Shown here: in pieces, positions 1 through 64,000 of the stretch
How positions within the stretch are numbered: position 1 is the first letter of the stretch
How the letters are laid out: the number at the start of each line of letters is the position of its first letter
Assembly (NCBI GenBank): GCA_032622095.1
Contig: CP136061.1
Span: 250,431,582-250,495,581, forward strand
DNA from: Siphonodentalium dalli
Lineage: Eukaryota > Mollusca > Scaphopoda > Gadilida > Siphonodentaliidae
Direction: 5' to 3'
DNA: 64,000 bases
The notes under the pieces: model-generated
Databases searched by the model: none
The model's input: only the letters and a program-made list of their open reading frames with translations
What the model was told of the DNA's origin: nothing
Position numbers and translations under genes: made by a program

Positions 1-870
1 ACAAATTTAGCAACTTAGAAAACATATTTCCTGAACTAATTTCAGGACCATGGGTACACGGGATACAAATGGTTACTTCTGGTTACTTTACCTATTAGTT
101 AATGTTACATTTGTTACTTTAATTTTTTTTTCTTAGGAATCTCAAAGTACCTTGTTACATCGGTTACAAATTAGAAAACATATTTCCTGAACTAATTTCA
201 GGCCCATGGGTACACGGGGTACAAATGGTTACTTCTGGTTACTTTAATGTTACATTTGTTACTTTTTTTTTTTTTTTCAGGAATCTCAAAGTACCCTGTT
301 ACATTGGTTAGAAGTAACCATTTGTGCTCCTTGTACCCATGGTCCTGAAATTAGTTCAGGAAATATGTTTTCTAATTTGTAACCAATGTAACAGGGTACT
401 TTGAGATTCCTAAGAAAAAAAAGAAAAAAAGTAACAAATGTAACATTAACTAATAGGTAAAGTAACCAGAAGTAACCATTTGTACCCCGTGTGCCCATGG
501 TCCTGAAATTAGTTCAGGAAATATGTTTTCTAATTTGTAACCAATGTAACAAGGTACTTTGAGATTCCTAAGAAAAAAAAATAAAAGTAACAAATGTAAC
601 ATTAAAGTAACCAGAAGTAACCATGGGCCTGAAATTAGTTCAGGAAATATGTTTTCTAATTTGTAACCGATGTAACTGGGTACTTTGAGATTCCTAAGAA
701 AAAAAAAAAAAAGTAACAAATGTAACATTAACTAATAGGTAAAGTAACCAGAAGTAACCATTTGTACCCCGTGTACCCATGGTCCTGAAATTAGTTCAGG
801 AAATATTTTTTCTAAGTTTCTAAATTTGTGCTTATAAAATGTAACCAATGTACCCGACGTAACAACAGGG
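1..870. repeat. Inverted block of ~155-bp tandem repeats
   Basis: Units of about 150-165 bp contain the palindrome CCTGAAATTAGTTCAGG, poly-T/poly-A tracts and runs of short GTAAC/GTTAC words. They lie in one orientation from 1 to about 305 and in the opposite orientation from about 308 to 870, so the block is a large imperfect foldback. Open frames here (286-498, 450-728, 732-932, - strand) only reflect the repeat and are not genes. No transposase is visible. The array begins before the window. Confidence 0.8.
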
Positions 871-1239
871 TACAAAAGTTGTGTTGTTTTGCTGCGTACC
901 AAAATTAGACATATCTTCTCTGATGTGTACAATCTTTTGGATCTTTATATTAATCTAGGCCAGCTGAACCATGGTGTCATTTTTATTGGGTTTTATTTCA
1001 GTAGTTCACGTCCTGACAACAATGGTGATCTGTCAATCGTTACTTCCTCAACAATAGCTGGTTACAATAACAATATTATTTCCAGCATTAAGAGAAGCAT
1101 CAAAGCATATAGCCTATACTTCATTTCAATATTCCAAATACAACATTTCTTTTTGGATTGCAAGAATTTCAGCATATGATCTGAACCATAACCATATCTC
1201 AATACATATTCGTATTGTAAACCATGTATTCAGATACAT
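871..1239. other. No gene recognised (TSR1 intron side)
   Basis: AT-rich sequence between the inverted repeat block and the hAT insertion. An open frame at 889-1179 (+) has no recognisable domain and biased composition. If the TSR1 exon at 4132 is preceded by an intron, this DNA belongs to that intron or to an upstream repeat. Confidence 0.4.
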
Positions 1240-2898
1240 ATCACAATTAGGCCCCTGCGAATATTCGATTCGAAATTTCAAATCGTTCGTGCTACAATGT
1301 ATTCGATTCGATTTCGAATATCTCGTTGACGTTGTTGTCGAATACCTAGATCGAATATCTCGCCGACGGCTTGGCACAATCATGTCGTGTATACGGTCGG
1401 CGTTTATCCAGTTTAATGTCACACACGATTCCGTGGCTTGTCCGTTCGCGGCATAACAATTTTGTGCAGTCACAAGGGGTCTATAATGCTAGAAACAAGG
1501 TGATGATCTGATGCTCAACGATTCAACAACTCGTTGGCCTGGGGTCGTCTGTTGTAGACTACTACTACTAGTATAGGCGTTGGGGTGCCCGAGTTTATGC
1601 ACGCGGGAACTAGAGTATATACCCGACTTCCGGTGGTTTGACCAAATTGACGCAAACGTCAACGCTCATGCGAGCGGTCGACGTACTCAGTATATATAGT
1701 TTCTAATTAATAGTGTGTACTTAAAGGTACTCAACCCGATAAAACTCCTCTCAATTACTATTTCAATGGCTTCGGGGGTCAAAAATATTTGATTCGAGTC
1801 GAGGAAGTCACCCATCAAATCTGAGCTTTGATGGGTATCGATTTTAGAAATCTATTATTTTTCATTATCGGGAATACTATCTGGCCCAGAACTCAGTCAA
1901 AATTGCGTTAAAATTACCACTTGATTTTAGAGTTATCCATCCTTGTCTGTTTGAATAGATTTGCAGTACACATCCAGAGCAGATTACGGCAGTTATTAGT
2001 ACTCATCTCGAGAACATAACAAATTTCAAAAATCAATATCTAATAACTCTGAGCTTTGTTTGATGGGTTCCTCGACTCGAATCAAATATTTTTTACCCCC
2101 CAAAGCCAAAGAAATAGTAATATAGGACCCTCTGATCTGATTGTTGTTGTTGGAATCTGTTGAGATGGGGACCCTCTTTACGGATTGAGTACCTTTAAAT
2201 GTAAATTATGGTATTAAAAGAAACCAATTTGCAACACATATGGCACCATATTTCTGAGTTGATGTTGCCTGTTTGAAGTTACGTTTTTTCGCCGAGTACG
2301 ATCTTTGATTCGTCCTCTCGCGTTTAGTTCGGGTAGGCCTATACTCTAGTTGAACTAGTACCTGCATGCCCAACTCGGGTGCCCTAGTGCTTATATGTGG
2401 TGGAGGTTGGAACTTGGCCCTTCAGCATTACTAATAGGCCGTACTGTAGTCGTCAGCATACTAGTCTCTGAGCTATTAAATATGCTTCCAAGAGTTCAAC
2501 TTTCGAGATTTGAATTGATATCGCCAGACTCCAGTAGAATCTGATGCTCCCTGTTCCTTGAATGTTTTAGTCGGGTATACAAGTTGTGGTATAATAGATT
2601 TATAGATACAAAATACAACCATCAGCAGCAGCGCAAATGACTCGTTCCGATGTATCATTCCCGATTTTGAGTAATCCCAACTTATTTCTGTTTTACATCG
2701 TCCATATTCGGCTGTTTCCGTGGATAACATGAATGGCTTCCGGTTGACAACTCGACACGGTATTACTCATAAGTATTTACGTTTTGTTTATGAACTCGTC
2801 ACAATTCAACATGGTGTCTGATTCGATTCGAAATCGAATATCATTTACCTGATTCGATTCGGTCGAAAAAATCCGATTCGCAGGGGCCTAATCACAAT
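1240..2898. mobile_element. hAT-type DNA transposon relic, 1643 bp, with 8-bp target duplication
   Basis: Terminal inverted repeats TAGGCCCCTGCGAAT (from 1248) and its complement (to 2890) are flanked on both sides by the identical octamer ATCACAAT (1240-1247 and 2891-2898). An 8-bp duplication is the hallmark of hAT insertion. The subterminal DNA is rich in ATTCGATTCGAAAT-like motifs. No intact transposase frame is present, so the copy is non-autonomous or decayed. It carries a nested MITE at 1721-2198. A stretch with similar ATTCGATTC motifs at about 13195-13265 may be a fragment of the same family. Confidence 0.9.
1721..2198. mobile_element. Nested foldback MITE with TTAA ends
   Basis: The inverted ends TTAAAGGTACTCAA (1721) and TTGAGTACCTTTAA (2198) bound a sequence whose halves are also inverted copies of each other, sharing the word CTCGACTCGAATCAAATAT (2072-2090) or its complement near each end. 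TTAA at both edges fits a piggyBac-like target. It sits wholly inside the hAT copy at 1248-2890, so it inserted later. A related copy is at 4480-4805. Confidence 0.7.
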
Positions 2899-3439
2899 AT
2901 AAACCGTTTCTCCAATCCCCAGTAAATATATAGAGTAATCACTTGATTGAACTGGTGACATGAAATAATTCATGAGCGGTAGGGGATGTTGTACAAAATA
3001 GACCCTGTCATGAATGAATTATTTTTGTCCTAGCCTGTATTCTGTCATTTTCTGGTCAATTTTTAAAAAACTTGGCATACATATCAACCAGCATGGGAAC
3101 CTGTGCACCTGCAATTTTGAGTTCAGTCGGGGTCATTTTGGCGGAGTTATTGCCATTTTTCGACATAGAAATGTTTTATGTTAAAGTTATTGACCCTTTC
3201 TCGACACATTGAAGATGTGCAACATATTTAGTGAATATGCACTTTGTATCATATTGGTGTAATCAATTCCTCCTACAGTTTGTAGTATAGGGATCTGAAA
3301 CCCATGAATCCTTCAAACCTGCCACCTTCGTCGGGGGGACATTTTGGTCAGTGACCTTTTATTCTGTTTATTATATTCCACTATAAACATCTGATTTACC
3401 AGAAATCCAAATAATACCTCCAATATATTCAAGACTCAT
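2899..3439. other. No feature recognised
   Basis: About 540 bases of AT-rich DNA with no long open frame, no clear repeat and no recognisable exon on either strand. It is probably intronic to TSR1 by position. Confidence 0.4.
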
Positions 3440-3601
3440 AAATAGAGGATCTACAACGAGTCCCCAGTTTATAGCGGAATTTACAAAACGAGTCCAGTAA
3501 ATTAGGTCTGGACCGAGCCTTTGGCGAGGTCCAGACCTAATTTACTGGACGAGTTTTGTAATTTCCGCTATAAACTGGGGACGAGTTGTAGATTCTATTT
3601 A
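3440..3601. repeat. Near-perfect 160-bp palindrome (foldback MITE)
   Basis: Arms of about 72 bp, one starting AATAGAGGATCTACAACGAG and the other ending in its near complement, surround a loop of about 15 nt (GAGCCTTTGGCGAG). The transcript of either strand would fold into a long hairpin. The edges are AT-rich and compatible with a TA target. No coding capacity. Confidence 0.85.
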
Positions 3602-4131
3602 TTACATGATCCAAAACATCGACAAAACATACTTAAATCAACAAATGGAACGAGAAACTAACATCGGCTTCTATAAGACATGCGATGACGTTTCACGTAA
3701 CTATTCGTTGTTTGCCCGCGTAAAGAAATAGTCCCAGATAAATAAAGACTATTTGGCGCTTTTAATGGCGTATATTTAATAACATAACTTTTCAAATTCT
3801 TCAGTCATGATAGTTTGTTGGAAAAATATTGGAAGTCATAGTATTTTTGTGACGTAGCGTACGGAATGTTAAAAGACCGTAAACCGGAAGTCAAAGGTCA
3901 CCTGGCACTATTTCCTGTTATTAAACGAACGTTTAATATCACAATTTATAGAATGGGTTTATTGAATGGAATAATGGTAGGATCGTGTAATAAATTATGA
4001 TAGCACACATGAAAACAGAACACGCTAGTTATGTACTAATTCACTTGTGAAATTATCATTAATAATCACTCGAGAAATGAAGGTAAATCACACAGGAATG
4101 TGATAAATATTTGTCAATCTTGCTTTTGCAG
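3602..4131. other. TSR1 intron 3' part, no other feature
   Basis: AT-rich sequence ending in the splice acceptor TTGCTTTTGCAG at 4120-4131. I looked for the preceding TSR1 exon, expected to end with residues like KEPLG, and did not find it between 1 and 4131. The intron is therefore probably longer than 4.1 kb and starts before the window. Confidence 0.5.
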
Positions 4132-4340
4132 GAACACATGGCCACATGAAATGCATGTTTGACGGACAGCTTAAATCTCAAGACACAGTGCTATTAAACC
4201 TTTTCAAGAGAATGTATCCTAAATGGACGTACAATTCACACGTGCGAACACCCGCACTGATGACGAACATTGATGCTATGGATGCAGAAGAGGAGAAGTC
4301 AGATGACGAGGATAAAGACGCATACAAGCTGTTTGAATAA
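4132..4340 (+). CDS. TSR1: TSR1 ribosome maturation factor, last exon (C-terminus)
   Basis: TSR1 is a nucleolar/cytoplasmic factor of 40S subunit maturation, a catalytically inactive relative of BMS1 and translation GTPases. The exon follows acceptor TTGCTTTTGCAG and starts with two nt that complete a split codon (phase 1 intron; a Gly codon would fit the family). It then reads THGHMKCMFDGQLKSQDTVL followed by NLFKRMYPKWTY, which matches the conserved TSR1 C-terminal end (GTHGHMKC, FDGQLKSQDTV and PKWTY blocks). After that comes a divergent acidic tail (EEEKSDDEDKD) to the stop at 4338-4340. This is 69 residues of a protein of about 800, and the rest lies upstream of the window. The gene converges on LIN37, whose stop is 5.6 kb away. 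Identification rests on remembered family motifs and I consider it secure. Confidence 0.93.
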
Positions 4341-4364
4341 ATTGTTGTGATTCTGTGGATTAAA
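4336..4364 (+). terminator. TSR1 poly(A) signals
   Basis: AATAAA at 4336-4341 overlaps the TSR1 stop codon, and a second signal ATTAAA lies at 4359-4364. Either could direct a very short 3' UTR. Use is inferred from position only. Confidence 0.45.
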
Positions 4365-4479
4365 TGGGCTTTCACAACTTGAGACGATTGTGGTGTTATA
4401 CTTGTTGATGAGAATTATGAAGAATAATGAAACATATTTGTATGAGTTTCTTTCTTCCCCCACATGAGAAATATAATTG

Positions 4480-4805
4480 TTAAAGGTACTCATTCCGATC
4501 AGATGGTCCCCATATCATCAAGATACAGCAATAACATTTCTTAAGAAAATAATGCTAACCACCGTCAACTGTGGTATCAAATTTCCCAAACGTGTTATTT
4601 ATCAACATTTTGTTCAACGAAATATGGCCGTATTTTCACTCGATTTGACAAATTTTTTCTGGGCCACAAATAACTGCACATCTTGAGAAATAAACTTCCA
4701 AAATCGATATCTGATCACTCTTGAGCTTTGATGGGTGGGTTCCTCGACTCGAATCAAATATCTTTTACCCCCTGAAGCAAATAAATAGTAATTTGGGAGC
4801 GTTAA
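4480..4805. mobile_element. Second copy of the TTAAAGGTACTCA MITE
   Basis: It starts TTAAAGGTACTCATTCCGAT. Near the 3' end it carries the family block with CCTCGACTCGAATCAAATAT followed by a pyrimidine-rich ACCCCCTGAAGC segment, as in the copy at 1721-2198. The 3' end is diverged, and the last TTAA is at 4802-4805. It is directly followed by another TTAA element at 4821. Confidence 0.6.
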
Positions 4806-4884
4806 TTCAGATAATGCATCTTAACCCTTCCATGAATGGAGCTTCCTAAAATTTTGCGAAATCCCTGTGCCAATACATTGGCCT

Positions 4885-7014
4885 AATGAAAGTGTCAATG
4901 ACACTGAAGCTCAACTTAGGTAGGGGAATAATTTAATGGTTGACAGTAAATGGAGGAATAGGAAAGGTGCTACCGTACTGACCCGCGTTTAGGCCCAGGG
5001 GGCCTTTGTTTTATTTGAGCTCAAAAATCCAAGTGGGCTTAAACTCGGATATGGCCCTTTGCAAACCAAAAATCCTAAGAAATCGGGACAGTAAAACTGA
5101 TGAAAGCCGATCTAACGCCGATTATTTGGGAATTTTTTCAATTAAATGTGAATATTAAAATATTATAATAACACTTTAAGTCTTGTAGTTTTATTGGACA
5201 ACATTCCCATGTTAAAATGACACTATTATGTAAGTAGTCTTGACTGACAGCCGTCTTGTTCCCAAAGTGTATGCTTGGAGTCAGGAATGCCCTGGTTATT
5301 ATGTAAGCGGCAGTGTGGGTTATCTATAGTCTGACTATAGTTTATATCAATGTTCAGATTTAATCGGATTAGGAAAATAATAAGCCCGGCGCTTTATTCG
5401 TGATCCATTGTCTACATAGAGGATGTTACAATGGCGACTAATTGAATGTTTAACAAAAGCCAGTGAGTAATTATTTAACAGCACTGACAAGGCAGTTGTA
5501 TTTCTACTAAAACGACATTCTGAACTCCTCGATCTGTGACCTCTGGGGGGCAAACGGTGACGGAATCTGACGAGGTTTGCCGAATGCTAAAACGTATAAA
5601 AAACGTATACAAAAGCACGTGTTTGAATATTTTGGTTTCGAGTGAATAAAGTTGACGCAGTTTGGAAGACATTTTTATTAATTGACAAGTTCCCCCTTCT
5701 GCTCCATTATGATACCCACTGTGTGTTTACATAACCAAGAGGCCAGTTCTTTGTGTTTGACCACATGTAGGAACACACAGGTCTACGTTGTCACTGAACA
5801 CGAACAATATGTTTTTACAGTACCGGTACTGTAGTTGGAACAGGTGCGCTTTGATTAAACTTAAAAGTATTGCACGCGCATAGCCGTACATGGCTTTTAA
5901 AGCTATACGCTGTTAGCAAGTGGGCTCTATTGTATTTTATGTCTGTTAAACGTTTGGTTTCCCCAGGGAAGTATAATTGAATAAAGAAATGTGAATTTAA
6001 GATTCACTTTATTTTTATTTCATTTAATATTATCACTTACCTACGAATTATAACTTTCCATTTTTCGTGGCATTCTCGCCGTCACCGATCGTGAATAATA
6101 CTTCTTGGAATTATTTATTTGGGGAGTATCATTAGCAAATACTTACCACTGCTGAAATTGAACAAAATTTGGGGTGGGCTTAAACACGAATATACCCCTG
6201 TGCATGGAATTTGGCCAAAATATATGGGTGGGCTTAAACACGGGCATGGGCTTTGAACCGGGTCAGTACGGTAATTGAAATGTCTAACATGTGCCAAAGG
6301 ATTTAGTCATGCAAAGAGTAAAATCAAAGATGGCTGCTGGTGGCCATGTTTTTTGGCCAATTGACCTCAAAAGGACTCGTTCCCATCTATGTCTCATTGT
6401 TAACATCCATGAAGATCTGACCAAAGCTATGACCTGTAGCCCGTGCCAAAGGATTTAGTCATGCAAAGAGTAAAATCCAATATGGCTGCTGGCGGCCATG
6501 TATTTTGGCCGAACGACCCCAAAATCACTCGTTCCCATCTACACGTCAATACTAACATCTATGACATATTTCATGATGATCAGTACGACCTGTAGCCCGT
6601 GCCTTTGGATTGAATTTTGAAATCCAAGATGGCCACCAGCGGCCATGTTTTTCGGCCAAATGACCCCAAAATGACTTGTTTCCCATCTACATGTCATTGT
6701 TAACATCCATGACAAATTTCAGGAAGTTCCGACCAAAGCTACGACCTGTAGCCCGTGCCAAAGGATTTAGTCATGCAAAGAGTAAAATCCAGGATGGCTG
6801 CTGGTGGCCATGTTTTTTGGCCGAACGACCCCAAAATCACTCGTTCCCATCTACATGTCATTGTTAACATTCATGACAAATCTCATAAAGATCAGATCAA
6901 AGGTATGACCTGTAGCCCACGCCATAGGAAATTGTTGACGGACACACGCATACACGGACGACGGATGCCAAACCATGGCAATAGCTCAAACTTACAAAGT
7001 AAGTTGAGCTAACA
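4885..7014 (+). mobile_element. Pearl/Helitron-like element (family B) with ~160-bp core repeats, inserted in family A
   Basis: It begins with TGAAAGTGTCAATGACACTG and ends with a hairpin built on AAACTTACAAAGTAAGTTGAGC followed by TAA, the same ends as the element at 18028-20654. The core has about four monomers (starting near 6298, 6454, 6604 and 6768) with the word AAGATGGC and a block matching GACCCCAAAATNACTCGTTC. A tandem-repeat core with a terminal 3' hairpin recalls bivalve pearl elements, which are considered Helitron-related. That family assignment is inference. Open frames at 6676-6867 and 6755-7012 are repeat artefacts. Confidence 0.65.
4971..6273. mobile_element. TIR element (family C), 1.3 kb, inserted inside family B
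   Basis: The inverted ends TACCGTACTGACCCG (4971) and CGGGTCAGTACGGTA (to 6273) enclose 1303 bp that interrupt the 5' flank of the family B element; compare the uninterrupted order at 18090-18125. TA at both edges suggests a TA target. Subterminal repeats around GTGGGCTTAAACNCG occur near both ends. There is no transposase frame, and the - strand frame at 6115-6297 is only terminal repeat. Confidence 0.75.
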
Positions 7015-7149
7015 ATATTCACCTTGACAGCCAGTGCATTCTCATATATATGTGAGGATCCGTATTGGAGACTCACTTATATAAGAGAAGACACTGGCAC
7101 AGAATCTTTAATGCTGCACCAGCGCAGCTCCCGTCGTTAAAGGGGTTTA

Positions 7150-8280
7150 CTCTGATTAAAGTGATGTGAAACACCCTGCTGGTGTGCACAATGAATAAAC
7201 TTGCTCAAAGCAGGAATTTCAATTAATTTTGTATCAAAATAGCCAGCAAGTCTTTCTATCAAATATAGTGACTCAATAACAAAATCATTCTTGTTGATTT
7301 ATTGGCTATTTGTTCGGGATGATTGGTTGACTGTTTTGAATTTTTGCGTAGTTGAGATGTCTTTAAACTATGGAATATGCCAAAATATGTTATTTTTAAT
7401 TTTTTTTAGATCAAAATATGCAGAAAACAGCATAATCATGGCCAAACAAAAAAAGATATTCGATTCTCAGGCAATTTTTTTTGGAAAATCAAGGTAGGAG
7501 CGAGGGTTTTATTTTCATTTTTTATTGCCCATAGTAAGCATGGGTTAATATACCTTCCCAGGTCCAGACAATGTAGGGAGAACTTTGTAATGGATTTAAT
7601 CTGATATAATGAATGAAAATTACGACATTGTACTATCATGTAGGAATTACCTAGAATGATATATATGATTTTAATATCCGCACAATAATTTGTAACAATA
7701 TGCACATATCCGATTCATATAAAAATATGGAGTGTAAATACAGTCGAAACGAAAACATAAAGTGATCTTCCAAACTTTCATAGAAAGTCTTGATTCACTT
7801 ATTCCGCTGACTAATTACAGACTATATGTACCGCAATGGATGATAGACAATAAACATCATAAACATGGCCAATATACATGTACACTGCTCCGGTTTTCGT
7901 ACCTCGATCGCAATAGTGTAGTAAGGGGGAACTCTATCTTGCAGGGTTAATTTACTGTGCAAAGGTCGCCAAGGTCAGGTTGGCGGATGACTCATTCAAT
8001 ATCCAACTTCTTGCTGTTATCAAAATAATTCAACATATTTGATCAATAAACTTGGAGGTTTGGACAGCCTGTGGTGACAATATACCTGATAGTTATCATT
8101 GCCTATGGTCTTTTGTTGAATTTAGCTCCTATTCGATATTTGAAACATAACTAATTTCTGTGTGACAGTTTCATATTTCTTCGAAACCAGGGTTGGTTCG
8201 AAACAGTTGATGCATTGGCGACAGACACTTCAAAAAAACATTCCGAAATTTGTTGGGGGATTTTTAACCATATCCTTGAC
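7150..8280. other. No gene recognised
   Basis: AT-rich intergenic DNA downstream of both TSR1 and LIN37. Short open frames (7291-7497, 7436-7705, 7762-7950) have no family resemblance and no splice context. I see no clear repeat. Confidence 0.4.
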
Positions 8281-8633
8281 AATATTCGTCACCATCTCGT
8301 CAAGAATGAGCTCGTAGAAGACAAGTGATATCGATTTCAGTACAGCCCGACCAAAACAAGTTGTCATAACTCTTCTGCGCATGTGCGATCGCCCCGGGGC
8401 TCAAAATGGGGTGAAATATTATGCCATATTGTGTTCCAGTACTCGTGTCATATCCGTCGTATAAATCAGCGACGCGTAATTGACGAACAAGTGACGAGTT
8501 ACACGTCCAGGCCAGTCGTGTAATACGTCGACACGTGTAAGGACGAATTTCGACGAGTATCGTGGTTTTATACGACGTGTAATACACGATCAATTGCCGA
8601 CTCTTATTTCACCAGGAAAATAGCCAGTTATAC
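8281..8633. repeat. CpG-rich segment with repeated ACGTGTAA/ACGACGTGTA words
   Basis: This stretch is richer in CG dinucleotides than its surroundings and repeats words such as CGTCGTATAA, ACACGTGTAAGG and ACGACGTGTAATACACG, some inverted. Matching words (CACACGTCGTATAAAACAGG) resume at 9519-9540 beyond the element at 8634-9509, so that element split an older repeat. The open frame 8300-8593 (-) is not gene-like. Confidence 0.4.
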
Positions 8634-9509
8634 CAGGGTTCCCGCGGGTCATGGAATGTATGGAAAGTCATGGAATTTTATCGGGATAAATTCCAGGCCC
8701 TTGAAACGTATGGAAAAATATATGTGAACATAAATGTCATGGAAAACAAAAGCTGCCTGGCAGCATACGATCGCTTTTCTCAACGCAATGCAGTCCGTCT
8801 ATGTGCAAAATACCGGTATCGTTATTTACGGTGATGCATGCGAGCAGTGCGTGATCAAATTGAAACATCATTAATGATTGGCTGCTTGATCGTTATTTCA
8901 ACCAATGAGCGATACCGTTTGAAAGGAGGTTTGAATGAGCGTGCGCGCTCGCTTGCTTCCTGTTTACTGAACACACAAAAGAAAATATTTGCGCTTCATC
9001 GAACCGGATAATTCTATTCTATTATTAAATAATGCTCGGTCATTGTAAATTCAATGACGCCTGGTTAGCCGATGAAGATATGAAGGCGTGGCTTGTGAAT
9101 GTTCCCGCAAACAAATTCAAGGCCAAATGTAAATTGTGCATCAAAGAAATTGACATCGGAAACATGGAAATTCGAGCGGTGAAATCGCACAAGACTGAAA
9201 ATAAACACAAGAAGATGTTATGAGCGAGCATGGGAACAATGCAACAGTTTTTTTTACAAAACGAGACTTCGTCCAGTTGTAATCCTTTGAATCCTTTAAA
9301 TGCTAGTTTCAACTGTAATTCTAAGACAATGCTAATGAGTATTAGATTTTGAAGTTCTAATGTCTAACAGTGGCCGGGACACATCTAGTTTTCGGTATTA
9401 CACCACCCCTATTCACTATAAAAATAAGTCATGGAATTTTGTTGAAAAAGTCATTAAAAGTCATGGAAAAGTCATGGAATTTTGTGTCCAAAAAGCTGCA
9501 GGGACCCTG
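8634..9509 (+). mobile_element. hAT-like transposon relic with CAGGG ends
   Basis: The ends CAGGGTTCCCGCGGGTCATG (8634) and the complement of CAGGGTCCCTGCAGCTTTTT (to 9509) match at 12 or more of the first 16 positions. TATAC flanks both sides (8629-8633 and 9510-9514). I can see only a 5-bp identical flank, not the usual hAT 8 bp. The interior carries a BED-type zinc-finger start of a hAT transposase (9032-9223). GTCATGGAA words are repeated near both ends. At 876 bp it is a deleted, non-autonomous copy. Confidence 0.75.
9032..9223 (+). pseudogene. hAT transposase N-terminal BED-like zinc finger fragment
   Basis: Sixty-three residues from an ATG. It opens with FNDAWLADEDMKAWL, continues VPANKFKAKCKLC and then DIGNMEIRAVKSH ending in KTENKHKK. 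The spaced C-x2-C and H-x5-H residues are the zinc ligands of the DNA-binding finger typical of hAT transposases of the 'KFNDSWL..DIGNMG..A..SH' type. The frame stops after the finger, so the catalytic RNase H-like domain is missing. It sits centrally in the element at 8634-9509. Confidence 0.8.
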
Positions 9510-9604
9510 TATACACGTGTATCACACGTCGTATAAAACAGGCCTTAGTCATTTATGTTAAAATAACATGCAGGGATACCGAATGATGCAAACATTGACG
9601 TCAT

Positions 9605-9748
9605 GATACAGTACTGAGAGTAGGATAACATCATGGGAGTAGGATAACATCTTGAGAGTAGGATAACACATTGAGAGTAGGATAACATCATGAGAGTAGG
9701 ATAACACGTTGAGAGTAGGATAACATCATGAGAGTAGGATAACACGTT
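9605..9748. repeat. ~20-bp minisatellite, about 7 copies
   Basis: The unit is GAGAGTAGGATAACATCATG with variants ending CACGTT or CACATT. It lies downstream of the LIN37 stop codon on the LIN37 3' side. The open frame on the - strand (9545-9826) is a by-product. Confidence 0.9.
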
Positions 9749-9915
9749 CCGTTTTCTGGGAGTGGGGATATAATTTATATTTTGATGTAAAAATTTGATG
9801 AAATTATAATAAAATAAATTATACAATGATGCAGTAATTCAACCCTGGCCTGCCGTCCTAATCCTCAACTGAACACATTGTTCAAGGATCAACTTGAATA
9901 TTTTTGAGATACTGT

Positions 9916-10009
9916 TCATCCATCTTTCATCTGGAGATCAAACATATCTCGTAACATGTTCATACTCGGAGCATATCTCATCTCGTTCTGTATAGATGCA
10001 ATCCGCCAA
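9916..10009 (-). CDS. LIN37: LIN37 exon 8 (last, with stop)
   Basis: The acceptor is CACTTTTGCAG, directly before 10009. One nt completes AG|T (Ser), then come [30 protein letters not shown] and a stop at 9916-9918. This corresponds to the conserved LIN37 C-terminus, which in human ends with a W-K-E-A-S..RYSES..ILREM pattern. The phase matches exon 7 (ends with AG). I see no clear AATAAA on this strand in the next 200 bases. Confidence 0.9.
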
Positions 10010-13000
10010 CTGCAAAAGTGAAAACAATTATAAATATTTACATAGCCCGTCTGTGTTACACTAAATCATGGTCGGCGATTGGTCAACTGCCAATTTGGCC
10101 ACCAGTTTTATATCCAAATAACACACAGACCCCCAATAACCCAAACAGCGTAACACGAACATGACATCACAAAGTGTTGACCTAATCACCAAAAAGCGGT
10201 CAGCAGAATAATTGTGAGCGCTTTTCAAAATTCAGCCGAATTGCATCCGAAGCCAGTTATTTATATCAATCACGTTATCATTGCTAAGTGCTTGAAAATC
10301 TAAAATAGGGCTAACCAAATGTGTTGAGTGGCCTAGTCTCAAATTCTTGGCAGATTTTGTGAAAATAAATAAGAATACATGCAGATTTTTTATGGGAACA
10401 AATCATCAAAATGCTATATAAATATAAGAAATGAATGTAGTGGGTGAGTGTGTGTTGATGGGGGATACGTTACTGTGGTCGTTCGGGGCACGGCACGTTC
10501 ACACAATATGCCACAATGCCGTTTCCCCCAATAACACACACCCCCTACATTCATTTCTTATACAATGCTTAACATATTTTGTTTATTAAATACTCATTTC
10601 CTAGTAGTTCCCTTAGGAAATATTCAGATAATAAGTTCAACATCCGTGTACATAATAATAATAATAATAATAATAACAAGTGCAACATAAAGCGTGGCAT
10701 ATGCCCCCCGAAGCTCAGTTTAGAGAGTGGGCAATACTAAATATCTGTTTGGATGGAGAATCTTTTTTATTTTATAAACCCAAGAAGTGGGTATCTTTTC
10801 CCATTAAACTGAGCTATCAATACACAAAGCACAACCAAATCCAATGATCCATGGCCATGTTACAAGCTGAAATGTTCATACGGCTACAAAATTAAGAAAT
10901 TCCCAAGTCAAACAAGGGCTTAAAAAATTTGAAGTCACACAAGGAAAGGAAACCTGTAGTAAATCGGTATGGCATCCTTTCCCTGAGCTGTGCTATCACC
11001 ATGCCAAAGGACAACCAAATCCGATAGTTAACACCTGAGTTAAAGTTAACCCTTTACCCAACAGAACGGCCCTGTGCCAATGCATTCTCTTATATATGCG
11101 AGTCGACCATAGGTCGCCTCGCATATATAAGAGAATGCATTGGCTTAACACATTAAAAATTATAAAATTGTTAAAGAATGTAAGAAAAAATGGTAAAAAG
11201 TGTTAAAAAAAGATTTCTTTTAGGCCAATGCATTCTCTTATATATGCGAGGCGACCTATGGTCGACTCGCATATATAAGAGAATGCATTGGCACAGGGCA
11301 TAACTGTAACTATCACAATATGGTCAAGGAGCCGGTTCCAATGATATCCATATTTGTATGGTTCTATTGAGACAGACCGAAGATATTTTAGGCTGTTGAA
11401 GCTTTATTTGGCCGGTTGTGGCCGGTTTGTTGGGTAAAGGGTTAAAGGTGATATGTTCAGACGGACAAAAAATTCACAAATTTCCAAGTCAAACTATGGC
11501 CGTAACTCTGGTAAATATTAATAGACGAAACCCGTAGTATGTGGGTATCATTTCCCACAACCTGTGCTATCACCATGCCAAAGGATAATAAAATCTGATG
11601 ATTAACACCTGACTTACAAGGTGATATGTTCAGACGGACACAAAATTCACAAATTTCCAAGTCAAACTATGGCCGTAACTCTGGTAAATATTAATAGACG
11701 AAACCCGTAGTATGTGGGTATCATTTCCCACAACCTGCGCTATCACCATGCCAAAGGATAATAAAATCTGACGATTAACACCTGACTTACAAGGTGATAT
11801 GTTCAGACGGACACAAAATTCACAAATTTCCAAGTCAAACAAGGGCCATAACTGGTAAATATTAACAGACGAAATCAGTATCATTTCCCACAACCTGTGC
11901 TATCACCATGTCAAAGGACCATAAAATCCGATGATTAACACCCGAGTTACAAGGTGATATGTTCGGACGGACAGTAAATTCAAAAATTTTCAATCAAACA
12001 TGGGCGGTAACTCTGGTAAAACTAAAACCGCATTCTACAGGTACCCATTCCAATATGTGGGACAATTATTACCCTGATAAGCCTTGAATACTCAGTTACC
12101 ATCTAATGCTCCCTGGGGACGGGGAGGTACAGCCACAATGTGGCTAGCATACGGACAATATCGTTCACTGCTCATAATCAGGTACCATTTTCAACGCATG
12201 TGTGGGGCGAAACAGTCACAGTATGAACGACCTTGCATAAGGGTCACAACTTGGCGCGAAATATGAACAGCGTACAATACGACAATTGCATGTCGATCAA
12301 TTCGGCCAAGCCACTGCTGTGTGAAACTCACATTAGACCAGTGGCAGGCTGTGAACTAACAAAGCACTAACCACAGAGCTTCACATATTGGTATTTCTTA
12401 CCTCTCCCTGATTTCTTTCCATCGATTCATGTGATTGAGCAGCAGGGTTTCAGGAGCAGGAGCAGTGTCGGGATCCTAAGAGAAGAGATATATTTTATTA
12501 TACGCTTACAATAGATTATTGAAAAAAATGCGGACAAATAATAATCATTATCCCACACCAGGCATTTTTTAAGCATGACAGGTTGAAAATGGACCCCGTC
12601 CCAATGGAAAATAGTCAGGTTCTTCTCCAATTTCCCAATTCACAGAAAGTAATGCCTTCTTTTTATGAATATATTTAAAGAAATATTATGGACTTGTTCG
12701 GGTGCGTGAAACTAATAAGTTAGTATTCAGGTGCTATGCCAACTGGAGGAATGTAGCATTCTACTAACATCGCCAAAAATCAACCGTACCACTCCATAGG
12801 AGACATCGTCTGAATTGTAAATTTATTTTTCGATTACAGTTGTAAAACTCTAATTTTCCCAATGGAAAGGGTCTGGAAGTCCGGGTCTGTATCCAAAAAC
12901 GGGTAGAAAAATCAGTGCATACTGTGAAGATATAGAAATGTTCACGTTCCCACTATCCATAAGCTATGTAAAGCAAAATCAGCTCACAAGAGTTAGCTAA

Positions 13001-16000
13001 ATATTTAATCTTCAGTTGGGATCTTCACTTGCTATGAAATACATATTAAGGAACAGGTATGAAATAAGAAATAATTATCTGCACTATTTTTTTTCTATGT
13101 TAAGGTTACCTGTGAGAACTACAAAATATTCCCAGTACGGTTCGTGCTGCCGCTTGCCAATTTTGCTAATAGCAAAAAATATTTCCATTACGCAAATATT
13201 CGATATTTAATTTGTAATTCGATTCAACCACAATATTCGATTCAAATTCGATTCGACTTTGAAACAACGAATGATAATTTTGAATACACCAAACCAAATG
13301 CGAACTTAATGTATTTATCAGTAATATTTGAACATTCACAACTACTGCGAAGTATAAACAGTAAATTCACTCGCAAATATTCCCTCAAAATGTTACGTTT
13401 TAAGTTTACTTTAACTGTTCTAACCCACTTGTTTCGCGGGTGTTCTGTAAAGTTTTCATTGACGCTGGTATAAGTAATTTGTTTGTTATTGGCTCACACG
13501 GTAGATTATGTCAATTTGCATGAAACAGCAGAAGGTAATTATAAAATTGTTTTCACAGTTAATCCCCTTTGTATGGACTCAGTCATTGTAACAATGCATA
13601 TTACTGGCAACATTGTTCACCACATATTTAAAATGTCATTGTTTAATGACCAGTGAGTATAAGACAATAGTTAATCAGTCGAATGTGCATGGCGAGAGAC
13701 AGATTAATTTGTGGCTCGGCTTTGTTGCCAACTAAGATACAGGACAAAATGACAGATACTTGTAGTTTGATAACTGTCTAGCAGTAATTTCCTGGTATCC
13801 CTTAGATATTTATTGCTACTTTATATATGTGACCCGCCATATCAAATCCAGTCGTAAGTCGGGATTTGTTTACCCTGTGCCAATGCATTCTCTTATATAT
13901 GCGAGTCGACCATAGGTCGCCTCGCATATATAAGAGAATGCATTGGCCTAACAATTTTTTACAATTTTAATAATTTTTTCTTGTATTCTTTAACAATTTT
14001 ATAATTTCACCTATACAGAGCCCCAGACAAACATGAGCAGACGACACTCTTCTATATGCTTCTATATATGTGTGGGGCTCCCTGCAGGGTAATGGATGTT
14101 TTTTATTTTATGTCCTAAAAATTGTAAGAAACATTAATTTAAAAAAAATGATAAAAAATTGTTAGGCCAATGCATAGGTCGACTCGCATATATAAGAGAA
14201 TGCATTGGCACAGGGTAAAAAAATCCCGACTTACAACTGGATTTGTTATGGCGGGTCACATATATATTAATATTTATTAATAAAACAAGCTTGCTTTACT
14301 AGCTCATTTTACCTGTGTCTGGTTAGTTTTTCATTTATTATATAAGAAGAGACAAGAACATCGCTATGGCATGGCAAGATACGCCCGTGGTAATTCCAAC
14401 AAATGGCCATAACTCTGGTGAAAATAAGCAGGCGGAACCTGAATACGAACTTGACTATCTTGTGCTAGGAAACCCACATACTAAATTTCATTCCATTCAG
14501 TTGAGATTATCTAAAGTTAGCATCTGGAAAACAAAAGTGGACAGACGAATGGACAGACCAATAAAAATGAGAATTTCCTTCAATTTCCCCAATTATACCT
14601 TCAATTAAATTTGGCCAAAAAAAAATTGTTTGGCAAAAATTTCAGCAAGAGAAAATTCAGATCCAGCGCCAGCTCTGATTTCCAGGTAGCCATAGTAGAG
14701 ATTCATGACACAATCTACAGAGTAGGGTGACAAAACCAAAACTCAAATTGACTTAAGTCATTTGGTAGTTAAGTTGAGGCATACTTACACCATTGATGTC
14801 TAAATTAAGTTGAGGCATACTTATGTAATAGGACTACTTTTATTGTTTTATAGTTCACTTGCTCAATTAACAGAATTATAACGAAATTATATTTTATTAT
14901 ACAATGGTATTTCAGGGGTTAAATCACAAATGTTTTCTAGTAACAATTACACTTAACCCTTTGAACCCGTAACACCGATATTTAGGTGCAAACGAACCGT
15001 GACTATATCCCGTAACACCGATATTTCGGTGCAGCGACGACATGATTCGGTAGCAAATTTATATATAGTATAACGAGCGTCTGACCCACTGATTTATATT
15101 TAAATTGCCCCCACATATGTCAGCGGCGCCCATGGTGCGTATGGAATGGTTGACCGCTAGTGTCGGGTAGAAATATATGCGCATGCGCATAGCATATAAT
15201 CTACAAAAACATACGATATTTTAAGCGAACTATGCCGCTATATTTACGGCATATAATTTCGTGTTCCCCGTGTGTGTACAGAACAGACGTAATTTAGACA
15301 CACAATTTCAGTTTAAATTACCCTCGTGTATATTAACCAGTGTTCTGCTACATATGGGGAAGGGTCTATCGCATATGAAGTTGATTTATTCGCGCATGCG
15401 CAGACTAGCGCAATGACAAATAAATGGTTTATAACGTACTTATACACGACATACCCACTAATATATATATTTAAATTGGCCTATTGAAGTCAGCGCTGGC
15501 AAAGGTGTCTATATGGATTGGCTGCCCGCTAGAAATGGCTAGGAAAATATGCGCATGGGCGCAGACTATAATTCATTTTAAAAATGCGTTTAAGTTAAAT
15601 GTGGCGCTATATATGACATTTTGTTTCATGTTTCACATGTTAGTATAGTAGACACAATCTAGACAGCTTACTTGAACAATGGGGCCACGATATGTTACGG
15701 GAAATTACGTTGTTTCTGGTCTCTGTAATATCAGTCTCTGTTGTGCCACATGCAGCAAAAAGTCTATCGCATATCAAGTTGACTTACTCGCGCATGGTCA
15801 GGTATATCTTAATTTCACATTAGGATATTGGTTGCATCGAAACGCAATTCGCTGATGTATAATTACAACGTTATAAGCTAGAATTCGTTTATCCTGCAAA
15901 TTTCGGGTAGTTGCCTAGTAACCGTTTCAAAGGCGAGATCGGGTGACAAAGTATCCCGATCTTACAATGATCAGTGGTCCGTGCATGCATATATCATGCC

Positions 16001-19000
16001 TGCACAGTTTCAGGTAGGTGTCCCCTTTCAACATAACCAACACCATGCGACTATACACTGTCTAAATTAAGGCAAAACATACCACTGAATGGTTAGTGCA
16101 ATTATGTCATTCGATCAGTTGTGGTATTTGCTTAGCAACCGTTGCTACCCTTAAATGGGATATTTGGTTCACTATTCTGGTCGGGTATATCTCAAATTTC
16201 ACGTTAGAGTAGTACCTGCATCAAAAAACGCAATCACTGAGGTTGAATTACGACGCTATAAGCTATATTTACATTTTCCAGTCAATTCCGGGTAGTTGCC
16301 TAGCAACCGTTACCAAGGAGTTGCCGCGAGGCAAAGTCTCGCGATCTTATAATGATCGCTGATCCATGGGGGACAAACCTGTAAAGTTTCAGACCGGTGT
16401 CGCAATTTGAACATAATCAACACCATGCTACTAGAAACTATCTAATTTAAGCGGACATACCTCTGGGAGCCCCGGGTCAGGGTGTCGATCACTGTGGGGC
16501 GCCAGGGTTCAAAGGGTTAACACAGCATGCACATGCGCAGTTTGGCTTTTTGTATAATACGGACATAAACACTCATAGCAGTAATCACCTGTGCGTGAAC
16601 TTTCGCGCCTTTGGTTTCCCGCGCTTGTAAACGCTATTCATCTAGCCTTTTCAGATTGCCACCAGCGGTTGACAAAGGCAGTCGACCATCTGTCCAGTTT
16701 CAATACACATGTTATACTGGGATTTATTTATACACAAAAACAGGCCTTTATCACACAAAATAATGTAACTATTGCTTTTATTATTTACCCAATCTTATAA
16801 TGCCCCATTTTACAGTATTCCATTTAAATAATATTTGGAAGTAGTAAATTCTAGTGATATCTTTAATATATTTCCCATGTGATGCATTTCTGCATTTCTT
16901 TAATCAAGCTTTTAAAAGTTACTATTCACCTCAATCATCTAAATCCATATTAGATCTTCTTTAAATCCAAAGTGTCATGTAATCTCATTTTATAATTTAG
17001 TCTCTAAGCAAAGGTTGTGTGTTCTTTTAGATTCATTCATATCACTTAATGTCTGTTCAATTTTATATTTCAGGGCTCGGTTTATTCTTCATACGTGCAA
17101 TATGACCATATTACCATGGTTAGTCTACATATAAATGTATCTCAACGACAAGCAGTGTTCGTTGTTATTCGTGAAATAGACCCGCCCGAGATTCAAAGAT
17201 CACCACAGGGGAGTCCTATTTCACTTACACCATTGATGTCTAAGTTAAGTTGAGGCATACTTACACCATTGATGTCTAAGTTAAGTTGAGGCATACTTAC
17301 ACCATTGATGTCTAAGTTAAGTTGAGGCATACTTACACCATTGATGTCTAAGTTAAGTTGAGAGGTACTTACACCATTGATGTCTAAGTTAAGTTGAGGC
17401 ATACTTACACCATTGATGTCTAAGTTAAGTTGAGGCATACTTACACCATTGATGTCTAAGTTAAGTTGAGGCATACTTACACCATTGATGTCTAAGTTAA
17501 GTTGAGGCATACTTACACCATTGATGTCTATGTTAAGTTGAGGCATACTTACACCATTGATGTCTAAGTTAAGTTGAGGGGTACTTACAGCATTGATGTC
17601 TAAGTTAAGTTGAGGCATACTTACACCATTGATGTCTAAGTTAAGTTGAGGCATACTTACACCATTGATGTCTAAGTTAAGTTGAGGCATACTTACACCA
17701 TTGATGTCTAAGTTAAGTTGAGGCATACTTACACCATTGATGTCTAAGTTAAGTTGAGGGGTACTTACAGCATTGATGTCAAGAGGCTCGTCTGTTGTTG
17801 GTAGTATGTCTGGAATCCTATAGTCTGTTTCATCATGTGGATCGTGTTTTATCGGAGATGGAAGCTTGTATATATCAGGAAGTTTGTCTAGCTGTAATTA
17901 TTTATAGAGGATAACTAATGTCGAGCAAAAGCTCGGCTCGAATCAAATTTAGTGGACAAGGTTAATAAATAATAATAATAAATTTTGTACAGATTTGCGA
18001 CGAATTTGAGATACTTTTTATCATATGAAAGTGTCAATGACACTGTAGCTCAACTTGGAAAGGGAATAATTTAATGTATTACAGTCAATGGAGCGATTAG
18101 GAATGTGGAAAGTTGAATGTCTAATACTAGTTTATAGACATGAAGAGAAAAGTAAAATCCAAGATGGCTGCTGGCGGCCATGTTTTCGGCCGAATGACCC
18201 CAAAATGATTGTATCCCATCTACATGTCATCGTTAACATCCATGACAAATTTTATGACGATCAGACTAAAGGTACGACCTGTAGCCTATGCTAAAGAATT
18301 TAGTCATACAAAGAGTAAAATCCAAGATGGCTGCTGGCGGCCATGTTTTTTGGCCGAATGACACCAAAATGACTCGTTCCCATCTACATGTCATACAAAG
18401 AGTAAAATCCAATATTAACAACCATGACAAATTTCATGATGATCAGACGAACAGTACGACCTGTGGCCCATGCTAATGGATTAAATTTTGAAATCCAAGA
18501 TGGCCACTGGCGGCCATGTTTTTTGTCCGAATGACCCCAAAATGACTCGTTCCCATTTACATTCCAATTTCAACAGCCATGACAAATTTTATGATGATCA
18601 GACTAAATGTACGACCTGTAGCCCGTGCTAAAGGATTTAGTCATACAAAGAGTAAAATCAAAGATGGCTGCTGGCGGCCATGTTTTTCTGCCGAATGACC
18701 CCAAAATTACTCGTTCCCATTTACATTCCAATTTCAACAGCCATGACAAATTTTATGATGATCAGACTAAAGGTACGACCTGTAGCCCGTGCTAAAGGAT
18801 TTAGTCATACAAAGAGTAAAGTCAAAGATGGCTGCTGGCGGCCATGTTTTTCTGCCGAATGACCCCAAAATGACTCGTTCCCATCTACATGTCATTATTA
18901 ACATTCACGACAAATTTTATGATGATCAGACTAAAGGTACAACCTGTAGCCCGTGCTAAAGGATTTAGTCATACAAAGAGTAAAATCCAAGATGGCTGCT

Positions 19001-22000
19001 GGCGACCATGTTTTTTGGCCGAATGACCCCAAAATTACTCGTTCCCATCTACATGTCATTGTTAACATCCATGACAAATTTTATGATGATCAGACGAACA
19101 GTACGACCTGTGGCCCGTGCTAATGGATTAAATTTTGAAATCCAAGATGGCCACTGGTGGCCATGTTTATTGGCCGAATGACCCCAAAATTACTCGTTCC
19201 CATCTACATTCCAATTTCAACAGCCATGACAAATTTTATGATGATCAGACTAAAGGTACGGCCTGTAGCCCGTGCTAAAGGATTTAGTCATACAAAGAGT
19301 AAAATCCAAGATGGCGGCTGGCGGCCATGTTTTTTGGCCGATTGACCCCAAAATGACTCGTTCCCATCTACATGTCATTATTAACATTCTTGACAAATTT
19401 TATGATGATCAGACTAAAAGTAGGACCTGTAGCCCGTGCTAAAGGATTTAGTCATACAAAGAGTAAAATCCAAGATGGCTGCTGGCGGCCATGTTTTTTG
19501 GCCGAATGACCCCAAAATTACTCGTTCCCATCTACATGTCAATATTAACATCCATGACAAATTTGATGATGATCAGACTAAAGGTACGACCTGTAGCCCG
19601 TGCTAAAGAATTTAGTCATACAAAGAGTAAAATCCAAGAAGGCTGCTGGCCGCCATGTTATTTGGCCGAATGACCCCAAAATTACTCATTCCCATCTACA
19701 TGTCAATATTAACATCCATGACAAATTTCATGATGATCAGACGAACAGTACGACCTGTGGCCCGTGCTAATGGATTGAATTTTGAAATCCAAGATGGCCA
19801 CTGGCGGCCATGTTTTTTGTCCGAATGACCCCAAAATGACTCGTTCCCATCTACATTCCAATTTCAACAGCCATGACAAATTTTATGATGATCAGACTAA
19901 ATGTACGACCTGTAGCCCGTGCTAAAGGATTTAGTCATACAAAGAGTAAAATCAAAGATGGCTGCTGGCGGCCATGTTTTTCTGCCGAATGACCCCAAAA
20001 TTACTCGTTCCCATTTACATTCCAATTTCAACAGCCATGACAAATTTTATGATGATCAGACTAAAGGTACGACCTGTAGCCCGTGCTAAAGGATTTAGTC
20101 ATACAAAGAGTGAAATCAAAGATGCCTGCTGGCGGCCATGTTTTTTGGCCGAATGACCCCAAAATGACTCGTTCCCATCTACATGTCATTATTAACATTC
20201 TTGACAAATTTTATGATGATCAGACTAAAAGTACGACCTGTAGCCCGTGCTAAAGAATTTAGTCATACAAAGAGTAAAATCCAAGATGGCTGCTGGCGGC
20301 CATATTTTTGGGCCGAATGACCCCAAAATTACTCGTTCCCATCTACATGTCAATATTAACATCCATGACAAATTTCATGACGATCAGACAAACAGTACGC
20401 CCTGTAGCCCGTGCTAATGGATTGAATTTTGAAATGCAAGATGGCCACTGGCGGCCATGTTTTTTTTACCGAATGACCCCAAAATTAATCATTCTGGTCT
20501 AAATGTTGATGTCAACAGCTATGACAAATTTCATAATGATCCGACCAAAGGTACGACCTGTAGACTGCATTGTTGACGCCTTACGTACACACGTACACAC
20601 GGACGACAAAGCCATGGCAATAGCTCAAACTTTACAAAGTAAAGTTGAGCTAATAATCACACTTTAGCAAAGAAAACTGTCTCGTTATGGCCAGGTTTTA
20701 AAACAATTAATATTGAATTCATTATCACAACCAAAGAGGAAATAAAGACACCTTCAAGAAAAAATATAATTCCATTTTAAATATGTCTTTTCATGTTGAC
20801 AAAATTGTTCAACCACCCTTTAATATCATCCATGTTTATCTCATAACTAACACTAAATAACCCAACGCAAATTGAATATCATAATTATGTTCTAATTAAC
20901 ACTAAATAACCCCACAAATTGAATATCATAATTATGTTCTAATTAACACTAAATAACCCAACACAAATTGAGTATCATAATTATGTTCTAATTAACACTA
21001 AATAACCCAACACAAATTGAATATCATAATTATGTTCTAATTAACACTAAATAACCCAACACAAATTGAATATCATAATTATGTTCTAATTAACACTAAA
21101 TAACCCCACAAAATGAATATCATAATTATGTTCTAATTAACACTAAATAACCCCAACACAAATTGAGTATCATAATTATGTTCTAATTAACACTAAATAA
21201 CCCAACACAAATTGAGTATCATAATTATGTTCTAATTAACACTAAATAACCCAACACATATTGAATATCATAATTATGTTCTATTAACTAACACTAAATA
21301 ACCAAACGCAAATTGAATATCATAATTATGTACTAATTAACACTAAATAACCCCACAAATTGAATATCATAATTATGTTCTAATTAACACTAAATAACCC
21401 AACACAAATTGAATATCATAATTATGTTCTAATTAACACTAAATAACCCAACACAAATTGAGTATCATAATTATGTTCTAATTAACACTAAATAACCCAA
21501 CACAAATTGAGTATCATAATTATGTTCTAATTAACACTAAATAACCCAACACATATTGAATATCATAATTATGTTCTATTAACTAACACTAAATAACCAA
21601 ACGCAAATTGAATATCATAATTATGTACTAATTAACACTAAATAACCCAACACAAATTGAATATCATAATTATGTTCTAATTAACCTAATAATAGCATTG
21701 ATAAGCTCTTACGTCACTGCGCTAATTCCAACAAAAAGGGCCATAACTCTGGTGAAAATTGGCAGGTCGAACCCAAATTCAACCTGTATTTTGGGCTAGT
21801 AAACTCACATACCAAATTTAATTCCATTGAGTTCAGATTTTTACTAAAGTTATTATCCGGACAGAACAATAACATAATACATCCTGTTTTTTTTAAAGGA
21901 AGTATAAAAAGAGTATAAAAAGAGTATAAAAAGTTCAGAATTACCTTAAATATTTTACATTAATTAAGTGATGGTGTTTTGACTTACTTTGTCAAGTGAG

Positions 22001-25000
22001 TACTGATGTATTCAACACAAGCATTGTAGGAAATCAAGTTGCTTTCAATGATTGCATTTAACTTAAGCATTTTTCAATAAGGTAAAAATTCATTTGCAAA
22101 TGAAGCCTTTTGCTTTATAATTTACCTCATCGTCACTGTCGGCTTGCTTGCAGCTTTCGATGACTGGAGTCTTTGATCTCTGTGAGTCTTTAGAGTTAGG
22201 CTGGTTCCGCATCCATTCTCGACATATTGGGTACAGTGAGCTTGTCATATTAAACTGTGCCAGGTCCACACTACGATCAAATAGCTTCATTATGTATGTT
22301 TCTGTAAGAGGAGGCATATCAGAATGTAAATTGTAAGCAACCTACAGAGAACCAGATAGCAAACCCACCTGGCAAATTATTAACTTGCGAATATTTAAAT
22401 TGATTGTGGTAGGGCTGTGATGATATCCTTTGTCATCATAGGATACAAATCATGATACATAATCAACATCCGGCGCATATCCCCCCCCCCATGTGGCATA
22501 CCACCTAATGTGAAACTCAGGCAGACAGACCCAAAAAATCAGCATTATCAGATAAACAAATATGAATGACCCTAGAATGAAAAACGTGAGCAAACCGGTT
22601 GAACACCTCATAGTCGTGAAGATCTATAACAAATTTTATGAAGATCCGACAACTTATGGCTGAGATATTTGCTCAGAAGGATGAAAAAAAACCCAACATT
22701 TCCAGATAAACAAAGATGAATAACTCTTGAATGGAAAACAAACAAAACGATTGAACACTCCTTTGAATGTCCTCATAGTAGTGAACATCCATACCAAATT
22801 TCATTGAGATCCGACGACCGGTGGTGGCGATATCGGCTCAGACAGACAAAAAGTCAACATTTCCATATAAACAAAGTTTCATAACTCTAGAATGGAAAAC
22901 CCAAACAAAATGATTGAACACTCCATTGAATGTCAAATTTCAATGAGATCTGAGCACTACTGTTCAAGTTATGACCTGAACAGACATCATGCGGACATAC
23001 TGAACAGACCGATGGAAGCCCCAACAGATGGATGGAACCCATTCCTATTCCCCAGGGTGAAAAATTTTCAGGTGGGGGATAACAAGGGCCATAATTCTGA
23101 AATATGGTTCACAGAACAGATAATTACGGTTACATTCTCTAGGAGACTGCACAATCTCTGGTGTTTCTTCATCTCGTCTCTTCCGCTTTCTACTGTTTTT
23201 CGTCGATTCTCTGTTGCCAAAGAGCTGAATTTTTCTGGGAGATGACGCAGGGGATGACTCCCTGAAGTAATCAAATTTCATTTAACCCTTTACCCAACAG
23301 AACGGCCCTGTGCCAATGCATTCTCTTATATATGCGAGTCGACCATAGGTCGCCTCGCATATATAAGAGAATGCATTGGCTTAACACATTAAAAATTATA
23401 AAATTGTTAAAGAATGTAAGAAAAAATGGTAAAAAGTGTTAACAAAAAAATTTGTTTAGGCCAATGCATTCTCTTATATATGCGAGGCGACCTATGGTCG
23501 ACTCGCATATATAAGAGAATGCATTGGCACAGGGAATAACTGTAACTATCACAATGTGGTCAAGGAGCCGGTTCCAATGATATCCATATTTGTATGGTTC
23601 TATTGAGACAGACCGAAGATATTTTAGGCTGTTGAAGCTTTATTTGGCCGGTTTTGGCCGGTTTGTTGGGTAAAGGGTTAATGTACATCATATGATGCAC
23701 ACATGAGCTGTGCTCAATATTGCTCACAACTAGATAATTTAAAATTTATAAATCAATAAGCAAGCCTTTAAATAGTGTGAATTTAGTGACGCTACCTCAC
23801 ACAGCGGACTACATTAGCATTACAAAATTGACCCTCTGGGGACCTCATTCTGCTTAGGCTTCATCTTTATCTATATATTCTTAAATTATAGTATCTATAG
23901 TCTTAAATTAACATTGTTTTTAGTTACTTTTTCCCTTCTGTTCAATTTTGTATATCCCCTAATTTGCTGAAGATAAAATGCATAATTGTGGTGACTAATG
24001 GGTGAACAACACTAGGGAACTTCAATCCGATCCTAAATTTACCTTAGCAGTTGAGGCCTCAGCAGAATGAGGTCCCTCGAGGGTGAATTTGGTGATGCTA
24101 GCCCAATGTGTGGGATTATGTCACTAAATTCACTCTCTGAGAATCTCATTCCGCACATGACGGACACACTATTTCAAGGCTTGTGAATAAGGGCCGGAGC
24201 GATACTAATAAGTTGCCTCTGCAATTTCACTCTAATTCCACCTGTCACATTTAACCCTTCCATGACTGGAGCTTCCTGAAAGTTTGCGAACTTTGCCATA
24301 GCATTAATTTCTCTTATATATGCGAGTCGAGTCTAGCATATATAAGAGAATACATTGGCCTAAAATTTTGACCTTGACATTGTAAGCTAGTGCATTCTCT
24401 TATATATGCGAGGCTACCAAAGGGGGACTAGCATATAAGAGGATGCACTGGCACAGGATCTTTAATGCTGCACCAGCGTAGCTCCCATCATGAAAGGGTT
24501 AAATGTTAATTGTGTGCACTGAAAGTGTTAATATATAGTACACATATGAATAATTAAAGCGACTCATAATGTTCAGCGTCAGAGACAGATATTAATCGGT
24601 TCTAAACTTTCCGCCTAAATAAATCTTTATTGTTACATGATAAAAGCAAATAATTACTACACATGTCAGGGGGGGGGGGGGTCGGAATTTTTTTTCAGGC
24701 ATGTATGCTGATTTTTACCTTTTGACCCTTGTTGGGACCCAGTGACCCACCCACCCCCGCGTCCAAATTTTTTTCCGTTTTCGGCAGTTTTTTCCGACCA
24801 TTTTTGGACACCCAAACAGAGATTTGTAGGGGGAAATTTGGGGGGGGGGGGGACACTAAAACAGAGATTTGCGGGGGAAATTCACTGTAAACAGCTGTAT
24901 ATGAATGTCTGTGCATACAATTTGTCATGGATGTTAACATTGACATGTAAATAGGAATGAGTCATTTTGGGGTCATTCAGCCAAAAAAACACATGGCTGC

Positions 25001-28000
25001 CAGTGGCCATCTTGGATTTCAAAATTTGCAACAAAATACAACACGATAACTGCCTGCAGTCAGTTTATCAGTTAGAATTACATTATTTCTCTTATTCTAA
25101 GGTGTTTTAAGCCAAACTCATTGCAAAAACAGTCAAAAAACTTGCAGGAAATATTTTTTTGAGTTGCGGAAAAAATTGTTTGTTGGTCCCATCGATCATC
25201 CACCCACCCGGCATACGTGCCCAGCACATGTAGGTTTAATTTGAGGCCTGAGTATTAAGGAGTCGCTTTGAACAACATTGTCAATAATGTTTGTCAAGTT
25301 TATTAATATGGTATGTTTTTCATTTGAAAAGTTAATTATATATTTTTATTACACTCATATGCGCGATTTCCATTGAAAACGCTGTTAATTAAAAATGGTA
25401 ATGTCACTAGTGAATTATTTCATTTCCTGTGACGTCATTGATGTTACGTCGCTTACTGATCTAAACTGAATTTTCGATAGTTGATCTTTCTCCACATCGG
25501 GAATTTCATGCATTAATGCTGTGTGTTTTATTCATATTTGGCGAAACAAATTGATGCAGAAGTGTAATAAATAGAGTAATCAATAAGTTCCGAGAATTAT
25601 GTTAAATAATTCACTCGAGGCGAAGATATTTAGGTAAGAAACTTGTGCGTTAACGCGCACTCGTTTCTTACCGACGTCTCTCACCTCTCGTGAATTATTT
25701 AACATAATTCTCGGAACCAATTGATTACTCTCTATATGTTACACAAGTCCTTACCTGCTTATTATATCAACAGCATCGGAGAGACTATCTATAGTATACA
25801 CAGGTCTGAAAATAGAAATACAAGGGAGAGACTATCTATAGTATACACAGGTCTGAAAATAGAAATACATCAGAGAGCCTATCTATAGTATACACAGGCT
25901 TGAAAATAGAAATACATCAGAGAGCCTATCTATAGTATACACAGGCCTGAAAATAGAAATACATCGGAGAGACTATCTATAGTATACACAGGTCTGAAAA
26001 TAGAAATACAATGGAGAGACTATCTATAGTATACACAGGCCTGAAAATAGAAATACATTAGAGAGACTATCTATAGTATACACAGGCTTGAAAATAGAAA
26101 TACATCGGAGAGACTATCTATAGTATACACAGGCCTGAAAATAGAAATACATCGGAGAGACTATCTATAGTATACACAGGCCTGAAAATAGAAATACATC
26201 GGAGAGACTATCAATAGTATACACAGGCCTGAAAATAGAAATACAAGGGAGAGACTATCTATAGTATACACAGGTCTGAAAATAGAAATACATCAGAGAG
26301 ACTATCAATAGTATACACAGGTCTGAAAATAGAAATACAAGGGAGAGACTATCTATAGTATACACAGGTCTGAAAATAGAAATACAAGGGAGAGACTATC
26401 TATAGTATACACAGGTCTGAAAATAGAAATACAAGGGAGAGACTATCTATAGTATACACAGGTCTGAAAATAGAAATACAAGGGAGAGACTATCTATAGT
26501 ATACACAGGTCTGAAAATAGAAATACAAGGGAGAGACTATCTATAGTATACACAGGTCTGAAAATAGAAATACATCAGAGAGACTATCAATAGTATACAC
26601 AGGTCTGAAAATAGAAATACAAGGGAGAGACTATCTATAGTATACACAGGTCTGAAAATAGAAATACAAGGGAGAGACTATCTATAGTATACACAGGTCT
26701 GAAAATAGAAATACAAGGGAGAGACTATCTATAGTATACACAGGTCTGAAAATAGAAATACATCAGAGAGCCTATCTATAGTATACACAGGCCTGAAAAT
26801 AGAAATACATCGGAGAGACTATCTATAGTATACACAGGTCTGAAAATAGAAATACAAGGGAGAGACTATCTATAGTATACACAGGTCTGAAAATAGAAAT
26901 ACAAGGGAGAGACTATCTATAGTATACACAGGTCTGAAAATAGAAATACAAGGGAGAGACTATCTATAGTATACACAGGTCTGAAAATAGAAATACATCA
27001 GAGAGCCTATCTATAGTATACACAGGCCTGAAAATAGAAATACAAGGGAGAGACTATCTATAGTATACACAGGTCTGAAAATAGAAATACAAGGGAGAGA
27101 CTATCTATAGTATACACAGGTCTGAAAATAGAAATACAAGGGAGAGACTATCTATAGTATACACAGGTCTGAAAATAGAAATACATCAGAGAGCCTATCT
27201 ATAGTATACACAGGCCTGAAAATAGAAATACATCGGAGAGACTATCTATAGTATACACAGGTCTGAAAATAGAAATACAAGGGAGAGACTATCTATAGTA
27301 TACACAGGTCTGAAAATAGAAATACAAGGGAGAGACTATCTATAGTATACACAGGTCTGAAAATAGAAATACAAGGGAGAGACTATCTATAGTATACACA
27401 GGTCTGAAAATAGAAATACATCAGAGAGCCTATCTATAGTATACACAGGCCTGAAAATAGAAATACAAGGGAGAGACTATCTATAGTATACACAGGTCTG
27501 AAAATAGAAATACAAGGGAGAGACTATCTATAGTATACACAGGTCTGAAAATAGAAATACAAGGGAGAGACTATCTATAGTATACACAGGTCTGAAAATA
27601 GAAATACAAGGGAGAGACTATCTATAGTATACACAGGTCTGAAAATAGAAATACAAGGGAGAGACTATCTATAGTATACACAGGTCTGAAAATAGAAATA
27701 CATCAGAGAGCCTATCTATAGTATACACAGGCCTGAAAATAGAAATACATCGGAGAGACTATCTATAGTATACACAGGTCTGAAAATAGAAATACAAGGG
27801 AGAGACTATCTATAGTATACACAGGTCTGAAAATAGAAATACATCAGAGAGCCTATCTATAGTATACACAGGCCTGAAAATAGAAATACATCGGAGAGAC
27901 TATCTATAGTATACACAGGTCTGAAAATAGAAATACAATGGAGAGACTATCTATAGTATACACAGGCCTGAAAATAGAAATACATTAGAGAGACTATCTA

Positions 28001-29761
28001 TAGTATACACAGGTCTGAGAATAGAAATAGAAAATCCCATTGTATCTTCAGCCATACTTAAAGTAATTGATCACCTCTAACGTGGTGTCACCCCGGAAAT
28101 ACCAAAGTGTCAAACTGCGGTAACCTCCAACACTGCAATGAGGAAGTAGCCTGTGCAAGCTGATAATGCATGAATTCTGTCAACGTTGCTACACACCAAT
28201 CAAGATCAAAGGGAATCATGCGACATCAAATAAAACACGTTACCTTAGCTCCACTGCAGTGACCGATTCAATACTGCGGTGGATGCCATAAACAACCGGT
28301 AATGCCATGGTCATTACCGGGGTATCACCCTCATTTTCAGGTCAATTACTTTGAGGATAGCCGAAACGGTGGTGTTTGGAAATCTTTCAATGATACGACT
28401 ATGATAATCAGGGATTCATCAACCATGAAGGAAAGACAGACTTTGACATCGCTATCAATGCCACACAAAATTGGGTCAATCAAATGTTTTAAATTTTCCA
28501 TACGTCATGCTAAAAAAATAGGTTGGTTAATACACTGTTACACCCTGTCGAAGCACATGGATTGTTCTTGCCAAATTCACAAAGGCCATCTGTATATACA
28601 CATGTAATCTAGATGTCATAAATTTACATTCAAATTTGACGGAATAATCTTAAGCAAATTGAACCTGTTGGCATACGTATTATTGAGATGGCATAATATA
28701 TAGATACCGGTACCAATGTTAGTACAATGCTAAAAAAATAAAATATCAACTGCATGGTGCTATTTATTCAATGTACATTTTTAGGCTGTTAATTACTCTA
28801 GCGGTAAAATTTTAGGTTTAATACTAAGTTCGGTGGTTATATATGTGATAGGCTGATGCATCGCATTATTTTTGTAGAATCTGACAAATTAATGAAAGCA
28901 GATTGGACTTAATAATAAATGATCTGAACAGTTACTCACGCGTCATCTTTCTTCTCCCTCAAATTCTGTAATGTGGCACCCAGTCTACTTCGGGCTGTGA
29001 CTACTTCAGTGTGATTATTAATACCTGGATGATATTAAAACATGCAGTGTGATTATTAATACCTGGATGATATTAAAACATGCAAGCATGAGTCTTTGTA
29101 CACACGGTATGTATGTGTTATATAGAGTATCATAACAACAGAATAAATGGATGAAATAACTTATGCCATAATAAAAATATGGTTTGTTTGCAGTCACCCG
29201 ACCTGCTGGCAAGAAAGTCAATTTTTTAAATCTATTATCTGATTCTCAAAATAAGTGTCCATTTTAACGCAGTTGTTGTGTTTATTACATATTGAAGGTA
29301 GGCCTGCAGTGTGACAGTGTTGATGTTTAACACAGACCGCATTGAAGATTAACGTATCGTGTTAAATTTGTAATCCAACACGGTTGTGTAATGTCAGGGC
29401 TGAATTGTCTATTTTGTAGCATATAGTTAAATTTAGTTCTATTTACATTCGCATCCGAATAATTCAGTGTTATTATTACACTGTAACAACAGGGTTCACG
29501 ATGGGAAAAGTTATGGTTTTTCATATAAAGTTAACAGGGCACTGATCTGCAATTCATATTTTTGCTACAATGTCGTCTTTTGAAGTTATTATTAAATTTA
29601 GGTAGAAGGCTGTTCTGCATCTGTAGTCTTGTGGGCAATATATTATAATACCGGTACAATCTAGCAAGTTGATGAAGATGGCTCCTCCTACCAGCTTGTC
29701 TTCTATACTGATTGACAGCATTGTCAATTTGGAATGTGGGTTTGAAATGGTCAATCTCCAT
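9916..29761 (-). CDS. LIN37: LIN37, MuvB/DREAM complex subunit (whole gene, 8 exons)
   Basis: LIN37 is a subunit of the MuvB core (with LIN9, LIN52, LIN54 and RBBP4) that represses cell-cycle genes as part of DREAM. Exons on the - strand are 29692-29761 (tentative), 28940-29024, 25755-25805, 23128-23261, 22126-22301, 17769-17891, 12402-12475 and 9916-10009. All junctions are GT-AG and every phase agrees (1, 2, 2, 1, 0, 0, 2), giving 268 residues against about 246 in human. Recognised blocks in order are [13 protein letters not shown] (about 34-46), the basic RKRKRRDEE stretch (about 93-101), [16 protein letters not shown] (115-130), [11 protein letters not shown] (136-146, the CRAW motif with E for A), DIYKLPSP (about 178-185), and RWKEIRE with [13 protein letters not shown] near the end. 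Introns hold large repeats and transposons. Two exons are bordered by satellites made of copies of their own splice junctions. Confidence 0.92.
10423..10563. repeat. 140-bp foldback element
   Basis: The arms ATAAGAAATGAATGTAG...GTGTGTTGATGGGGGA and their complement (CCCCCAATAACACACACCCC then CTACATTCATTTCTTAT) surround a loop of about 50 bp. It lies in the last LIN37 intron. A simple ATA-repeat microsatellite lies shortly after, at 10651-10676. Confidence 0.8.
10651..10676. repeat. (ATA)n microsatellite
   Basis: About eight ATA triplets in the last LIN37 intron. Confidence 0.9.
10690..12040. repeat. Degenerate ~175-bp tandem repeat in the last LIN37 intron
   Basis: The unit contains CACAAATTTCCAAGTCAAAC, GCCGTAACTCTGGTAAATAT, TATCATTTCCCACAACCTG and TGCTATCACCATGCCAAAGG. 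The best copies start near 11450, 11620 and 11795, and worn copies lie at 10850-11040 and 11940-12040. A piggyBac-like MITE at 11046-11445 interrupts the array. Open frames at 11457-11893 (-) repeat the same peptide and are not genes. Confidence 0.85.
11046..11445. mobile_element. piggyBac-like MITE, family D copy 1 (392 bp)
   Basis: TTAA (11046-11049), then CCCTTTACCCAACAGAACGG; the right end is TTTGTTGGGTAAAGGG, then TTAA (11442-11445). Between are two large palindromic cassettes of the form TGCCAATGCATTCTCTTATA...TATAAGAGAATGCATTGGC. TTAA duplication with CCCTTT ends is typical of piggyBac-superfamily insertion. It interrupts the ~175-bp tandem repeat, so it is younger than that array. Copy 2 at 23286-23677 has exactly the same length. 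Confidence 0.88.
12402..12475 (-). CDS. LIN37: LIN37 exon 7
   Basis: The acceptor is ATCTCTTCTCTTAG and the donor AG|GTAAGA. It reads [20 protein letters not shown] then EIRE plus two nt (AG). It starts in phase 0, matching exon 6, and corresponds to the human stretch with S-T-L-I-Y-R-N-M-Q-R-W-K. 74 nt. Downstream is an intron of about 2.4 kb filled with tandem repeat and family D. Confidence 0.9.
12476..13825. other. LIN37 intron 7, no further feature
   Basis: The first part of this intron holds no recognisable element apart from ATTCGATTCAAATTCG words at about 13195-13265 that resemble the subterminal parts of the hAT copy at 1248-2890. Open frames 13016-13210 and 13144-13473 are low-complexity and AT-rich. 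Confidence 0.4.
13826..14262. mobile_element. Family F MITE copy 1 (433 bp, TA flanks)
   Basis: TA then TGTGACCCGCCATATCAAAT at the left, and the complement ending GGCGGGTCACA then TA at the right. Long inverted ends (about 45 bp) are followed on each side by the same TATATATGCGAG palindromic cassette found in families A and D. The centre has a unique core (CAGAGCCCCAGACAAACATG ... GTGGGGCTCCCTGC) that can itself pair. Copies 2 and 3 are at 46258-46691 and 50553-51048. Confidence 0.85.
14378..14560. repeat. Dispersed repeat with GCCATAACTCTGGTGAAAA signature
   Basis: Contains AATGGCCATAACTCTGGTGA, CCCACATACTAAATTTCATT and GGACAGACGAATGGACAGAC. The same arrangement occurs at 21700-21890 and in reverse within 40050-40200. 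The open frame 14366-14608 (+) comes from this repeat. The type is common in mollusc genomes as I recall; this copy has no visible ends. Confidence 0.6.
14758..14823. repeat. Orphan copies of the LIN37 36-bp donor repeat
   Basis: Almost two units of the array at 17223-17768 (TTAAGTTGAGGCATACTTAC, ACCATTGATGTC), 2.4 kb away in the same intron. On the - strand it carries another GTAAGTATGCC donor-like site. It lies just outside the piggyBac-like element at 14957-16516. Confidence 0.85.
14953..16520. mobile_element. piggyBac-like element, family E (1560 bp)
   Basis: TTAA (14953-14956), then CCCTTTGAACCCGTAACACC; the right end is GCGCCAGGGTTCAAAGGG, then TTAA (16517-16520). The interior has no transposase frame. 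It contains two diverged internal duplications: about 15060-15400 against 15430-15780 (both with TATATTTAAATTG and ATATGCGCATG), and about 15800-16080 against 16180-16470 (both with GGGTAGTTGCCTAG, AACCG and TATAAGCTA). It lies in the intron after LIN37 exon 6. Confidence 0.8.
16521..17222. other. LIN37 intron 6, no other feature
   Basis: About 700 bases between the family E element and the donor-repeat array. AT-rich. The open frame 16591-16800 (+) has no recognisable domain. Confidence 0.4.
17223..17768 (-). repeat. 36-bp array of LIN37 exon-6 donor junctions (15 extra copies)
   Basis: Sixteen GTAAGT sites lie exactly 36 bp apart on the - strand (ACTTAC on + at 17223, 17259 ... 17763). The last, at 17763-17768, is the authentic exon 6 donor. 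Each unit is 12 nt equivalent to the exon end (GACATCAATGGT; GCT in the exon itself) plus 24 nt of intron start (GTAAGTATGCCTCAACTTAA and TTA less one overlap). Thirty-six is a multiple of three, so the exon frame stays open through all units, with peptide unit [12 protein letters not shown], to a stop near 17193. The variant unit with GGGGTACTTACAGC recurs 180 bp (five units) apart, showing block duplication. I do not treat it as a separate gene. Confidence 0.93.
17769..17891 (-). CDS. LIN37: LIN37 exon 6
   Basis: The acceptor is ATAAATAATTACAG and the donor GCT|GTAAGT. 123 nt, phase 0 at both ends, reading [20 protein letters not shown] then [20 protein letters not shown] and A. The DIYKLPSP block matches DVYKLPPP in human LIN37. 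Its last 12 nt and donor are the seed of the 36-bp array that follows. Use of any downstream donor of that array would add multiples of 12 residues without shifting frame. Confidence 0.9.
18028..20654 (+). mobile_element. Pearl/Helitron-like element (family B) with 15 core monomers
   Basis: The 5' part is GTGTCAATGACACTGTAGCT and the 3' end is a hairpin (AACTTTACAAAGTAAAGTT) followed by GAGCTAA. The core has about 15 monomers of about 161 bp in two types: type a with AGGATTTAGTCATACAAAGA and type b with GGATTAAATTTTGAAATCC. Type b recurs at 18477, 19124, 19769 and 20413, so the core is organised in ~645-bp blocks of b-a-a-a. Shared words are AAGATGGCTGCTGGCGGCCA and GACCCCAAAATNACTCG. The many short + frames in this span are repeat artefacts. 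It lies in the intron between LIN37 exons 5 and 6. Confidence 0.85.
20845..21686. repeat. 49-bp satellite, about 17 copies
   Basis: The unit contains CTAATTAACACTAAATAACC, CAACACAAATTG and AATATCATAATTATGTT. Variant units (CGCAAATTG, CCCCACAAATTG, ACATATTG) recur in the same order, indicating larger block duplications. It lies in LIN37 intron 5 and is not adjacent to an exon. Confidence 0.9.
21700..21940. repeat. Dispersed repeat and a triple TATAAAAAGAG run
   Basis: The first part is another copy of the GCCATAACTCTGGTGAAAA repeat (compare 14378-14560). At 21900-21932 AGTATAAAAAG occurs three times in tandem with a 12-13-bp spacing. Confidence 0.6.
22126..22301 (-). CDS. LIN37: LIN37 exon 5 (core LIN9-binding/CRAW region)
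   Basis: The acceptor is GCCTCCTCTTACAG and the donor GAG|GTAAAT. It starts with two nt of a split codon and ends in phase 0. It reads [52 protein letters not shown] and ADSDDE. Human LIN37 has the same [16 protein letters not shown] and L-Y-P-I-C-R-A-W-M-R-N core, named CRAW, which contacts LIN9. Here it reads CREW. This is the strongest evidence for the gene call. The + frame 22148-22336 is a shadow. Confidence 0.95.
22490..23040. repeat. ~165-bp degenerate tandem repeat in LIN37 intron 4
   Basis: Three diverged copies share AACATTTCCAGATAAACAAA, GAATGGAAAAC, GATTGAACACTCC and AAATTTNATNGAGATCCGAC blocks, with CAGACAGAC words between them. A short poly-C tract is at about 22480-22490. No gene. 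Confidence 0.7.
23128..23261 (-). CDS. LIN37: LIN37 exon 4 (basic region)
   Basis: The acceptor is TTTGATTACTTCAG and the donor ACC|GTAATT. 134 nt with one leading nt (completing Arg with exon 3) and one trailing nt. It reads [32 protein letters not shown] and [12 protein letters not shown]. The basic RKRKRR stretch corresponds to QRRKKRR in human LIN37 and may be a nuclear localisation signal. An alternative donor nine nt upstream is rejected because the junction codon would become a stop. Confidence 0.85.
23282..23681. mobile_element. piggyBac-like MITE, family D copy 2 (392 bp)
   Basis: Flanked by TTAA at 23282-23285 and 23678-23681, with ends CCCTTTACCCAAC and GTTGGGTAAAGGG. It has the same length and near-identical sequence as copy 1 (11050-11441), with two TATATATGCGAG palindromic cassettes. 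It inserted about 20 bp upstream of the exon 4 acceptor, in the intron. Confidence 0.88.
23760..24186. mobile_element. Family L double-hairpin MITE, copy 1
   Basis: Ends AGCAAGCCT...AAATAGTGTG and CACACTATTTCAAGGCTTG. Near each end a hairpin pairs GAGGTCCCNNGAGGGTGAAT with its complement across a GCTAGCCC-type loop. The left hairpin is partly deleted. The better preserved copy is at 49023-49482. In LIN37 intron 3. Confidence 0.7.
24251..24502. mobile_element. piggyBac-like MITE, family A copy 2 (244 bp, intact)
   Basis: TTAA, CCCTTCCATGACTGGAGCTT ... GCTCCCATCATGAAAGGG, TTAA. It carries two hairpins around CTTATATATGCGAG, the same cassette type as in families D and F but more diverged. It is the reference for the split copy at 4825-7145. 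Confidence 0.85.
24660..25030 (-). repeat. G-rich tracts and a truncated family B monomer
   Basis: Poly-G runs at 24669-24680 and 24840-24852 with a related G-rich segment between them. From about 24915 to 25030 the complement of one family B core monomer is present (GAAATCCAAGATGGCCACTG, GACCCCAAAATGACTCATTC). Open frames here are artefacts of these tracts. Confidence 0.7.
25570..25736. repeat. 165-bp foldback element next to LIN37 exon 3
   Basis: The arms ATAGAGTAATCAATAAGTTC...GAGAATTATGTTAAATAATT and their complement enclose a loop of about 50 bp containing a second short palindrome (GTGCGTTAACGCGCAC). It starts 18 bp downstream of the exon 3 donor. Confidence 0.8.
25755..25805 (-). CDS. 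LIN37: LIN37 exon 3 (short, at the edge of a satellite)
   Basis: The acceptor is TATTTCTATTTTCAG and the donor CAG|GTAAGG. 51 nt reading [16 protein letters not shown] with one leading and two trailing nt. Phases fit exon 2 (ends GC, giving Ala) and exon 4 (AG|G, Arg). I do not recognise this peptide from vertebrate LIN37, so the assignment rests on splice sites, phase and position. Its first 33 nt with the acceptor form the 47-bp satellite unit upstream. Confidence 0.75.
25774..28031 (-). repeat. 47-bp array of LIN37 exon-3 acceptor junctions (48 copies)
   Basis: GTATAC, present once per unit, falls at 25794 and again every 47 bp to 28003: exactly 47 intervals, so 48 units without a net indel. 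On the - strand each unit is ATTTCTATTTTCAG followed by about 33 nt of exon 3 start (ACCTGTGTATACTATAGATA, GTCTCTC ...). The unit nearest the gene's 3' side is the real acceptor of exon 3. Variants AGGGAGAGACT, TCGGAGAGACT and TCAGAGAGCCT recur every four to six units, a higher-order pattern. At least two units have CAAG for CAGN at the junction. Confidence 0.93.
28032..28939. other. LIN37 intron 2, remaining part
   Basis: No element recognised. A short palindrome (CCGGTAATGCCATGGTCATT) is at about 28298-28320. The + frame 28302-28607 has no domain or splice context. Confidence 0.4.
28940..29024 (-). CDS. LIN37: LIN37 exon 2 (N-terminal helix)
   Basis: The donor is GAC GC|GTGAGT and the acceptor TTTTAATATCATCCAG. 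85 nt read [20 protein letters not shown] then LREKKDDA, with two nt on either side. Human LIN37 has M-A-K-A-R-N-Q-L-D-A-V-L-Q-C-L at the same place. The 38 bp around its acceptor are duplicated (29007-29044 and 29045-29082), giving two candidate 3' splice sites, of which the proximal one keeps the frame with the tentative exon 1. Confidence 0.85.
29007..29082 (-). repeat. 38-bp tandem duplication of the exon 2 acceptor
   Basis: Two identical copies of a 38-bp unit: on the - strand 20 nt of intron end (CATGTTTTAATATCATCCAG) plus 18 nt of exon start (GTATTAATAATCACACTG). A third case in this gene of a unit spanning a splice junction. Confidence 0.9.
29237..29480. repeat. Possible MITE related to 32450-32745
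   Basis: Contains ATTCTCAAAATAAGTGTCC at 29241-29259, whose complement ends the segment near 32745. Both carry several GACCGCATTGAARATTA-like words. The other end is not resolved. Confidence 0.4.
29692..29761 (-). CDS. LIN37: LIN37 exon 1, tentative start codon
   Basis: An ATG at 29761 with an in-frame TAA six nt upstream and a purine at -3 opens [20 protein letters not shown] then RQA plus one nt, ending at CTG|GTAGGA. The phase (1) fits exon 2 and the junction codon would be Gly. No similarity to vertebrate LIN37 N-termini is certain, and the donor is not strong. An alternative is a start codon elsewhere in 29083-31250. Confidence 0.45.
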
Positions 29762-31252
29762 TGCTTACCGAGGCTAACCGAGCACACTTTATAGGCATCT
29801 CTCAAGTAGATTGAAGTTTCAAATTTCTTCCTAAAAAGTAAAGGTGTGTCTACCTTTGATAGTGTGTGTCTGGCATTTAATCAGGGTGGTGATGCCAGTA
29901 CATGTATGTTGTTGATTCTCTGTCATTTGTGGGCATTCCAATTTCCAATGCTTCCTCATAAATATATTCTTCAGCATAAATAACAAAATCGTGTTTATTT
30001 TATAATTGTTGGTTTATTTAATATACCGTATGGTACATGTATGCGTGGTATGAATAACGAGCATTTTGGCCGACACCAGAACATAACAGAATAAAAGGAG
30101 ACAATTACTCAATTTGCAAAACTGACAAGAAAATTATATGCACGATTGCACGTGCGGTTCCATACATTTATGTGCTTCAAACCGTGAAAACACTAATCTG
30201 AGACATGTGCAGCTCTGTTCATTGGTTTATATATTCTACCCCCACCACCCCCCAGAATGTTAGTTTAATACATGAAGAAAGTAGCCTAATGTGTACTATT
30301 TTAATTGATGTGTATTTTTGAGTGATCGAAAACTATTGACAATTATCAGTTTCTACATTGTACGTAAACTTCCTTTCCGCATATTTCACGGAGCCTTTGA
30401 CTCTGTGACAATGAACACGTGCTTTGTCGCTTGATCATATAAAAGGGCCGAGGCTGTCGATTGGATATTTTGTGTAACGTGTACAATACAGAATAACAAC
30501 AATTTCAGGATAGGAGTCGGAAACTTATGTTATAATATGTTACATATAAACGCACTAGTTTTATCATATACATGTAGATAATATAAAATATTTGACACTA
30601 TAAAGGGAAACAAAATAACATGTGTTCCGATTTGTTCACCTAAAAATTCCAGTAGATAGGTACCGTACATGTACCGGTATGTCAGAATTTTCATAGATGT
30701 ATACTGCTAGCATAAATTGTGCTGATTTTATAACATAACTGCTGGTATCTGAGTGGCGTTCTTGTAATGGAAATATAATTTTATAATCATATAATTTTGC
30801 AGAAATACAAATTGTACACAATACCGGTACATGTAAACAGGGCAAATTTACATTGGAATTTGGAACTGAAAGTTAAAATGAAAGTAAGTTTCTGGGATCT
30901 TGTGTATGAGGTAGCTCTGCATGATTACGAAATGTTACAGAAAATAGGTCCCGAATAATTCACTGTTTATATGTAATTGTTTTAAAATAACAATGGCATT
31001 TGTTCGTGAATAACACAATGCAAATGTTGACGTATATTTATGTGTGCATACATGAAAATAACTCCAAAATCGTGAAGTACTATATAGAGCACGTGGTCAC
31101 CTTTTTTAGGAATTTTTAGCGCATTGTACCTAAGCTACTTGACCTAATTGAAATTACAGGAGGACCTCAACCAACTGAGGAAGATCTTACTCAAAAATAA
31201 AATGAAACCATGGCCAGTTTCTTAACAAACTACTAGTAATGCATTTTATAAG
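29762..31252. other. Upstream region of LIN37, nothing certain
   Basis: About 1.5 kb of AT-rich DNA that should hold the LIN37 promoter if exon 1 is right. I cannot place a promoter. A TATA-like word (CATATAAAAGGG, 30437-30448) lies on the other strand. The frame 30636-30845 (-) has no domain. Confidence 0.35.
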
Positions 31253-32359
31253 CCAATAAGTAGAGATGGGTGGTTAACCGTGGAATCAGTTCGGTTTCGG
31301 TTGTCGGGAAAAACCGGAAATGACAACCGTGGTAAGTTGGGAAAACCCGTAGTTTCGGTTGTCACAACTTCCTGTAATCATGGCAGAGCACGACGAACAA
31401 ACGAGTCCTGTGTGGAAATATTTTTCAAAGAAAGATAAGAAATCTAAGTGTGCCGCCTGTAATATATGCAGAAAGGAGTTCGCATGGTGAAATCACGCAA
31501 CGAATTAATTACGTTGCTTCCGTGTACACCTATTTTCGCCGTAGTAAACACAACACAAGTCAGTTTATTTCTCATGTTCTTTTGATCATTAAGGCCGTAC
31601 AAATACTCTGAAAGGTGAATTTGATAACGAGGATACAATATCAAAAGGTATCAATGATTGTTACCCGCATTCCCTATTAGTTTTTATTACTGTTTGGATG
31701 TTAAATCGTCAAATATACATGTATTTGTGCGCGGTTGGTTAAAAATGTTATGCCGGAATCGGAACCGGAATGAATTATACCGTTTGTCGGTAAACTGTTG
31801 AGAAATAGCACTCATTCAGGTAACTTGTATTGGATGCATGTACCGGTATAGTGTGTACAGTATTATGTTCCCTAAATATGGTAATAGGCAGATAGCCAGA
31901 TAATGTGATTGAGAGATTCTAGTCATGTTTTATTTTCATTTTGTTGTTTATTTCAAATTTTATTTTTCAAATCCTAACGATACACATATATCTAGTCACA
32001 CACATTAGTTTTATGCCAATATAAATGATCATTATATTATTTCACACTTATGATCATATGATGCTGAATTGCAGTCAAACACAATACACAGACTCACTTG
32101 CATTCTAGCACTGCCACTCGACATGGACATTAACAATATAATAGTAACAATATGATACATAATTTACAATTATAAAAGGACATGTACCTCACAAGTTATG
32201 GTGATAAAATTGGTGTGTTTTCGTTGTAATATGATGAAGCATAATTAGATTTTGTTCACATTAGTCATTTTTATTAATAAAACCGAAACCGAGACTCAAC
32301 TCTTTTTCCACAACCGAAACCGAGGCAAATTTTCACAACCGCCCATCTCTACCAATAAG
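31253..32359 (+). mobile_element. hAT (ZBED-type) transposon relic, 1091 bp
   Basis: The ends TAGAGATGGGTGGTT (31261) and AACCGCCCATCTCTA (to 32351) are flanked by the identical octamer CCAATAAG at 31253-31260 and 32352-32359. Subterminal DNA contains repeated CCGAAACCGA/TCGGTTTCGG words. A truncated BED finger frame is at 31380-31490. No catalytic domain remains. Confidence 0.92.
31380..31490 (+). pseudogene. Truncated hAT transposase BED finger
   Basis: From ATG: MAEHDEQTSPVWKYFSKKDK then KSKCAACNICRKEFAW and a TGA. The S-P-V-W-K-Y-F start and C-x2-C ligands are typical of ZBED/hAT transposases. The histidine half of the finger is lost after the early stop. Confidence 0.8.
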
Positions 32360-32449
32360 ACATCACACAATCGCTGTTATATGACAATATACATGTATCT
32401 GCCCGTCATATCGCTCGGTAGAGAAAACATGCCAGTCATGCCCTATTAA

Positions 32450-32750
32450 GATGTCCCGACATATCGCTGTTGGATTCCAAGGCACCGTTCCATTTTGTTT
32501 ACGACCACCTGCAATGTTTCATTGGCAGTTATATCAACTGCGTTTTGTTGCATTGACAGTTACACCGACCGCATTATATTGCAATGATGGTTTATACTTA
32601 GACCGCATTGAAAATTACAACCGCATCAATTGGAGTAACAATACGACCGCATTGCCTTAACACTTCTGCGTTGATGGTAATTTTTCAATGCGGTCACAAG
32701 GCGGTTCCAATGCGGTTGAGAGGGACACTTATTTTGAGAATATGTGTAGT
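32450..32750. repeat. Repeat with GACCGCATT words
   Basis: GACCGCATTG and GCATTGNNAGTTA-like words recur about every 35-45 bp between 32500 and 32710. The segment ends in GGGACACTTATTTTGAGAAT, the complement of the word at 29241. It may be one MITE family with 29237-29480. Confidence 0.4.
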
Positions 32751-32989
32751 CTCATAACAAAAACATGAATGGCATGATATTTTTATTTTATTTTCAAAAT
32801 GTGGGTGTGTTCGATACTCTTTCCTGCAGTTTTCGGTGAGAATAAAGCGCTGGTTTTCACTATGAAAAAAGAGCAATACCAGGGAAATCAAAATCTCAAT
32901 AGCGCCAACTTCGTGAGGACTGGCTCAGTGGCTGAGGACCGCGTTAAAACTATTAACAGATTAAAACAAAACACGGTCAAGGTGTGTAT

Positions 32990-33183
32990 TTGTGTATTAA
33001 ATTGTAGCGGTCGCATTGTAAATATAGAAGGCCGATGACTTCTCTGCTCGAGAGGTCTAGCTAGATCTCTTGGTCACAGTCGTTACGACACTTTGTGTGA
33101 TCACCAAAGTTAAGTAGGCCTACTGAGTACTGTTCAGCTCGTTTAGTCCTTGGATGTGTGAGTCTGTGACCGGCTTGGGATTT
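32990..33183 (+). mobile_element. 5S rRNA-derived SINE-like copy
   Basis: From about 33070 the order TTGGTCACAGTCGTT, GATCACCAAAGTTAAGTAGG, TTAGTCCTTGGATGTGTGAG and GACCGGCTTGGGATT follows 5S rRNA (GATCTCGGAAGCTAAGCAGG, TTAGTACTTGGATGGGAGAC and CGCCTGGGAATACCGGG), including the internal pol III promoter boxes. Upstream it shares GTAAATATAGAAGGC and GATGACTTCTCT with the copy at 43298-43430. It is not a functional 5S gene, being too diverged. Element O begins directly at its 3' end. Confidence 0.75.
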
Positions 33184-33186
33184 CGG

Positions 33187-33794
33187 TAGTCCAACAAATT
33201 AGAGTGACTTTACTAACTATGTCTTTAGACAGGTCAGGGAGAACCCAAAATCGATGTAATAAACCTTGATTTGTGTAATAAACCTCGATCGAGGTTCTTC
33301 GAGACCATGTGACCACTGGTGATATAGTGTGGAGTATTTCATCTACACCTATGGGAGGCCAAATTCACATTTAATAATTAATTGTGCTTGATTGCGCTTA
33401 AGCACAATTAATTATTAAATGTGAATTTGGCCTCCCATAGGTGTAAGATGAAATACTCCACACTATATCACTTACAGTTACACTATATTAATTCCCTTAG
33501 TATCATACTAGTATTTGGTTTAGAGTGTTTCCCCTTATATCATGGGTGTATGTTTTGACCAGTGGTCACATGGTCTTGAAGAACCTCGATCAAGGTTTTT
33601 TACACAAATCGAGGTTTAGTACATCGATTTTGGGTTCTCCCTGACCTGTTAGACTTTCGGATTAAGAGGAATTTTAATATTTCAATTTTATTTGGATGTT
33701 TATGGACCTCTTAATCCTTAGAAGGGTTAAGATAATCGTAAATGTCCAAATATGAAAATATATCTTAACCCGAATAGTCTAATTTGTTGGACTA
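33187..33794. mobile_element. Family O MITE with a nested foldback element
   Basis: The ends TAGTCCAACAAATTAGA (33187) and TCTAATTTGTTGGACTA-like (AGTCTAATTTGTTGGACTA to 33794) flank DNA that is interrupted by the element at 33230-33648. TA is present at both edges. Confidence 0.7.
33230..33648. mobile_element. Family N foldback element (419 bp) inside family O
   Basis: The ends CAGGTCAGGGAGAACCCAAA and its complement are flanked by TTAGA on both sides (33225-33229 and 33649-33653). The centre (about 33312-33478) is a near-perfect palindrome with arms of about 80 bp (CTATGGGAGGCCAAATTCAC and complement). It can form a very long hairpin. Confidence 0.85.
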
Positions 33795-33799
33795 TGATT

Positions 33800-33900
33800 T
33801 GATATGAACTGAATTATGGAATTTCAAATTGAATCAATCATTTGATTGAATTTGAATGAATCATTCAATTTGAAGTTTGATTCAAATTCAATTCCAAGTG
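33800..33900. repeat. TTTGATTGAATT-type AT palindromes
   Basis: Short overlapping direct and inverted copies of AATTTGAATGAATC-like words form a local palindrome cluster. No other signal. Confidence 0.5.
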
Positions 33901-34542
33901 ATTTGGTGGGGGTTGCGGGTTCGTGAGGTGAGCAGTAACCTTTTCCTTTAGCAGACATATCCAGTGATTATGTTTATAAATTTGATTGTAACTCTATAAT
34001 CGCGATTTATGTATGTATAATCCAAAGACGTGGAAGAAAATTCAGATTGCTGATGGTTGCCGCCATTGACATTTGCATCGAATATTAACCAATCAAATTG
34101 CCTGTAGTATGGACCGTTTTGATTCATCCATCACTGGGACTTCCGTTCCCGTTATTGTGATTTCTCATTTGACAAGAATTTTCCTGGAGTTGTTGAATGT
34201 AGCAACACATATTTCTGTTCGATTTATTATATTAAATATCACCACAACGTTGGAACAAATCGTCGAATTGAAGACGTCATATACACAACCTGCATGACGC
34301 CATGAGGTAAAATAGTTTACATAATAATATGGTCGTTGCATTTGTCGTGCAAATTGCAATCATATAAAAAATTTGAACCGGTGTCCCGAATCCGATGCCA
34401 ATAGGCAATACAGTACTGTCTACTGAATACAATTGGCGAATTGCCATGATGAAATTGAATTGAAATTGATGATTATATGATGATCAAGAGACATAATCCA
34501 TGGTTGTTCAATCCACTAGGGTCGACTCTAATTCTAATTTAG

Positions 34543-34770
34543 AGGAGCGGATAGCTCAGTTGGTTTGTGGGCCGACCTCTGTCTCTGAGCCACACCTTCG
34601 ACACGGTCGAGCCTCGAGGGTTCAAATCCGACAAAATATCGGTCGGACTTTCACTTTGTGTCGCCATCTGCATTCCCAGTACCATGGGCATCACAAATCA
34701 ATCATCGATGCCACTGTTAGAACTTTGCCTATAATGATTTCAAGCTGCGATGGAAAGTTCTAATGGTATT
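34543..34770 (+). mobile_element. tRNA-derived SINE
   Basis: The A box GGATAGCTCAGTTGG (34549-34563) and B box GGGTTCAAATCC (34618-34629) give a tRNA-like head, but the boxes are about 55 bp apart and no acceptor stem closes, so this is not a tRNA gene. The following CGGTCGGACTTTCACTTTGT segment would be the SINE body. The tail is unresolved. Confidence 0.6.
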
Positions 34771-35289
34771 CATTTGGGGTAAACGTACCGAAGTGACAGC
34801 GATGTGTTTAAAATAATGAGATGTTTAATTGTATGAAGGTATATAAGATGGTAACAATATCACCGTCAATGTCTTTTGGTGTCTCCATGATGGAACAGCG
34901 ATGTTAGAAAAGCGTCCACATCCGACGGTGATCTATAGCCGAGCTCTAATGTTATTGTTCTCCTGGTCAGCCGACCGCGTCACAGTTCACACACATTGCG
35001 TGCTGAGTAGAATTCCGTGAGCAGTCCGATTTGTCCACTCCAGTCACAACACTGGGTCACGCATTACGGCACACTGACACACTATACGTCTATAGCTGTT
35101 CTATTTTCATTGACGCAGTTGGTCTCTGTGTGTGGAGACACGATACCAAACATAAGCTAAGTCCTCCAAAACCAATATTCAGTTATTCACCACACCACGA
35201 TCAGTGATCTGAGAAAGATTCCAGAAGCCAAAGAGTCTCAGACAAAATTTGAAGAAAAAAATGCGTACTGGACTAACTTCGTACCTCTG

Positions 35290-35580
35290 CTCCTCTCGTA
35301 ATGTCATGACCAGGGATGACACTACGCTTGGCACACCGTCGGATCGGGAGCCGACGCTAATGGCTGTCCTGTGTGCAACAATGTGCGCACGTTAAAGATC
35401 CCTACCGTGGCAAAGAAGTCACGAGTTAGGCAAAAACTTCCTGGAAAAATTATGGATCTACTCGATCCGTCCTGTAAAAGCCAGCCTGGGTCACTAGGAC
35501 GTAACAACTACAGATACAGAAATGTTGGGTCGGTAAAATCTAGGATAGAACGGGCTGATCATCGTTCGGGCCCGTGCTAC
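35290..35580. repeat. GC-richer segment, probable SINE or LINE tail
   Basis: Contains GTGCGCACGTTAAAGATCCC, a word I associate with dispersed repeats of marine invertebrates, and is richer in CG than its surroundings. Frames on both strands (35322-35507, 35371-35706) have no domain. No ends seen. Confidence 0.35.
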
Positions 35581-35767
35581 ATGTATGCAAATTGTAATTT
35601 TTTTTATTTGAAAACATTTCTTTCAATCTTTGCACCTGAGAATATACACACAAGAGTCTCTTTTAGAAGCACATTCACTGGATTTGATAATCACAAATTG
35701 AAATAATTTAATACAAGTGAAAGGTCCACGGCATTGGTTATGTAACAGAAACGAGAGAGAGAGAGAA

Positions 35768-35900
35768 GTGCGGGAGTTGCACCGAAAGATGACAGAATCC
35801 CAAGCCAGTCACCCATCCAAGGACTAACGGAGCTCGACGTTGCTTAACTTCGTTGATCACACAAAGCGTCCAACGACTGTGACCAAGATATCTAGGACTA
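35768..35900 (-). mobile_element. 5S rRNA-derived SINE-like copy (best preserved)
   Basis: On the - strand: CTTGGTCACAGTCGTTGG, GATCAACGAAGTTAAGCAAC, GTTAGTCCTTGGATGGGTGA, then CTGGCTTGGGATTC. This keeps the 5S A-box and C-box regions better than the other two copies. A (GA)n tract precedes it on the + strand. Confidence 0.75.
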
Positions 35901-35984
35901 GGGCAATTCCACGACAGAGAATGACATTTGTGAAAAAATTAAATCTTGCATATTGACTAAACAGTTTGAAAATCTGATAGTTAT

Positions 35985-36790
35985 GGTATTCAATTCAATT
36001 CAATATTTTATTCGGAAAGCCAATATAGCTGTTATCCAATACCAAACAATTATAATATTACATTAATGAAGATTAAAAAATAAATAAATATAGACATAAT
36101 GAGCACAACCGATATTTAGGATAATTATATGGATTAAATATACTAGTATTGTGGGTTAGAGGTTATTTATATAAGTGACGTAATCTTTAAAGTTACACTG
36201 ATAAATGTATCAGAGAGGTTTTTCTGAGGTGATAATAAATTAGATTTTTCGTTTGTCTAAGGACTGCTTTATATATAGGCAAATTTGATTTGTTGCATAT
36301 TTGAGTTAGGGTTGAGAAGAGACTTGAGATCATATCTCATACCACCGATATTAAATATATTAAATTTGTATCTAATGTTATTATAAGTTGGGCATTTACT
36401 CAGGAAGTGAGATTCATCTTCTTTTTCAGTTACACAAAAAGCACAAGTTCTTTTTTCGACTTTTGTTATCGGAACTGTATATCTGCCCGTTTCTATATGT
36501 AAGATATGAGCACTGATTCTCAACTTTGTAAGTTCTTTTCTGAGATGTTTTGGAATATTAAAAGTTAAATACTCTTTTAAATTACTGTCATAACAAATTG
36601 TGGCATAAAATCTTAGTTTCCATTCTTGGGATTTCCTTATTCTTATTCTATTCAACTCCTTCTCAACTGAATCTCTGTATGATTTTTCAATTAGATTTTG
36701 GAAATGTGTTTCATCACACTCACTTTTAGTGTATTCAAATTATTATTTCAGTTTTTCTCTCCTCTCATATTCATCATTTTAGTGATGAAA
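35985..36790 (-). mobile_element. LINE 3' fragment (non-LTR retrotransposon)
   Basis: On the - strand an open frame (about 36755 to 36269) ends in a zinc-binding C-terminal region: LTKLRISAHILHIETGRY, VEKRTCAFC and DESHFLSKCPTY. This C-x2-C...H-x4-C arrangement with L-R-x-S-x-H-x-L-x-I-E-x-G-R-Y is the usual end of reverse-transcriptase ORFs of LINEs. The 3' UTR ends GGCTTTCCGAATAAAATATT followed by TTGAA repeats, a microsatellite-type LINE tail. The 5' part with the RT domain is missing (5' truncation) and there is no ATG. Confidence 0.85.
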
Positions 36791-36989
36791 GCTTAATATG
36801 CCATAATTGTTAACCCACATGTGCTACTAAAATATATGACCAAAGTGGCTTGTAAATAATTGATCAAATAGTTAACAATTATTGTTGTATTTTTAATTAG
36901 GGGTTATTTCTATTTACTACATTATGAATTAAATACGAACATACAAGTTTAACTAACCTTTATAATATAACAGGAACATTTACATGAAG

Positions 36990-37235
36990 AATAACAGGCA
37001 ATAGAATAGACGATATTTGTAAGACATGTTGTCGGTTTGGAGATCGTGGGTCGAGTGATGGAAGTTCGTCATCGGGAGAGTTTCGCCGTGCAGTTCCGGA
37101 ATTGGCCGAGCCGTGTTCGTTTGACTTCGTGATTGTCTCTCCCGCGGTTGTTGACGGGGTCAAATGTGACCTCTTTTGTATATCTTCAGATCACGGGCTT
37201 TTCGGTGTTTTGTTTGTCATCCACGATAATTAATT
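36990..37235. other. GC-rich block open on both strands, coding status unclear
   Basis: This 245-bp block is markedly GC-richer than its flanks. The + strand reads DDICKTCCRFGDRGSSDG, then FDFVIVSPAVVDGVKCDLF and FVIHDN to a TAA, without an ATG but with possible acceptors (AATAACAG at about 36990). The - strand is also open (36960-37163, ERTNSPDDELPSL-like, no ATG). I recognise neither. It could be a terminal exon or a repeat fragment. Confidence 0.25.
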
Positions 37236-37397
37236 GATACCCAAAAACACTACATTATTTAAGATTGGCCTGTACTGTAGTATTTCAGTATTTAAATAGG
37301 TAGATGCATGCTACATGTATAACACATCTTGGATTTATATTCCTGTGCCTTATGTCCATATGGGGAAATTTATTTTTCAGAAATCTAGATACTATAT

Positions 37398-37618
37398 GTA
37401 ATGTCAGTCACAAAAATACTCCCATTGTTGTTATAAAATTTTAATGCATGACAATATAACAACCATAGCTTAGATACAATCAATATACTTGAGCGTGAGA
37501 ATCTCTGTTCAAGATAAGCACCATTCGAATTTTGATGTCTAAGTTGACCCCTAGCAAGAGTTTAAATGTGTAATGTCAGTCACGCATTATGTCAGTCACG
37601 GCATGTAATGTCAGTCAC
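37398..37618 (+). repeat. Dispersed GTAATGTCAGTCAC motif, first cluster
   Basis: The 14-mer GTAATGTCAGTCAC occurs at 37398, 37570 and 37605, with a near copy (TTATGTCAGTCAC) at about 37587. All are in the same orientation. A second cluster is at 42013-43138. Function unknown. Confidence 0.8.
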
Positions 37619-37639
37619 TTTTTGCAATTTGTTCCTATT

Positions 37640-39530
37640 CTGGTAGATGACATAAAATTCTTGTAAGAAAGCATAATTGGAATCATAAGCATATGCAGTT
37701 GTTATAGGGGCATCAACTACCAGTAATTTAAATGGATACTGCTCTCATGATGTATGTGAGCATTGCATGCTTGCATGCATATTTAATATCATAAGAAATG
37801 TTTCAGAACATAGATGGTGAGTGAGTAAGTTGTACACATTTTACTGCCTTATCTCGAGAGATGTGTGTTTGCAATCTACGGTATATATTATATAAAGCCC
37901 ATCGTCTGTGTGTGTGTATCTGTGTGTGTATACAGGGTTTCCACTACTACATCAGGCCGGCCATCCAGCAGCCTCATTCCCCTCCCCAACCTTGACTTAA
38001 TATTGGTCACAAAATAGCCACAGACCTAGCTCAGTCCCAGTTTTTCACAGGATGAGTGTTCACCAACACTGACTGCAAGGAATCCTACACTTGGTGCCTG
38101 AATAAGACATGATCAGTAGCGCGGACTACATGCAGTTGTCTGTACCATCATGCGTAATGCTTTGTCGGGTGAATGTTTAGTATTAATCAGCCTCTCGCAT
38201 TTCAATTTACCTTAGATTTCTGTCTATAAGTCCCAACTTTCTGACCCACTATTTCCACTCAAAATATACATCGGTAAGTCATTAGGGGAGCTGAATTCTG
38301 AGCTAGAACCATGAACACAGGTGAGTTTTGGCAGTCGCTGTGATGCACAGTGCAGACCTTTTTCCCCAAAACAAGGTCTGTATCAAAGAAATGTTTAATT
38401 AAAAATAAAACAATTAAAATATTAATAGTTATTAATTATCAGTGTATTTATTCCCTATGGAATGAATACAAAAATATCCATTTACAAATCCAGCATGAGG
38501 TCATCTCTGTCTGAGGAATGACTTTTGATTTTACAACAAATTGTTTTAATCGGTACTGTGAACAAAATACAAAGAAAGCAGGCATGCAGAACCTGTGTAG
38601 AGCATGTGACATAAGGTCTGCTCATGGGTACATACATGTACATGTATGTAACACCTGTTACTGCTAGACAGTGTGACAATGTGTCTTTTGCCAACCGCGG
38701 TAGTCTTTGATGTCGGCTTTTAATATTGCTACTGTTATAAAAGTCATTGTATCCATTGTATGCTGTTTTGCTTACATGCTTTTAGTTCATTAACAGTTGA
38801 GATCTACGAAGGACGATTTTTAATTTGGTTTCAAAATGAAGCTTCAATGTTCCTGCTTGTTGTCTCAAGTTCAAGGAAATGGCTACTTTTCAGTGATAAA
38901 CATCAAAATTTTCTCCCGACAGGGCACCTGGTATGTGCTTCCCAAATACTGCCATATTCCCCCAACCCCTAATTGAAACCCTTGTGTATAACTCGGTCAC
39001 GCTTTTGGCGCATTTATAACTTTTCAACCATTTGTCCGATGTAGCCCAAATTTGGACCACGGCCTGCAATGTGTCGTACAAGATGACGCATCAAATTTCA
39101 GGCTGATTTGTCAAAGAAAACATGTGATCGGGTCCCCAAACACTGTATCTGCACTCAAGTAGACACTATTTCTTATGATGTTTGTCGAAATGACGATGCA
39201 CACAAACCCACACTTGCATTGCTATTGTATTGACGGAATTTCCATGCATTCTATTTAAAGAATTGTTGGAAATGGACGCTAAATTAATTTGTCGCATCAT
39301 GTTAAGTTCAAGAAGTAGAAGGATAGATTGTTGGAAATGGATGCTAAATTAATTTGTCACATTATGTTGATATCAAGAAGGGATGCAGTATGACCTCCCG
39401 CAAGTGGGTATCACACCGTTTAAATAGCAGATTCGCTGGAGCCGGGACTAATACAGTTTCAACACTGTCAGTGCTACATGTAGATATGCTCTGTTGATCT
39501 TTCAGTTGAGTGTAAATCTATATATCCATA
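37640..39530. other. No gene recognised
   Basis: About 1.9 kb with no convincing exon. A dinucleotide GT run is at about 37903-37932. Two partly duplicated ~70-bp segments (GTTGGAAATGGANGCTAAAT) lie at about 39265-39370. Open frames 38482-38694, 38760-38972 and 38890-39081 have no domains. Confidence 0.4.
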
Positions 39531-39539
39531 TATAAAAAG

Positions 39540-39811
39540 AATGTTTAAAAGATCAAAATGTAAGCGAAGTGCGCAAATGGGTTGCAGTGCAGGGGTCATG
39601 GCCCCTATGCTGCTGAATAAAGGTTCCCCAAGGGAACCTGTTACAGATCAAAATGTGAGCGAAACACACAATGTAAGCATTTTTTGGCCCCTTTCGACCC
39701 CAATATGGGTAGTGCGCAAAGGGACCGCAGGGAACCTGTTTCAGATCAAAATGTGGACAATGGGGCCACAGACCCCTATATATGGGTAGCGCACAAAGGG
39801 TCTATAGACCC
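39540..39811. repeat. ~100-bp degenerate tandem repeat, left part
   Basis: Units share GATCAAAATGTGAGCG, GCGCAAAGGGACCGCAGG and AGGGAACCTGTT. The array is split by the hAT-type element at 39812-41297 and resumes at 41298-41510. Confidence 0.75.
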
Positions 39812-41305
39812 CAGGCTTGGGGCAATTACTTGTGAATGTAATTAATTACAATTACAATTACTTCAATATTTTACAATTACCATTACATCTAATTCACAAT
39901 GTAATTAATTACAATTACAATTACTTTGAAATGTAATTCAATTACAATTACAATTACATTTCAGTACAGAATTGAAGTAGGAACACTTTTTATACGCCCT
40001 TTTGAAAAAAAGGCCGTATTATAGTATTGGTCTATCCGGGCGGGCGTCCGTTAACCTGTTGCCCGGATGATAACTTTAGTTAGAGTGAACCAAAATTAGT
40101 CAAATTTGGTATGTGGGTTTATTAGACGAAAAGTAAGTTCAAGTTCGAATTTGGGTTCCGCCCGCCAATTTTCACCGGAGTTATGCCCCTTATTTAACGT
40201 TTTTTGACTTAGAAAATACACATCTTGATGCTTTCGCTATAAAATGAAAATAATAAGAGTATTTTAGTAACGCATACATGTATCCATCATTTAATTATTA
40301 AGGGAATAAGACCATCCCAGTAAGTCAGACACAAAGCCAGGCCATTGTAAAGGACAATGAGATAACCAACACTCTAATTGTTAATTAGAGTCATAAACAT
40401 AATTAGCCTTTGTGGCCACCATCTTACTGGTGACACAATGCATCCAATAGACACTGCTAATTGGGGGATTAGTGAGGCAGCTATTTGTCCCCACATTGTC
40501 ATTATGTTGGAAATTAGAAGGGACAAGACACAATGCATATACCAATACCACCAAATGACTGAAGTAATATGTCAATGGAATTAAACAATACTAATACATA
40601 GAAATGGAAACTTACCTTCAAATGTGTCACAAAATTGGAGGTAACTTTTTTGGAACCGGAGATTGTAGTTGGGAAAAGTTTGCACTTCGCTTTCATAGTA
40701 CACGACCTGTCTTTCTGCAAATCAAAATGCTGCCAGATTGTTTTTGTAGACATGTTGATAGAATTTTTAGCAATGGTTGGTATGAATTTCTACCATAGCA
40801 TATATACCATATCAGGTGGAGATAATGAAACATGATCATAAGAGTGATCTATTATAGTGATCTATTGTCAATTATTTAAAGTTGGTTTCTCATTGTATTT
40901 ATCAAAACAAACCTTCTACCTCAAAGGTTAACAAATGCTTAAACAAACAAAGAGGTGTCAACAGAATTAACAATTGAGACACAGTGGGTGAAAACTCAGT
41001 GTTGTGACAGCATAGTGATAGCCAGTCACCAGTCTTACACTTTGAAATTTGGAAAAAAAACATTATAGAAACCATTGGATGAATCATGAAAGAGAACTTT
41101 GAGAAGAAATAAGTACCTGTGATTTTGAAGTAATTGAAATTAGACCCAAATTACAATTACAATTACATCCTAACCAATTACAATTGCAATTACATGTAAT
41201 TGAGAATAAACTCAATTACCAATTACATGCAATTACTTGAAAAAATGTAATTAATTACAGTCAATTACAATTACAAATTACAATTACCCCATCCCTGATA
41301 GACCC
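39804..41305. mobile_element. hAT-type element (1486 bp) with 8-bp target duplication
   Basis: The ends CAGGCTTGGGGCAATTAC (39812) and GTAATTACCCC-like ATTACCCCATCCCTG (to 41297) are flanked by the identical octamer ATAGACCC (39804-39811 and 41298-41305). The subterminal DNA is dense in AATTACAATTAC words in both halves. Inside are a copy of the GCCATAACTCTGG-type repeat (about 40040-40200) and no transposase frame. Confidence 0.88.
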
Positions 41306-41510
41306 TACATGTATATATAGGTACATGTAGCTCACAAAGGGGCCGCAGGTCCCTCCGCCGCTGAGTAACGGCTCCCAAGGGAGCCTGTATTCAGGACCCC
41401 TTATAAGATCAAAATGGGCGCGAATCACACAAAGGGACCACATACAGGGCCCTTTTATAGGTACATGTACATGTAGCACAGAAAGGGGCCACAGAGCCTG
41501 TTTCAGTTAG
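41298..41510. repeat. ~100-bp degenerate tandem repeat, right part
   Basis: Continuation of 39540-39811, with AAAGGGGCCGCAGGTCCC, GGGAGCCTGT and GATCAAAATGGGCGCGAA. The frame 41261-41479 (-) is a repeat artefact. Confidence 0.7.
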
Positions 41511-42012
41511 TATAGTAAAAAGGCAATATATGTTGATTTTATTGCGTTCCATATGTGCATACTACCGGGTATGTATAGGCCTATATATGTTGGGTGTAAA
41601 AGTACAGTTCTTAGTGTAAAAAAGTGTTCCCATGCCAACAGTGACAAAAAAGAGAAGCACTGCCATTCCATTTCTAATAGAAATGAGAATTTGTTCAAGC
41701 CTACATGTACAAACATCAGAAAGTAACAAGTAACATGTATGTATTTACCCGTCATTTTATATGGGAAATCCCCTAGTTTTAATAATAATTCCCAAGAATG
41801 GGACAAGGGAAATCGGACCTGACATAGGCATGAAATATTTGTTGAGAATGTTCGACAAAGTAAGACAACCTATGCAAACCACCTTCCCTTTTCCCCAGGT
41901 CTCCGAATGCTATTGTCTGAAAAACTTGTGCAAAAGGTAATTGTGGATGTTGAACTGGTATTTTGTTCTTTTTTCATACTTGTAAGCTAATGTTAGGCAC
42001 AAATTCAATAAC

Positions 42013-43138
42013 GTTATGTCAGTCACAGACATATTAGTCTGTATATAATAATTTGTTGAAATACCAACTACATCATGTGTATAATAATTGAAAAAGGTGT
42101 TTACCTTGTATATTAAATCATTTGAACGTAAAACAACTTAAATTTGAAATCCAGTTACCATGTATCTTGGATAGTTTTGTGTAATGTCAGTCATACTTAC
42201 ATTAGTCAATGTCATGTTAATGTGCCGTATATGGTAATAAAATATATTAAATGCATTTAAACCCAATAAAATATGATTGGTAGGGCATAATTACTCATTT
42301 GGATGAGGAAACTGTTGGAAATATTTAATACCCCCGCTGGACAAACAAGTGTCCATTGGCACCGCGGTGTATTTGCCGTTCGGCCGCGGTGTCAGAGTTT
42401 GTAACTGCAGTTGAGCACCGCGGTCGAACAGCAAGTACACTGCGGCCGAACAGCATGTTCACTGCGGCCGAACGGCAACTACCCTCGCGGCCGAATGACA
42501 TGTACACCGTGGTTAAGATTTCTGGTTTGTATCATATTTTTTCAGTTTAATGAAAGTACACCGCAGCAACTACACCATGCCAAATGGCAAGTAAACCGCG
42601 GCCCAACTGTAGTTAGCCGGTGGAGCCGCGGTGTAGTTGCATTTCGGCCTCGGTGGCAACGCTAACTGCACCGCAGTTAAGTGGACACTTGTTTTGTCCA
42701 GCAGGGTATATTCCATAGTGTAATGTCAGGCATGAAATTAGTGTAATGTCAGTCACACATACTTTGGTCAACAAAAAATATTTAATGTTACATGTAGTTC
42801 TAAGCTAAAAAAAATTCTTTAACATTATCTTGAAATATCTACCATGAAAAAGTAATAAAGAAAATCTTATGAGTTTCTGTAAATTTAAGACAAATTTAAT
42901 TTGAAAACAGGTTGGCACAGTGCCTTGATATTTTCATGTAATGTCAGTCACGCTAATATTGGATGATGCCATTTTATCATTGCTTGACTAAATTCAGAAT
43001 AATGCACCTACATGTGTATTTGGGAGCACCCTGGCACAAGCCAAAATCACACATAGAAGTAAGATTTTATATTTATAAATGTTGCTCGTATCATCACAAT
43101 GAATCTGGAAAAAGTTCTTTGAATGTAATGTCAGTCAC
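42013..43138 (+). repeat. Dispersed GTAATGTCAGTCAC motif, second cluster
   Basis: Copies or near copies at about 42013, 42181, 42719, 42743, 42938 and 43125, all in the same orientation as the first cluster at 37398-37618. They are unevenly spaced (20-540 bp), so this is not a simple tandem repeat. Confidence 0.8.
42329..42708. mobile_element. Family K CCGCGG-rich MITE, copy 1
   Basis: The ends TACCCCCGCTGGACAAACAA and TTGTTTTGTCCAGCAGGGTA are flanked by TA. The inside is a run of degenerate ~20-bp words around CCGCGGTGTA and TTGCCGTTCGGCCGCGG, much richer in GC and CG than the surroundings. The frames 42325-42665 follow the repeat. Copy 2 is at 52415-52793 in the opposite orientation. Confidence 0.85.
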
Positions 43139-43149
43139 GTGGAATTACC

Positions 43150-43430
43150 CTCTAGACCCTCGAGCAGAGAAGTCATCTGCCTTCTATATTTACAACGCGA
43201 CCGCTCCTCGGAGACTGTGTCATGATGCGACCACTCTGGGGGAGGACACGGGTGAGATTCGGTGAATCTCAAAAAGAACAGGGGAGTAGTGTAGCAGTCG
43301 TGTTGTAAATATAGATGGCTGATGACTTCTCTAATTGAGAGGTCTATATGTAGATCTCTTGTTCACAGTCGTTAGGAGCTTTGTGTGATCACCAAAGTTA
43401 AGCAACATCAAGCTTGGTCAGTAACAGTCC
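43150..43430 (+). mobile_element. 5S-derived SINE-like copy with inverted head
   Basis: From about 43298: GTAGCAGTCGTGTTGTAAAT, GATGACTTCTCT, AGATCTCTTGTTCACAGTCG and GATCACCAAAGTTAAGCAAC, as in the copy at 32990-33183. It breaks off inside the 5S-like part at the LINE fragment. The segment 43160-43205 is the complement of the same head (AGAGAAGTCATCTGCCTTCT), so two heads face each other. Confidence 0.65.
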
Positions 43431-43997
43431 AAGTAGAGTCCCCTGTGGTTCTCCCAAGTCGATGTTGACCTCTTGTGATTTGCTTCCTTCCAAAATCACT
43501 CATCTTCCTCACTCTTAAGAATGTCTGCCAGTCATGGAGCTGTCCTCAGATACCATATTGGTCCAGCTTGTGTAAAAGTTTCTTGTGTGGGACGGTGTCG
43601 AAAGCCTTAAGAAATCTAATATTATGAGGTCTTTTTGTATGTCAGAGTCAAATGATTTTAGCAGGTTGTTGGTTGTTGTTAACAGCTGAATTTCACAGGA
43701 GTGTCCCACTCTAAATCTATGGTTCAGGTGTGTGAGAACTTTTTGTTTCTCTAGGTCATTGAGCATACTAGTATGCCTGCATATTATATGCTCCAATAGT
43801 TTGCTGGCTACTGATGTTACCGGTAGAGACACCGACCTATAGTTTGCTGCTTTGTGAATATGGTGTTTCTCCAGTCTTCGGGTAATGTTCCGGTGTCGAT
43901 GGATAGTTGGTATATGGTTGTCAGTGCTGGACTTAGCTCTTATGCACACTCCTTTAGGACTCGGTTGGTGATGTCATCTGGTCCTGAGGCTTTTGAT

Positions 43998-44425
43998 GGG
44001 TTAACCTGTCGGAGCAGTTTGGTGACACCATTTCGGTCTATCGTCAGTGGTTGGATATCGCTGCTGATGTGTTTGATGGGTTAACCTGTCGGAGCAGTTT
44101 GGTGACACCATTTCGGTCTATCGTCAGTGGTTGGATATCGCTGGTGATGTGTTTGGTGGGTTAACCTGTCGGAGTAGTTTGGTGACACCATTTCGGTCTA
44201 TCGTCAGTGGTTGGATATCGCTGGTGATGTGTTTGGTGACACCATTTCGGTCTATCGTCAGTGGTTGGATATCGCTGGTGATGTGTTTGGTGACACCATT
44301 TCGGTCTATCGTCAGTGGTTGGATATTGCTGGTGATGTGTTTGATGGGTTAACCTGTCGGAGCAGTTTGGTGACACCATTTCGGTCTATCGTTAGTGGTT
44401 GGATATCGCTGGTGATGTGTTTGGT
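43998..44425. repeat. 80-bp tandem amplification within the LINE fragment
   Basis: Unit starts GGGTTAACCTGTCGGAGCAG at 43998, 44078, 44158 and about 44345, with shorter (~54-bp) units between. Each contains ACACCATTTCGGTCTATCGT. It amplifies the DNA coding for the stretch DIQPLTIDRNGVTKLL just before the first RT block. Eighty is not a multiple of three, so it destroys the frame. Confidence 0.85.
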
Positions 44426-44528
44426 GGTGGTTGATGGTCCAGACTTGTCCTGATTGAATTCCGGACTGGAACTGATCAACTAGAATTTCTGCTTTCTCTT
44501 GTCTGTTGCTGACAATCTTTCCTTTAAA

Positions 44529-44643
44529 TACAGTAATGCCCTAAATAATTGACTCCTTAACCACAGCAGAATTATGGGTAATTTTTCAGGATTTAGTCAA
44601 AAATACTGGGTATGGCTTCTTGCCATTCAATGGAAAGCTCTCA
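44529..44643. mobile_element. pogo-like foldback MITE (family J), half copy
   Basis: TACAGTAATGCCCTAAATAA, then CCACAGCAGAATTATGGGTA and a degenerate left arm up to AATGGAAAGCTCTC. The right arm is missing. It lies inside the LINE fragment. Confidence 0.8.
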
Positions 44644-44900
44644 GATGACTATCTTTGATGGTACCGGTATGTTTTTGTCCATAGATGTTTTCAGGTCGTC
44701 TTTCAGGATGCTCCATAGGTCATTGATGTTAGCACTTTGGTATATTTTTCATAGTAGATCTTTGCTGAAATGAGGGATGCTTCGATTTTTAGTGTCGCCC
44801 AATTTGCTTTCTTGTAGATGTTGCATTTCCTACATGTAGGTGGGGTTGGAGTGTAATGTGGCTTCAGTTCGTGCCCAGAAACTGCACTGTGTCTCAAGAC

Positions 44901-46255
44901 TGGTGAATGCGAGGCATCTGAACTCTGGTAGTGTCAGTGATACTGATACTGATAGACGCAGAGACTGACCGTTAATCATTAATAATTATTATTTTTGCAC
45001 CTTCAGTTTTGGGGCACATTATGGGGTCCTTTTTCACATTATTAATTCCTTATTTGACCTTATAGTTTTAAGAATTTGGAAACTCGGAAGTGCAAATGTA
45101 TCAATGCACTGAACTGAATACTTGAGCATATTATTACGACTGCATGCGCGCACGATAGTAGAGAGCTGAAATAGGGGTATGTTTTTCCTCTAGATATGGA
45201 GTCGACAAAACAGTCTCATTTTATTGTGGCCTTATTATAATGATGTACCTGTTCTCGGTGCTTCACAGGAGCGATTTTGACAAGAGCATTTTGTTGCACT
45301 TGTAAATCATCAGACAGGTGCATTTTACACCTATAAAGTTAGACACATGTGTGCGACCCAGAATAATAATTAATATATTACAATGAAGTGCATAAATATG
45401 ATTGATGAAAGTAATATTTCTTTTTTGGATGAAATTATTACTGTAACCAGTAAATATATCTTCCAGTGTTATTTTAACCCCATTGTATTTGCTAACATTG
45501 AGATTGTTTAAATTTAAAATTACTATTGTGCTAAATATTTATGATTACAGTCCACAAACTCCACATACTTATCATAGCAGGAGGGACGAGAGAATATTTT
45601 AGCACCCGTAAATTGAAAGTTGGTGCAGAAAGGTGCAGTTGCACTCACATCTATCTTCTGTGAAGCAATGTGTACTGTTGATGGTATTGATTTAATAATG
45701 ACTGTCATTAGTACGGTCGGTCATTAGGCTGTTGGCTTGCGTTACAGTGCATTAATTATATATAGATGGTTCCATAAAGATTAACATTGTATAAAACTGC
45801 CATGTTTGTCGGCTTATTACCTCCTAGTATATAACACTTGACATTGTGTTTAGTGTGTGTTTAAGCTACCAGTACTTTCATTTAAGAAATGAGTGGAGTG
45901 TTGTGCATGTTTTTAATATTGAGAGTAGTTGTTAAAGTGCCTGCGTTTGTTTCAAAGCCAATGGGCAACTAGGGTACCACATAAAATAACAAAACATTCC
46001 ATGCTAGATGTTTACATTAATTTCTTATATTTACATACACTGTACTTGTCATTTTGTTACATTTAAAAACTGTTAAAAATATTAATTATATTGCTTTTTT
46101 ATTTTAAAATAAAAAATACTGGTATGGCAAAAAATCTATAATTGTTTCACTGATTGTAATAATATCTGCTGACTGCAGATCCAGAGAGACTTTGAGACTT
46201 ATCCAGATGATAATGAAAACCTGAAAATCCTTTGAAATACATGTATATGTGACCC
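44901..46255. other. No gene recognised
   Basis: About 1.35 kb of AT-rich DNA. The - frame 45523-45708 reads protein-like (FCTNFQFTGAKIFSRPSC) but has no splice support and no family that I recognise. Confidence 0.35.
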
Positions 46256-46693
46256 GCCATATCAAATCCAGTCGGAAGTCGGGATTTTTTTACCCTGTGC
46301 CAATGCATTCTCTTATATATGCGAGTCGACCATATATAAGAGAATGCATTGGCCTAACAATGTTTTACAAATTTAATAATTTTTTCTTGTATTCTTTAAC
46401 AATTTTATAATTTCACCCATACAGAGCCCCAGACAAACATGAGCAGACGACACTCTTCTATATGCTTCTATATATGTGTGGGGCTCCCTGCATGGTAATG
46501 GATGTTTTTTATTTTATGTCCTAAAAATTGTAAGAAACATTTATATTAAAAAAATTATAAAAAATTGTTAGGCCAATGCATTCTCTTATATATGCGAGGC
46601 GACCTATGGTCGACTCGCATATATAAGAGAATGCATTGGCACAGGGTAAAACAATCCCGACTTAAGACTGGATTTGATATGGCTGGTCACATA
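46256..46693. mobile_element. Family F MITE copy 2 (434 bp)
   Basis: Ends TGTGACCCGCCATATCAAAT and its complement with TA flanks. Same internal core and orientation as copy 1 at 13828-14260. The left palindromic cassette has lost its central part (GCGAGTCGACCATATATAAG), while the right one is complete. Confidence 0.88.
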
Positions 46694-47290
46694 TGTACTT
46701 CTTGCTATTTGACTAATTAAAGTGTTAATCGGATAATCTTGTATCAGTGCGGTTTATATACATGTATATGGACAATTTCCCTTGGCACCACATACAAATT
46801 CAACTGTTTAAATTTTCAGTTCTTGGGAATTGAAATATTATTTTTTTATGTCCTTACAGTTACTGTACGTGGCAGCCCTGTTTATTATCATAAATTTGCC
46901 TCGGCTAAAAAATTTCATGAGCCCCACCAGATATTTTTCCTTGCCTAAGAAGGCCAGGATCTACATAGTTGCATGCTCTACAGATATAACTTCAATCTTA
47001 GTTCATTAATAGGCATTTTATTTTTTATTCCACACCCATTGACGTGAGTCACATGTATTCAACGGAATCCCAGCCATTGAATACATATTAGTGTATACCT
47101 CTAGTGGAATACAAGCCAGAACTATTCTTGTTGACGTTGTCGCCAAGAAAGATGACGTACATTACGTTGATCATCCGCTTCCGGTGATCCCCCCATAATT
47201 GCTGATCAGACTTAAATCACAAAAAAGGTAGCTATAGTATAGTAACAATGAAGGTGACATTCATGGATTGAACTTATCTGACTGAACGGT
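46694..47290. other. No gene recognised
   Basis: No exon, repeat or element identified. The + frame 46739-46948 is AT-rich and without domain. Confidence 0.35.
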
Positions 47291-47291
47291 G

Positions 47292-47449
47292 TAGAATAAA
47301 TACAGAACACAACTTGCATCATAATCTCGAATCTTTTATCGAACTCGTTGCGGACGGCGCAAAGTTATATATATCCTTGCGCCATCCGCAACTCATTCAA
47401 TAAAAGAGTCTCGATTAAGATGCGCATTGTGTTCTGTCTATTTATTACA
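47292..47449. repeat. 155-bp foldback element
   Basis: The arms AATAAATACAGAACACAACT...TTGCGGACGGCGCAA and complement (TTGCGCCATCCGCAAC ... GTTCTGTCTATTTATT) enclose a short AT loop (AGTTATATATATCC). Confidence 0.85.
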
Positions 47450-48010
47450 TTCGTTTACGGATTTCCCTACCCAAAAAAAAGCTGTTTGTCAAATTTTTTT
47501 AATTTTTGGGGGTTTTTTTATTTCCACGAATGGGAATATTAACCAGACATATAAAACAAAAATTTACAAAGTATAAGTTTGCATAAAATATACAACATCA
47601 ATTGAACAGCGAAGCCTCCTGGCGATCATAATGGTATTGAATTTCAACGACAACATGACAGACTTTGATATTGGCGATATTTTTTCATCTATCAGTATCT
47701 TGCTTTGAAGACACATCCAAATAAATAAATATTTGCATATGCAAGTGGACAAGGGTATAGCTATAGGTGATATGGTGGCTTGTTTTAGATGAGGAGATTA
47801 TTATACAGCAAGTATTTTATTTCTCTTGACTCTATTTTTTGACAATTTAAATTAAAAAAACAAATATACAGATTTTATTTTTATTGTTTTTCTCTCCCAC
47901 CTGCCCTACCTTTTAGCCAAAAACAATCTGTAAATCAAGTAATAAAAATTAAAATGCCTAAGGCCGATATAAATTATTTACTAGCTTCTCCAACTTTTTG
48001 GGAAAATTGA

Positions 48011-48036
48011 GGGGGGGGGGGGGGGGGGGGGGGGTG
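48011..48036 (+). repeat. Poly-G tract (about 24 G)
   Basis: An uninterrupted G run after TTGAG, ending GTGGGC. A poly-C run of 15 lies at about 48560-48574. Length is unreliable in sequencing. Confidence 0.85.
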
Positions 48037-48286
48037 GGCAAGTTTTATTTTTAATATTTTATTCTTAAACCCTTTCTGACTAAATACCCATTGATTAGTT
48101 CCCTTAGGAAATGAGCCCTCGAAACTAGGGCAATTGTCCCATGGCAAACTTAATGCTGTGGCATGTTAGATTCCACATGTTGCCATGGTATTTCCACAGC
48201 AGTGTTTATTACCATGGCCAATTTCGAGGACTGGCAAATGTTCAGATAATATGTTCAACAAACAGGTGAATAATAGACCTCTAATG

Positions 48287-48789
48287 TACAGTAATGCTCT
48301 AATTAATCGACTCCATAACCACAGCAGGGTAACTTTTCAGGATTTAGTCTCATTATACTACTTATTTATGTGGGCAGTAGCCTCTATATGGGCGCCTGTG
48401 GCGCATAAGATACTATGGGTGGCGGGATGGGGTGGTGGGTGGGATCTCATTATACTACTTATTTATGTGGGCAGTAGCCTCTATACGGGTGCCTGGTGTG
48501 ACATTGAGTAACCACAAATTTACCCCAAGGTTGCATGGAGTTGTCAACCAATACTAGCCCCCCCCCCCCCCCACCCCCCTCCAACGAATAAGCTTTCACA
48601 TACGCCTTACTGATTTGTAAATGTTCATTGTGAATTTCCACATTGCATGTACTAGTTTATCCCATTTGACAATTTCCGAGAGCTTTCCGATGAATGGCAA
48701 CAAGCCATATTTCCGACTAAATCCTGAGAAGTTACCCATAATTCTGCTGTGTTTCAAGTAAGGAGTCGATTAATTAGAGCATTACTGTA
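48287..48789. mobile_element. pogo-like foldback MITE (family J) with internal insertion
   Basis: The left arm TACAGTAATGCTCTAATTAA ... TTTCAGGATTTAGTC (to about 48348) and right arm GAGAGCTTTCCGATGAATGG ... GAGCATTACTGTA (48679-48789) are separated by about 320 bp of foreign DNA. That DNA contains a ~98-bp tandem duplication (TCATTATACTACTTATTTAT at 48349 and 48447) and the poly-C tract. Confidence 0.8.
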
Positions 48790-49022
48790 TACAGTATGTA
48801 CCGGTATATTAATAAATGGTCATGGTCATTTCTATATAAAGTGATTTAAATTGCCCAGTTTGATCATAATAGACTGATTAATGAGTCATTGCAATGTACT
48901 TTGAAGGTTAAGTCATGAGTACCTCCAAATTATGCAAATAAAATAATTTGAACGAAAACTAGAGTCGTGAGGGGATGAGAATGAAGCATATTTTATTTTT
49001 GGACATTGGTCTCATCATGGCA

Positions 49023-49482
49023 GACAAGCCTGAGTTTAATGTGCCTGTCATTTGCAGAATGAGGTCCCCAGAGGGTGAATTTAGTTACACTATCCCACAT
49101 AGTGGGCTAGCATAACTATATTCACCCTCCGGGGACCTCATGCTGCTTAGGCCTCATTGTTTTTTTATTATCAAATTTCTATAGAAACTTCTTCACATAC
49201 CGTAGATTATTTATCTTTTTTAGTTTAGTTTCTCTATATCCCCATATCGGCAGACGACACATTGCATAATCAAGGTTCCCAATGGATGTACATCACAATA
49301 TCCATCATTTGGGAACTTCAATCTGAGTCTATGTCTCCCATAGCAGATGAGGCCATGCAGAATAAGGTCTCAAGAGGGTGAATTTGGTGATGCTAGCCCG
49401 CTATGCAGGATAGCTTTGATAAATTCACCCTTTGGGGACCTCATTTTGCAAATGACAGCCACACTATACTCAGGCTTGTTCA
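49023..49482. mobile_element. Family L double-hairpin MITE, copy 2
   Basis: Ends ACAAGCCTGAGTTTAATGTG and complement (CACTATACTCAGGCTTGT). Each end has a ~90-bp hairpin pairing CAGAATGAGGTCCCCAGAGG with its complement around a GGGCTAGC loop. The middle is AT-rich, ending GGGAACTTCAATCTGA. Frames on both strands (49347-49592) are shadows. A further partial copy is at 50180-50300. Confidence 0.8.
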
Positions 49483-49876
49483 AGATAGTCCTCATTATCT
49501 CGGTTTCGTCCTTTGCATTCAACAATGAACTTTTTCTGTCTGCAGGCTCTGGAATTTCTGTTCGCTTCAGCTTAGCCAATAGCCGAGGCTAATTAACAGG
49601 ACTGCCTGGTATATATGTACATGTATGTTGCAGACACTATACCGGATATGTTATTGCATTATGGTTTGTTTCAATTAATCTGAATATGTAAATCTGACAA
49701 GTAATGTAGCGATAAAAATCAACCAGAAGGGTTTAAATCAGACTCGACTAACGAGACGCCGGTACTGATTTGATGCACTATTGATTTTCCAATGATATAA
49801 TCCGTGTCAACTTCACGAAGTCAGCATTTGATTAATAAGCTGACATGCACGGCTCATAAAGTAATGTAGATACATG

Positions 49877-50093
49877 TACAGTAATGCTCTAATTAATCGA
49901 CCTCTTAACCAAAGCAGAATTATGGGTAACTTTTCAGGATTTAGTAGGAAATATGGCTTGTTGCCATTCATTGGAAAGCTCTCGGGGAGAGCTTTCCGAT
50001 GAATGGCAACAAGCCATATTTCCGACTAAATCCTGAAAAGTTACCCATAATTCTGCTTTGGTTAAGAGGTCAATTAATTAGAGCATTACTGTA
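49877..50093. mobile_element. pogo-like foldback MITE (family J), complete 217 bp
   Basis: TA then CAGTAATGCTCTAATTAATC, and the complement GAGCATTACTG then TA. The two 108-bp arms are nearly identical complements. CAGTA-type ends with a TA target resemble pogo/Tigger elements of the Tc1/mariner group (inference). Confidence 0.88.
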
Positions 50094-50179
50094 TATGGCG
50101 GTCACTAGTGCATGAATCCGGGTATTAATTGTAATAAAATCTGCAAGCCTAGAAATAGTATGTCTGATATTTTCAATGA

Positions 50180-50300
50180 ATTTAGTGATGCTGTCCTGCA
50201 CAGTGGGCTAGCATCACTAATTTCACCTTCGGCGAACCTCATTCTGCTTAGGCCTTGACTGCTATGGGAGACCTACATTTAGGATCAGATTGAAGTTCCC
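50180..50300. repeat. Family L fragment
   Basis: One hairpin (AATTTAGTGATGCTGTCC ... GGGCTAGCATCACTAATTTC) followed by GAACCTCATTCTGCTTAGGC and GATCAGATTGAAGTTCCCCA, as in 23760-24186. Confidence 0.7.
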
Positions 50301-50550
50301 CAGTTGAAGTTTGGAGAAGTGGCACATTTTTGGGAGAAGATGTCTCCCAATCACCTTCTGGGCTGGTTCCTGCTCCAAACATTAAATGGATGGGCAGCTT
50401 TCATCAAGGTGGGGAAATCACATGGTTTCGAGTTGATGAGTATCATGCATCCAAAATGGCCGAGGTGATCGCAAACACAACCAGAAATGACGAAAATGGT
50501 AATAAACTAGGATAATTATATATTACATAGTAATTTGGCAGCTACGAGCA

Positions 50551-51050
50551 TATGTGACCCGCCATATCAAATCCAGTCGGAAGTCGGGATTTTTTTACCC
50601 TGTGCCAATGCATTCTCTTATATATGCGAGTCGACCATAGGTCGCCTCGCATATATAAGAGAATGCATTGGCCTAACAATTTTTTATCATTTTTTTAAAA
50701 TAAATGTTTCTTACAATTTTTAGGACATAAAATAAAAAACATCCATTACCTTGCAGGGAGCCCCATACATATATAGAAGCATATAGAAGAGTGTCGTCTG
50801 CTCATGTTTGTCTGGGGCTCTGTATGGGTGAAATTATAAAATTGTTAAAGAATACAAGAAACAATTATTGTAAAAAATTGTTAGGCCAATGCATTCTCTT
50901 ATATATGCGAGGCGACCTATGGTCGACTCGCATATATAAGAGAATGCAGTTTCTCATGTAAAAATAAGAGAATGCATTGGCACAGGGTAAAAAAATACAC
51001 AATGGAATAAATGGTTATACAATGATGGATTTGATATGGCGGGTCACATA
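50551..51050. mobile_element. Family F MITE copy 3 (496 bp), core reversed
   Basis: Same ends and cassettes as copies 1 and 2, but the central core (GGGAGCCCCATACATATATA ... TCTGGGGCTCTGTATGGG) runs in the opposite orientation, which an insertion in the other direction would explain. The right cassette contains an extra ~35-bp duplication (GAATGCAGTTTCTCATG). TA flanks at 50551-50552 and 51049-51050. Confidence 0.88.
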
Positions 51051-51064
51051 TGCTATACTTTTTT

Positions 51065-51270
51065 TCAAACAAGCTGATACCTCATTTGTATCCAAACTCA
51101 GTTGTTTGCTATAACATTCTGACCAAAGTTGTCAGTTAAAGGATTCTCCTAGATGTATGGACTTGTGTGTTTCCACAAACCCCCGACTGGCAACTTTGGT
51201 CAGAATGTTATAGAAAACTACTGAGTATTTCCGAACAAATAAGGTACCGGTATCAACTTGTTTTAAAATT
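51065..51270. repeat. ~200-bp foldback element
   Basis: The arms CAAGCTGATACCTCATTTGT ... AACATTCTGACCAAAGTTG and complement (CAACTTTGGTCAGAATGTTA ... ACCGGTATCAACTTG) surround a loop of about 55 bp. Confidence 0.8.
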
Positions 51271-52104
51271 AAACTAGCACATGCTCGTAACAGTCAAAAT
51301 GCTATATTTTGTGTCAGTTCATCATATAGTATGTTTTTGTGCATTTGCACATTTTGAATGCGTGGTACTCACCAAACATCGAAACCACATGATTCCCCAC
51401 CATGTTCATTGTAGGTTACAATTTAGAAATAACATTTATTAAATTATGATAATTTCCGCAAGAATATACTAATAGTATAGCATAAAGATGATATGAATGC
51501 GATATTATTCACAAAACATGCTTTGTGTCTGAGAAAATACAGGTCGAGCAGGGTCTAGTGTTTAGTTTTCGCAAAAAGCACAATGGATTGTTTATAAGCC
51601 GAGTCATGATATTTCGTAATTTCCTTATTCATATTCATGTGCATTATACGTATGTTGTAAAACCCCTAAGTTGGTGCTTCTACAACTTACAACTCACATT
51701 ACTACTCATACTATATTCCTTATTTGGTATGTACATGTATTACCATATATACCGGTAGGTTAGGAGAAAATATTGACTGGATTGAAAAATAGTCATCTCT
51801 TTGCAAGAATATTTATATTATGTAAATGTTTTCTCAATCATGAAGTAACGTGGATTTTGAACTGACAGCAGGTAGAATGGGTCAATTAAAATAAATTTGA
51901 ATGCGATTGTTGATGGCGCCAATAATTTTATCTAATAGTTCCAAGTGTTTGTCTATGAACAAACAGTTCTGTAATGTTTTTGATGTTTGTTTACATAACA
52001 AAGCATACAAACGTAACAATAACATGCAATGTACGCGATATTTATGATTAGTACATGTATAAGGACAACACCTGTCTATTATATAATATTCTTTCTGGTT
52101 TTAG

Positions 52105-52270
52105 CAGATGTGACTATTTTAACAGCTATACCCAACGCGAAGGCCGCCCGTATCTTTAAAACTATAGGAAATAAATTTGCCTGGGACCAGCCTAGAGGTT
52201 TCAACTTGAAGAATTCACTTCTCCCTGTTTGGTTATTTATAGGGATAAGTGGAGCTGTTATGAGGGAGAG
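52105..52270 (+). CDS. Candidate internal exon, unrecognised protein with one hydrophobic segment
   Basis: The acceptor is TTCTTTCTGGTTTTAG (or three nt later, CAG) and the donor GGGAGAG|GTAACA. The 166-nt open frame has two nt on each side of 54 codons: ADVTILTAIPNAKAARIFKT, IGNKFAWDQPRGFNLKNS and LLPVWLFIGISGAVMRE. The hydrophobic stretch LLPVWLFIGISGAV could be a membrane segment. Composition and splice context look genuine, unlike the surrounding shadows, but I do not recognise the family and find no neighbouring exon with certainty. If joined in phase to 60377, the product would stop four codons later. Confidence 0.5.
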
Positions 52271-52414
52271 GTAACAATTACATTTACATCCAAACATCAC
52301 CCTTCTATGATTCAAAAAATATAACACAACACAAGAGCCCATTTATAATACTATTATAATGAGTAAGCATGCAATTATAATCAGTAAATATACTTTAAAT
52401 ATGCTGTTGGGACA

Positions 52415-52793
52415 TACCCTGCTGGACAAAACAAGTGTCCACTTAACCGCGGTGCGGTTAGCGTTGCCACCGTGGCCGAAATGCAACTACACTGCGGCTC
52501 CACCGGCTAACAACAGTTGAGCTGCGGTGTACTTGCCATTCGGCCATGGTGTAGTTGCCGCGGTGTACGTTCATTAAACTGAAAAAAGATGATACAAACC
52601 CGAAATCTAACCACGATGTACATGCCATTCGGCCGCGTTGTAGTTGCCTTTCGGCCATGGTGTACTTGCCGCTCGGCTGCAGTGTACTTGCTGTTCGGCC
52701 GCGGTGCTCAACTGCAGTTACAAACTCTGACACCGCGACCGAACGGCAAATACACCGCGGTGCCAATGGACACTTGTTTTGTCCAGCGGGGTA
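52415..52793. mobile_element. Family K CCGCGG-rich MITE, copy 2
   Basis: The ends TACCCTGCTGGACAAAACAA and TTGTTTTGTCCAGCGGGGTA are flanked by TA. The interior matches copy 1 (42329-42708) in reverse. Frames on both strands follow the ~20-bp words. Confidence 0.88.
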
Positions 52794-53036
52794 TGTGTAC
52801 TAGTATATAAGAGAGGTCACTTCTCTCTGGGACAAAAATAAGGAGAAGTAGCACATTTCAGCTCTTAAGTTTCGACGAAAATCACCGAATCGATTCTCGT
52901 AATGATTCTCCCGAAACTTTTAAATTTTCAGTGCTTATGACTAACTTGATTCAGCATTTGATTCTCGCAAATTAAATGTATTTTGAGCCCTGCATTTTAG
53001 GAAGAAGATGTCTCCCAAGTCGCCCTGGTTCCTAGA

Positions 53037-53253
53037 TACAGTAATGCCCTAAATAATTGACTCCTTAACCACAGCAGAATTATGGGTAACTTTTCAGGAT
53101 TTAGTCGGAAATATGGCTTATTGCCATTCATCAAAAAGCTCTCAGTGAGAGCTTTCCGATGAATGGCAACAAGCCATATTTCCGACTAAATCCTGAAAAG
53201 TTACCCATAATTCTGCTGTGGTTAAGGAGTTGATTACTTTGAGCATTACTGTA
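53037..53253. mobile_element. pogo-like foldback MITE (family J), complete 217 bp
   Basis: TACAGTAATGCCCTAAATAA ... GAGCATTACTGTA with near-identical inverted arms meeting at GCTCTCAGTGAGAGC. Same length as 49877-50093. Ten bases separate it from the next element's target duplication. Confidence 0.88.
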
Positions 53254-53263
53254 ACTCATTACC

Positions 53264-54457
53264 ATACAAGATAGTGATGAGCCGATTGTCAAATAGAGCC
53301 TTGCGCCGATTGCCGATTATTTGAGATCACAATCGGCCGATTCAGGTGCCGATTCCGATTATTTCAATAATTATAGCAGAATATGTTATATGTGTTATAT
53401 AATACATAGAATTAGAAGCAAGCAACAAACGAAGTAATATGCCAGTACACAGTATACATAAGTATATGTTTGGTAAGTATATAGGTGGGCATGGGCGGAC
53501 TTGTGATCGAATACAGGCAACTTACCCATGTATTTTAGGCTATTCCACAACAAATTGTTTGAAAGTTTGATGTAGCCACATGCATGACGACATGTCCACG
53601 GTTCGTTTTTGATAACAATTCATCAAACGGCATTTTTCTTTGATCCCAATTCAAAGACATCACATCAAAGGAAATGAGCCGACTGAACTAGTTGCAAGTT
53701 ACACCATGTTCATGTCAATTTCACAGACACGATTCCGATTTCAGCGTGGTCATCATAATAATCATTGGTGGTGACCTATACGTGACGTCACACGAGGCTG
53801 ACTGGATGTAATGACATTGTCTTTGACTATTTAAAGTCACGTGACATGCACTTTTGTTTTCTATAGTATAGTTTATACCTGTTACGCTGTATGCATATAG
53901 AGAGCTCTGTTGTACACCGTATGCACACATCTTGATTTTTGATAGTCTGACATAAATCAAAATGTCTACATGTTGACGAACAATAAAGTTACCTATGGGC
54001 GTACATGAGTTCCATGATATGTACGTTGTGTACATCATAATGCTAACGAAATCAATCGACTGAAACGACTGTTCCGGTATGCCAATAATTAATGATTATG
54101 CGCAATCACGGCGTCATGCTTGCAGCCTCACTCTAACACAAAGTGCCACGTGCTTCCCGGTGATCCCCACTAATATATTGTTCAAACATAGACCCAGGTA
54201 CGGCCGGGGTATTGAAGAGGACACGTCTGTATATCAAGTTTGTGTTTGGTATCACTTTCCCCATGTTTACTGGTCATTTATTCAACAAAATATCGCCATA
54301 TTTAAAACAGTTTATTGAAGAAAAACAAGCACCTATTTATTATTTAGACAATCGGAAATCCCGATGTTCAAACCCGAGTACCGATTGTCATCCGATGGGC
54401 CACAATCGGCCGATTCCGATTGTGGTTCCCGATTATCGGCTCATCACTAATACAAGA
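53264..54457. mobile_element. hAT transposon relic, 1178 bp
   Basis: The ends TAGTGATGAGCCGATTGTC (53272) and ATCGGCTCATCACTA (to 54449) are flanked by ATACAAGA on both sides (53264-53271 and 54450-54457). Subterminal GCCGATTCCGATTA words lie at both ends. The interior frames (53721-54038, 54079-54318, 54212-54577) show no transposase. Confidence 0.92.
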
Positions 54458-54459
54458 TA

Positions 54460-55185
54460 CAGGGTAGGATTTTTCAGGTGGCACATCTCACCCCAAATGT
54501 GTAAATTTTATACACAAGAATTTAAAAAAGAAGTAAAATCGGATTTATACAAATTGACATGTACTGTATACATGTAGCTCCGCGTTTAATTCCTGCACAT
54601 CTAACATTTATTTAAGGAGTTTCCACACCTGAGCTATAAATATGATTAAAGTCACCTTTTTGACATTTTTATTGTTATATAATTTGCTTGATGTGGTCTT
54701 CAGATTATAGCATAGATTCCTTCAGATGGTGCACTAGTTTAATAATTAAGTAGTTTTCTGTGTAGGTCCAAATAAACTTTCCACCTCCTGAGATACTAGT
54801 ACCTAATTAGGTGTGGAAACCTCTTAATACTGCCTTTGCTTTGTTTACGCAAAATTTAAAGGTCACGTCACTCAGCATGAAACATAGCAACTTAATTAGC
54901 CCCTGAGCCTGCTTAGTAAATCAATCGATTGTTGTCGTCCTATTTGTAGCAAAAGCATTTATAATTTAGAGGGCACTAAATTGCAACTGTCAGAAACCTG
55001 TATTACCACAGAATCCCCTGTACACTAATTCATTCATTAATATTGTAGTGGGGATTGAAGCATATTAGTACTGGTATTAATACTGCCTCATTCATTTGTT
55101 CATAGCATTTATGTACACATATAAATTATGCTGTAAAAGCTCTTCGTTTGTGGTGGAAATAAAGGATTTATATACATGTATGTAG
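54460..55185. other. No gene recognised
   Basis: AT-rich with an inverted pair around GGAGTTTCCACACCTGAG (54616) and TTAGGTGTGGAAACC (54810), possibly an old MITE of about 220 bp. Nothing else. Confidence 0.4.
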
Positions 55186-55189
55186 AATA

Positions 55190-57358
55190 GATGGAAGCAT
55201 ATTAGTACTGCTCTGCACTTACAGATGGAATTATACAGTATTAGTACTGCCGTGTACTTACAGATGGAATCACATTAGTACTACTTTGTACTTATGGATG
55301 GAATCATATTAGTACTGCTTTGTACTTTCATATGGAATCATATTAGTATTTATGTGTACTTACAGATGGAATCATATTAGTACTGCCGTGTACTTACAGA
55401 TGGAATCACATTAGTACTTCTGTGTACGTACAGATGGAATCATATTAGTACTGCCATGTACTTTCATATGGAATCATATTAGTATTTATGTGTACTTACA
55501 GATGGAATCATATTAGTACTGCTTTGTACTTACAGATGGAATCATATTAGTACTTCTGTGTACGTACAGATGGAATCATATTAGTATTTATGTGTACTTA
55601 CAGATGGAATCATATTAGTACTGCTTTGTACTTACAGATGGAATCATATTAGTACTTCTGTGTACGTACAGATGGAATCATATTAGTACTGCTTTGTACT
55701 TACGGATGGAATCACATTAGTACTACTTTGTACTTACGGATGGAATCACATTAGTACTACTTTGAACTTATGGATGGAATCATATTAGTACTGCTTTGTA
55801 CTTATGGATGGAATCATATTAGTACTACTTTGTACTTACGGATGGAATCACATTAGTACTACTTTGAACTTATGGATGGAATCACATTAGTACTACTTTG
55901 TACTTACGGATGGAATCACATTAGTACTACTTTGAACTTATGGATGGAATCACATTAGTACTACTTTGTACTTACGGATGGAATCACATTAGTACTACTT
56001 TGAACTTATGGATGGAATCACATTAGTACTACTTTGTACTTACGGATGGAATCACATTAGTACTACTTTGAACTTATGGATGGAATCATATTAGTACTGC
56101 TTTGTACTTATGGATGGAATCATATTAGTACTACTTTGTACTTATGGATGGAATCATATTAGTACTGCTTTGTACTTATGGATGGAATCATATTAGTACT
56201 GCTGTGTACTTAGATGGAATCACATTAGTACTACTTTGTACTTACGGATGGAATCACATTAGTACTACTTTGTACTTACGGATGGAATCATATTAGTACT
56301 GCTTTGTACTTATGGATGGAATCATATTAGTACTGCTGTGTACTTAGATGGAATCACATTAGTACTACTTTGTACTTACGGATGGAATCACATTAGTACT
56401 TCTGTGTACTTACAGATGGAATCATATTAGTACTGCTGTGTACTTACAGATGGAATCACATTAGTACTTCTGTGTACTTACATATGGAATCATATTAGTA
56501 CTTCTGTGTACTTACAGATGGAATCATATTAGTACTTCTGTGTACTTACAGATGGAATCACATTAGTACTGCTGTGTACTTACAGATGGAATCATATTAG
56601 TACTGCCGTGTACTTACAGATGGAATCACATTAGTACTACTTTGTACTTACAGATGGAATCATATTAGTACTGCTTTGTACTTATGGATGGAATCATATT
56701 AGTACTGCTTTGTACTTATGGATGGAATCATATTAGTACTGCTTTGTACTTATGGATGGAATCATATTAGTACTGCTGTGTACTTAGATGGAATCACATT
56801 AGTACTACTTTGTACTTACGGATGGAATCACATTAGTACTACTTTGTACTTACGGATGGAATCATATTAGTACTGCTTTGTACTTATGGATAGAATCATA
56901 TTAGTACTGCTGTGTACTTAGATGGAATCACATTAGTACTACTTTGTACTTACGGATGGAATCACATTAGTACTTCTGTGTACTTACAGATGGAATCATA
57001 TTAGTACTGCTGTGTACTTACAGATGGAATCACATTAGTACTTCTGTGTACTTACATATGGAATCATATTAGTACTTCTGTGTACTTACAGATGGAATCA
57101 TATTAGTACTTCTGTGTACTTACAGATGGAATCACATTAGTACTGCTGTGTACTTACAGATGGAATCATATTAGTACTGCCGTGTACTTACAGATGGAAT
57201 CACATTAGTACTACTTTGTACTTACAGATGGAATCATATTAGTACTGCTTTGTACTTATGGATGGAATCATATTAGTACTGCTTTGTACTTATGGATGGA
57301 ATCATATTAGTACTGCTTTGTACTTATGGATGGAATCATATTAGTACTGCTGTGTACT
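55190..57358. repeat. 34-bp satellite, about 63 copies
   Basis: The unit is GATGGAATCATATTAGTACT followed by GCTTTGTACTTACA or variants (TACGG, TATGG, TTAG). A block of about 574 bp is duplicated: the rare short unit (ACTTAGATGG) recurs at 56211 and 56785, and at 56345 and 56919. On the - strand many units read CCATCTGTAAGTAC, a good donor consensus, but no exon borders the array. Confidence 0.92.
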
Positions 57359-57805
57359 TTCCTGGGAGAGTTCTATTGAGGAGTTAATTTTATAACTGTT
57401 GTGGGTGAGTTGAACAGCTTGAAGTGAAGTTGGAAGGGACCCAAGGCTTTCTAAGTCAGTATGTGTGAAATAAGATTAATTATATAAAAGTCTGTATTAT
57501 GTCAAAATAAAAAAATTAATAAGAAAAATTTAATTTTAAGCCAACCCTAATTTTTTATGACTTGTAACTCCAACAAGATACCTAATTTTCTTGAACCCAA
57601 GAATCATAGGATGTAACAGAACAAAGAACACTGGTAAATACCAGTACATTACCAGTACATTACCAGTACACATGAAAAGGTCAACTGGAGGTTGGCTTAC
57701 TGTCAGTATATGTACAGGTATCATCAAATAAAATATGGCATCAACTACAATATAGATTGACTTTGTTCTAATTTTCATTATAAATTATCAGTTATGGTGT
57801 TTCCC

Positions 57806-58018
57806 ATATCAGAACCATCGCCAGGTAAACATTAATGTTATACCGGTAGTGGCATTTCTCATATCAGAACCATCGCCAGGTAAACATTATTGTTATACCG
57901 GTAGTGGCATTTCTCATATCAGAACCATCGCCAGGTAAACATTAATGTTATAGTGGCATTTCTCATATCAGAACCATTGCCAGGTAAACATTAAACCATC
58001 GCCAGGTAATGTTATAGT
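57806..58018 (+). repeat. 55-bp array carrying AG-12 nt-GT modules (4 copies)
   Basis: Each unit has TTTCTCATATCAG, then AACCATCGCCAG, then GTAAACATTA. The 12-nt modules start at 57813, 57868, 57923 and 57972, and a partial fifth copy (AACCATCGCCAGGTAA) follows. Each module could be a 12-nt microexon with both splice sites, or the copied end of an exon. Confidence 0.8.
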
Positions 58019-58142
58019 GGCATTTCCGATTAAAGTCTAATTAGTCCAATAAGATACCAAAGTGTAATAAAAACTTGATGGTAAACATTAGAAAAGGTCA
58101 AAGCATTGAAAAACTTCCAACTGGGGAACTTCAATCTGATCC

Positions 58143-58346
58143 TACAATAATGACCTAAATAATCGACTCCTTAACCACAGCAGAATTATGGGTAATTTTT
58201 CAGGATTTAGAGGGGAAATACGGCTTGTTGCCATTCATCGGAAAGCTCTCAATGAATGGCAACAAGCCATATTTCCGACTGAATCCTGAAAATTTTCCCA
58301 TAATTCTGCTGTGGTTAAGGAGTTGATTATTTAGGTCATTACTGTA
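58143..58346. mobile_element. pogo-like foldback MITE (family J)
   Basis: TACAATAATGACCTAAATAA ... AGGTCATTACTGTA, slightly diverged ends, with inverted arms around CATCGGAAAGCTCTC. Confidence 0.82.
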
Positions 58347-59095
58347 CTTTATGAAATTTTCTGTGATGGCACACAATTATTAATGACTGACACAAACCAA
58401 TTTGAGTTATTTCCAGGTTTGCTGTGGATACAGTACAGGTGGTGCCAACATCTACATGTATATGTTTACTTATAATAGTACATGTACATGTATCTGTTTA
58501 CTTATACATGTAGTGCATGCCAAATGCAGCCATTATCTTAAATCTATCGCCCATTAGTGTATAGGCATTCCAATTAGAACTGTCAGCAGACATGGCATAA
58601 TAGTATTGAAGACCGTGATCTTACCAGTAAGAACTAAGATCAATGTCAGAATCAATAGACTTATATGAAGTGTTGTCTTCACTGCTTGCTGCCATGAACT
58701 CAGTACAAGATAATCAAAAGCCATTATGGATTCCCTGATGATAGTTCTCTGGATTCCCCGATGATAGTTCTCTGATGATAGTTCTCTGATATTGAATTTA
58801 CTGGCGTTTGTATTCTTGTTTTATAGTTTAACCAATACAGGTGTACAGGTAAGTGGGCATCTGACAAGGTGACACATCTGTCAGGGTCAGCGAAAATCAC
58901 ACCTAGACCCGACCGCAGATGTTAGTTCTCTGATACATGTATTGAATGCTACTTGTGTTTTTGGATGATATACTGGATTCTTAAACTTTATTGAATAATG
59001 AATGTTTTATGTGTATTTTCAGATGTGACTAAAATGATGCACCATATATTATGGTAGGGGATGTACTCTACTAGTATCTTCTGTTAAGAAGACAC
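58347..59095. other. No gene assigned; one possible 22-nt exon
   Basis: At 58827-58848, TTCTTGTTTTATAG precedes TTTAACCAATACAGGTGTAC and AG, followed by a perfect GTAAGT. This could be a microexon on the + strand but is unsupported otherwise. GATGATAGTTCTCTG is repeated three times at about 58738-58790. Confidence 0.3.
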
Positions 59096-59099
59096 AAGG

Positions 59100-59680
59100 T
59101 CAGTATTTGATTTTGGTCGAGCTTTCAAAAAAACTTGGTGAGGTCGATTCGCGGGCGGGCATCTACAGATGAAATTTGTGCAGTAACTTGAAAAAAAAAT
59201 CAACTGATTTTGTTGATATTCGGAATATGAGACTTGCTCAACTATGTCTTGATAAAGTTTGAAAACCGGCAAGGTCTGCCTAATTTATTGAGTGGAGTTA
59301 TGGCCTTACATGAAATTAGTTCCATTTTCGTTAATTTTGTTAACAGATGAAATTTGTGAAGTAATTTGAAAAATAAATCAACTGATTTTGTTGATATTCG
59401 GGATATGAGACTTGTTCAACTATGTCTTGATCAAGTTCGAAAACCGGCAAGGTCTGCCTAATTTATTGAGCGGAGTTATGGCCTTACATGAAATTAGTTC
59501 CATTTTCGTTAATTTTGATCGCGATAGTGCGATAACGATTTTGTTGATATTCAGTATAATATGAGACTTGTCTTGAATAAGTTTTAAAACTAGCCAGGTC
59601 TGCATAATTTGGGAAAAGTTAATTAGTTTTGTGAATTTTGATCGCGATAGCACAATAACTTGGCGAGGGCGGTTCGTGGA
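59100..59680. repeat. ~179-bp degenerate tandem repeat
   Basis: About 2.5 copies share ACAGATGAAATTTGTG (59165 and 59344), CAACTGATTTTGTTGATATT, AACCGGCAAGGTCTGCC and GAGTTATGGCCTTACATGAA. Frames 59084-59272 and 59420-59653 (-) are repeat artefacts. Confidence 0.8.
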
Positions 59681-60060
59681 GAACTATTTGGTATGTCAGA
59701 CTTCCTCAACAGTGTTTTTGTATGATAATCACATGACTAAATAGTTAAGTACGATTCATCTAAGTCAGCGAAGGTTTACATTCAATCAATTGACGTAATA
59801 GATGTCATGAAAAAAGCTGGCCCGCGAGAGACAATGGTTTCTCTTATGTTGAAGGCTCTAGACTCTGACCAATCAGATATGCTGTTTCTTACTTGATGTG
59901 GAACATGAATACTTCTGCACTTTTGTTATCTTTTTGTCATGATGTCGTCTGCTTTTATTACATGAACAACCCTCCAAATGAATAATAGACCATTCCAATG
60001 TATACTGTTATAGCTGATTGGTAGAATCCATTCACTACAGAAAAGGTTAAAATGCGCATT

Positions 60061-60314
60061 AAAGTAATGCCCTAATTAATCGACTCCTTAACCACAGCAG
60101 AATTATGGGTAACTTTTCAGGATTTAGTCGGAAATATGGCTTGTTGCCATTCATCGGAAAGCTCTCAGTGAGCTCCGATGAATGGAAACAAGCCATATTT
60201 CCTCGGGGAGAGCTTTCCGATGAATGGCAACAAGCCATATTTCCGACTAAATCCTGAAAAATTACCCATAATTCTGCTGTGGTTAAGGAGTCGATTAATT
60301 AGGGCATTACTGTA
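60061..60314. mobile_element. pogo-like foldback MITE (family J) with re-duplicated stem
   Basis: AAAGTAATGCCCTAATTAAT ... AGGGCATTACTGTA. The centre carries an extra copy of the stem tip (CGGAAAGCTCTCAGTGAG, then GGGAGAGCTTTCCGATG). It ends about 60 bp upstream of the exon at 60377. Confidence 0.82.
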
Positions 60315-60376
60315 TGTTCTGTCTATTTAGTCACCTCTCATTTCATTACTTTTGACCTTGACTTTTTATTTCACAG

Positions 60377-60509
60377 GACAATGAGATGACAGGTGTGTGG
60401 CCGGAGTAACAGTTGTAAGCTGGTGTCATGGACGCAGATCCCGATGAATGTCTCCATCCAGGCAGTGAAAACATCGACTGGCAATCTGACAAAGCTGCAA
60501 AGTCTAAAC
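60377..60509 (+). CDS. Candidate exon with start codon; its end is tandemly copied downstream
   Basis: The acceptor is CTTTTTATTTCACAG and the donor AAAC|GTAAGC. An ATG at 60428 (purine at -3, G at +4, in-frame TAA at 60416-60418) opens MDADPDECLHPGSENIDWQS then DKAAKSK plus one nt. I do not recognise the protein. An alternative is that the exon is a terminal one in another frame: DNEMTGVWPE then TAA at 60407. The acidic, charged composition and good splice sites favour a real exon. Copies of its last ~42 nt with the donor follow (60526-60569 and 60698-60741). Confidence 0.5.
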
Positions 60510-60845
60510 GTAAGCCATCATTATAAAACATCGACTGGCAATCTGACAAAGCTGCACAGTCTAAACGTAAGCCATCATTATGAGGGGTACCCTCTCCAAA
60601 CATAAGCCATCATTATGTGGGGTACCCTCTCTAAGCGTAAACCATCATTATGTGGGATACCCTCGTATTAGTATGTGGCTCTAACTCAATAAACAAGAAC
60701 ATTGACTGGCAATCTGACAAAGCTGCACAGTCTAAACGTAAGCCATCATTATGAGGGGTACCCTCTCCAAACATAAGCCATCATTATGTGGGGTACCCTC
60801 TCTAAGCGTAAGCCATCATTATGTGGGATACCCTCGTATTAGTAA
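60510..60845 (+). repeat. Tandem copies of the exon end and donor
   Basis: Two further copies of the unit AACATCGACTGGCAATCTGA-CAAAGCTGCA-CAGTCTAAAC-GTAAGCC, plus shorter ~34-bp units (TAAGCCATCATTATGTGG, GGTACCCTCTCTAAGC). Several of these end in AAGC|GTAAGC or AAAC|GTAAGC. A larger block containing all of these is repeated about 170 bp apart (60536 and 60707). Confidence 0.85.
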
Positions 60846-61528
60846 CCCGGGATTTTCCTTTTTAATGTCATTATTTTTTTGTTTTATATCAATATCTTTT
60901 TTTAAATCATTAAATATTAATTATCCTTGCGAAAATATCTAAGTGACATCTGGAAACTAATAACGTAATATTGTTACGCCATTATCAAATTACAATCTGT
61001 CGTAAAAGCATGCATATTATTTTGAATGCATCGGTATTGACGACAAATAGCCACAAAATATCTGTCGGGATTCACATTTGGCTGATTAAGCTATTGTCTT
61101 ACAATCGGTGCTCATAAACCCTGCCCTGCCAGTGACCAGACAGACAATGGGGGATTAGCGGATTAAATGTAAAACAATGACCTTTTGCTGTTTTGTGCAG
61201 AGTGACGGGTTTTCCTTTGTACTGTCCGCGATCGGGTTTCCCTTAATCCCTTTGTACAGTCGGCGATATATTTCCACTTACGATGTTTTCTGACTAGATC
61301 GTTCACAACGAAAACCCACTTGCTAAAAAATCATGCTTTCAGTCTCCATTTGGGGTCAAAAAAAGTTTAGCCAAAAGGTTAGCCAAATGAAATTTGTATT
61401 AGCAAAATTCGAAAAAGATTAGCCATTGGCTAATTTGGCTACCGACAGCGCGAACACTGCCCGGATACCCTCTATTATTTAAATTGAAGTGTCTCCATTC
61501 ACGGTGCTGTAAATATAGTCACATATAT
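60846..61528. other. No feature recognised
   Basis: About 680 bases between the donor repeats and the terminal satellite. CGGGTTTTCCTTTGTACTG and CGGGTTTCCCTTAATCCC are a diverged local duplication. No exon found. Confidence 0.35.
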
Positions 61529-64000
61529 TAAATTTACGCTGTGACGTCACCATACTCATAACTCATGATGTTTACGCTGTGACGTAACCATACTCATAAC
61601 TCATGATGTTTACGCTGTGACGTAACCATACTCATAACTCATGATGTTTACGCTGTGACGTAACCATACTCATAACTCATGATGTTTAATTTACGCTGTG
61701 ACGTAACCATACTCATAACTCATGATGTTTACGCTGTGACGTAACCATACTCATAACTCATGATGTTTACGCTGTGACGTAACCATACTCATAACTCATG
61801 ATGTTTACGCTGTGACGTAACCATACTCATAACTCATGATGTTTACGCTGTGATGTCACCGTACTCATAACTCATGATGTTTAATTTACGCTGTGACGTA
61901 ACCATACTCATAACTCATGATGTTTACGCTGTGACGTAACCATACTCATAACTCATGATGTTTACGCTGTGACGTAACCATACTCATAACTCATGATGTT
62001 TAATTTACGCCGTGACGTAACCATACTCATAACTCATGATGTTTAATTTACGCCGTGACGTAACCATACTCATAACTCATGATGTTTAATTTACGCCGTG
62101 ACGTAACCATACTCATAACTCATGATGTTTACGCTGTGACGTAACCATACTCATAACTCATGATGTTTACACTGTGACGTAACCATACTCATAACTCATG
62201 ATGTTTACGCTGTGACGTAACCATACTCATAACTCATGATGTTTACGCTGTGATGTCACCGTACTCATAACTCATGATGTTTAATTTACGCTGTGACGTA
62301 ACCATACTCATAACTCATGATGTTTACGCTGTGACGTAACCATACTCGTAACTCATGATGTTTACGCTGTGACGTAACCATACTCATAACTCATGATGTT
62401 TAATTTACGCCGTGACGTAACCATACTCATAACTCATGATGTTTAATTTACGCCGTGACGTAACCATACTCATAACTCATGATGTTTAATTTACGCTGTG
62501 ACGTAACCATACTCATAACTCATGATGTTTACGCTGTGACGTAACCATACTCATAACTCATGATGTTTACGCTGTGACGTAACCATACTCATAACTCATG
62601 ATGTTTACGCTGTGACGTAACCATACTCATAACTCATGATGTTTACGCTGTGATGTCACCGTACTCATAACTCATGATGTTTAATTTACACTGTGACGTA
62701 ACCATACTCATAACTCATGATGTTTACGCTGTGACGTAACCATACTCATAACTCATGATGTTTACGCTGTGACGTAACCATACTCATAACTCATGATGTT
62801 TAATTTACGCCGTGACGTAACCATACTCATAACTCATGATGTTTAATTTACGCCGTGACGTAACCATACTCATAACTCATGATGTTTAATTTACGCCGTG
62901 ACGTAACCATACTCATAACTCATGATGTTTAATTTACGCTGTGACGTAACCATACTCATAACTCATGATGTTTAATTTACGCTGTGACGTAACCATACTC
63001 ATAACTCATGATGTTTAATTTACGCTGTGACGTAACCATACTCATAACTCATGATGTTTAATTTACGCTGTGACGTAACCATACTCATAACTCATGATGT
63101 TTAATTTACGCTGTGACGTAACCATACTCATAACTCATGATGTTTAATTTACGCTGTGACGTAACCATACTCATAACTCATGATGTTTAATTTACGCTGT
63201 GACGTAACCATACTCATAACTCACGATGTTTAATTTACGCTGTGACGTAACCATACTCATAACTCATGATGTTTAATTTACGCTGTGACGTAACCATACT
63301 CATAACTCATGATGTTTAATTTACGCTGTGACGTAACCATACTCATAACTCACGATGTTTAATTTACGCTGTGACGTAACCATACTCATAACTCACGATG
63401 TTTAATTTACGCTGTGACGTAACCATACTCATAACTCATGATGTTTAATTTACGCCGTGATGTAACCATACTCATAACTCATGATGTTTAATTTACGCCG
63501 TGATGTAACCATACTCATAACTCATGATGTTTAATTTACGCCGTGACGTAACCATACTCATAACTCATGATGTTTAATTTACGCTGTGACGTAACCATAC
63601 TCATAACTCATGATGTTTACGCTGTGACGTAACCATACTCATAACTCATGATGTTTAATTTACGCCGTGACGTAACCATACTCATAACTCATGATGTTTA
63701 ATTTACGCCGTGACGTAACCATACTCATAACTCATGATGTTTAATTTACGCTGTGACGTAACCATACTCATAACTCATGATGTTTAATTTACGCTGTGAC
63801 GTAACCATACTCATAACTCATGATGTTTAATTTACGCTGTGACGTAACCATACTCATAACTCATGATGTTTAATTTACGCTGTGACGTAACCATACTCAT
63901 AACTCATGATGTTTAATTTACGCTGTGACGTAACCATACTCATAACTCACGATGTTTAATTTACGCTGTGACGTAACCATACTCATAACTCATGATGTTT
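61529..64000. repeat. 43/38-bp satellite with CRE-like core, about 60 copies, runs off the window
   Basis: Units alternate between GTTTAATTTACGCTGTGACG (43 bp) and a short form GTTTACGCTGTGACG (38 bp), both followed by TAACCATACTCATAACTCA and TGAT. Each has TGACGTAA, one base off the CREB/ATF palindrome TGACGTCA, and a few have TGATGTCA or TGACGTCA. Variants (CGCCGTGAC, CTCACGATG, CACCGTACTC) recur in blocks. The boundary to the right is not seen. Confidence 0.93.

Follow-up and report, generated by a model that had tools for sequence, protein, structure and literature searches.

Do minisatellites gather at splice junctions beyond what chance would place there and, if so, by what process? The question is raised by a stretch of 64,000 nucleotides from the Siphonodentalium dalli genome (C1:250431582-250495581, in a genome of 2.23 Gb and nine contigs), hereafter the window, in which a sequence-only reading had named five tandem repeats carrying splice sites. 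All five were found by TRF. Three of them straddle splice sites of LIN37; for the remaining two the exon is only plausible (60.4 kb) or has no support (57.8 kb).

LIN37 lies on the minus strand between 9.9 and 29.0 kb and was identified by homology: the spliced exons match human LIN37 (PDB 7r1d_B, E=1.1e-34), the model without exon E3b matches Pfam PF15306 (E=1.3e-41), and a search of the genome with the PF15306 profile gave a single match, which is exon E4. The model comprises seven exons of consistent phase and 13 junctions, the 5' end not having been found. Support for the short exon E3 comes from phase and splice signals more than from similarity, its alignment to human LIN37 being poor. 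The donor of E3b was set at 23128 rather than 23134, because the latter creates a stop codon. A 19-bp array (×6.8, window 9615-9744) lies a few hundred bases past the LIN37 stop codon.

According to TRF and the gene model, three of the 13 LIN37 junctions are spanned by tandem repeats (Table 1). The array over the E5 donor contains 12 exonic nt, and its 36-bp unit consists of about 12 nt of exon end followed by 24 nt of intron start; the 47-bp array contains 28 exonic nt of E3, and the 38-bp duplication 18 exonic nt of E2. The 36-bp array is split by a 2.4-kb insert with imperfect terminal inverted repeats and a likely 5-bp target duplication (ACTTA), beyond which the array resumes at 14.77 kb. 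A pattern search of the genome, allowing up to three mismatches, placed the 35-base cores of the 36-, 47- and 57-bp units (the last from 60.4 kb) at 16, 48 and three places, all at their own loci: at this stringency there is no introner-like dispersal, and a transposon-borne satellite is not supported for any of these three units, each being confined to its own locus.

Table 1. Exons and repeats of the window (positions count from its first nucleotide; a slash in a motif marks the splice junction).
Feature	Position	Strand	Basis
LIN37 E7, last coding exon	9916..10009	-	spliced protein against human LIN37
LIN37 E6	12402..12475	-	gene model and human LIN37 alignment
Split-off stretch of 36-bp array, ~1.7 units	14766..14825	-	core with 1 mismatch; remainder by reading
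Putative transposon splitting the 36-bp array	14826..17222		ends read
36 bp ×15.5, over E5 donor	17223..17780	-	TRF and gene model
LIN37 E5	17769..17891	-	homology and gene model
LIN37 E4	22126..22301	-	PF15306, E=7e-18 at C1:250453719-250453895
LIN37 E3b, basic stretch	23128..23261	-	phase-consistent candidate; partial alignment to human LIN37
LIN37 E3	25755..25805	-	phase agreement with E2 and E3b
47 bp ×47.9, over E3 acceptor (TTTTCAG/ACCTG at exon)	25778..28029	-	TRF and gene model
LIN37 E2	28940..29024	-	human LIN37 alignment from residue 13
38 bp ×2.1 duplication, over E2 acceptor (78 nt = 2×38+2)	29007..29084	-	TRF
55 bp ×3.7 array, AG and GT motifs, exon unsupported	57800..57994		TRF
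Putative first coding exon, phosphatase-like gene	60428..60509	+	ORF and donor AAAC/GTAAGC
Nested 57-, 35- and 171-bp repeats over putative donor	60468..60844	+	TRF

The putative exon at 60.4 kb (MDADPDECLHPGSENIDWQSDKAAKSK) would belong to the phosphatase-like gene that follows on the plus strand; the exon itself has no homology match and falls in no Pfam family. TRF gives two copies of the 57-bp repeat (×2.0, 60468-60581), the core occurring three times altogether, and it is plausible that this repeat sits at a first exon. Farther downstream, at roughly 71.0-83.6 kb of the joined sequence, lie exons for a phosphatase-like protein that matches DSPc at E=1.2e-5 (below the curated cut-off) and tyrosine and dual-specificity phosphatases in PDB (best E=2.3e-5). 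We take the gene to be PTPDC1-like.

The window holds further repeats. A 34-bp array (×64, 55189-57359), whose consensus unit contains GTAAGT on the minus strand, could flag an undetected exon, and a 43-bp array (61531-64000) runs on past the window (L136 1-3036) to a total of about 5.5 kb. The 164-bp array (×13.3, 18410-20563) is of a widespread kind: a first look across the genome gave 2270 candidates, of which 40 were scored. Parts of the unit of a 49-bp array in a LIN37 intron (×17.3, 20844-21689) match many places in the genome, the matches being short among the 40 of 1067 candidates that were scored. Palindromic MITE-like repeated elements, with ends like GCCAATGCATTCTCTTATATATGCGA, lie at 11060-11300 and 13880-14215.

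The sequence-only reading had proposed a comparison of splice junctions with intron DNA. We ran it on 474 junctions, belonging to 237 dynein, kinesin and myosin exons picked by Pfam homology irrespective of repeats, and an excess of multi-copy arrays at junctions is present. The sample used 81 of 89 DHC_N2 matches (162 junctions, 114 kb), 113 of 123 kinesin matches (226 junctions, 90 kb) and 43 of 85 myosin head matches (86 junctions, 53 kb). Those dropped before counting were near-identical paralogues, judged by equal scores (eight DHC and ten kinesin matches), and 42 myosin matches, 39 of which form one paralogue cluster at C4:274-276 Mb. Splice sites were placed from homology ends and a simple weight matrix rather than from RNA; at 13 of the 474 junctions (4+5+4) no splice site was scored, and the homology end was used instead.

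Repeats with a period of at least 25 span 20 of the 474 junctions and abut two more, giving 22 in all. Spanned junctions number 4 of 162 in the DHC exons, 12 of 226 in the kinesins – where the two abutted acceptors, reached within 2 nt, are also found – and 4 of 86 in the myosins. In the myosins a further row, L173 (20 bp ×9.1), has no called acceptor and stands outside the 22, as do two short-period repeats within 3 nt of a junction, L005 (13 bp ×1.9) and L152 (10 bp ×2.0). The myosin cases L145 and L149 are paralogues and probably represent one event; L009 (DHC, 263 bp ×2) is partly a dispersed repeat. Both donors (5' boundaries) and acceptors (3' boundaries) carry arrays. Read by eye, the units hold conserved coding ends, such as MNLVDLA/G in kinesin and LEDPSNYR/ in myosin; at L032 the automatic call overshot by one copy, and the true donor follows QPSLGGDAK. 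By homology, then, a genuine exon-intron boundary lies inside the tandem unit in LIN37, kinesin, dynein and myosin cases alike.

For the enrichment analysis, all 134 repeat arrays were grouped according to how far their exon-side edge lies from the junction, and the multi-copy class was defined by a period of at least 25 and at least 2.5 copies, limits that were fixed after the kinesin data had been seen. Among multi-copy arrays with little cross-locus similarity, 17 of 21 touch a junction where 4.11 are expected after allowing for the visible length of each flank (P=2.1e-9), so that the claim of junction-spanning minisatellites above chance is supported within the sample. This set omits arrays with cross-locus matches, except for L074 and L151 with one match each (to another exon locus in the same region and to another myosin locus, respectively). 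The result persists with every cross-locus match removed (15/19, P=3.3e-8), with the two abutting arrays additionally counted as misses (13/19, P=4.3e-6), and with no exclusions at all (17/26 against 5.09 expected, P=4.2e-7). Its main support is the kinesin sample, where all 12 multi-copy arrays are at junctions. Since the limits were chosen after those data, the non-kinesin families are the fairer test: here five of nine multi-copy arrays are at junctions, against 1.68 expected (P=0.015). Leaving out DHC gives 14/15 and leaving out the myosins 15/18; the myosins by themselves, sampled once the limits had been fixed, give 2/3 (P=0.079). A kinesin intron holds a 37-bp array (×28) some 278 bp away from the acceptor; this array, which weighs against the excess, lies beyond the sampled extent of its locus and was hence uncounted. 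Within the sampled genes, the arrays are recurrent and biased to junctions.

Two-copy repeats behave differently, having no clear junction excess: with a period of at least 20, five fall at junctions as against 11 in nearby intron (P=0.22), or four and 11 without L129, which lies inside its exon (P=0.38). The bias therefore seems to lie in amplification. At a period of at least 25 the counts are five and seven (P=0.082; without L129, four and seven, P=0.18), and some junction enrichment may already be present at the founding duplication. Of the short-period repeats that lack a cross-locus match, four are exonic or at a junction, 27 lie no more than 290 bp away and 15 are more distant.

One kinesin donor array (L122) is common to three paralogues, which carry 14.5, 14.5 and 11.5 copies in the one haplotype compared, and its matches are these three paralogues plus one array of 70% similarity. 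Each of the paralogues (L178, L179 and L180) has, besides the donor array, a 69-bp array on the acceptor side and a 37-bp array of 28-31 copies. The 70%-similar array (C7:8.238 Mb, L181 1342-2018, 30 bp ×23) starts, on a reading of its flank, some 2 nt within an unrelated exon, at what looks like the donor; that exon encodes ...LNKVAGNFHITAG / ...CRIHGSLQLNKVAGNFHITAG, and we take its product to be ERGIC2-like. A 53-bp array (×7) lies near it.

The sequence-only reading knew of no satellites seeded at junctions, yet this structure has been described before. In the available text of PMC3087553 and PMC3902484, minisatellite-like tandem duplications of exon-intron boundaries, called 'mirages', are described from the globin and PGBD5 genes of lancelets and cited from Adh3 and troponin C, with variable copy number and normal splicing apparently undisturbed; their origin and mechanism were called unclear in 2010 (PMC3087553). 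The arrays here resemble these in that the tandem unit contains a 5' or a 3' boundary, and differ from lancelet mirages as there described, in single genes, by their presence in LIN37, dynein, kinesin and myosin, and by a rate that has been measured and tested against introns. They are probably mirages, members of a known and little-studied kind. The Adh3 mirage is reportedly unstable in length in somatic tissue. Lancelet genomes are of about 0.5 Gb and have more chromosomes, and the host genome here, of 2.23 Gb and nine contigs, is unlike them in this. A search of it for the haemocyanin domain PF14830 gave no match, a result that does not amount to absence of the domain.

Repeated splice signals are shared with introners, which are dispersed, and with NAGNAG tandem acceptors, which involve three bases; unlike introners, the L122 array is limited to its three paralogues and the one similar array. 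A tandem duplicate with splice signals can also make a new intron. Such intron gain (PMC4974935, PMC3443670), as the available text presents it, likewise involves short tandem duplication with splice signals; here, by contrast, an existing junction is duplicated, and the intron continues past the array where visible. Internal tandem repeats at exon-intron boundaries, found by TRF as ours were and able to change splicing, have been reported in human genes within segmental duplications (PMC2812944); in the portion of that account available they differ in belonging to recent primate paralogues, in being partly coding and in forming new introns, whereas the arrays here are anchored on an old junction. 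The available text on an abalone intronic minisatellite (PMC6905558) and on intronic minisatellites of worms (PMC4039745) describes no junction arrays. Across the literature searched, seen in part and with few subscription papers, we found neither a junction-enrichment test nor such arrays outside lancelets, the human boundary repeats excepted.

What might produce such arrays? We consider it probable that they are minisatellites of the mirage type, in which a duplication straddling a junction is amplified into the intron, and in which growth beyond two copies is favoured by a splice site in use. On this hypothesis the founding short tandem duplications would fall roughly at random; one that happened to straddle a splice junction would then multiply in head-to-tail copies that extend into the intron, and growth past two copies would be favoured if the unit held a used splice site. 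The copy adjoining the exon would supply the working splice site and the coding end, the remaining copies becoming intron. Our guess as to cause favours a mutational bias, linked to the junction's transcription or splicing, over selection, since nothing indicates that the extra splice sites are being retained. A stronger version, that amplification is steered to working splice junctions and that a duplication becomes an array mainly when every copy contains a splice signal, is possible but less likely than not; if true, it implies a link from transcription or splicing to the amplification of germline DNA. Recombination at short AG-GT repeats, which the sequence-only reading had also suggested, is not supported: in 19 of the 22 rows compared the array reaches 5-72 nt into the exon, so that the repeat does not end at AG/GT, and in one more (L032) the site had been placed a copy too far. 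Two acceptor arrays end at the junction or 2 nt short of it.

Could the pattern be one of chance, in a genome rich in minisatellites some of which happen to lie on junctions, with splice-like motifs near arrays misread as exons? Repeats do make up 23% of the window and 5-7% of the loci sampled, junctions have no greater overall repeat coverage than introns (lower for DHC, about equal for kinesins), and the myosins taken alone are not significant. We nevertheless regard chance as very unlikely, given that the exons were chosen by protein homology, independently of repeats, and that 17/21, 15/19 or 17/26 multi-copy arrays lie at junctions where four to five are expected. For the 36-bp array there is the further alternative that it forms a coding exon with a 12-residue repeat rather than a series of donors. 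One minus-strand frame of 234 aa (window 17193-17897) stays open through the whole array, and since the unit is divisible by three, splicing from an inner donor would lengthen the protein by 12 residues for each copy. Yet the exon-side donor of E5 joins E6 in phase, the open frame terminates within the inserted element, and a single stop-free frame in a 36-bp unit would not be unusual; a coding array thus seems improbable.

Nor do we favour an account in which junction arrays persist because selection preserves their extra splice sites, whether for redundancy or for the further U1/U2 binding sites they provide. GT or AG is kept in most extra copies, and every sampled donor array has at least 12 exonic nt (the later L181 array has only about 2 nt). 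The dinucleotides are, however, no better conserved than their flanks: changes are seen at 15 of 294 GT/AG positions in extra copies and at 65 of 2646 in the flanks (Fisher P=0.013, in the direction of more change, not less), in a comparison whose power is limited by low divergence and whose copy filter favours conserved flanks. L099, where the array ends immediately ahead of AG, accounts for eight of the 15 changes; without it the counts are 7/286 and 65/2574. These counts argue, at low power, against strong selection to keep spare splice sites – the redundancy put forward in the sequence-only reading – and we judge retention by selection quite unlikely. Only a little more can be said for survivorship, by which exon-edge sequence would seed arrays, those within exons would be purged and those at the edge remain: an unlikely account overall. 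It would fit the 11 of 14 sampled donor arrays (L032 excluded) whose unit is more than half exonic, but not the six of seven sampled acceptor arrays whose unit is mostly intronic. Nor do the units stand out as expected of seeding sequence, with a mean GC of 0.367 against 0.371 for their loci and a folding z-score of 0.05 against -0.26 for controls; a hairpin or composition bias of the units was accordingly rejected, GC and folding not differing from the control in that direction.

If minisatellites of the mirage type do grow preferentially from splice junctions, then some process dependent on splicing shapes the DNA itself, and ladders of near-identical decoy sites stand next to a few per cent of the sampled genes' splice sites. 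With counts from a large genome unlike those of lancelets, the origin of mirages becomes testable; the arrays also offer a natural setting in which to ask how the spliceosome chooses among up to dozens of similar sites.

Follow-up and report, generated by a model that had tools for sequence, protein, structure and literature searches.

At the LIN37 gene of Siphonodentalium dalli, a 47-bp sequence from the border between an intron and the following exon is repeated 48 times in tandem, which raises two questions: whether the array grew from the gene's own exon boundary, and which of its many acceptors would be used. We addressed both in a stretch of 64,000 nucleotides on contig CP136061.1, here called the window.

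The gene was identified by a profile search with PF15306 (LIN37) across the whole 2.23-Gb, nine-contig genome. It gave a single match (E 7e-18; 75.5 bits versus a cut-off of 27), which lies inside the window and comes from exon 5. A search with the protein derived from the exons returned 224 proteins at E ≤ 0.001, with molluscs near the top and a Gigantopelta protein as the closest LIN37 among the matches listed (46% identity). PF15306 is present in all of the best 120 of these 224 homologues, and the assignment to LIN37 made in a preliminary description of the locus is borne out on both counts. Exons 2–7 could be placed on the minus strand, each with AG and GT borders as predicted, under a numbering that presumes one exon upstream of exon 2:

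28940..29024, minus strand: LIN37 exon 2 (predicted), donor GTGAGT
25773..28028, minus strand: exon 3 acceptor array, 48 units of 47 bp, each with 14 nt of intron end and 33 nt following
25755..25805, minus strand: LIN37 exon 3 (predicted), 51 nt, 16 residues plus split codons, starting in unit 48
23128..23261, minus strand: LIN37 exon 4 (predicted), donor GTAATT
22126..22301, minus strand: LIN37 exon 5 (predicted), with a conserved 15-residue peptide
17769..17891, minus strand: LIN37 exon 6, ending LDINA, with the first donor of a further array at 17768
12402..12475, minus strand: LIN37 exon 7 (predicted), with a 24-residue peptide

The end of exon 2 at 28940 and the start of exon 4 at 23261, both proposed earlier, agree with this map. 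GTAATT was taken as the exon 4 donor because GTAACC, 6 nt before it, creates a stop codon at the exon junction and was rejected. Motif scans for exon 1 found nothing convincing (one candidate per scan, at 35307 and 54878), and no last exon was found downstream of exon 7. Several inverted repeats (ATTCTCTTATATATGCGAG...CTCGCATATATAAGAGAAT) were seen by eye at 23320–23530 and about 24290–24450.

The exon 3 array is strictly regular. All 47 spacings between its units equal 47 bp (first base 28028, last base 25773), TRF reports a period of 47 bp with 47.9 copies and 0% indels, and the array, shifted by 47 positions, matches itself at 0.951, a value that in none of 200 single-base shuffles exceeds 0.330. 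Nine of the 47 positions in the unit are variable and 11 unit types occur, the commonest of which (ATTTCTATTTTCAG followed by 33 nt) makes up 25 of the 48 units. The acceptor site reads CAG in 46 units and CAAG in two (units 42 and 46); unit 1 reads TTCTCAG. Only from unit 48 do the full 51-nt exon 3 and its donor continue, with TTTTCAG before the exon and GTAAGG after it. The earlier account of 48 exactly spaced units, each carrying the intron end and about 33 nt of exon 3, therefore stands, as does its view of exon 3 as the last unit plus its donor, for the exon as predicted here. The unit types run GDCBACB...IDCBJAK, with a D-C-B block common to both ends and mainly type A in the middle, an order that minisatellite turnover would be expected to leave. 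The copy number given here is that of the assembly; an assembly artefact is nevertheless extremely improbable, given 11 unit types in non-periodic order and flanks that are continuous with the LIN37 gene.

A 94-nt array query returned at least 35 matches in the genome, all within the exon 3 array, in a search that scores the best candidates only and skips very common words; further copies elsewhere appear unlikely. Genome-wide there are 319 occurrences of the bare 14-mer at the acceptor site, as is usual for a short word. This genome is rich in tandem arrays (in 20 regions of 10 kb sampled on contig 1, TRF found 17 merged arrays with at least 3 copies, 7 of them with at least 10), and a pre-existing satellite might have been inserted here and later captured as exon 3. 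We consider such a capture very unlikely, as no second copy is among the matches listed for the 94-nt query and unit 48 is followed directly by unique sequence with which the reading frame is completed.

An origin of the array in place is well supported. Our preferred reading, which we hold to be probable, is an in-place minisatellite expansion in which the last acceptor is mostly used and upstream choices are unproductive. A 47-bp segment made up of the last bases of intron 2 and the first of exon 3 would have been duplicated in tandem where it stood and have grown to 48 copies; the extra copies would all lie on the intron side, so that exon 3 would remain intact together with its donor and the acceptor adjoining it, and such arrays would be tolerated because this exon-adjacent boundary survives. 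In most productive transcripts the array would be removed as intron with the last acceptor in use, probably chosen by pairing across the short exon 3 with the GTAAGG donor. Splicing to any of the 47 upstream acceptors would add a part of the array that contains a stop codon, and the transcript should then be unproductive. The acceptor usage, the direction of expansion and the decay of mis-spliced transcripts are what we infer.

This reading presupposes that exon 3 is spliced in. The array could instead be an ordinary intronic minisatellite with acceptor-like units, exon 3 not being real and exon 2 joining exon 4. Because exon 3 is 51 nt long, such a junction keeps the frame, and a skipping transcript would consequently bear on inclusion and not on productivity. 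The exon 3 peptide shows no conservation among LIN37 homologues, and the branch-point context of unit 48 is weak. A longer measure of the linker gives 74 residues with exon 3 and 57 without, and the latter falls within the 52–78 found in homologues, a range taken from the 45 of the best 120 that match the motifs and less decisive than the shorter measure. On that shorter measure, the linker between two conserved LIN37 blocks has 50 residues with exon 3 and 33 without it (50 minus 17), which is below the 41–54 of the 12 homologues chosen for alignment. Exon 3 also lies between an acceptor and a GTAAGG donor that are in the correct phase, and the sister arrays described below sit on exons supported by homology. 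From phase, splice signals and length we infer that exon 3 is included, and we consider the intronic reading unlikely.

The preliminary description had held that upstream acceptors would shift the frame, 47 not being a multiple of three. This does not apply to 15 of the 47, which preserve the overall frame (exon length a multiple of three), so the barrier is not a matter of frame alone; the penalty itself stands by way of stop codons, to which all 47 upstream acceptors lead before exon 4. Branch points were scanned in all 48 units as yTnAy with the A 15–50 nt before the AG. The motif is present in 13 units, including unit 47, with the A 17–29 nt before the AG. In unit 48 the scan finds no yTnAy, and no TnA lies 15–47 nt before its AG. 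For unit 1 there is a near match, CTGAA, located 33 nt upstream of the AG in unique intron sequence outside the array. On this simple measure the scan points to other acceptors and away from the last one, and if the last is used all the same, something other than site strength must decide. Earlier work by Reed and Maniatis on duplicated sites points the same way, since it reportedly found the proximal site to be preferred. RNA folding of 244 nt from the last array units indicated no special structure (z-score −1.25, with an equally good fold in 29 of 200 shuffles).

The same observations could be given a functional turn, in which some transcripts use upstream acceptors and are degraded, so that array length sets the LIN37 dose. 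The intact CAG in 46 of 48 units, the stop codon in every upstream choice and the better branch-point match of some upstream units than of the last would all suit such an attenuator. Recent homogenisation, however, accounts for intact copies without selection, and the donor choices at an array on LIN37 exon 6 are all open (16 of 16), so that the two arrays have no common logic; we consider an attenuator unlikely. That exon 6 array is one of several further repeats on splice sites in and near the gene:

17223..17780, minus strand: 36-bp array at LIN37 exon 6 with 16 GTAAGT donors (17768 to 17228, step 36), an open reading frame throughout
29007..29084, minus strand: doubled exon 2 acceptor, a 38-bp repeat in 2.1 copies
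L011:2507-4719, about 12.5 kb to the right of the window: phosphatase exon and donor array, 48 GTAAGT in all

Three LIN37 boundaries therefore carry tandem repeats: the acceptors of exons 2 and 3 and the donor of exon 6. At exon 2, the upstream copy of the acceptor would add 38 nt and yields a stop. Exon 6 ends in LDINA followed by GTAAGT, the donor array beginning at LDINA|DPD. The donor nearest the exon is probably ancestral, because several aligned homologues run LDI-x-A-DPD without an insert. As the 36-bp step is divisible by three and the unit is free of stops, all the exon 6 donors are in frame, and each further unit would add a 12-residue repeat. LIN37 intron 5 also holds a 164-bp array (18410–20563) and a 49-bp array (20844–21689), the unit of the latter without a consensus donor.

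The phosphatase exon belongs to a neighbouring gene that we take to be PTPDC1-like. It reads QDYGVGALSTILDMVHVMQFGISEGKVAIHCHAGLG and ends at a donor, where the first GTAAGT of the array closes the exon end EGKVAIHCHAGLG; the array then proceeds in steps of 47 or 29 bp. A later exon starts after ttacag and completes GRTGVLIASYLV in matching phase. The joined two-exon peptide matches PF00782 (E 8.1e-13), and the first exon alone stays below every Pfam cut-off. Both this array and that of exon 6 look like the same process as at exon 3, acting on donors, and the ancestral boundary is clearer in them, since their exon ends find a counterpart in homologues or in a known domain.

Two other arrays were noted. 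A 34-bp array of about 64 copies lies at 55189–57359 (GTAAGTAC on the minus strand), in whose flanks no exon was recognised by eye. A 43-bp array, about 5.5 kb long, crosses the end of the window, from position 61531 to L010:3036.

To place these arrays in context, TRF was applied to 104 kb around LIN37, where it found 16 merged arrays with at least 3 copies, 8 of them with at least 10. Counting a single repeat unit for each array, 0.69% of this local DNA and 0.33% of the DNA sampled on contig 1 are covered. For the 16 placed splice sites (12 of LIN37, four of the phosphatase), about 0.11 array hits were expected from the local coverage and three, with at least 10 copies each, were seen. Without the exon 3 array from which the analysis started, two stand against about 0.10 expected (Poisson about 0.005, computed after the fact and with a local density that includes these very arrays). 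The donor motif GTRAGT was tagged in 4 of 18 local array rows, two of which are one array, and, in the 20 sampled regions, in none of 24 rows. A regular expression for acceptors tagged none of 42 array rows but missed the LIN37 array itself, and is uninformative on acceptors. The clustering of arrays on LIN37 and its neighbour is unusual.

A general bias of arrays towards splice sites is not supported, because donor-like arrays are in no excess over the reversed motif: genome-wide, three successive units of the pattern AGGTAAGT gave 2198 unit matches, versus 2104 for the reversed control, a comparison that pools arrays inside and outside genes and has low power to detect an effect restricted to genes. 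Among the places listed in the first 84.8 Mb of contig 1, at least 8 donor-like clusters were counted by eye, versus at least 9 or 10 in the control. It would be a bold extension, to which we give little credence, that in this lineage the splice sites of transcribed genes seed minisatellites far above chance, with long arrays of near-identical sites attenuating splicing according to their copy number or, where donors are concerned, generating in-frame repeats.

The closest known structures are the "mirages" of amphioxus, minisatellites made of exon–intron boundaries (PMC3087553), which, in the parts of the sources available, are described for Adh3, the globins BflGb6 and BflGb9, troponin C and PGBD5 (PMC3087553, PMC3902484). 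The LIN37 exon 3 array is likewise a tandem minisatellite whose unit spans a boundary and whose units carry splice signals, the boundary being given by the continuity of unit 48 with an exon 3 that is predicted to be spliced in. As far as the available text describes the mirages, the LIN37 arrays resemble them in being tandem boundary-spanning duplications, at acceptors or donors, with splice signals in many units. They differ from them, within the same compass, in lineage, in affecting three boundaries of one gene, in the stop that follows every one of the 47 upstream choices at exon 3, and in copy number, with 48 units at exon 3 versus 6 and 3 in two BflGb6 haplotypes. Splicing and instability were examined in amphioxus, whereas the LIN37 array is known from one assembled sequence; there, evidence from Adh3 and RT-PCR of globins is reported to suggest that splicing is normal in spite of the mirages (PMC3087553, in its available portion).

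Two other systems share parts of this arrangement, as far as the accessible portions of their sources go. The human IFI6 (6-16) minisatellite supplies multiple splice donors in one gene (Turri et al. 1995, via PMC4526556), much as the exon 6 array does; unlike the exon 3 array, it offers donors and not acceptors, with two downstream repeat units acting as donors (PMC4526556). Intron gain through tandem genomic duplication (PMC4974935) also involves a tandem duplication inside a gene that bears on splicing, but there a new intron is formed, instead of a long array at an existing boundary.

Among the papers listed by a literature search there was no mirage in a mollusc, which is weak evidence of absence, subscription papers being mostly outside its reach. 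The exon 3 array is a known kind of structure, a boundary minisatellite, in a new lineage, and on the available account of the amphioxus globin cases it extends the mirage from amphioxus to a mollusc at a larger scale. With acceptors repeated at one LIN37 exon and donors at another and in the neighbouring gene, the locus offers a natural test of how the spliceosome chooses among dozens of near-identical sites. If LIN37 is spliced normally, site strength alone is not the rule, and exon definition or position must decide.
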